From the NCBI GenBank assembly GCA_004369045.1, contig ML213507.1, positions 613,274 to 655,290 on the forward strand: a DNA stretch of 42,017 bases. The letters run 5' to 3'. Positions 1-42,017 of this stretch are shown here, piece after piece. The first letter of the stretch is position 1, and every line of letters starts with the position of its first letter. The translations under genes were made by a program, and so were the position numbers. The notes under the pieces are model-generated. The model was not told the DNA's origin. It did not search any database and saw nothing but the letters and a program-made list of their open reading frames with translations. Origin of the DNA: Heliocybe sulcata (lineage: Eukaryota > Basidiomycota > Agaricomycetes > Gloeophyllales > Gloeophyllaceae).

Positions 1-549
1 TGTCGCGGTGAGTTTCCGTGCGTATCTCTTCGCGTGCTGACTCCTTATTCTCTCGCCGCGTTCTTCTCGCGCTTGCTGTGTTCGCCAGCAACCGCGTTCG
101 TCGTCATCGGCCTCCCGCTCGCCGTTTATGTTTCTCCTCCAGTGAGTACTCTACAATTCGGGGATGACTATATTCATATCCTTGCATAGGCAAAGGATCA
201 CGCTTGGAAGCCGGGCTTTGCTCGCCCCTTCCTGTCGCCGGTTCACGCTGAAGTGGGGCCGAGCAACCCGGTTGTTAGACCAGGAAAAGAAAATCCTGGA
301 GGAAATCAAGTCTCATCCTCTGCTGAAGCATGAGGCGCACGATGGCCTTGTTATGTGAGTACATCCTGTGGCATGGTGACATTCAACTGATGTCGATGTC
401 TTCGCGGCAGGGGCAACGCGCATGAAGCGGGTGATAAGCTGCACCTTACGGTCCGAATTCGCGATGTTTGCGCGGATTACCTGACGACAATGCATTGGTA
501 CATGGGTGCCGGTGTTGTATACAACAGGCAGAAGTATAATCGCCAGTAA
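1..549 (+). CDS. 3' part of an unrecognised gene
   Basis: The 3' end of a spliced gene whose start lies left of the window or in the first bases. Exons that fit are an uncertain one ending at 141, then 190-354 and 411-549 (stop TAA 547-549). Introns 142-189 and 355-410 have GTGAGT donors and AG acceptors, and both keep the frame. The readable tail is basic at first, then has a charged helical stretch (DQEKKILEEIKSHPLLKHEA) and ends in ...MGAGVVYNRQKYNRQ. The basic, Ser/Arg-rich upstream part could be a mitochondrial presequence, but this is a guess. I do not recognise the family. Confidence 0.45.
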
Positions 550-2426
550 ATAGTTCTGCTTTTCTTGGAAGTTGTTGCTTGTACTCTCAGCGCCTCAGTA
601 GCCTAAAATGTAAAATAAAACCTCCTGATATGTTGCTCAACTAATGCTCTACACCCCAATCTTCCCTACGCCGCCGCTGATTGGTGGCTCAGCGCCACAG
701 CGGCCCGTCGGAGGCTGCCGCTTGCCGCTGTGGCGCGCAAGATGATGACCGGTACCGGGCCGCCAGCATATGACCTTGTAGTATATCTCATATATAGCAC
801 AACATTTTCTCTACTTATGGTATCTAGTGGCCAAATTGAAATATCGCATGTCAGGTGTATCCACGTGCATCTATCCAATATAGGCGTACATACTTGTTAA
901 GGCAAACATTTGAAATATACATCATTGACAAACAACAGCACATAGTTCCAATATCTTTTCCTCCGACGCGTGCATGCTATTTTTGAAATTCACGTCAACA
1001 TTTCCTACGGCGCCGCAGTCCCGTACATATTTCACAATTATCAGCTGTTATGTGGAACATGACGTATATAGAAAATAGATCGCCATTTTGGGTGGGCATC
1101 AAATATCAAAGCCCACACCTCAATATAGGTCAGCATTTACAGCGACCACGTATATTCGGTTCCCTCCGGTGGTGGTCCGTCTCAATATGGATACTGTGGC
1201 TTGTGGCCTCCGTAGGACGTATGGTTTCCAAAACACCAGAGCAACAGGCACAAAAAATCTGGCCATCTCTGCACCATATATATACACTTTTCCAGTCTCA
1301 GAGTACTTGTAGAGCTGAAATTTTCTTCCCGGTCTTCGACCGGGTCGGAGACTAGTAGCAGATGGGTCTCATGAATCCCGCAGACATAGTGTGGGCAGTA
1401 GCTACGGACATCTTAGAGAAGACACCTTGTATCTTATGTACTAATTTTGACATCTATCACCACCACTTCTCGCTTCAGAGCAACACTATCTGACCAGGAT
1501 TTCCGAGGAGGAATGGGAGCTTTCAAACTCCGCTCTTCTGTGTTCAATCACTGCGACAAGGAGCATCCAGCTATAGGCTCAGTTTTTATGTTAAATATCT
1601 TTTAAGTCCCTTAGGTATCACTTTTGTATTGTCTTGAGCTCTTGGGTATTATACTTTCCCTGGTATAGCAGTAATAGGCCACACTCGACATTGATCGGAG
1701 TGTGAATTACCCGGGCGCGGAGGACTGCATATTTGGATGAGCATTAAACGAGGATCTTGAGCTGTGCGTTGTACACTTTATACAATGAGATTGATTTCTA
1801 ACGGTATCTCGTACGTGGTCACGGCAAGCCATCTACTGTGCGTGTGCGAGTGTACGAGCCGGCGCGGCGGGAGCGCCACGAGGACACGTTCGCAGCGTAA
1901 TGATTTTCCCACACTCAATTATCAATAACTTGCAACTCTATCGGTAACCTCCCCTTCTCCGCGTCTCCGCGTCGACGATGCCATAGAAATATCTCTCAGC
2001 CCCAGGGGCCGCACCATTCACGTATGCGATCCCCACAGTTTGATCTCCATCGGGGGTCAGGATCATTTTTACAGCTAAAGGAAGCTGGTAAGAGATATAC
2101 CCTCCTTGCAAGGCAACTGCTGTCGCATGACAATGAACTGTCGCATGAAATGAACTTCAACTCGTACGTGGTCGGCCTAGTCTGGCTTACACTGCCAGTG
2201 CTGGGACGCCACACATACATCTCACTGCACTTATATTGGACGGCAGTGTACCAGATAGCAAGTAGATGCAACAATCGTGGTCCTATCCCCGTATCATCTT
2301 CACCTCTTGTCGCAGATCGTCCTTCCTGTCTCCCTTGCGCCTACAAATCTTATTACAATGAGCGACCTCGCATTGATATGGATTATTAGACGAAGCAAGA
2401 ACGGTGCAGCAGTCACGAGCGCCCTG
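550..2426. other. intergenic region without a supported gene
   Basis: Mostly AT-rich sequence with short open frames that lack splice-supported continuation or any recognisable motif. It contains a GC-rich hairpin near 692-736, listed separately. No RNA gene was recognised. Confidence 0.5.
692..736. repeat. perfect 13-bp inverted repeat (hairpin)
   Basis: GCGCCACAGCGGC at 692-704 is exactly complementary to GCCGCTGTGGCGC at 724-736, with a 19-base spacer. It sits as a GC-rich island in AT-rich intergenic DNA. It could be a stem-loop, a terminator-like structure or a remnant of a small mobile element. The arms are certain; the role is unknown. Confidence 0.7.
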
Positions 2427-3035
2427 TCAGAGATACCCAGCTGCACTGCGCACTGCATCCAAAAGAATATCATCCGAATCCCCACCAGCCTCCCACATCG
2501 CGAATCCTCTAAGACCTGCTGACTTGATGTACTTGCCCTTGGCAGTGAAAGAGTCAGCGTTATCGAACGCTACCATCACCTCCGAGGTCGCATTGTAGAC
2601 ATAAGGCTGGACAACCAAGCAGCCGATCAGAACCTCGTCTCTGCAGGGAAAAGTGTCCTTATACTTACAGTCTGAGTGCAATAGTCGTAGCGGTAGTAAA
2701 TATCGGGAGCAGCATCTCCCTTTGACGTCAAGAACCCGAATTGCATAAGCCCCCCGGGATCTCCAAGGTCCAAGGTGTTCACGTCCGGCGCCGTCTCACT
2801 GGTCAATGGTAGGGCGTTGAGTGAGCTACTCCAAGTGCCGATACGCACGACAGACTTACGCAAATGCATACACCACCCGATTGTATTTGCTCCAGCTAAG
2901 CTTGGATATAGGAAAGTCGGATGCGTGCCAGCTTGTCCACCAAGCCGAGGTAACTGGGCCCGGAGGTGCGAGCGAGGACACTCCGCTGATGCGGGAGGCA
3001 GCCAACAGAGCAACGCCGATCAATAACGACTTCAT
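2427..3035 (-). pseudogene. internally deleted GH18 chitinase
   Basis: Three exons (3035-2860, 2798-2669, 2606-2427) join in frame to a 161-residue protein. It begins with a secretion signal (MKSLLIGVALLAASRISGVSS), then the first GH18 strand region (AWWTSWHASDFP, then the strand ending VVYAFA). It jumps directly to the GH18 C-terminal part: YRYDYCTQT, PYVYN, then SFTAKGKYI and GLRGFAMWEAGGDSDDILL. A family member of this type normally has over 400 residues. The middle of the barrel, including the DxxDxDxE catalytic motif, is absent, and the two introns (about 61 and 62 bases) are too short to hide it. The frame is open throughout, so it could still make a short secreted non-catalytic protein, but a deletion-derived pseudogene is more likely. 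Splice sites look intact, which suggests a recent event. Confidence 0.8.
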
Positions 3036-4133
3036 CGTCGACGTAGGTTGGGACTGCGTCGTGAAAGCAGTAACGACAGAGGAGAGGGGTTTTGCAACTC
3101 AGATCGGATGCACTAGCATTACGGTCACGAGCAGCCAACATTATCTATGCTGAATCGCGATAAGTTTGGATTGGAGTTTAGGGCCTGTGGTTACGGAGTG
3201 CATCATATGGTGACCTGCACTTCGAGACGCATCATGTCGGCTAGCATTCCGCACGGCATGGAAAAACCGTAAAACAGCTGCATAGTGTTTCTACTTGAGT
3301 AGTCGAATTGTTCAGTTAGGAGAACTGTGCATGAGGGTGAGCCTTCGATGCGGCAGAAGGAGCATTGCAATGTACGAAGCAGAGATCATACGACGAGCTC
3401 GAGAAGAAAATGCGACCAAGCTCCGCCACAATTCACTCACTTGCTCCCGCTGACCTCTGCTTGCAAGATCATATTCTTTTTGCTTTGCTGATGAAGTTCA
3501 GATATGCGGTAACTCGCCTCTGTGCTACATTTGCGTACGCCTGCCTGCGCCCCCGGTTAGAACCTGGATCTGCCTTTTATTGCCTTGCATAGACACTCAT
3601 CTTGGATACCAGCAACACTCCGGCAATCAATACGGGCCAGTATATGAGCAACACCTCTGGAATATGTGGATAGCTGTTCGTCCGGTGGCGGCCCTCTTCA
3701 CCGTGGATGAGAGCTGAGGGCGTCCTACCGTGCCTAGGCTTTTGATACACGCATCGACTTTGTGGTCCAGGGTATGTCACTACCGATATTCGTGGCTATC
3801 CGCTGATTGGGGCGCACATGCAACGAACTCCGTCTCGAGGGTCGTGTCCCTGGTCTCCCTAGTTAACATACTCGCCCAGGAGACCGTCACGGCTACCAGG
3901 GATAGCAAGGCTTCTCTGACGTCGTGGACACATTGAGCGTACTTCCATAAGTTAGCTACTCGAGCCGCCAAGTTGAAAGTGTAATGCTTTCGCTCTGCGC
4001 TGTTCAAGGAGCTGCCGTATGTAGGATACTCGAATCCTTGAGTTCGGAGACAGGATATTGTTCCGAATAAATTTGCCTCTCTAAGCAATGCGCCGGGCAT
4101 ACACACGGGCGCTCAGATGGCATATATTAGGGC
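3036..4133. other. intergenic region, no convincing gene
   Basis: Contains the 5' flank of the chitinase remnant. Two minus-strand open frames (3780-4106 and 3577-3780) could be joined by an intron, and the second carries a hydrophobic stretch (EVLLIYWPVLIAGVLLV). No family is recognised and the exon link is weak, so no gene is called. Confidence 0.4.
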
Positions 4134-5079
4134 ATGCCCTTATCGATCATCGGTCACGAACTCTCAGCTATCGACCATCACCGGTCGCCCTCCATGCAAT
4201 CGTCCAGGCGCAACGAGATGTGCACGAAGTGCGGGATCGACTCTGAGAAGCTTTACAACTGTTCACGTTGCAAGAGCGCCGTGACTCGCTATTGCGTACG
4301 TGCTCCGATTTCACGATGGCCCTCCCTCTCCACTAGTTTGGACATTGAGTCTCTATTCTTCCTCTAGGGCAGAAAATGTCAGGAGGAGCATTGGCCAGCC
4401 CACAAACCGATCTGCACACCGCTGAAACAGGATGAGGTATGGGGCATCAAGATTCCTCCCAATGCGTCAGGTAGACTGCTAGGCATCGGCGGCTCGCGTG
4501 GGGAGAACGACCCTGGAAGACTCTTCGAACATGTGCTTATCAAGGCAGACCACCATGTTTTCTCCATGAGAGGCGAGCTGTGCCCCGTTACGCAGCTTGT
4601 CGGTTTGCCACTCTTGGTGTATAGTGAGGCTTTCGCTACCGGGGTGGGGCTCGACGCGAATAACCAAGCCACGGTATATCTGAGGATTGAGCCTGAAAAT
4701 GGATTGGCTCCTCTCCAGTTCGTACCAATCGTTCGTTGTTTGATACACTCTGACCGTCCATGCAGCTGGCAGATGAACGGGCCAGGGACTGTGAGTGCCG
4801 CGTTCGGAATTTTTTTTTGCTGAGATCATATTTCTGGCATAGTGCATCGTGGTCCGCCAAGACCGGCGCCCTTTGACGAGGCAGGCCATCGAGGCTATGT
4901 GGCAGTTCACAGCGAAGCTCATCGATGGGTTCGGATATGCACGCGATTCCGACTGCGGCTGGGCTCCCGTACAGTCTGTCATGACTCCGGCGTCCTGGCA
5001 AATATTTTCTCGGGACTATTACCAGCAGCAAAGGGAGAAGGGGCGAGTTGGCTTTGACAAGTTTTGGGAGCCGCTGTAG
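4134..5079 (+). CDS. MYND-type zinc-finger protein
   Basis: Three exons (4134-4295, 4368-4790, 4843-5079) give 273 residues; both introns have good GT/AG sites and keep the frame. An N-terminal MYND finger is split by intron 1. It starts CTKCGIDSEKLYNCSRCK, continues with RYC at the end of exon 1, and finishes with GRKCQEEHWPAHKPIC in exon 2. All Cys and His ligands are present. The gap between the second knuckle and the YC pair is seven residues instead of the usual five. MYND domains normally bind zinc and proline-rich partner peptides. The rest (about 210 residues) is unrecognised; related mushroom proteins often consist of one MYND finger plus a variable tail. The start could instead be the in-frame ATG at 4194, closer to the finger. 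The target is unknown. Confidence 0.85.
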
Positions 5080-6725
5080 CGTCTCCTGGGGCAGGTCTGT
5101 TGTCCAATGTATGCATAAATCCTACGTTGGTGATGAGCTCCTGAACTGACCTTGAATTCTGCACGATAATCCTCTTGCCCGCAATTGCACGAAAGCAGGA
5201 TGACCTTCAGCTGGGTTCGCCATCCGCCCGTCCTGAATCAGCAGCATAGGTCTCCAAATGGTCACCTCTGTTCAGCTTTTGCGACTCCCGAAGCTTGGCG
5301 CTCATATTTAGTTTCATTTGGTGCTAATTGTGTAAGACAGTACATCAGAAATCCCAGGGGCCACGCCCCGGTGATCCATTCACGTATGAACTATGCCGAG
5401 GGGACGGGTCCCATACAGCCGTATCTCACCTCAGTGCTTTGACACCAATATGGATTGACACTCTTCTCCAGCCACTAGCGGCATGTTGGAACTCCGAGTG
5501 CATCCTCGTGCGGTAGAGTGCGTGGCATTAGCAAGAGCATGACCGTGTTCCGTCAAGGGTCGAAGAGGTGCCAGTCCATGGCCTCGTCAAGCCGGGCTCG
5601 TAACGTGATACTCTAGGTACGCTGTTTGGGAAGTTGGATCAGTATAGCAGGTAGCTAACGTCCGCTCTGGCTAGACGTACCTCGTGCAAAACCTTCTGCG
5701 GGATTTCAAAGTCATAGAGGAGTGCAGCTCTCAACAGAGAACAATTGCCTTGGCGAGGATATTAAGCCATGCTAACAGATTTGCAATCTTCATTTGTTCT
5801 ATGCTTCTGTGGAGGCCTCGGAACAGAGCAGCTACAAACAGACATCACGTCTCGGAAAGGCAGGATAGGATCAGAATAATCAGGAAGCAGATAACAACAT
5901 GCGCAGGCGGCAGAGGAGAGCTGACAACTGCCACAGAATCACGCCAGGTCCGTAAGATCGAGAGGCACGCAAGACTTCGACGGTTATAGCATTTGACCAG
6001 TAGATGCCACGCGACGAGGACAATCAGGCATCTGTATGACCGAGACAGCCATAACAAACCGTACCAAAGGACTCGAAAACCTATATAAACCAAGCATACC
6101 GTAGCTTCTGATCTCATGTCTCGAGCTTGAAGCTTGAAGGTCTGCGCGTGCAAGGCTGCAAGTGCATTCGGCTGCTAGCTGTAGAGGGCCCCGGCCAGTG
6201 ACAATGTCTGGAATAAGCGTCGTGCAGGACATGGAGCGGGTTGTAGAGAAGACCAAGCACTGAAATATGGGCAGAAGGAGGTGAGATGTAATATTGTTGC
6301 TTGTCGGCGTCGATATTACAATCACGTGATGTCACACTACATACTACTGTGACTTATCGCGCCTGGCCACGAAACTTTAGGATCGTCCTCAGTGTCTACG
6401 CTAGCAGGCGTCTATGAGAGCTCGTGGAATTCTTATCTATGGCTATGAGAGACTCTGCGGGGAGTCTACTGGAGCCCCTCGAGCTTGTCCTCGACTTGAC
6501 CCTTACAAAGTCTTTGCGGCACGCGCGGGAGTCACGGGTTAGTGTTGCAAAACTAAAGAAAATGCCTCGATAAGGAAGGTCCGTATTTTCTGCAGCCATG
6601 CACCTGGTGAGGTCTTCCAGACCTTCTGTGCTGAGTCTCATATTCGTCGGCTACCTTGTATCATATTCTCAGCCTCAGGCGCCGCAGATCTGTTGACTGA
6701 GCATTCCTGTTTATTGTGAGCCACC
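5080..6725. other. intergenic region without a supported gene
   Basis: Several short overlapping frames occur on both strands without recognisable motifs or convincing splicing. A perfect palindrome ATCACGTGAT (6321-6330) includes a CACGTG box about 400 bases upstream of TSR1. It could be a bHLH-factor site, but no function can be shown. Confidence 0.45.
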
Positions 6726-9624
6726 ATGGGAGAGAGCCATCATCACAGGCCTTCGCTCAAGCAGGTAGGTACGCTCGGCAGTCTAATGTCCATGCAAATC
6801 CTGACGGTCATAAAACCAGCAAAATAAGCCATTCAAATCAAAGTATGCGAGCAAGGCCGCCATTAAGCGCATTGCTAAGGGTAAGTCCTCGAACTAGACG
6901 GGCGCGAGGCATCTGCTATTTCAACATGTCACTGTCCGACTTTGATACTGATTATCGTACTATTTCTTAGGCAAGACAACCCGCTCTTCACCCAAGTCTC
7001 AGCCTAACAGCCCGTCGGCGGCCCAAGCTCGCCAGAACCGTCGTAATCACGCCAAACAAGTGCAGCTTCAAAAGCGCCAGTCCCTGGTCGCCTCCACGCG
7101 CATATTCAATGGCGTAGATGGCGCGCCACGTATCGTCGCGGTCGTGCCGCTCAGCCCAGATGCGTACCCTTCGCACGCGAGCAGGGCTCTTGCGGAGGCG
7201 CTTGATGTCGGCTCCGAGGACTGTCCGGAGACGGGCGTGTGGAAGATTAAGTGCGTTCCAGCATCTGCCATACAGGCCTTCAGATCTAACTGCGCCCAGA
7301 GCTGAGCGATTCAAGACCTCTCTCCAACTCATCAACCTGCCCTACCGGTCACTCTACGCCACCCTCGACGCCGTCAAAGGCGCCGACTACGTCCTCTTCG
7401 TCCTCTCCCCCACCACCGAGGTAGACGCATGGGGCGACACCCTCCTGCGCGCGCTCCAAGCCCAAGGCCTCCCCACCGTCGTCTCAGCAATCGCCCCGAA
7501 CCCCTCCTTAGACTCCAAGTCCCGTCCTACCATCCTCAAGTCCCTCCTGTCGTTCATGCAGTACTTCGTCCCGAGCCAGACGAGGGTGTACGATATGCAC
7601 GCTGGCGCAGACAGGGTGAACGCGGTGCGGGCGCTGTGTGAGGGCAAGCCGGAGGAGGTGAGGTGGCGGGAGGGGCGGGCGTGGATGCTCGGGGAGAGCG
7701 TGGAGTTTGAGGAGAGGGACGGACGAGCGGAGACGAGCGGGACTATGCGTGTGACGGGTGTGGTGAGGGGGGCGGCGTTGAGTGCGAATAGGCTGATACA
7801 TCTGCCAGGGTGGGGGGATTATCAGGTGGAGAAGGTGCGTTTCGGAGTCTCATACGTTAACTACTCAGCTAAGGATCTTCTCAAGATCACTTCTGCTCCG
7901 CTCCCTCGCCACTCTAAAATCGGTGACGCCGGAATGGATATTGAGCCCACGACCCTCGCTGAGCCCGACGCCGACGAAGTCGACTCGCTGGTGTCCAGCA
8001 ACGATCCGGACGACATGACGAACGAGCAGACGTGGCCGACCGAGGAGGAGATGAACCACCCCACTCAAAACAGAAACAGTGAGACTATACCGGACGCGAA
8101 GGAAGGCACGACGCCAAGGAAGGTGAAGAAGGTGCCGAAGGGGTGGAGCGATTATCAGGCGGCGTGGATTGTCGACGAGGATGATGAGGAAGGTGCGGAG
8201 GGCAGTGGGAGTGGGAGTGAAGAGGACTCGGAGGAGATGCGGGACGTGGAAGTAGGTGGAGAGGTAGAAGGGGAGGTCGATGATGGCGAGGATGAGATGG
8301 AGAGTGTTATGCAGAGGAGCGTGGCATTTGAGGATATGGACATGGCTGACGAAGAGGAGCAGTGAGTACTCTGATTTTTGTCTTCCTCCACTCATACTGA
8401 TTGGTATCGTTCGGCCAGGCTACAGAAGTGGCGTTCGCGGAATCGTGCAGAGGAAGAAAAAGACGAGCTGCAGTTCCCTGACGAGATCGATACGCCTCTT
8501 GATATCCCGGCGCGGACGCGGTTCCAGCGGTATCGCGGGCTCAGGTCGTTCCGGACCAGCCCTTGGGATCCATATGAGAATCTGCCCAGGGAGTATGCGA
8601 GGATATTCCAGTTCGAAGATTACAAGAGGACAGAGAGGAACGTGAGGAGGAAGGCGGAGGAGGAAGTGGCTACTGTTCATGTGAGTCTGCCGTCCGATTT
8701 CATGTGGCAGTCGAACCTTCGTAGAATGGAACAACTGGAGCTGATGTTTGTTTGGGTAGCCTGGGGTTAGGGTTACTGTGCACCTCAAGAATGTACCACG
8801 GGACGCGGCCAGGCTGGAGGCTGGAAGGCCGTTTGTTATGTTTGGGTTGCTGCAGCACGAGCATAAGATGACTGTGCTGAACTTTACGGTGCAGAGGAAC
8901 ACGGAGTATGACGGGTCTGTGCGGTCGAAGGTGAGTCTCGGTCCTTTGATGGCGGGGCTGAGGTTTATGGTATGTGCAGGACCGACTCGTACTTTGCGTT
9001 GGTCCGCGACGGTTGCATACAAGGCCGATATATAGCCAGCATACGCGGGGTGGCGGGAAAGGCCAGAATAATGCTCACAAGTTTGAGCGGTATTTGAGGC
9101 ATGGGGATACGTATGTCGCTACGACGTATGGACCGGTGGTTTTCGGGAAGCAGCCGTGTATGCTGCTTCGTGAGAGTGAGGATCCGGAAGGTGCGCTCTG
9201 CTAGCAACATTATTTGAGTTGAATCGTAACTCCCTCGGTAGCCCCGCACCTGGTGGCCATGGGCACCTTCCTCAACCCCGATACCACCCGGATCATCGCG
9301 AAACGCATCGTCCTCACAGGGCACCCCTTCAAGATCCACAAGAAGACTGCAACCGTCAGATATATGTTTTTCAGCGCGGACGATGTGCAGTATTTTGCGC
9401 CCATCCAGTTGCACACCAAGTATGGGAGGACAGGGCATATCAAGGAGAGCCTTGGGACACATGGGTATTTCAAGGCACACTTTGATGGTCCGGTAAGTCA
9501 GATGGATACGGTGTGTATGAGCTTGTATAAGAGGGTGTACCCGAGGTGGTGTGAGCCGTGGACGTGGGGGAGTGGGCGGGCGGAGGCGCACGTGACTGGG
9601 GATGGCGATGCTATGGAGGAGTAG
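6726..9624 (+). CDS. TSR1: pre-rRNA-processing protein TSR1
   Basis: Nine exons: 6726-6764, 6820-6880, 6971-7250, 7300-7834, 7886-8361, 8419-8680, 8760-8930, 8980-9190, 9242-9624. Joined they give 805 residues, matching the usual size of Tsr1. Tsr1 is a translational-GTPase-like factor of cytoplasmic/nuclear pre-40S particles needed for late 20S pre-rRNA maturation, and it lacks a working GTP site. Visible hallmarks: the basic start [13 protein letters not shown] followed by [16 protein letters not shown]; the degenerate G-domain-like part ([16 protein letters not shown]); the turn [14 protein letters not shown]; an acidic central linker (about 8160-8360); [25 protein letters not shown]; and the C-terminal FKAHFDGP...LYKRVYPRW. 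The ATG lies in a good context (CCACCATGG). The 51-base intron at 7835-7885 is inferred because it restores GDYQVEKI. No break was seen, so the gene looks functional. Confidence 0.95.
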
Positions 9625-11927
9625 ATATATGTGTATATCCCTTTGCACCTGCTGTCTACTTGGACGATACCTACCTTGGAAATGTGTAGAATTCAGTCGG
9701 CGTGTGGGGAACTTGAGAAATTTCGCCGCTGCAACTTTTGTGGCTCAGGTGTGATTCGTCACTATGTGTTATTGCGTGATATCACGTGCGGCGTCCTGCT
9801 GGCACTCGGACTCCCGAACGCATGTACCTCGTCCTGTTAGACCTCAACCTCCTTCGTGACCTGCTGGAAGCTTCTTAATACTAGTAGCACTATAGCGGGA
9901 TTGCTTGTAGAATGCGGCCCCTGGTTCCTCAAGGCGCCTATGGTCGATCGTTTGATACGGAAAATATTACGCGCCCGAGTCGAATGCAGGGCTGATGCAC
10001 TCGCACACGAGCTTCACTTGCAAGCAAAGGATCTTGAGCGTATCTCCACGGGAGCGGGTAAGCATCCTCACTGGGTATTGTGCGCTACCGGGTGCGTCGG
10101 TTTACTATAGTCTTTGCTTCAGCTGTACATATGTCTGATCTCCGCCGTTGACGCAGGACATACCGGTGCGATCCCGCATGCTCCTTGGACTAATCCACCT
10201 GCCAAGTATACCGAACTAAGATTATTATGAGGCTGTCACCACATTTCCCTGCCGCTGCCGCATGCCCTGATCAACTTCGTGATTATCTTGAGGCTATCCT
10301 GCGTTCCCGAGCTACGACGGCCTTCGCGATTCTGCGAGATGCTCTCCACGGAACTATCGAACAGAGAACTCGCAGATCTCCTGGCGCGCCCTTTTGTCTT
10401 TTGGTGCGGTGCACAGTCAGAGCGTCCGGGGTCCATTCTGTTGCCCTCGCCATGACAATTGTTCTCGTGTCGAACGCCCGACTCCCGTATGACTTCAATT
10501 CCATGGTGCAAATGGCAACTTTGTACCGACAATGTCTGCCTCTTCACCTTTTATTTGCTCCTGTGGGTCCCTTTGGGAATGGCGGCAACGGCGTTGCGGG
10601 CAGCTCGGGGCAAAGCTGTCTATCCTTTTCTGGCATTCTCTAGCAGCCGAACGTTATCCGGGGAGGGTCTATGTCCGGGCCTGGCTATCGATGCACAGCT
10701 CGTCGCCGAGATACCTAGCGGCCATATCGTCAACCTGGCAATTGTCTTCACGGGAACTTCGACCGTATCTCTGATGTCTGCTATAGTCATCGCGGTGCAG
10801 GCGACGCTAACCTCTGGATGGATACGAGAGCTAGCGTGATAGCAGCATTTCCCTGTGCTTCCTCTGTAAACCGGGGCGAAATTGGAAGTGCCGCAGTGCA
10901 TCGGCGGCGTCCTACAACAACTTCAAGTAGTAGCGATGCTTATCGCTACCGATCCCTCCATTCCACCGTCGAAGAACTTGGCGTGTTCCCGCAAATAGGA
11001 TGGGATGATTGCAGACATCGCTCTCCTGAGGCTGGAGGCACAGAATCTCGTATCTGAGAGTCTTTCTGTCATTCAATACAGTCAAAGATTTTTGCTTCCC
11101 CAAGTACTGCCGACCCTTCGATCTGTTCTTGGATCCTGCTGCTACGGCTCTCCATACTTGAGGACTCGAATGAGCGACCAGACGGCACGAGAAAAACCTT
11201 TACATATTATTAGGAGCAATGCACCGACTTTCGAGCGCATCCTCCAGTATGCTCAGAACATCTTAGGTCCTAGACTCCCCTTGAGACATGGAAGACATGG
11301 TACAACTGGCTACCCTATAAGATCCCATGAGCCGACGTAGGGGACTGGCGGTAAGAACAGCCGACAAGTAGCTACGCGTCAGGGATTCCCCACCACAGGA
11401 GTACGCGTTTCTGCCTTGCCGCCATTACCTATCCGAGTCCATCTTCGTGCAGAAGAAGTGTCCGCAAGCCAGTTGGCACCTTTTGATATCGCTGCGGGCT
11501 CCGCTTTTGTTCTGCAACCAGAGGCCGCGTCGCTCTCCTTGCTTACCGAACCAATAGCGGCATGCGATGCGAGAACAATTCCCGCAGAGGCGCCCAAGTG
11601 TTATTCCCGAAAAGGGAATTCGGCTTTCGATCAGAGCGGGCACGCGGAACTCGGAAGCCTTCATCAGGCAGCGCACTTCAACAAGCCTTCTGTCGACAGG
11701 ATACACAAGAGTCTACATCTCCGTCGACAATACAATAATTGTTACGTCGCACCAGGTTCCCGCGCTGCTCTTGTCCTGACAGCGCCGTCCTTTATGTCTT
11801 GTATTCGCAGAGCTTTGCGTGGCCGTATAAAGGGACAAGCTTGAGGTGCAAACGTGGCTATTCAACACTACTGCCTCGAGATACCCCCTTCAGTCTACAG
11901 ATACCAATTCACATCCGCTTAATACCA
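9625..11927. other. long stretch with no supported gene
   Basis: Open frames occur on both strands. The most gene-like is a helical, charged exon starting near 9940 (MVDRLIRKILRARVEC...) with a possible GTAAGC donor near 10057, but I could not extend it into a known family. At 9775-9786 there is a 12-base perfect palindrome CGTGATATCACG, overlapping a CACGTG box (9783-9788). The region may hold decayed genes. Confidence 0.4.
11826..11832 (+). promoter_or_regulatory. TATA-like box of gene F
   Basis: TATAAAG lies 96 bases upstream of the ATG at 11928, a plausible core-promoter position for a fungal gene with a short leader. Confidence 0.4.
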
Positions 11928-12483
11928 ATGTCTCGTTTATCTGCCTTTAAGGAAGCGCGTGCGCACCTTTTCCAAGGTCTTCTAGTTCTTGAGGACAGCC
12001 GCGAGTTGCTGCGGAAAGCAGAGGTTGTCGACCTCGTTAATGAATACCAAACGTGAGGACCTCCAGCCTTTACTCCCCGAAGTCATGCTGACCGTTGAAC
12101 GTAGTTTGTACGATAGACACACGCAGCTCAAGTCCAAGTACCAAGGTGGTCTTGGACGACGACTATTAGCGCAGGTTCGCACGAGTGAAGAGATCCTGGA
12201 GCATAGGTTAGAATGTATGAGCTTTGAGCGCCTTGTGACGGTACGACTGCCCTATCTGGCATGTCAAGAAGATGCAGCTGATCTCATTCATGTCCCGCAG
12301 AACGTTGTACAACAAGCCAAGGCGCAGGACGCAATCGAGTGGGAGAAGGCCGAGTCTGGGATGTTCCATATGGATGGAGCCTGGATACTACGAAAGGACT
12401 ATTGTATTACGATCCTGTCGACGGACAGTGACGACGATGAGGATAGCTGGTCTACCGCTTCCATCGATACGTACCCGCCCTAG
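11928..12483 (+). CDS. small coiled-coil protein F (no kinase domain)
   Basis: Two exons (11928-12052, 12105-12483) joined by a 52-base intron give 167 residues. The intron is needed because the first frame stops at 12056 while the second continues. The N-terminus (EARAHLFQGLLVLEDSRELL, then LVNEYQTLYDRH across the splice) is clearly related in pattern to protein E at 34463 (DARQHLYQGMLILYETKESI, then LTRQYNKLMQTH). It also resembles, more distantly, the first exons of kinases C and D. The rest is helical and charged, ending in an acidic SerAsp-rich tail (STDSDDDEDSWSTAS). Function unknown. By analogy with its larger relatives it may be a free-standing copy of their N-terminal helical domain, perhaps a regulator or decoy of the kinases next door; that is inference. 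Confidence 0.65.
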
Positions 12484-13381
12484 ATGCGCTGTCGAGCTCC
12501 CTTGAGGCATATTGTTCTTCTGTCTTCGTTCCTATTTGCTAACTTATGTATATGTATTCTTGTATCATACAAGCATTTCATGTAATACGATATCCAATGT
12601 ATTATCATTTCCTTTTGTCTTCAATTACTGCTTCGTGTTTGAATTTTACTGGGAGCTTTGTGGCAGTAGTGCGAACGCAGAAAGGCACCGGGAGCTGAAT
12701 CGCCATTCCCGCCGGTGTCCGAAAGTGACTGTGAAGAGGTACACATCCAGCTCTCGGGCGTTATCATCAAGCTCTATAAAGCTCTGACCAGAACCTGCAG
12801 CCCTGGAATGCCCTCCAGTTCCTAGCGCCCATACTCCTAGGCAGGGATCTATATATATACGATGGGATACGCGGAAGATGAATGCCAGGCTCGAGCCTGT
12901 ATCTATATGTCCAAATTCGTTCCTTCCCAGCTCTTCAGTAGTTCTCTAGCTAATATTTTAATACCTGATGAGTACGCGGCACAGAATATACGGATGAGCG
13001 AAGTAACTTCGGTTTCTGTACGGGCTGGACCTACAGGATTACACAACTTCCTATCGTGGACGAATCGTGGTGGCGTGATCGATCCGGGATCTCGCGGTCT
13101 CGGATCTTGGCACGGCACGGAAGCCCCTAACCCTCTTATATTCCACAGCGCTCTAAAGCGCCGCTCGGAAGTATACGACGACATAGAGCACGAGTACTGT
13201 GCAGTCTATAAGATGAATAGCTCCGACTTTAAAGCATTAATAGGTTGGGCGGCAGTACTTGAGCACCATTTGGCTTAATCGCGATGAATAATCAACGGAG
13301 GCCCGGGGCTTCATGTTCCTCCGGCCTTGCCGCATTGGATGTGGATGACTCCATTCACCTACTCGGCCTAGCTATTCCAGC
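12484..13381. other. intergenic region with duplicated flank sequence
   Basis: Between gene F and the 3' end of kinase A. There is a plus-strand open frame (12862-13278) without recognised motifs. A stretch around 13040-13110 is closely repeated at 19075-19140; see the repeat entry. Confidence 0.4.
13040..13110. repeat. duplicated flank, copy 1 (copy 2 at 19075-19140)
   Basis: The core GATCCGGGATCTCGCGGTCT at 13081 continues with CGGATCTTGG and differs from the second copy by one base (G to A). The preceding ACAACTTCCT block is also shared. Each copy lies just downstream of a minus-strand TKL kinase (A or B), so the flank was probably duplicated together with the kinase. Confidence 0.65.
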
Positions 13382-14403
13382 CTAGTACGCAACAGCCTGC
13401 AGAGCTCTCAGACGGTCCCAAGCCTCGATGGCTGGCATCCTCTCAGCGTGGTCCGGCCTCCAACAAGCACGAATGATCTGCCACAGATCATCCGATATGG
13501 ATCTCGACCGCGGGGGCCTCTCACCACTGATAACCATCGAATGTACCTTGAAAACCGTCTTGTTGGACCAAGGCCGCCTGCCGCTGAGAACCTGGGAAAG
13601 TATGATATCGTGCAGCATACGATATGTTCGGTAAAAGGACAGTACCTCGTAACACAGGAATGCAAAGGCATACATATCGGATGAGGACCTTGGTTCGAAT
13701 GTTTGGGATTCCCACAGCTCCGGAGCCCGCCACACCATTGCGCATTTGTCGCCGGATATCTGGGAGGTCGTAAAAGACCCGTAGAACTGACTGAGACCGA
13801 AGTCGGTTATTAGTGGTTGATGATTACTGTCAACCACAACATTTCCCTGCGGGATAGTGTTCAGTCCTGGAGCATCTCGAGTCGGAGGGTTGATGCGCAC
13901 TATATGGAGGTCACCGTGAACTAGTTGTGGCTCATGTGCATGGAGGTAGGAGAGCGCATCCGCTATGCTAACGATCTAGCGTTGTTCGTGTCAGGTATGA
14001 CTCCCATCACGGCAGACAGACTATTGCCTACTATGCGAACACGATCATTCGGCTGTGGCTTATAACTCTCCAAGTACGCTCTCAGGGTGCCATTGGCGGC
14101 CCACGGGCTCACCATGCAGAAGCGTAGATGACGAGATGTCCCCATCGGCCAGGAGTGCATTGCCAGTAAAGGCAGAATATGTCGATGCCGAAGCTGTCTC
14201 CAGAGAACCAATTCGCGAAGAAAAGCCTGACGGAATGATATTGAGTCAGACAGGAAGGATTTATAATCAAGGGATAGCGTACGCGCCTTCTTCCTGCGTT
14301 CAGGATCTTCGTCTTGACCCTGATGGACCGAATGGGTGACAACCTTCATAGCAACACTTTCGTTAAGCCACTCCGACTTGTAGACTTCCGCGGTAGGAGT
14401 CAT
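13382..14403 (-). CDS. TKL-like protein kinase A, 5'-truncated
   Basis: Four exons (14403-14032, 13975-13901, 13846-13646, 13591-13382) give 285 residues, essentially a bare kinase domain. Seen in order: ESVAMKVV (ATP-binding Lys), FLRELVLWRQLRHRHILPLL, a hinge-like MVSPWAANGTL, VHGDLH with GNVVV (catalytic loop with HRD changed to HGD, Asp kept), ITDFGLSQF (DFG), WRAPELWE (APE), DMYAFAFLCYEVLSG and the final IIRACWRPDHAERM. The glycine-rich loop expected before the Lys is not recognisable: paralogue B has ATGSFAQVFRGKW where A has MTPTAEVYKSEW. The N-terminal helical domain present in B is missing. Its ATG lies only 10 bases after the stop codon of K1 on the same strand, which suggests a deletion joined the two genes. 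It may be a pseudogene or a pseudokinase. Confidence 0.75.
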
Positions 14404-14413
14404 TGTGTGGAGG

Positions 14414-15722
14414 TCAGTAGTTGATGCGCCGTCTCCAATGAACGAGAAACCGATATAAGTTAAGTATAGGAGCCGCGTCTCGTTCGACAACCCTGGAACG
14501 CAGTTTCCAGCTGTTGAGAGACTTCTGGATGTTTTCAAAGCGAGTAACTACTTCGTCCATGTTCGGCCGCTTGATAGGATCATCCTGGACCATGTCGGAG
14601 ACGAGGGGACCCATGAACTCGAAACCATACTTCGCCTAAGCGTTCCACTTAAGGTAGGCTACAGTGGGGACGAAGGTGCGCTTACATTGATGAAGTCTTC
14701 TCGTATCATGTTTCCCAGATAGTACACGTCTGTTGGAAATGGGTCCATCGGCTCGTCGGAATCTCGAAATTCTGGGACGCTCTGGTCGCCGCCCAATATC
14801 TGTGGCTCGCGAGGGGCCTCATTGTCCGGACTGTAGCGTCGCGAAATGCCGAAGTCTATGAAATAGTACTTGACAGGTCGCTCCGTCCGGCTATAGTGCT
14901 TGGCAAAACCGCTTAAATCAGGCTTCATCTGAGCGCTCATTGGATGAAAACCATGGGGGTATAGATGTACACCATCCATCATAATATTGCGCCCATCACA
15001 ATCCCTTGCAATGCTCCGTGTGAGATACGTTAGGCCATACTGGTGAACAGCGTACCGATGAGCAACGTGGTGAACATGCATAAATTGTAGACCCTACAAG
15101 TGACGACAGTTCCAGTGACGTATCACAGGAAAGAGGAAGAACGAACCTCGAACACTTGCTTGAAGTATGCGACTGCTTCGCCGAAGGTATCAAAAATCGG
15201 TGAACGGTAAGCACGCAGAAACGGCATCACGAAGACGATCAAGTCCTCATCATCGGGCACTTGCAGAACCTCAAGAATCGGCACGCAGTGATTTTTTGGA
15301 TCGGAGGCGAGAGGCTCAGCAGAAAAAAAGAGACCGATATCTGCCTCGTGAGGATGGCGTGACTTCTTGATTTCCTTCAGTACAACCAGGGATCCGTCGG
15401 ACGTGCGAGTAGCATCGATGATACTCCCGTGCTAGAATGACCGTGGAAGGTTGTGAGCATTGATTGCAAAGAAGGACGTGCATACCCATATCGACACTCC
15501 ATCTTCGCAGTCATAGAAGCTTTTCTTCGAGTCCTTCCAAGACGGTCTCCATGACTGGTGATATCGAGGTCTCAGCATATAACCATGCTGTTCGAGCCAT
15601 TTCTGACGACCCCGCCAGGTGATTTCCGCTTTGCTTAGGGCTCCTGGGTCCGAAGGATGTAAAGGCTGGTCATATAGATCTTTGTCGACATCGTCGGCCT
15701 CAGTGTCTGCAGGGAGGGACAT
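14414..15722 (-). CDS. K-type protein kinase K1
   Basis: Five exons give about 370 residues. The N-terminal module is GYMLRPRYHQSWRPSW, followed by a kinase fold. VVLKEIKKS carries the ATP-site Lys. Then come EADIGLFFSAEPLASDPKNH, HVAHR joined by a 51-base intron to DCDGRNIMMD (HRD with Asn kept), VKYYFIDFGISRRY (DFG), GGDQSVPEF (in place of APE), DPFPTDVYYLGNMIRED and DPIKRPNMDEVVTRF. All key catalytic residues are present. I recall this arrangement as common in agaricomycete kinases annotated only as 'protein kinase domain'; substrates are unknown. Relative to K2 and K3 the C-terminus stops early (WRRRINY) and lacks the RRxPAxPxP tail, next to the start of kinase A. It is divergently arranged with kinase C, 373 bases between the two start codons. 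Confidence 0.85.
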
Positions 15723-16095
15723 CTGTCCCTAAACTGAGAGGAAGGCTGCCAGCGAGCTTCAACCAGTGAGGAACAATGACCTCTGTCACCGTGAACAAGT
15801 TCCGTTACCGAATAAACCTACATATTTCACAGTCCGTCATCCATCAGATCTGAGATCCGCATCGCGGCGTCCAACCTACTTTGACAACGATTAATGCTTG
15901 TACTGGGCTTGGACCTCTGGGAGCCATTGCACCGTGCGCTCTGGTGCCGCTTCATTTCCCAAGGACGAGGAAATAGGCTGTGCTCGTCATGGGAAGGTCT
16001 CTCTTGAATAGCCCAGGAGACCCATATAAATATCCTGATGCCCTCGCGAGATCAGTATTCGTCGTTTTGGTCTCATTGTCCACTCTCTCCCGAGG
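15723..16095. promoter_or_regulatory. shared divergent promoter region K1/C
   Basis: The 373 bases between the start codons of K1 (-) and C (+). An ATATAAA box at 16024-16030 lies 66 bases before the start of C. Equivalent gaps separate K2/D (369 bases) and K3/E (419 bases), so co-regulation of each pair is plausible but unproven. Confidence 0.5.
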
Positions 16096-18375
16096 ATGCC
16101 AGCTCCCAGAACAACTAGCTATCCCGCTGATATTGTGGCGACTTCGAAGAGGGCGAAGAAAGGCATACGCTGGCTTCTGAACGACGCTGATAACGCCTTA
16201 GAGGATGGATACAACCGAATATACAAAGAAGAAATCAGTCGGCGGATTGCTTCTCAACAGGAGCTACAAAACTTGAGAAGGATGTATGAAAGGCGCGTTC
16301 TAGTGCCATCACTACAGCACTTCACTTCATAGAGTGTTACAGGCTCGCGGCCGTGCGTGCGGATTTGGGCGAGAACCTGCACACTTGGCAAGGATCGTAT
16401 GGGAAGTTGATAAAGCTTCTGCGCCTCCGAGGGGATTGCATTGTCTTTTTGCAGGAAGCCCGTGTGAGCACGCTCGTCTCTTACCCGCTTTCATGATCTC
16501 CTGAACCGTACCATCCAAGAAATCGACCGACATTATCAAATCAATGTCAAATCCTACTTCCGGTCAGTCAAGTCCTCAAGCCACTAGTCCTTGTACGTGC
16601 CAGGTCAAAGGGAATTGTGGGGCATCATTCTGATCAACCCACGGTTCACAATAGATGCCTCGTCTACGTCTTCAACAGACAATTCGACTACTTATCCCTT
16701 CCGTTCAAGCAGTAGCACGACATCCTTCTCAGTCGACTCTTTAGACGAAGAACGCAGAGCAGCACCACAGGAAAATGAAGTTAATGACTTGCTTGAGTAC
16801 TTGAACTCTTATCCGGAAAAAAGCGGTTTCGCGCAAATCATACTGGGTACGTTTCATTGCCTGCGCATCTTCATGACAATCCTCCAGATCTAAGTCGTCC
16901 TTGATTCTCCGCAGGACTTGCTCTGTCAGTGAACAATGATTGGTCAGACTTCGCTTCTAAAGTAGCTTGTCTACTTGGGGATCGCGAGAAGGCGGTCGAA
17001 GACGTGAAGAATATGCCCCCTCATATTATAAAAGTGGCTCTCAACTTGCTGCAACGCGTGAGTCTCAATCACGTTGCCATATACCTTGCTAATTGAGGAA
17101 TGGTTATCAGGCTATCATTGGTTATGACCTGAACGAAGGCAGGGACGTGTCGGACTCATTTAGGGAAGATTGCGAGTTCGTCTTGAGAAGGGTTAGTCAG
17201 AAGTCGGGCGCTCTTCCCACTTGTCTCAATGTGGTTGTGACATTCGGCGATCGTGATGATGCCTACATCGATGTTGGTGCATCAGCAAGTGTATACAAGG
17301 CTACAATGGGCGACACAGTTGTGGCAGTGAAGATGTTTCACAAGGGTAAACATCAAGCCAGAGGTTTGGAGGTTGCGATGAAGGTGCGTCTGCCGCACGA
17401 TGGTCTGTGTCGCCATCTCAGTCCATAAACTAGAAATTCCGCCGAGAGGCTATTGTATGGAAGCAGCTGAACCACGAGAACATCCTCCCTCTCCTGGGTG
17501 TCTGCGGGAATGTTCCTGGTTTCGGCGTTGCGGGACTCGTTTCTCCCTACTGCGAACAAGGCAATCTGACTGACTATATCAGCGAGCATAAAGAGTGTGA
17601 TCGGCTCTACATGGTGAGTTATTCGACCATTCTGCGGCCTTCAATCACCCTAACTGCAGCCAAGCTGGAACGCATTGCGGGCGCCCTCAGTCATCTACAT
17701 AGTCACGATCCACCTATAGTGCACAGGGACCTGAAAGGCGTACGTCTTTCCCTCTCGGCTTACCGCCTTCCTGACCCTTGGCGGTATCAGAGAAACATCG
17801 TCATGTGGCAAGGCGAACCCCGCCTGACTGACTTCGGCATAACCACATTCAGTCAGTCATTCACTGTGACCTCGGAGAAGCCCGGCGACGGAACTGTGCA
17901 GTTCCAAGCACCGGAAACGCTGAAGCCGGAGGACCAGGACGATGCTCCTGATAAACCCAAGGATAGTTCTGGAAAGACAGAGGATGAGATGACTAGCGAC
18001 AGTGAGAGATTGGACGCTAGCGGGGACGATATACCCAGCGATACTCGGTTCGACGAGCAGCGGCGCCAGCTTACACCAGCCTGCGACATGTACAGTTTCG
18101 CATGTCTTTGCATCGAGGTACTGTTTTCATTCTTGCTCAAGCCTCAAGAAGCTGAACACACATAGATCTACACGCTGCGATTACCCTGGGGAGATCTTAA
18201 TAATATCACGGTCGCGACGCGAGTGTTGCAAAATCGCCGTCCACCTCGGCCAGCTGGAGACACTGTCCCCCCGGCTGTTTGGTCGCTCATAGAAGCATGT
18301 TGGCCGCAGGAACCGCAAGACAGACTGACGAGCGACGCTGTTCAGCATGCTCTGAGAGCTATGCTAGAGCCGTAG
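16096..18375 (+). CDS. coiled-coil TKL-like protein kinase C
   Basis: About ten exons, about 600 residues. Helical N-terminal part: RRIASQQELQNLRRM spliced to LAAVRADLGENLHTWQG and KLIKLLRLRGDCIVFLQEAR. Then a Ser/Thr-rich linker (near 16655-16760) and further helices (DWSDFASKVACLLGDREKAV; PPHIIKVALNLLQR). Kinase domain: loop DVGASASVYKA, VVAVKMF (Lys), FRREAIVWKQLNHENILPLLG, then IVHRDLKG spliced to RNIVMWQ (HRD), LTDFGITTF (DFG), QAPETL (APE), DMYSFACLCIE and LIEACWPQEPQDRL. All catalytic residues are present. Between APE and DMYSF there is an unusually long acidic insert of about 45 residues (17920-18080), much longer than in D. It pairs divergently with K1. The N-terminal helices resemble proteins E and F. 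A signalling role through N-terminal oligomerisation is inference. Confidence 0.85.
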
Positions 18376-19317
18376 GCTCGTACTACTTATTTGCTTTGCA
18401 AGGACTATAATCCATGTGTCTTATCTCAACCCCGACGTTATCTCACCTACATCTCTGGATGAAATGCTTCGATGTAGTACCAGAATACTGCCAGCGCATC
18501 TAGACAAGTGATAATGTACAGGCGACCTAAGTTCAAGCATCTGCGAGCTATGCAGAAGCAAGTCCGCGAGAGGTGCACCGTATTTCCCGGTAACGTCACT
18601 GATAGTGAGATCCTCCTTACTCAGAACGATGCCGCTCCAGCTGGCTCTTGCATACGATATTTGCGCCGAGAACGATAGCCACATCATGCTAGTCAAGATG
18701 TGTAAAATGGGACCGGACCAACAATCACAGCACGTCCCCAGCTACCAACCTGTCCGAAGCATTGTCGTCAGTTAATGAAGCTTTCCACACCCAATCTCAA
18801 GCTTCAAATCTTTATTTCCGAGAGTCGTGCAAGGTTGCCGCAATGAAGACAGTGCGAAGAGTACTTCTAGTCCCATGATCGTCTTCCGGGTATCCAGGCC
18901 GAGACTGACCATCAGAGCTGTTACCGACTATAATTATTGCATCGCTTCCAGCAGGAGGAGCGCACCAGGATCAATCAGGGTAACGATACATAAGGATTTA
19001 TAGGGACCTACATCTCCTGCACGGTCCCGCCATCCTGACAATATTGATATCCTGGGACCCATAAGATCAAACAACTTCCTTTTCCGGACGCATCATGATA
19101 TCGTGATTGATCCGGGATCTCACGGTCTCGGATCTTGGATAATAGATTCTTGACACCGCGGAAGCAGATGCGAGAGCCTCTCTGTCCTCAGCCAAGCGTT
19201 TCATTGCTCGGTCACCGATGCCCTGATTACAATCACACTTGATCAACGTTCAACACTGAAGTAAATAATGCTATACAATAGGAAGGAACTCTGCCGCCCA
19301 TTCCCCACCATATCTGA
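18376..19317. other. intergenic region between kinases C and B
   Basis: No supported gene. It contains copy 2 of the duplicated flank (19075-19140). A block at about 19008-19035 (GGACCTACATCTCCTGCACG and following) is loosely similar to 25912-25945 downstream of kinase D. These look like remnants of the segmental duplication. Confidence 0.45.
19075..19140. repeat. duplicated flank, copy 2 (copy 1 at 13040-13110)
   Basis: GATCCGGGATCTCACGGTCT followed by CGGATCTTGG, preceded by the shared ACAACTTCCT block. It lies just downstream of kinase B, as copy 1 lies downstream of kinase A. Confidence 0.65.
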
Positions 19318-20970
19318 CTAGATGTTGCCCAACCTTTTCAAGGCCACCCATGCCTCGGTGCTGCTCATTCTACGTTTACTCTCATGTACCCAACACGACT
19401 GGATAATAACCCAGGCGGGATCGCTTATACCTTCGGACGGTCTCTCAGGTCTTTCTCCAGCCTTAACCGATATCTCAATTCTCCTCGGTGTACGTCCTTG
19501 CCAAGGCGCACGCAGTGCGTAGATCTGCGAGAATCAGGACATATTCCGCATCTGGACATGGAAGGACGTACATGAAAACAAAGACACCCAAAGGAATACA
19601 TGTCGGAATAGGTCGTTGGCTCCCATCTGGGCTGCGTGAGATCCCAATGCTCCGGGGGTCGATAAGCGTCTGGACCTTTGTCTCCTGAAGTTCCATTGGT
19701 AGTGGAGGACCCGTGGAACCTGCTAAGACCAAAGTCGGTCACTAGTGGGTGGCCATATTTGTCGATCAAGATATTGCCCTGCGACGTGCCACTCAGATAT
19801 GTCCGGCAAATATTGGATGCTACGGGGAGCTCGTACGCACCGGGTGGATGTCTCCGTGAACCATTGGTGGGTCATGTGCATGCATGTACGAAAGCACATC
19901 CGCAACTGCAGCAAGCTGTAAAACCTTACAGTGAGTTATCGATAATCTTCCCGCGAAAGATGTGTTCCTTACAATGCTCGTTGGGTTGCCTCCCTGTTTC
20001 GTGACATAGTTGATAACATTTGCATTATGCGCCCAGGGAGACACCATAGCAAGTCTTAATTCACCCAGGTCATCGGTACCGCCGACATCGAATATTCCGA
20101 GCAGCGGAAGTACGTTCTTGTGCGAGAGCTGTCTCCAGAGGACTATTTCTCTAAGGCATCGCTGGGTAGATCGTTTATCAGCAGAAGACTCGGAGCTGAC
20201 TCGGAATGTCAGACATACCAATCGTTTCCTTTCTTGCTCGTCCGGATCATAAGCCGGATGGAACCTTTTCTGTGCTACTGTTCGGCCCAACCACTTGCCC
20301 CGAAAGACTTGCGCGAAGGAGCCTGTCGCCAAAGCCGACCCCTCGATGGTCGGCATCCGTCGACCTTGCAAGTAGAGGACAGACGGGACCAACTCCGCAT
20401 GAAAACTGAGCCTCCGTAGCGCGGCGTAGCAATGCATTCTGAACGGATGCAGGACTCGGGCAGGAGAATTAAGGTCTGAACCCTCTTCCCAGAGACGTGC
20501 TTCATCAATAGCCTGCCAATATACTTAACTGAGCATGCCACAATAAAGTGAAGGAGTCTCGCGTACGAATTGGAGCATATTCAGGAAATGAAGCACGATA
20601 TCCTTGGGAAGCGCCAGAATTACCACCGGCATTTTCTTCCGGTCCTCCAGGTTCATCATGTTCATTATATTCGAAAGTGTTGCCTGAAATCGAGCATGAT
20701 CCGATCCATGAAGGAAGGACAGTTCTGCGAAAGGGACCGCTTGTAAGAGGTCAAAGCTACTAGGAAGTGCAGCTCACCGGTGATTGCTTCGGCCAGAGCA
20801 CGGAGTCGGTTGTCGTTCAACGACTCCATGACAGCTTTAGCCCTCATTTCGACCTGTTCTACTATCAGAGTGGCATGGTGAATCATCTCCTGGAGGCCGC
20901 CTTCATCGTAACGACCAGTGCCATAGGCTTTCGAGATCGACCGGGCTGTCAGCGTCTGGAGAGTAGTCAT
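19318..20970 (-). CDS. TKL-like protein kinase B with N-terminal helical domain
   Basis: Seven exons (20970-20778, 20724-20567, 20512-20219, 20161-19973, 19915-19841, 19778-19572, 19524-19318) give 440 residues. The N-terminal half is helical: IVEQVEMRAKAVMESLNDNR, FQATLSNIMNMMNLEDRKKM and PKDIVLHFLNMLQFAIDEA. Then comes a linker ending VPSVLYLQGRRM before the kinase domain. Kinase marks: ATGSFAQVFRGKW (Gly loop), TVAQKRF (Lys), CLREIVLWRQLSHKNVLPLLG, VHGDIHP spliced to GNILID (HRD changed to HGD), VTDFGLSRF, YRPPEHWD, DMYSFGCLCFH and IIQSCWVHESKRRM. It is the intact counterpart of kinase A and shows what A has lost. HGD keeps the catalytic Asp, so activity remains possible. A TATATAA element (minus strand, 21013-21019) sits 43 bases before the ATG. 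Confidence 0.87.
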
Positions 20971-21012
20971 AGCAGGTGTGTGGTACCGGGACGCAGCAGG
21001 GTTGGAGGATAC

Positions 21013-21019
21013 TTATATA
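21013..21019 (-). promoter_or_regulatory. TATA-like box of kinase B
   Basis: Read on the minus strand as TATATAA, 43 bases upstream of the kinase B start at 20970. This distance is typical for a TATA box plus short leader. Confidence 0.45.
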
Positions 21020-21546
21020 CCACATCGTTCGAATCCTAACTTACGTCCCGGGCATACAGGCGGTACAAAGGATACCATCTCGGAGTCTCTTGAACATGTT
21101 CTTTGTGACAATTGGGAGCTAGCCTTCGCGGTCGCGAGGGCGCATGCAATTGTACTGTCAATCGTGCAAGGCAATCCCGTACACGCTATATCTGCCAGAG
21201 TCGCTGAGAATGGAACACAAGAACCGGGCAGGACTCGACGCTGTGCAGCTATCAACGCGATGGATCACTCCTGAGCGCTAAACCACGATTCTTTCCCACC
21301 CAGGTACAGCCGAGCCGAAGGGGTCTTCGGCAACACTTGATTAAGAGCGTGAGCGACGAACACTAGTTTGCGTATCATCCCGATATGTAAGCGGTACGTG
21401 ATAGAGAGCAAGGTAAGGGGAGACAATAGACCAGAGCAAACAAATGGAGATAAGGTTGGAGTGAGCGTGACGACAGATGCACTAGTGAAGGGTAGTACCA
21501 CAGGGTGCGAAATAACAGAAAATCCAAGGTACTCGCGGAACGCTGC
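21020..21546. other. intergenic region between kinase B and K2
   Basis: About 530 bases lying downstream of K2 and upstream of B, both on the minus strand. No gene is seen. The equivalent region is missing between K1 and A. Confidence 0.5.
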
Positions 21547-22879
21547 TCACGGAAGGGGCAAGGCGGGGACCCGCCGAGCCACATACGCGATACGCCGCTT
21601 CCAATGTATTATTGTCCGGTATAATTCTAGAAGTTCGACCTCGTCACGTTCCGCAATGCGAGAACGCAGCTTCCAGCTACTAAGAGACTTGCGGATAGCC
21701 TCGAAGCGAGTCACTACTTCGTCCATTGTAGGTCGGCTCGAAGGGTCGTTTTGAACCATATCGGAAACGAGAGGCTCAATGAACTCGAAGCCATATCTCG
21801 TCTGCGATACATCCTAAGCACTCAGAACGTGAGAGTAGCGAGTAATACGTACTTGTATGAAGTCCTCCCTTATCATATTTCCGAGGTAGTACACGTCTGT
21901 CGGGAACGGATCCACTGGCTCATCCGATTCTTCAAATTCCGGCACAGTCGTATCAGCGCCCAGTATTTGCGGTTCAAGGACAGGAAGATCCTCAGGTTTG
22001 TAACGCCGTGATATCCCGAAATCCACAAAGTAATAACGGACAGGGTGCCATGTGCGCGTAGAATGTTTGCTCGATCCGCTTATGTCCGGTTTTTGTAGGG
22101 TAACGACAGGATGAAAACCTTCAGGGAATAAATGGTTTGCATCCATCATAATATTGCGAGAATAGCAATCCCTAGCATGGGACCGTCAGTTAGCGCGAGG
22201 GGATATAATTACTGTGCAGACACAACGAACCGATGAGCGACATGATGGGCGTGCATGAATTGTAGTCCCTGACGGAATCGGATCGTGAACAGTCTCGCTA
22301 CACATTAGGAGATTATTACCTCGAATATTTGCTTAAAGAAAGACACGACCTCTCCAAAGGTATCGAAACGGGGGCAATCGTAGGCATGTAAATATGGCAT
22401 CACAAGCACCGTTACATCGCTATCGTCGGGCACCTCCAGAACTTCAAGTATTCGGACACAGTGGTTCCGCGGATCAGAGGAGAGAGGCTCTGACGAAAAG
22501 AACAGACCAATATCCGCTTCATATGGATGAATGTGCTTTTTGACTTGCTTCAACGCCACTATAGACCCATCTGAAGTACGTCTTGCGTCAACCACGACGC
22601 CTCCGCCCTGATGCTCGGTCAGCAAGATCAAGACTTTTCTGAATGAGAAGAGATACACACCACGGCAGCGATACCATCCTCGGCTCGATAGGACTGTATA
22701 CCCGTGGCTTTCCAGGACGGGCGCCATGTATCATGGTAGCGAGGCCTCAGCACGTAGCCACGCTGTTCGAGCCACTTGTGATGGCGCCGCCAAAACAGTT
22801 CTGAAGGCATTAGTGCGCCATGCTCAGGAGCACGGATGGGCAGGTCGTCGTCCTCTTCAGCTGGCGCAGGACTGGACAT
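21547..22879 (-). CDS. K-type protein kinase K2
   Basis: Five exons, about 365 residues. The order matches K1: KWLEQRGYVLRPRYHDTWRP, IVALKQVKKH (Lys), EADIGLFFSSEPLSSDPRNH, HVAHR spliced to DCYSRNIMMD (HRD), VRYYFVDFGISRRY (DFG), GADTTVPEF, DPFPTDVYYLGNMIRED, RPTMDEVVTRF, and the complete tail RRIAYVARRVPALPLP. I chose the start MSSPAPAEEDDD at 22879 because it aligns with K1 and K3; an in-frame ATG at 23014 would add 45 residues and shorten the divergent promoter to 234 bases. Catalytic residues are intact. It pairs divergently with kinase D. Function is unknown beyond presumed Ser/Thr phosphorylation. Confidence 0.85.
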
Positions 22880-23248
22880 TCTCGAAGGAAACCCACTTCT
22901 CCCGTGACCGAGCGTTGAAAGGCAGAGAGATCCACGCCTGCCCGTGCATGGAGGCGAGCCTTGTCGTTGACTCTCGGTTCGAATGCTGATGGACAGCCCG
23001 ATTCCCACAGCCATGTGTCCGGGGTCCTCGTGAATCTCCGGGAATCTCAGATCCTTACCGATTACCTGTGTAACTGGCGTGGGATCGCATTCTTTGTTTT
23101 CCGTACTGTCTGCGATACCGGCGATGTATATGCATACTGGACATGAAGTCCGTAACCAGTCATCTGGTTCCTTTCGCGCACGGTATCATTTCGGCAGTCA
23201 GCCGGTCCATATATACCTGTCCGCCTGTGTTTTCGCGGCGGCATAATC
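22880..23248. promoter_or_regulatory. shared divergent promoter region K2/D
   Basis: 369 bases between the start codons of K2 (-) and D (+). An ATATATA element at 23209-23215 is 34 bases before the start of D. The spacing mirrors the K1/C pair. Confidence 0.5.
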
Positions 23249-25541
23249 ATGTCTGTCTACTCAGCTCAGAGCTCGGTCGATCCCCTTAGCAAGGTTTCTT
23301 ACTCGTCATACGAGCCAGCCTCGCAAGTGTTCTTGGATTCTCATATAGGCGTCTCGGGCCCACATATCAGGCAATTCTTGAAATGGCAAGATCGCAATAT
23401 TAGGAAAGCTTATTTAGAATGGCGGCATTGGGAGGGGAGACTCTCTACGGACCAGAGGGCACTGCTAGAGCAGCTATATGGACAGTAAGTGACTAATACG
23501 ATCGAGTGTACATAGTTAATTCTTCTTCAGGTTGGTCAACTTGCGAGAGGGGCTGAGGCAGCAGTCTACTACACTCAGACATTCATGGGGACCTGACGTC
23601 CTACAAACTACAAAATTATACCGTATAACGAGTAGCACGTTCCAAACCCATGTCAAGGTGCGTTTGATTCTTTGTATCCCATCCATCTTACTTTGCTTAT
23701 CCGCTGGTCTAGCAAACCACCGAGCAAGCAAGGAAGAGGGCTAAAGCGGAAGCCCGAGCAGCACAGGAAAGAAGCAGCAGGAGCTCTGCTGGCGAGTCCA
23801 CCACTGATATTACATACCATACGGTACTGAAGGATCTCCTATAGCAGAATCCTCGCAACTGACTTCACCTATCGTATCTCCGAGCGATACGAGTTCCGAC
23901 AGCGAGACAAGCTGCTTTCAGTGGTCTTCATTGGAGATCTCAAGTCCAAGTCCGGAGTCCGTCCGTTCCCGCTTACCCACGAGCGACATTATAGCTCAAA
24001 CACTGGAAGAAATAAAGGACAGGACACCCGAGCTCCTCGAACTGGCTATCGGTATCGTCGGTGAGTCTAATCGTATTGTCATTCTTTCCTGTGTCTAAAC
24101 TGGATATCATAGGGACAGTATATCTCGTAGACAAGGATAGAGAGCAATTTACATGCGGTGTACAGGCGCTGCTCGACCTTCAGTTCAAACGGGATGAGAT
24201 CCAAGACGATCGAAGAGTTCCCCTGGCTGAGGCACTCGTAGCCTTGCCGGACCTGCTCATTGTGATGGCCCTGGACATGTTCGAACTGGTGCATCGTTTG
24301 CAGTCGTAACGCCGTGCGAGTTACTTATGCTGCTTGTCTCTAGGCTGCCGGTATCGCCCGTGATTCCAATGGCACAGGCACGGGCGCCGCGGAAGATGAA
24401 GACAATTTCGCCTCTCAATGCGAGAAGGTCATACGAGAAGTGTGCCATAAGGCGCGGTCCTGGGAGATGCTTCCACCGGCTCTTTTCAAGGACACGGACG
24501 AGATTCAGGTCGATCTCACCGAACGCTGTGACTCCGGGGGTTACGGGACTGTCTGGATGGCAAAGATAGAGGGCCGTGCTGTTGCCATCAAAATCCTGAA
24601 CACCGTGCTCTCCGATGATCACGAGCACGTATTGCCAGATCTCAAGGTACGCCTTTTTCTATAGGTGCATCTGTGGCGAGATCTGACCTGTCGCGGTAGA
24701 GGTTCAGTCGGGAAGTCATCATATGGCGACAGCTTCATCATCGGAATATTCTGCCGCTCCTTGGGTTATGCCGAGCTTGCCCTCCGCCTGCGCAGCCTGG
24801 CCCGGGCATGATTTCTCCCTGGTGCAAAAACGGTAACCTGAACAGCTATCTGCGGAAGCAGTTAAGGAGGAATCGGAGCGTGGACTACATTCATTTGGTG
24901 AGCACTGTCGCGTGTTGTTGTATACAGAGGTCTTGACTCCATTCAAGCTTGAACGTATTGCGGATGCTTTGTCTTACATGCATCGCCATGATGCAGTTCA
25001 TAAGGATTTGAAGCTGGTAGGTGCTTCATGACTAGTGGGTAGTATCGGTCTAACTTCGATAATTACAGCTGAACATTGTGGTCGACGACAACTTGGAGCC
25101 CTGCTTGACGGATTTCGGTATCACCACTTTCGCGTCCAGTCGCACTGTCAGCCGGGAGCCCGGGAGCAGCGGCTCTTGTCGTTGGATGGCGCCAGAGGTA
25201 TTCAGGCGCCCCGGTGAAACAGACGCAGACGTACGGAACAGGGTAACCGCTGCGTGCGATATGTACGGCTTCGCGTGCGTGTGCTTAGAGGTCCGTCCGT
25301 CGCATCGTTGTGAGACTTGCGCTCATTGCGTCTGCAGATGTATACTCTGAAGTACCCGTGGCACGACATACGCTCCGAGGAGGAGGTAGAAATCAATGTG
25401 CTCGCAGGAGAACGACCGCCACGTCCAGACGGCATTCCCGACGAGGTGTGGTCCATCATGGAAAGCTGTTGGGTGCAAGATCGGCAAGACAGGATGAAGA
25501 GTGAGGACGCACACAAGGCTTTTGCTGCCATGTTGGCGTGA
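23249..25541 (+). CDS. coiled-coil TKL-like protein kinase D
   Basis: About eleven exons, about 600 residues. N-terminal helices: IRQFLKWQDRNIRKAYLEW, then LLEQLYGQLVNLREGLRQQS across the first splice. A basic Ala/Arg/Gln stretch (EQARKRAKAEARAAQERSSR) and a Ser-rich linker follow, then further helices (AQTLEEIKDRTPELLELAIG). Kinase domain: ERCDSGGYGTVWMAK (Gly loop), RAVAIKIL (Lys), FSREVIIWRQLHHRNILPLLG, AVHKDLKL spliced to LNIVVDD (HRD changed to HKD, Asp kept), LTDFGITTF (DFG), WMAPEVF (APE), DMYGFACVCLE and SIMESCWVQDRQDRM. One intron (about 23790-23841) needs a poor GTCCAC donor to keep the frame, so that junction is uncertain. It is the paralogue of C, duplicated with its divergent K partner. 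Confidence 0.83.
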
Positions 25542-26600
25542 CCGCGTGTGTCTGTGTATTCGGTGTATCGGATCCTGCTGGGAGACCAAGGACATACTAG
25601 TTGTAGCAGTAAATCTACTCTTCTCATAATTGTATTGCCATCACGCAGCAGAAGTCAATATGGCAACTTGATTAATGCTATCCCGCAATCCATAAACGCA
25701 AAAATTTCAGAGCAACGTGCAACGGTTAACGTTCACGTTCAACGCTCGATGTAGAAATAAAAATACTGCATGGCTAAAACTTACTCGATCAAGCTCTTCT
25801 CAGGCCCAAGCTTGGTGGGTATGTTACGAATAAATTAATGATGGTCGTCATTGTTCTCAAAAGGACGAGCGCGTCAAAATTTGGGAGGGTCACGGTACGT
25901 AAATCAAACCTACAGGGACCCACAGCCCCTGCACGTTCCCGCCGCCGCTCATTGCCCCATTGCCGTCTGTCAAAGGAGTTCCGGGTGCAGAAGCTGTAAA
26001 TAGCTTGCCCCAACATATCATCGGAACGAGCCAGCGCAGATTGATACCAAGCCTTTGTTCCGCTGTTAGTTTGGGATGGAACATCAAGCAGAGGCTATGC
26101 TGGAATCTGCAACACTCTTAACGCCATCGGCGGTGGCATGTCGCCGGGTCCGGTTTGCAGTATTCATCCTTGCATCCGGAGGAACTTGCATGGGAAACGG
26201 CGACCATCCTAACGGAACGGTCGCAGGGGGCCTTGGGCCCAGCTAGAAGGCGTGGACTGGAATAGTTTGCGCTGTTTCCAGGGCCGAACAAGAACCTGTC
26301 GGGACTGCCACCCTGCAGCTCAGTTGCCATATTCTGCACAATAGCCATGCACGTCCGACCTCTTGCTTGCATCAGGGCGCCGCCGTTATTCTTTGGCAGC
26401 GGATCGCACCCGCTCTAGAGGGCCAGTACCGATCAATCGAGTCTCCCAAGGGACGATGTTGTACTTCTTTAGCGACGGCACCTTGCCTGACAATGCACAG
26501 AGCGACCACCCAAGCCGTAGTCTATTCGACCAGCGGGTGTCAGCATGCGTGAAGCGCTGCTTTGATCAACGGCACTACTCACGTCTATTGTTATACTACC
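25542..26600. other. intergenic region, possible gene remnants
   Basis: Minus-strand frames at 26118-26372 and 25890-26087 look coding-like (GGSPDRFLFGPGNS; NGAMSGGGNVQGLWVPV) but do not join cleanly and belong to no family I recognise. The second overlaps the block loosely similar to 19008-19035. Probably decayed. Confidence 0.4.
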
Positions 26601-27026
26601 TCATCGACGGATAGAAAAGTCGGTCAAGTCCCAATTTATGTCTTCCGGTTTCTCGACCGTCTGCTCTTTCCCAATATCCACTCCCGTCACCTGTGCAATG
26701 CTTGGCCCTCGATGCAACGACTTCTTACTATCACCCGGCGGGCCAAGTCAATAAGAAACAATGCCTCATACGAAGCACAGTGTACTCACAACTTTTCGAT
26801 ACTTTCCTCTTTACCAAGGGCCGCTCCGTCGACATGGCCCTCAGGTGTGTTCCGCACCCATCCGGTGAGACCTAGAGATCTGGCTTCGGTCGCCGTCCAG
26901 TGGCGAAAGTTCACTCCTTGGACACTGCCTCGAACCTGAAGACGACAAGATAGATTCAGTATGAGACATACAATATACGGTACAGCGGATAGATAGCCTG
27001 CTTACTAGATATTCTATGTATAACAT
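26601..27026 (-). CDS. acylphosphatase
   Basis: Three exons (27026-27006, 26935-26790, 26727-26601) join to 97 residues, the usual length for this small enzyme, which hydrolyses acyl phosphates to carboxylate and phosphate in the cytosol. The signature is clear: YLVRGSVQGVNFRHWT followed by EARSLGLTGWVRNTPEGHVD. The catalytic Arg is residue 18 and the catalytic Asn residue 36, with the same 18-residue spacing as in the human enzyme. The last exon gives KSLHRGPSIAQVTGVDI and ends DFSIRR. The first intron splits the gene between strand 1 and the phosphate loop. The first exon has only seven codons, so the start is the least certain part. It lies 350 bases downstream of prefoldin 4 on the same strand. 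Confidence 0.9.
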
Positions 27027-27376
27027 CCTTTTCAGCGTAAGATCGTGGTCAAGAGTGAGCTGGGTGGAGAAGGTGATCGTGTGCCTACGTCATCGATCGT
27101 TATCAGGGATCTTCGCTTCGCGGACGTTGAAAAGAATCGGGAAGGGATTCGGCGAGCAGAGGACGAAGACAGTCAGTGAATGCCAGCGTCGAGTATTGTT
27201 TTCAGAAGATTTGAGGAATTATGGTATCTTCGAGTAGAAATATGAATTTTGGATTAGGACATATCACAGCTAAGAGCAGAACTATGGATACAGTAAACAT
27301 ACAGTTAACATTGGGTCGGTGCAGCATGGACCATCGTCAACCTCGACACCCAGGCAGCGAAAGAGTTCTCAGCATT
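27027..27376. other. spacer between prefoldin 4 and acylphosphatase
   Basis: About 350 bases. It holds the prefoldin 3' flank and the acylphosphatase promoter. No separate gene is seen. Confidence 0.5.
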
Positions 27377-27985
27377 CTACTCATCGAGATTGATAGCCTT
27401 GCCAAATTTCGCGTAGAGAACAACCTTCAGCTCTTTCATCGTCGCCTCGCATTCCTCCGTGGATGAGGCGAGGGCAGAAATCTGGGACACTATTGATTCT
27501 TGATCGCTCTCTAGTCGCTTCATGGCGCTGGAATGCGAGAGCTTAAAGAACGATTCTCCAATTTTATATCTGGCGGGCGGATGAGACGGACAGAGAGACC
27601 GGAAAGACGTAGACGTAAACGCACAAAACTGGTTCATCTTCGTCCGCTAGCTCCAGCTCTGTTGATAAATCATCCAGGGCCTCCTTCTCTTCCTGATACA
27701 CATGTCACGACAGCCTCCTAGATGGCGATCCGGTTTGCGCACCTTCAGATTCCCCAGTTTTTCCTCGATAGCTCTCAGACGTGTATTGAGTTTCGAGAAG
27801 TTGTTAATCCTCTGCTGATCCTCTAGTAATACTTTGAGTGTCGGGAGTTCTGTCGAACCACGGCGCGGCAAGAACTAACCCCAGGTAACCTCAACGTCGT
27901 CGGTTTCTTCTTCTTGCGCTAGCTACAGAAGCTGATCATTGGGTGGCTGATTGACGAAAACAAACTGTATCCTCACCATTCGCAT
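27377..27985 (-). CDS. GIM3: prefoldin subunit 4
   Basis: Five exons (27985-27977, 27922-27880, 27822-27743, 27692-27625, 27569-27377) give 130 residues, the normal size of this beta-type prefoldin subunit. Prefoldin is the cytosolic six-subunit chaperone that hands nascent actin and tubulin to the CCT chaperonin. Diagnostic runs: EVTWEDQQRINNFSKLNTRL, RAIEEKLGNLK, EKEALDDLSTELELADED, YKIGESFFKLSHSSAMKRLE and the C-terminus MKELKVVLYAKFGKAINLDE. These form two helices around a beta hairpin. The first exon is only nine bases (Met-Arg-Met), a start I recall from fungal homologues. It is divergently arranged with the S1P lyase gene, 445 bases apart. Confidence 0.95.
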
Positions 27986-28430
27986 CTTGTGGACGATATC
28001 AAGTCAATAAGGCCAGAGACGTGTATGGCTGCTACTAGAGTGTGGACGGCGAATGATGGCCTCAACGGAAGTCGGCAACACCCCGATGCCGGACCCGACA
28101 GCGGCCAAAACACGGAGGCTTGAGGCTACCCTCACTGATGCTAAGACTGTCGAGTGCGGACGAACTGCGCGCCGAGTTCTGCGGTATCGCTGCCCGTCTT
28201 CCACGTCCTTGACACTGTCACTTTCTCATAGGCCGTATCAGGCTACCTCAGGACTTCTGCCTCTCTCAGAACTGGAACGGTCAAGCCCCCAGGCCCAATA
28301 CAAAACACACAACTTATAGGCTACTAAATCTCGTCTTTGCATAGAACTAGTTTGTCCACTCGAACTATACACCGGCGTACACCTCCCCAAGTCGTCTGCG
28401 TATAGGTCAGACTGAACAAACTCTGGCAGG

Positions 28431-30811
28431 ATGCCTTCCTCGATGCAGAAAGCCTCCAGTGCCGTTTCTCCTACACGTCTGGCCACCCTCGACAATGTCA
28501 AGACACTCTTGCTCCTCTACGTCGTCTGGACCAACTCACTCAAAGTTTACCGGCACCTCTGTGCCCGCGGTATAACCTCGACCCTCACAGACGTCTACAA
28601 ATGGGTCGCGCAGGTGTGCGGCTGTCCAGTCTTTCACCCATGCCTCGTGCCGTGCTTAGTATATGCCATGTAGCAAGTCGTTTTCCTCGCCCTTCGTATG
28701 CCGCAAATGAAGAAGAAGGTCGAGACGGAGATGGCAAAGGCGAAGATCGACATTGAGAGCAAGTTGGTGCCGCAGGGCCCGAACGTTATCCGGCATCTGT
28801 CCTTACCATCCCAGGGCAAGACGTCCGACTGGATCGTACAAGAAATGGAAAGAATGGACGCGGAGATGGGGAATGAGGTCAATTGGAGGAACGGCAAATT
28901 GAGCGGTGCTGTCTACCGTGAGTGCAACCCAGCTGAAATTCTCGGACTGAGCCCCTGAGCTTCCTTCTGCTAGACGGCGGACCCGACATGGAGCAGATCA
29001 TCGTCGCGGCGTTCCAGCGGTATTGCGTTTCCAACCCCCTGCACCCAGACGTGTTCCCAGCAGTCCGCAAAATGGAAGCAGAAATCGTGGCCATGTGTCT
29101 CAGGATGTACAGCAACCCCGACGGTGCTGGCACAACCACCTCGGGTGGAACGGAAAGTATCGTCATGGCGGTTAAAACGCACCGAGAGTGGGCAAAGGAG
29201 GTGAAGGGCATCACTGAGCCTGAAATGTCAGTTACATCCTCCGCCGAATACACGTGTTGGTATTCTGACGTGGTTCCACAGGATCATACCCGCGTCTGCG
29301 CATGCGGCCTTTGACAAGGCGGCGAACTACTTTAAGATCAAGCTGCACTCCATCCCGGTGGACCCTGCCACCCGCCAGGTCGACCTGAAGCGGGTGAAGC
29401 GCGCAATGTAAGTCACCGCTGCCACTTTTCGAACGCGTCTTTGCTCACGTGACCTCAAAGTAACGCCAACACCATTATGGTAACTATTCCCCCCTCGCCT
29501 CCCTTTCACTCCCACTCACGCAGTACATTTTTCATAGCTCGTAGGATCCGCTATAAACTTCCCAGACGGCAACATCGATCCGATCCCCGAGCTCGGCGAG
29601 CTCGCCAAGAAGCACGATATCGGGCTGCACGTCGACTGCTGTCTTGGATCGTTCATCGTCCCCTTCCTCGAGGAAGCTGGCTACGGCGAGTTCCCTGATT
29701 TCGAAGGAAAAGGGAACAAGAAGAAGGTGCCGCTATTTGACTTTCGGGTTCCGGGTGTGACAAGTATTAGCTGCGATACACATAAGGTCCGTTTTGTCCC
29801 GTGTGGCACGAGCTAGGGTTAGGGTTGGCTGACTTGGGTTGTGGCTTGGGCAGTACGGGTTCGCTCCTAAGGTCGGTGGTTTGTTCAAAGTGCATGAGGA
29901 TTGGTGATTGATACTTTCTCCATATGTTTGCAGGGCTCGTCTGTAGTGATGTATCGTAATGCGGAACTTCGCAAGCATCAGTATTATCTAAACCCAGAAT
30001 GGATGGGTATGATTCGGTTCTGTTCCAATCGTACAAGCATGTATTGAACGCGTGTTTAGGTGGTGTATATGCGAGTCCCGGTTTAGCAGGGTCTCGGTAA
30101 GTGCTTTCCCCATTCTGATAGTGGCTAAACACTGAAATACCCTCGCCCTGCGTGGGTTCTTTCTTCCTCAGACCGGGGTCCCTTATTGCTGGGGCATGGG
30201 CTGCTATGCAATACATGGGCAGAGAGTAAGATAGACGTCCTTTGACCAAACACACTGCTGACGCTATCTTCGTGCAGCGGATATCTGGCGTCTGCCAAGT
30301 CCATCGTCGCCTGTGCCCGTAAAATCGGGCAAGCAATCACGGATTCCATCCCTGAGCTTTACGTCCTCGGGAACCCGCCCGCATCCGTTATTGCATTCGC
30401 ATCGCGGTCGCCGGAGGTGAATGTCCTGGAGGTGGGCGACATGATGAGTAGAAAGGGCTGGCATTTGAACGGGCTCACGAACCCTGCCGCTGTCCACATT
30501 GCTTGCACGGTAAGCTGCCGTAAGCTGTCTGAGGCTGAGTAGTAGATCTGAAATTTGGTGTGCAGCGACTGACGGTGCCGATCGTGGATACATTTATTGC
30601 GGATCTGAAAGATGCTGTTCAGGAGGCGAAGTTGCGCCCCTCGGGGCAAGGGTCGATGGTTGCGGTTTACGGCAAGTCTTTATCCAGAATGTCACTGGCC
30701 GCGTAGAGCTCATGCTTTGCATTTCTAGGGCTTGGAAACTCAAGTGCAGTGGGTCCCAAAATGGTCAATCGGCTGGCCACTGCGTTTCTGGACGCGTTGT
30801 ACAAAGCATAG
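28431..30811 (+). CDS. DPL1: sphingosine-1-phosphate lyase
   Basis: Thirteen exons (28431-28613, 28674-28917, 28974-29226, 29282-29407, 29461-29479, 29538-29786, 29854-29871, 29934-30006, 30060-30096, 30172-30225, 30278-30509, 30566-30671, 30729-30811) give 558 residues, the usual length. The enzyme is a PLP-dependent lyase of the ER membrane that cleaves phosphorylated long-chain bases to ethanolamine phosphate and a fatty aldehyde, the exit step of sphingolipid breakdown. Seen: an N-terminal hydrophobic helix (TLLLLYVVW), [64 protein letters not shown], and SCDTHKYGFAPKGSS, whose Lys (about residue 358, codon 29784-29786) forms the PLP aldimine. The last intron (30672-30728) appears to start with GC rather than GT. 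An ATG at 28443 is an alternative start. Confidence 0.95.
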
Positions 30812-32710
30812 AGTCACCGTGTGGGCTTACTCAATCTTCGGTGCTGTACTGGTTTCTCCTGTTGTATCTTATTGATGAATTATCGATGATCTTGTTGTTT
30901 GCTATCTTGCTAACTACGATGGGACGGCGGAATCTTATCGATCGGGAACTAGGGCGGACAGCGACTGTTCTCATGATATGAGTTCTACTCTCGGTGTACG
31001 AATTCCCGCGGACAAGCGACAGCGCCTTCGACCTTCTACTCTTCCTCTCGATCGCTTGCTAGACAATAAAACGGAGGTTGCGACTTCTAAAAATCGGGTG
31101 TTCAAGCATGTGCGCGGACACAAGCGAGGCAAAAAGGTGATCCCGACGACGCTCGGACGGGTGAGGCCGTGCGATTTATTGTCTTCGAGGGGCTTGTGAA
31201 CACTGACCAGATGGTTTGTTCGATGCAAAAAACGACCCCAGACTGTGGACCTGTTTACCCTACCGGGGAGACGACTTCGCCCTCGCGCGGAGCTCCTCGG
31301 ATCCATGGAAGTTCGTCCGCCGAGTTGTGATGCGCTCAGCCTAGATGGCGCTGTTATCATTGTTGACAAAGCTGCCACTGAGAACCGTCCGGATCCCAGC
31401 AGATAGGCGGAAGACCCGGAGCACCGTGATGCTGGGAATACACTGTTTCTTCGATTTCATCTGTTCTTCGATTTCATCTGTGGACCCACAGACGGCCTGT
31501 GCGTTCACATCAAGCTGCGCCATCCAGCGTACTGCCTGAGCATGTTCCCAACGTCCCGTAAATCTGATCCGTGGCATACCTCCTAATGTAAGGGCAGATT
31601 GTCCAGAGGCTGGTACAGGTCGCGTTCACCACTGTTTGGAACATCTGATAATCATCTTCGTTGATGTGGACATGTGCATGCGGGACGGCCTAGCCTGTCT
31701 GGGACCGAGCCATGCCATTCATCGAAGCTGCCGGAAGGCTCCAGGTCGCTGTCCGAACCATCCTAAACTAGCATTGATAAAGGTAACAGGTCTGTCTAGC
31801 TGGTCGCCATCGAGGGATCAGTCTCACGTATCGATTGACCTGGATGTTCCTCTATGATGAACTGGCCTATAGGAGCCGGCGAGTGCTTACACTGTTGGCG
31901 AACCTTGAAGCTTTATCCAGAAGTACTCCAGAGTTCACAAGAAAGATGATTCAGCTCCCTCGCTCGACATAGGTCTCTGAGTTTATACAAACATACCCGA
32001 GTGCCGAAGGAATTTCTGATTTCAAGCATGCTAACACGTGACTCGAGATCTGAGTTCCAATCGCGAGTCGCGTCGCACTCCGCGATGCCGGAAGATGCCA
32101 GCATCCTTTGTACCTGCTTGCCCCTACTGGCACAAATGTTCTCAAGTGTGCTTCCATGAAACACTGTCTGGCTAGAACGCAACATTCAGTTTCGCTGACG
32201 TGCATCGACAGCGGTCATGCATGTTCTATCGGGATCGCATGAAGGCACGCATCCGCTAAAGGGCAAATGAGTGCCGACGACGGTTGCTTGGCCGAGCAGG
32301 TACAAGTCGCGCTCCACTGCTCGCTAAGGATGGTCTCCACCAAGCCCTATGCCTAACACGTCGCACACCAGACTCCGGTACAGTTCGTGCAATGAAGATA
32401 GACGTTGTTGCCTTGTTCTTTCTATGGCAGAGACACGCGACCTTGCACCTCCGCACCTCCGCCAGGAAATATCAAAGAAGGCGCGCGTACGTCAAACGTC
32501 AAAATAACTCGAGTCTCAAGGAACGTGATCATAGTGGCATTGTTTTCTAGCAGTAACGGCAGATAGTTGAAACTTGAAGGAGCGGACGGCTGGACGACAG
32601 CAAGCGATGAAGTAACATGATAATGCAAGACGTGAAGATGTCTAGAAGATGAAGCAGGGACGATCCATAAATCCAGGTACCGAATAACCAAGCATGAAGA
32701 GAACAAGGGG
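30812..32710. other. region with coding-like fragments but no supported gene
   Basis: Minus-strand frames (31913-32185 with ENICASRGKQVQRMLASSG and DLESRVSMLE; 31341-31577 with DEIEEQMKSKKQCIPS) look coding-like and could be exons of an unknown or decayed gene, but I could not join them. Similar short motifs VRIPADKRQ (30996) and VRIPADRRK (31387) occur on the plus strand. Confidence 0.35.
31447..31480. repeat. 17-bp tandem duplication
   Basis: TTCTTCGATTTCATCTG occurs twice head to tail (31447-31463 and 31464-31480). In the minus-strand frame it alternates Glu/Lys-rich codons (DEIEEQMKSKK). A small replication-slippage duplication. Confidence 0.8.
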
Positions 32711-34043
32711 CTACTTCGGCATAGGCACAGCAGGTGTCCGCCGGATTATGTACTCGATGCGCCGAAACCAATGGCTCAAGCTGCGGAGAAACCCCTGGAT
32801 CCTGCCTTCGTTGCGAGGGACGACTCTGGAACGCAGCTTGGTCGTGGTGAGAGTCTTGCGGATCTCAGCGAACCTTTTGGAGACCTCCTCCATGGTCGGC
32901 CGTTTGTCGGGCTCTTCCTGGACCATGTCGTTGACGAGGGGCTCCAGGAATTCGAAGCCTTTATTCAGCTGCAAGCAAGGACGGTATTAGAGGAAAAGTA
33001 TCATGCTATTCGAACATCTTACCTCTATGAGCCGCTTTCGAATGACGTTGCCAAGATAGTACACATCGGTCGGGAATGGATTGCACTTCTTCGTCGGATT
33101 GCGCTCCAAAGCAGCAGGCTGATGCTCTGGCGCCGACCTATCACCGCCAGGCACGATGTCTTCCATGGGGGGCATGTCCTCCGCCTTGTAGCGGCGGGTT
33201 AATCCAAAGTCGATAAGATAGTACTTGACGGGTCGCTGGGTTCGGGTATAATGTTTGGCATCGCCCTTGAAATCTCTTGTGCGCCTGGTTCGGACAGGAT
33301 GGAATGATTCCGGATACAAAGCAGACGGGTCCATCATAATATTGCGCCATGTGCAGTCCCTGACCTCATGTCAGCTCGCGTTGTAGTTAGTCCGCGTAAC
33401 CGCTCGCACCTATGCGCTATTAGTTGTTTATGCATGAAATACAAGCCCTACGAACGCTCTGCAGTTGGTACTCGCAAGGACTTCCAAAGGAAATGGAATT
33501 ACCTCGATACATTGGTCGATAAAAGAGATTACTTCGCCGAAGGTGTCGAACGGAGGGTCGTTCCAGATTCGTAGGAATGGCATCACGAGGATTTGCAACT
33601 TTTTATCGTCTGGCGCGTCCAGCACTTGGTAAATGGGCACACAATGGTTCTCCGGATCATCGCGGAATTGCTCAGAGGATAATAAGACCCCAAAGTCGCT
33701 TTCTTGCGATGCATACACCTTTGAGATGCGCTTGAGAGCGACAATGACACCATCGGAAATACGAACAGCGTCCGTTATTTGACCATACTGATATGGACTT
33801 TAGTATCGGAGCCACGAGCAAATATAAGTCACCAACCTGAGGGCTCTGACCGTCTTCGCAGTCCAAGCTGGACTTCCCATTGCTAGTCCACGATGGTCTC
33901 CAGTCATGCGCGTAGCGAGGTCGTAACATGTAACCTTGTGTTTTGAGCCATTGCTGATGATTCCTCCACCAGAGCTCGAACGGACTAAGCTCCTCTTGAA
34001 CGTCGGGAGGGACACTGTGAGATGGTTCAGTTTCTTCAGGCAT
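32711..34043 (-). CDS. K-type protein kinase K3
   Basis: Five exons, about 365 residues, third copy of the K family. Seen: QQWLKTQGYMLRPRYAHDWR, IVALKRISK (Lys), ESDFGVLLSSEQFRDDPENH, GLYFMHKQLIAHR spliced to DCTWRNIMMD (HRD), VKYYLIDFGLTRRY (DFG), GGDRSAPEH, NPFPTDVYYLGNVI, KRPTMEEVSKRF and the tail RRIEYIIRRTPAVPMPK. The frame breaks visible around the catalytic loop are resolved by two introns (acceptors near 33441 and before GGACTGCAC at 33362), so the gene appears intact. Between VPGGDRS and NPFPTD it has about ten extra residues compared with K1 and K2. The start at 34043 (MPEETEPSHS) aligns with K1 and K2. Its divergent partner is the kinase-less coiled-coil gene E. Confidence 0.83.
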
Positions 34044-34462
34044 GACCGACCAGCATAGCAATAGCGGAACCCGGGGCACTTAGGTTCGAGTCGCGCAAGC
34101 TCGAGACCCCGGTCCTGTGCGCGACGCGAACCATCAGATGGACAAAGACGTAAGCGTGCCAAACAAGACCAAATATGGACCCATATCAGTCCATGTCTCA
34201 GTCGCCCTGCCACTCCCTATAGAGGCTTGGGCCTTCCTTCTCAGATTAGAACAGATCGTACAGCTTCCCCTGGACAGTCTGATTTGCTCCCGCTTTTGTC
34301 TTTTGTACCCAAAATGGTTATCAGTCATCAGCTTGCGCGGCCACGGTACTCGCACGTCAGGTATATATTCTGTCACCGGTCAAGGCCTGAAATGCAACCC
34401 CCGCAGCTGGCTGTTCACACCTCCTTACTTGACGCAGTCTCTCGCTCTAGGACGTCTCAAAT
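34044..34462. promoter_or_regulatory. shared divergent promoter region K3/E
   Basis: 419 bases between the start codons of K3 (-) and E (+). A TATATAT element at 34362-34368 is about 95 bases before the start of E. Confidence 0.45.
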
Positions 34463-35286
34463 ATGCCCACATCACCTGCAGGCCCGCTGGAGGATGCTCG
34501 TCAGCATCTGTATCAGGGAATGCTCATCCTGTACGAAACCAAAGAATCCATCCACAACGTAGATCCAGAGATCCTTGCTGATTTAACGCGACAATATAAC
34601 AAGTAAGGGGCTAGTGAGCCGTTCTACAATCTCACTAACTCAAGAATTCTCGGACAGGTTAATGCAGACGCACTTGACTCTTTCAGAACGCGAATCAAAG
34701 AAGAAAACCCGGTTGTTTGCGATATTCCAAACAAAGGGGCGCGACGTCCTGACACACTGGGAGCAGTGCCAAGAATTCAATATTCACGTTCAGGCAAGAC
34801 ACCTTGCTCCGATTCATGAGGCATCTACTCATATACTACCAGAGCGCCTCGGCATCCGTGAAAGCAAAGGAAACGGAGAGCTTGACATCTTCTTGCGTCC
34901 CTTTGTCAATAGCGCAAGAGGACTTTGACTCCCAAGACCCTTTTGGCTATATCGGAGTACCAAGTCAGCCGCTAAATGACAGCGAGTCCCTGCGCTTCAG
35001 TCTTCCGAATCATTCAAGTGCTACGTTCTCCTCGGTGGACTCAACTGTCCCGCTTACACAAAGACCCCCGGACGGTAATGACTCCGAAGGAAGCGACGAC
35101 GGCTCAGGAGACCGCGTCACGTTCATGCCATTTACCGGTACACGAACATCTGGAGAAGATGTTGTGTACTGTAGAGTCCACAGTACGTTATGTTTTCATT
35201 TGACGTTCTCCCTCTGACTGTCTCATCTTACAGATCCGGCCACTATGAGCTACGATTCTCTCTCCGGCGTGCTGCAGGATAGTTAA
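34463..35286 (+). CDS. coiled-coil protein E, kinase-less partner of K3
   Basis: Four exons (34463-34602, 34658-34787, 34843-35182, 35234-35286) give 220 residues. The helical N-terminus (EDARQHLYQGMLILYETKES, then ILADLTRQYNK spliced to LMQTHLTLSERESKKK) matches protein F in pattern. It is followed by a Ser/Asp-rich linker (SLPNHSSATFSSVDSTVPLT; GNDSEGSDDGSGDR) like those that separate the helices and kinase domains of C and D. It then stops (TAA 35284-35286) with no kinase domain, and none is recognisable downstream. The donor of the second intron is ambiguous (GTTCAG at 34788 or GCAAGA at 34794; both keep the frame). It sits where C and D sit relative to their K partners, so it may be a truncated copy or an adaptor form. 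Function unknown. Confidence 0.65.
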
Positions 35287-38091
35287 GGAGGTCATGACAT
35301 GGACCATCTATGATGTTTGAGTTACGCTGGCGTATTGAACATCCACTCATCGCTCATTGACTTTTCCCTGTACCTCATACCCAATATTTACGGACGCGTT
35401 TGTACATAATGCTATGGCGATATCTAAGTAATAGATCCGCCCTCAGGGACCATTTCTCCAGAGACAAAGACGGCTTCATGGCTGGCGTTGCAGCCTTGCC
35501 TATGAGACCAGCGCCTGATGGTGCAATTCCGCATCATGCATATTTCTCTCAGGAAGGCGCATTATACCGTCTCAGTAATAGTAAACAATAAGCAAAGAAG
35601 AAATGTGGACCAGTTTTCTGTGTCGTCGAACATTGTGGCCGCGCGCAATGGACCCCAGACACCTAGAGAAGCACACAATTTGCTTCCGTTGGCAAATCGA
35701 GATCTGCCGGACGCTGATCGCCGATCAATCGATCGCATCTTTTCCGGGAAGAAGTTGTGTGGCTGTGTGGGTCCCAGTTGCCACGGCCGCGGGAAGGCGC
35801 AGAGGAACCGCTGGCAAAATTCATTGTAAAATCTTTGCTCTGACATTGTAACAATGCAACCGGTGCGACTCGTACAAAGTATGCTCGCCGCATGTCCTCG
35901 TTCATGCTGATTCGTGTTGGATCCGGGGATTCGAGTAACTGCGTGTGGATGCCGTGGTTGTTTGCAACTATCCAGATCTATTCGCATTGGCATATCCTGT
36001 AATCGGACCGTTTTGTCTGCGACAAATGAACCGGCCACCAGAGCTTATCAGGCCGCAGATGCTTGCAAGTCAGTGAATCGCCGCATGACGACGCGCCATA
36101 TCGTCAGTATCACAATTGTTTGTCTATCGGCTCTATCATGACGCTCAGTAGCAGAGAAGTCCTTTCGACCCAGTACAACGTCCACCGGTACAAAGTTGCT
36201 AAAGTCGTCAAAGAAAACTGCGCCCTATGGATTTGTTCTTGAGCGGTCGTGTTAACCGAGTGTCCCGAGCTACTGCCTCGCCACTCAGTGATGCGCTACC
36301 ACAGAAGTTCCATGAAACAAAAGACATCCGCTCCCGTGACCATGGTACCCCACTATCTACGCGTCCAGAAGCCGCTCATATTCGTACCCGGAAGAACTGT
36401 GGCTGATTGCCTATCGTCCGTCGCGCCGCTCCAGTGACAGAGACAGCATACGCGGGCTATCAAATAATTCGCGAGAAACAATTGCAACGAACACTGGCAT
36501 GAAAAATGATAACGCTGGCTAGGTATCGGACGAGGAATCACCGTGAGTGTCACGGCAGGCGTTCATGATCATGCCATTAACCGAAGAGTTTCCAACTCCA
36601 AAGGGCGAACAAGAACAGGGCAGACTGTGTTCCTGTCATAAGTCTTTGTTACAGCGCTCCACTTACCCAAAACGCTGACCGCTCCCGACGACAAAGGCGT
36701 CGCACCAGGAACACCGCTGGCAGGGGGGCGAGGAACCTCCTCTGCAATGCGAAAACGTGATTAGCCCCTGGCCGTACGTAAATAGAACCGACTTGTCCAT
36801 TGTGCCCAAGTGGTATACTGACGACGCAGGATCCGAAGACACAGCCAGCATTACCGTAACAGAAACGCCTATGCCATCTTCGCTGTTCAGGAAGCGCTAA
36901 TGACCGCTCCAATCAATGTCGTATTGCAGAATCGGGCACAAAGGGCGGCGGTAACAATGACCGGAACGCGCTAGAAGGACAGGCGCAGGGGTACAGCGAC
37001 CTGCACGGGGCAGCGCGTAGACAGGTTTGAGTGAGAGCCCGGGCCGTACAGCCAGGGGGGTGGACCGAGCTGCTATGGCATCCGATAGTTAGGCCTAAAG
37101 GTACCTTACATTGCGACAAACAACGTAGTCCATTGACAAGCAACGATCTCCCTCTCAAAATTGTTTTTGTCGTCGCCACGGGAAGCGAGGTCTTCCAAGA
37201 CCGCCAAAGGGTGAAACAACATATCCCAAATTCGCAGCGGTCAGCGGCTACAATTTTTCGTGGATGTGCGCCAGCGTTGGACATGGCCCGTCTTATACGT
37301 CCGCCCACCAGGCCCGATCCTGACGCCTTCGCGTACTTGTAGCGTACATACAGCACTCCGCATTGTCGTGGCAGGAGAAGGAAATTCCTGCGCCGTTGCG
37401 AATCCTGGACTCCGTCGTCATGCGTCAGCCTCCGACCCAAGCGCGAGGCGTCAAACAGCTACGTTTTTGAAAACCAGTACGAACTCTGGAAGCCGCTTTA
37501 TTCGTCATTGAGCCCAGGAAGCCCAGGAAGCAAGCTACGATCCAGCACAACACCTTAGAAAAGGGGAGGACGCAGAGAGCGCGTGGGGGACGTCCTGCGC
37601 CAGCGCCGACGACGGTGGGAAATCCGCAAATTGCTCGCCTCTTCACCAAGCGACGCTCGTCCAAGCGCGCTGTGGACCGGTCATATCTGTCTACTTGTTG
37701 CCGTATTGCGTGGACTGCAACCTCCTGCTATGTTGACGAGCTGAATTCCGACTGTGCAATCGACGTGCAATTTTTACTCCGCCGCTGGACGTAGCTGGAC
37801 CTTGGCAAGCTCAAAGCCTTTATTAACCAATGCCTTCCACAGAGACTCGTGGCATCAAACCGGCGTCGAGGAGGCGACTGAGAGTCTGAATTACGTCGCG
37901 CCATACTGTTGTACACGGACGCACAGTTGGAGTCTTTTGGCCCGAAAATTGTTGCTCTCGAGGAGGGGCGTGCAGTCCGCACAGCGAAGACCATGCGGCC
38001 CGCGGACAGCAGAGCTTCGCGGGGAACCTCTAAAGGTGCTCCAAGACAACCACGAATCGACTACGGTCAAGCGCGCTTTCCCTCTGTATCA
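35287..38091. other. long stretch with no supported gene
   Basis: Several overlapping frames on both strands, none with a known motif. A minus-strand piece around 36663-36860 (ASSVYHLGTMDKSVLFTYGQ) looks coding-like but isolated. No kinase fragment was found after gene E. The region may contain decayed genes. Confidence 0.4.
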
Positions 38092-39771
38092 TCACTCCTG
38101 GACGACTGCAATCTCCCCCTCATCCTCCCCCTGCCTGCCTCCAACCGCGATCCTCAGCCCAGCCCATATCGCATCGACCATAGCCGCCCCGTTCGCCATC
38201 CCAAACACTAACGTCGAAGCGTAGAAAAAGTTCGCGTTCCCTGTGCCCTGGTCTAGCCAGAGCGAGTGGAACAGAGGGAGCAGGAGGGCGGCGTGCAGGT
38301 GGAGGAGGGTGGTGACGAGTGGGTGGTAGAGGTCTGCAAGAGATTAAGAAGTGTAAGTCTTAGAAAAACCTGGAGGGTAGGAAGAAGGAGAGGCCTACAT
38401 GGGTAGATCTCAGGGAATAACGCATACATGCTGAGGAATAGGCCAGGATCGGCAAGAGTCAGGTACGGCTTGAACATGCCTAGAACGCCGAGGAGGGCGA
38501 AGGAGGCGAAGAGCGGGTCATGTCTGTAGGATCATGTATGAGCGTATTTTGAAAGATATAAACCAGGACTGAGCGAGAGTAGACGAGACGTACTGAAACT
38601 TTAGGCATATCGGCGCAACATACATCAATAAATGTACCTGTAACACGCTAGTCGGAAAGATGATCCCAGAGAGTACGAATTGGGCGACCACATACGGAGA
38701 AAACCATGAGGAAGAAGGGTCGGAAGTGATCGAACATCTCTGTGAAGAAGTACCACCACAGACCAGGATTCGGTGTGAGATCCGGCAGCGTCAGCCTAGT
38801 GTGCGTCTCCGTTAGCTTAGGGCTCGCCAGCAGGTAAGAAAAGAACGAACACGACACCCCATGTCTTTTCCACCCAACCCCATCCGCCTGCCACCGTTGT
38901 ACAACATAGGCTCATGATGGCAGCGTACACCAAAAACTCCCCAATATACGATAATGCAGTGCCCAAGGATGCCTTCGGGTTTCGGTACGCGATGAAGAAT
39001 TTTGGATTCACGAGATGTGAGTGGGGAGAGGATAGAAGTAGGAGGATAAATGGAGGTAGGAGAAGGACGGAGTGTAGGGAGAGGTGCAGAAGAATCGATG
39101 CGAAGAATAGGGCGGGGGAGGCACGGCCTGCGGGTCAGGACTAGATTAGTAGAGACGCGGAAGAGTAGCGATGATATTGACCTTTGCAGGCAAACAGCAG
39201 AGCGAGGAGTTGTAGCATATTTTCAAAGGATGCGGTAGAGAGGGCTAGGTTTGGAAGGAAGAGGTACGGGTTGAAGAGGTATCTGCAGCGAGAACGCGTT
39301 CGGTGACGAGCAATAACTCGATGACGAAGAAGACCGAACATACGCGGCAGCTATGAGTGTATCCCTCGAGCTGGATTCCAAGGTCTGGCGTTCCCGCCAT
39401 ATTCCTACCAACGCCCATGCGCCTAGCGCATCAACCAGAGTCCACACCAGTCGGCACAGAAATCGAGACGTCGGGAGAACGGTTGTGAACAGGGACAAGT
39501 ACAGCGGCGACTACTAGCGAACAGCCTTTACACTTGTGAGCACCCGAGCTATGTTCAATCCACATACATGATAGAATGCTCCCCCAGAGTATGGGTCTAC
39601 GTCGTGCTTATAGAGGAATATCCCCTCCTGCAGCCGCACGTATGAATTTGTCGGCGAAGACAGCTGGTGGTCATGGTCGAGCTCCAGAGAATCGACATAA
39701 GGAGTCACGGCGAGCAACAGCCTGCATAGTACAAGAAGGGAGAAAGAGAGCCGGAAGTCCTTCCAATTCAT
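38092..39771 (-). CDS. GAB1: GPI transamidase subunit PIG-U
   Basis: Eight exons join in frame to about 420 residues, the usual size. PIG-U (yeast Gab1/Cdc91) is a polytopic ER-membrane subunit of the GPI transamidase, which attaches GPI anchors to proteins. Diagnostic runs: [20 protein letters not shown] then FYH spliced to [95 protein letters not shown] and [17 protein letters not shown]. The protein is rich in hydrophobic membrane segments, as expected. The start [20 protein letters not shown] provides the first membrane segment; the last exon ends in an acidic tail ([11 protein letters not shown]). All introns are about 50-70 bases with consensus sites. No breaks were seen. Confidence 0.94.
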
Positions 39772-40461
39772 GCAGGGTTCATCCAGCGAATGGGTCGCGA
39801 TGTGGCTGCTACGCTGATGTGGCTGGATCGAGATTCGAACGGAGGTCCACGGATAAAAAAGAAGGTCTATATGCTCTCACGTATGTTTTCCGTGGTCTTG
39901 TGCATGTCATTGACGAACTGAAGTCTCCAGGTCTATCTCATATTCCGTCTCCAAAGCCTCTATTCGTTCGTCTCTGATCTTCTGCATAACTACCTAATGG
40001 CTGAGCTCGTGCTTTCGAATGTACATTCCTTGCACCCGAATACGCCGACTTGGAATCTCAAAAACTTGAAACATCGCACCTCGTTCCTGTGCTAGTCGTG
40101 TATTGATGAACGTACAGTGATACTCTAGGATGTCCTTCGACATATTAATCCAGACTATCCGTACGGGTTTAATGCCTCTTGGCAGGACGAACCGTTGCAA
40201 ATGGTATGACGGGTAACACAGGACAGATATAGCTCGTTCTGTGCCTTAGCCCTGTGCTGACGCATGCCGGCCAGTGCTGGGCAGTGCTGGCGAACACAAT
40301 GAGGCTGGCATCGGTGATCCTCGATGCGCATTGATGACGGTGAGTGCTGGCAAGTGCCGGACGCGATCACATGCTAGCAATCCAGCACTGCGTGCCAGCA
40401 TCAGCACCGCAGGGCACTGGCACTGTCCTAGAACCACAGCAAAATTGGCACTGATGCCGGC
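39772..40461. other. intergenic region with GTGCTGG-rich repeats
   Basis: Upstream of PIG-U. From about 40255 to 40460 the sequence is crowded with irregular copies of AGTGCTGG, GTGCTGGC and their complements (for example CCAGTGCTGGGCAGTGCTGG). This looks like a degenerate minisatellite or transposable-element edge. No gene is seen. Confidence 0.45.
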
Positions 40462-40590
40462 AGTGCCCCCTGATGTCAACAGTGCTACCAATTATGTTCC
40501 AGTAGAAGATCGAATCAGTAGATCTAGTGCCCCTTGACGTCAACAGTGCCACCGATTAAGTTTTCAGTAAGAGATTGAATCAGCAGATCT
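40462..40590. repeat. tandem duplication of a 64/65-bp unit
   Basis: Unit 1 is 40462-40525 and unit 2 is 40526-40590. Both begin AGTGCCCC, contain GTCAACAGTGC and end AGATCT, with scattered differences (TGATGTC/TGACGTC, CCAATTATG/CCGATTAAG). The two copies are old enough to have diverged by roughly one base in seven. Confidence 0.8.
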
Positions 40591-40839
40591 AGAAGATAAG
40601 ACTCTCATGTCTCCGGAGTGCCGGGAGTGGGCCCATTGAGACAGCGCAGCCGAACGAGGCCAACTCCCAACATCTAGCTGAGCGGCAGCCTGGACGGAAG
40701 CCGGATACGACACCGGTTTCTTTCGACCTCTGCAGCGCAGGAGGCCACTCGTGCTACACTTTTGTTTAATACTAGAGTATTCACTCTTAATCTACTCTCT
40801 ATCCTACTGTCGACTATTCCTCGCACTCAGAATGACTGG

Positions 40840-41125
40840 ATCTGCCGCTCAATCCCGATGAAGCCCCTGTCAACGGCAAGGATGCGGAAATTGCGCGCCG
40901 AGCGCGCCACTATGCGTGGGGGAGGGGAGGGGGCGGATGCATTCTACGCAGCCTATAAGGATAGTGGCAAATGAGGATGAGGTGAGGAAAGCCGAGAAGG
41001 TAGCACAAACGGACGGGGGGAACGTCGTCACGGCTTTGCCGCCGATCCAGCCTTGAGAAGGGTCCTGCGCGTTTGCGCAGGGAAAGTTACCTTGCGACGT
41101 GTGGAACCCAGGAAGTTGTCGTAGC
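40840..41125 (+). pseudogene. decayed coding fragment with frame breaks
   Basis: Coding-like pieces follow one another in order but in different frames: NPDEAPVNGKDAEIARRARH, then GADAFYAAYKDSGK, then NEDEVRKAEKVAQTDGGNVV, then ADPALRRVLRVCAGKVTLRR. Breaks fall at the G-run near 40918-40935 and near 40972 and 41043. It resembles a small ORF family I loosely recall from mushroom genomes, possibly element-associated, but I cannot name it. Confidence 0.4.
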
Positions 41126-41369
41126 ATATACGTTGCTAAATACACAGTTTTCCCATCTTTCCAGGTGGATATATGTTTATCCCGACAACAAAAAGCTAAA
41201 TCATGAAGTTGTGTCAGAACTCAGCAAAGATCACAGCAACGCCAGCTTTCCGGACTGGGGACATGCGCCTCTCGGGTATTTAGAGAATTTCCTAACCCAA
41301 GCAGGCCTACTACTCATTTTTCGGGTATCGTATCTGTTCCGTACCCTGAACGGAGCATAACATGGGCTC
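41126..41369. other. no feature seen
   Basis: Ordinary AT/GC-balanced sequence between the decayed fragment and the AAGCC-rich repeat. Nothing recognisable. Confidence 0.4.
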
Positions 41370-41525
41370 GTGTTGTGCTCGGCTTGGCCCAGGAGCCAAA
41401 GCCAGCCAAGCCAAGCCACGAGAAACCAGACCAAGCCAGGCCAGAGCCACCAAATGATTCTGGCTTGTGGCTTGGCTTCATCTTTGTGTAGGCCAAGCCG
41501 AGCCATGAAAGCCATGGCTTTGGCT
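41370..41525. repeat. AAGCC/GGCTT inverted-repeat-rich stretch
   Basis: A run of CCAAGCC, AAAGCCA and AGCCAAGCC on one side faces GGCTTGTGGCTTGGCTTC and GGCTTTGGCTTC on the other, so the single strand could fold into several hairpins. It may be a degenerate mobile-element end or a satellite. No coding role is supported. Confidence 0.65.
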
Positions 41526-42017
41526 TCTGAATTAGGATATGAACTTACCGAATATGGCTTTCTTGTATGAACCGAAGGATGCTGTACTCGGGTAGTGTAG
41601 TCAATATTTTGGCTCTCGGATTGTAATTCTAAGGTCTAGAAAGAGAATAAAATGTCTCAGGTGTCGTATATTGTTCAATCGTATCAACAACATTCATTGA
41701 GCGTCCAGTGCCCATTTGTGGCACTGATCAATCTTATGTAATCTGCTTCTGGCTGGTAACCCGCCAAGCGTCGCTACCGCTTTGCTGGCCTGCACATGCT
41801 GTCGAACGGCCCCGACCCACCTCGTTTTCGTTGTCGGTGCTTCCTCAGGGCAGTCCGCCCTATCAGTCGGCTATGGTCCTGTCGTGATTGGGTGGCCTTA
41901 GCAGGTTAGTCGCTACTCCGCACTCATGCCTTGGAAACCACTCGTGTAACAGTGTTCCTGCCGCAGATGCTACTTTCTCGCTATAGCTCCTAGAGTACAA
42001 TAACATGAAAATTTTCA
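41526..42017. other. no feature seen to the window end
   Basis: About 490 bases without a recognisable gene, RNA or repeat. Confidence 0.4.

Follow-up and report, generated by a model that had tools for sequence, protein, structure and literature searches.

At the het-B locus of Podospora anserina, two adjacent genes encoding HET-lectin and PII-like proteins occur in highly divergent joint versions (Bh and Bp), with alleles of tested incompatibility, according to passages of PMC10890737. The HD1-HD2 pairs of Agaricomycetes are described in passages of PMC8305134 and PMC8970355 as divergently transcribed, usually highly diverse and present in paralogous copies in some fungi. According to parts of PMC3937382 and PMC2838846, FslK kinases have expanded in Agaricomycetes, as have TKL kinases in Laccaria. 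FunK1 is a further fungal kinase family expanded in some fungi. For the AgaK1 kinases, one passage of PMC4704728 holds a Coprinopsis cinerea row, CC1G_09799, with the values 5.9 and 7.1 under the heading Ec+bs, which we take for induction by two bacteria. The RIPK3-MLKL and fungal HeLo/HELL systems (passages of PMC12881547) suggest, as a possible model, a kinase that acts on a helical partner.

The locus described here lies in a window of 42,017 nucleotides from Heliocybe sulcata, and all counts and comparisons refer to this single genome. Gene models are predictions, drawn manually by comparing paralogues and reading splice signals; six-frame open reading frame lists and a self-trained gene finder missed short or weak exons. 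The features of the window are as follows:

13382..14403, minus strand: A, TKL-type kinase gene, apparently 5'-truncated (PF07714, 8.3e-37)
14414..15722, minus strand: K1 kinase, five exons (15722-15486, 15431-15147, 15093-15056, 15004-14686, 14635-14414), HRD and DFG kept (PF00069)
15723..16095: divergent intergenic region K1-C, 373 bases
16096..18375, plus strand: C, with N-terminal region, Ser/Thr-rich linker and TKL-type kinase, ten exons (PF07714, 4.5e-31)
19318..20970, minus strand: B, TKL-type kinase gene, HGD variant, exons modelled in part (PF07714 on the partial model)
21547..22879, minus strand: K2 kinase, five exons (22879-22661, 22607-22320, 22268-22231, 22171-21853, 21801-21547; PF00069)
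22880..23248: divergent intergenic region K2-D, 369 bases
23249..25541, plus strand: D, layout and intron phases as in C, exon 3 and its introns uncertain (PF07714, 1.2e-40)
32711..34043, minus strand: K3 kinase, five exons (34043-33837, 33787-33503, 33447-33410, 33359-33023, 32968-32711; PF00069)
34044..34462: divergent intergenic region K3-E, 419 bases
34463..35286, plus strand: E, 222-residue partner without a kinase domain, four exons (34463-34602, 34658-34793, 34843-35182, 35234-35286)

Keeping D in frame takes an atypical acceptor (23728) and a GTCCAC donor that is weak, and the model of E requires one GC-AG intron at a place where G, a close paralogue, has GT-AG. In these spliced models K1, K2 and K3, on the minus strand, face C, D and E on the plus strand with ATG-to-ATG gaps of 373, 369 and 419 bases, exactly as in an earlier, sequence-only reading of this DNA. 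That reading held the pairing to be fixed. Genome-wide, six K genes were found, five of which face a plus-strand partner across 369-419 bases; the two further pairs on the contig of the window, K4-F and K5-G, have an E-like partner and gaps of 409 and 384 bases. The sixth gene, K6, lies on a different contig, lacks a recognisable partner and is defective, with an in-frame stop and the DFG segment missing. The proposed check of the divergent neighbours of K genes, run inside this genome, thus bears out the pairing for K4 and K5, although K6 speaks against a strict rule. Conversely, E-like genes were found at three places in the genome, each time beside a K gene. The divergent arrangement of five of the six K genes resembles that of HD1-HD2. 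The TKL and FslK papers (PMC3937382, PMC2838846) make no mention of a K-partner pairing in the parts available, nor is such a kinase-partner pair described in the titles and abstract openings among the matches listed in our literature searches.

K1, K2 and K3 have five exons each, share intron phases 0,0,2,0 and are 50-65% identical in amino acids (65% for K1 and K2), far above chance. All five intact K proteins pass the PF00069 cut-off of 31.7 bits (K1 38.6, K2 48.2, K3 36.6, K4 35.8, K5 38.6; E-values of 1.1e-9 for K1 and 4.4e-9 for K3), and the catalytic Lys, HRD, Asn and DFG are invariant among them. The K genes are under purifying selection, with a dN/dS of 0.11 for K3/K5. The K genes may resemble the AgaK1 kinases, beside which we set them by label rather than by sequence, as PF00069-type mushroom kinases. 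They differ from FunK1 (PF17667), an identity that was rejected on scores of 10.2 bits for K4 and 11.4 for K5 against a cut-off of 24.1, with no match listed for K1-K3. Comparison of K3 with solved structures gave nothing useful (best E 0.016), and NCBIfam gave nothing near a cut-off for K3 or G (K3 at best 21.4 against 460 bits).

The partners are of two kinds. C and D are TKL-type kinases with a long N-terminal region and the same intron phases (2,0,1,1,0,0,0,0,0), scoring 108.5 and 139.9 bits with PF07714 (cut-off 23.1), with PF00069 close behind or level in the case of C. In E, F and G, Pfam finds no kinase domain; E has a Ser-rich linker, and a C-terminal PFTG motif is common to all three. 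That E is a kinase gene which has lost its kinase is not our first choice, as F and G are laid out alike and no remnant of a kinase was detected with C and D as translated queries, at E up to 1, downstream of E in the window or in the DNA covered downstream of F and G; a loss in the common ancestor of E, F and G is nevertheless conceivable. The N-terminal regions of the partners are probably helical, with mean Chou-Fasman helix values of 1.01-1.10, a measure of composition only, and 0-2 prolines per 83-88 residues. The common N-terminal domain claimed for the partners was not borne out: those of C and D resemble neither each other nor those of E, F and G, a profile linking the groups reaches E 0.027 for C and nothing for D, and in the best cross-group shuffle test, that of C with G, 21 of 500 shuffles were equally good. 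A single shared partner domain is thus indicated by position and intron phase only. A profile of E, F and G against solved structures also gave nothing useful (best E 0.044).

The partner changes faster than K, with a dN/dS of 0.39 for E/G against 0.11 for K3/K5. Within E/G, the N-terminal region (0.14-0.27) is more constrained than the linker and C-terminus (0.57-0.59), and is therefore not the fastest-changing part.

The TKL kinases A and B, which match PF07714 as do C and D and in this respect recall the TKL and FslK kinases, follow K1 and K2, respectively, as the sequence-only reading had noted. Because A starts 10 bases past the K1 stop and matches the Pfam kinase model only from position 13 onwards, it appears 5'-truncated. 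It scores 127.3 bits and B 27.8 on a partial model (cut-off 23.1); B is closest to A, and a search with A hits the B region at 4.96e-37. When C and D were used as translated queries, no TKL kinase turned up in the DNA covered 3' of K3, K4 and K5 (2.7, 6.4 and 1.5 kb). The companion, present with two of the five pairs, therefore does not look like part of the module.

The pairs K3-E, K4-F and K5-G sit in three copies of one segment of about 10 kb on contig C5, that of the window:

30370..40002 (C5 643643-653275): window copy, from the last exons of a lyase-like gene to past the PIG-U end
C5 689389-699409: second copy, aligned to window position 39411
C5 703590-705579 plus 730688-738306: third copy
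28431-30706, plus strand: lyase-like gene at the left end of the segment (PF00282, 5.1e-15)
30400..32706: left flank, 91.7% identical between the K3 and K4 copies (2073 of 2261 aligned)
35624..40002: right flank, 93-94% identical to the K5 copy and 77-96% in matched pieces of the K4 copy
about 38092-38625, minus strand: end of a PIG-U gene in the right flank (PF06728, 5.8e-30)

We take the first of these genes to be sphingosine-1-phosphate-lyase-like, a finer name than PF00282 itself provides. Between the K3 and K4 copies, identity drops at 32706, within 5 bases of the K3 stop (32711). Here the K introns are identical at 88 of 203 positions (43%, JC 1.06, against 0.088 in the left flank; Fisher p 3e-59), which is at the level of chance, with 35 of 100 shuffles aligning equally well, and synonymous sites are saturated (pS 0.745). 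With flanks at about 92%, the pair thus stays distinct from its surroundings as a unit, and the diverged stretch covers both genes and the intergenic region, its right boundary being patchy. The K3 and K5 copies follow this pattern in part: flanks are 92.7% and introns 72.5% identical, and the breakpoint lies inside K3 at 33064 rather than at the gene edge. The last 124 codons of K3/K5 are 98% identical with a dS of 0.14, whereas the rest reaches 0.92-1.63, resembling a conversion tract; averaged over whole genes, dS is similar for K3/K5 (0.66) and E/G (0.73, with 0.49-1.16 in pieces). The earlier view that the pair was kept through duplication and divergence is therefore supported insofar as the K3, K4 and K5 copies behave as a unit of inheritance, but the K3/K5 boundary departs from it. 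The flank is not a dispersed repeat or transposon, since its DNA is of low copy number and found only at the three segment copies, and it is unlikely to be a conserved gene because 11 of the 16 gaps in the alignment of the left flanks of K3 and K4 would shift a reading frame. K1-C and K2-D have no young flank copies, so the idiomorph-like pattern is seen in K3-E, K4-F and K5-G only.

We propose, at a probability of roughly 40%, that each K kinase and its divergent partner form a two-gene cassette whose products work together and have diversified for variable recognition. Such a cassette would comprise a K-family kinase and its partner, joined by a common intergenic region of 370-420 bases and inherited together; K3-E, K4-F and K5-G would be old, strongly diverged cassettes within young, near-identical flanking DNA, which suggests that cassettes are exchanged or kept distinct as units. 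Most likely, K would be an active kinase that is co-expressed with its own linked partner and contacts it, either to phosphorylate it or to come under its control. The short, probably helical N-terminal region and Ser/Thr-rich linker of the partner may serve as a docking or substrate region. The RIPK3-MLKL and HeLo/HELL systems offer a possible working model for this joint function; E, F and G differ from RIPK3-MLKL in having no kinase or pseudokinase domain, and Pfam finds no HeLo, HELL or MLKL domain in C-G. The family would be kept diverse because the pair recognises something variable, perhaps a virus or bacterium, perhaps a non-self fungus or the other allele's product.

A bolder version, which we consider unlikely, is that the cassettes are a kinase-based equivalent of HD1-HD2 or het-B and form a locus for non-self recognition in a basidiomycete. 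Ancient, distinct versions of the kinase and its cognate variable partner would be exchanged whole between loci, and a kinase meeting a mismatched partner, from another cassette or nucleus, would set off a response, cell death for example, or leave it unchecked. As at het-B, it is the two-gene unit and not one gene that differs; here, however, a kinase is combined with a partner of another kind, the versions are paralogues in one genome, and they are known from sequence alone. A mating-type HD locus was rejected, since no homeodomain or Mating_N match was found at E up to 10 (K1, K3, C, D, E, G) or up to 1 (K2, K4, K5, F), and no mip1-type neighbour adjoins the cassettes, M3-peptidase matches being confined to contigs C1 and C7.

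A strong rival, to which we would give a substantial chance short of even, is passive hitchhiking. An old tandem family would have been copied as a block, the short gap keeping the genes linked, and the flanks homogenised later by gene conversion that stopped at cassettes too different to convert; the proteins need not cooperate, and the contrast between flank and cassette would arise without recognition. Indeed, the [A/B]-K-[C/D] and K-[E/F/G] blocks are segmental duplicates, the partner family is small with a loosely constrained linker, and K3/K5 end in a conversion-like tract. Yet the neutral sites of K3/K4 are saturated, so the pair has been held together for a long time in all five intact copies; the sole partnerless K gene is the broken one, and in K3/K4 the divergence sets in where the K gene ends, not at some random point.

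The narrow range of the gaps in the five intact pairs could also reflect nothing beyond a bidirectional promoter, with co-regulated neighbours serving one developmental programme without direct contact. Parts of the K3-E intergenic region recur in the other two copies, 34143-34184 in K4-F at 86% identity over 43 bases (E 5e-6) and 34122-34211 in K5-G at 83% over 90, as a shared promoter would lead one to expect. However, the K4-F and K5-G regions share only 17 bases, and those of K1-C and K2-D have no stretch in common with those of K3-E, K4-F and K5-G at E up to 0.01. Nor is the alignment of the K1-C and K2-D regions better than that of shuffled sequence (44% against 42%), and the same is true of K1-C with K3-E, a point against the proposed two-gene cassette. 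We consider the promoter explanation improbable. More improbable still is a selfish killer or toxin-antidote pair, in which one gene would be toxic to cells or spores without the cassette and the other would confer protection, favouring local duplication and rapid change. Spore killers with a kinase domain are known in Podospora, and the cassettes are multicopy, locally duplicated and fast-changing; against this, K is under strong purifying selection with its catalytic residues intact, and Pfam finds no killer domain in K1-K5 or C-G. Least credible is an assembly artefact, with alleles of one dikaryon locus placed in tandem, for although alleles of outcrossing mushrooms can show the 77-96% identity of the flanks, and the dissimilar core would on this view be an idiomorph in the true, allelic sense, there are three copies for two nuclei, the lyase-like gene is whole in copy 1 only and broken at one and the same point in copies 2 and 3, copy 3 is split by a 25.1-kb insertion, and the two M3-peptidase genes lie at one place each.

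Strong divergence of a gene pair inside near-identical DNA is a pattern known from self/non-self genes, and a saturated cassette inside a 92%-identical flank makes the cassette of K kinase and partner a concrete, mappable candidate recognition locus. Even if it were not a recognition locus, every intact K kinase has a candidate partner encoded next door, which would provide a rare handle on the role of the expanded kinase families of mushrooms.

The pairing of K kinase genes with divergent partners extends beyond the window. The window spans C5:613274-655290, and all comparisons outside it were made within one genome (31.6 Mb, 51 contigs). There, K1 and K4 queries (E up to 0.001 and up to 10, respectively) each give 21 matches, which fall in the same six genes, K1 to K6. 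In addition to the minus-strand K1, K2 and K3, which face plus-strand C, D and E in the window, these are:

C5:693070-691737, K4, opposite the plus-strand E-like gene F, which starts at 693480
C5:732337-731001, K5, opposite the plus-strand E-like gene G, which starts at 732722
C23:180239-181489, K6, standing alone, with an in-frame TAA at the site of the missing DFG segment

The gaps on the ATG side of the five pairs measure 373, 369, 419, 409 and 384 bases. By eye, no partner-like reading frame lies within 1.5 kb upstream of K6, and a translated search of its upstream region with C to G gave no match at E up to 10. All nine matches to G in the genome at E up to 10 fall in E, F or G, such that the E-like partner adjoins K in 3/3 places, although a distant partner could escape this search, as the G query reaches F at only 1e-4 and C and D not at all. 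Residues 1-330 of C matched C alone (six matches, E up to 0.01), and residues 1-369 of D matched D (six matches) and three weak sites elsewhere (E 0.005 to 0.36). The gene order described in the sequence-only reading is therefore borne out and extended to K4-F and K5-G, with five of the six K genes paired. The minus-strand TKL-type kinase genes that it placed just beyond two of the K genes (A, B) were found at the first two pairs only.

The gene models rest on sequence, and D contains one doubtful exon. Five exons, separated by short introns (phases 0,0,2,0), make up each of K1, K2 and K3, which encode 366-374 residues of 50-65% pairwise identity. K1-K5 all retain the catalytic Lys, HRD, Asn and DFG, and the Gly-rich loop appears non-canonical by eye; the five intact K proteins all pass the PF00069 cut-off and none reaches that of the FunK1 model. 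C and D each have 10 exons, with identical phases (2,0,1,1,0,0,0,0,0), and a TKL-type kinase domain at the C-terminal end; the genome has at least 145 matches to such domains at E up to 0.001, counted exon by exon. Together with the intron-rich genes, these matches point to a probable agaricomycete, in line with the assumption of the sequence-only reading. E is a four-exon gene (phases 2,0,1) that lacks a kinase domain; its intron at window 34794-34842 is GC-AG, and GT-AG in the paralogue G. A starts 10 bases past the K1 stop codon (window 14377-14434), lacks the first residues of its kinase domain and looks like a 5'-truncated gene that an old rearrangement joined to the K1 end. Past the ends of A and B, an 84-base non-coding direct repeat (81%; window 13027-13110 and 19055-19138) marks the old duplication of the K1-C and K2-D blocks.

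E, F and G are clearly one family by sequence (32-62% identity, >18 standard deviations over shuffles). C and D are homologous in their later part, and their first ~100 residues align with each other at chance level (147/500 shuffles do as well) and not above chance with E, F and G (best C-G, 21/500). Intron phases 2,0,1 are common to C, D, E and G (2,0 in F, with its third intron outside the model), and exon 2 spans 121-136 bases among the partners. Position, intron phases and exon-2 lengths, rather than sequence, which gives no proof, thus suggest a common origin of the C/D and E/F/G partners.

A ~10-kb segment around K3-E (window 30370-40002) is present in three copies on C5. Copy 1 is probably the source, because it alone has the whole sphingosine-1-phosphate-lyase-like gene, within the last exons of which copies 2 and 3 start at one common point. 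The left flank of copy 3 is split by a 25.1-kb insertion (C5:705580-730687). No flank DNA was found in the genome outside these copies, and a dispersed repeat is rejected. The right end of the window (40194-42017), with 72-100% matches on C2, C4, C5, C13, C14, C17, C22, C25, C39 and C46, is dispersed DNA of transposon-like sequence. Young repeats of 97-99% identity, located on C5 in the stretch from K3-E to K4-F (L016:7720-7930 / L017:7454-7664; L017:9306-9968 / L018:271-933), are probably mobile DNA.

Flank and cassette (K gene plus partner) contrast sharply at the K3 stop codon, which is the strongest new finding. The left flanks of K3 and K4 are 91.7% identical (2073/2261), and the best single change point, 32706, lies 5 bases off that codon. 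Beyond it, the introns of the K genes are 43% identical (88/203), a level reached by 35/100 shuffles, the intergenic regions 52% (60 shuffles: mean 42%, maximum 51%) and E and F DNA 35-52% per 100 bases. To the right, identity comes back in patches (41-88% per 100 bases over 35700 to 36300), and pieces farther along match at 77, 81, 89 and 96%. In the K3/K5 comparison the breakpoint falls within K3, at 33064; the final 124 codons (window 32711-33064) are 98% identical with dS 0.14, compared with 0.92-1.63 for the remainder, resembling a conversion tract between genes 85 kb apart. Their right flanks are 75% identical directly past E and 93-94% from 35624 onward. Saturated neutral sites next to an 8%-diverged flank cannot result from just one duplication and ordinary divergence. 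Two readings are left: old cassettes were placed into young segment copies, for example through unequal exchange between strains that differ in cassette, or homogenisation of the flanks came afterwards. Under both, kinase and partner are the unit that stays distinct. No young flank copies accompany the old duplicates K1-C and K2-D, and this argument is therefore limited to the K3, K4 and K5 pairs.

The relatedness order is the same among K genes as among partners. Whole-gene dS is similar for K3/K5 (0.66) and E/G (0.73), which is weak evidence consistent with joint duplication, because the K3/K5 figure is a mean over parts of K that differ widely. The kinase is constrained and the Ser/Thr-rich partner less so (dN/dS 0.11 for K3/K5 and 0.39 for E/G; 0.09 for K4/K5 and 0.29 for F/G, at dS near 2.5). 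The E/G N-terminal exons are more constrained (0.14-0.27) than the faster linker and C-terminus (0.57-0.59); in the partners, Ser/Thr content is 28-36% over the 80 residues following the N-terminal part.

K and partner share a short intergenic region, and K3-E has stretches of it in common with K4-F and others with K5-G, which suggests that K and partner may be expressed jointly. One conserved stretch lies at window 34143-34211, between K3 and E, and within it an inverted repeat, ATGGAC...GTCCAT, was seen by eye in K3-E and K5-G. The joint signalling or recognition module proposed earlier is plausible; in the simplest model, each K kinase would have its partner as a dedicated substrate or regulator. 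No match to the HeLo or MLKL families was found in the K-partner proteins, and the cassettes are rejected as an HD mating locus. The idiomorph-like pattern, seen in one genome, suggests that the diversity itself may be useful, as it is for het-B (PMC10890737) and HD mating pairs (PMC8305134, PMC8970355).
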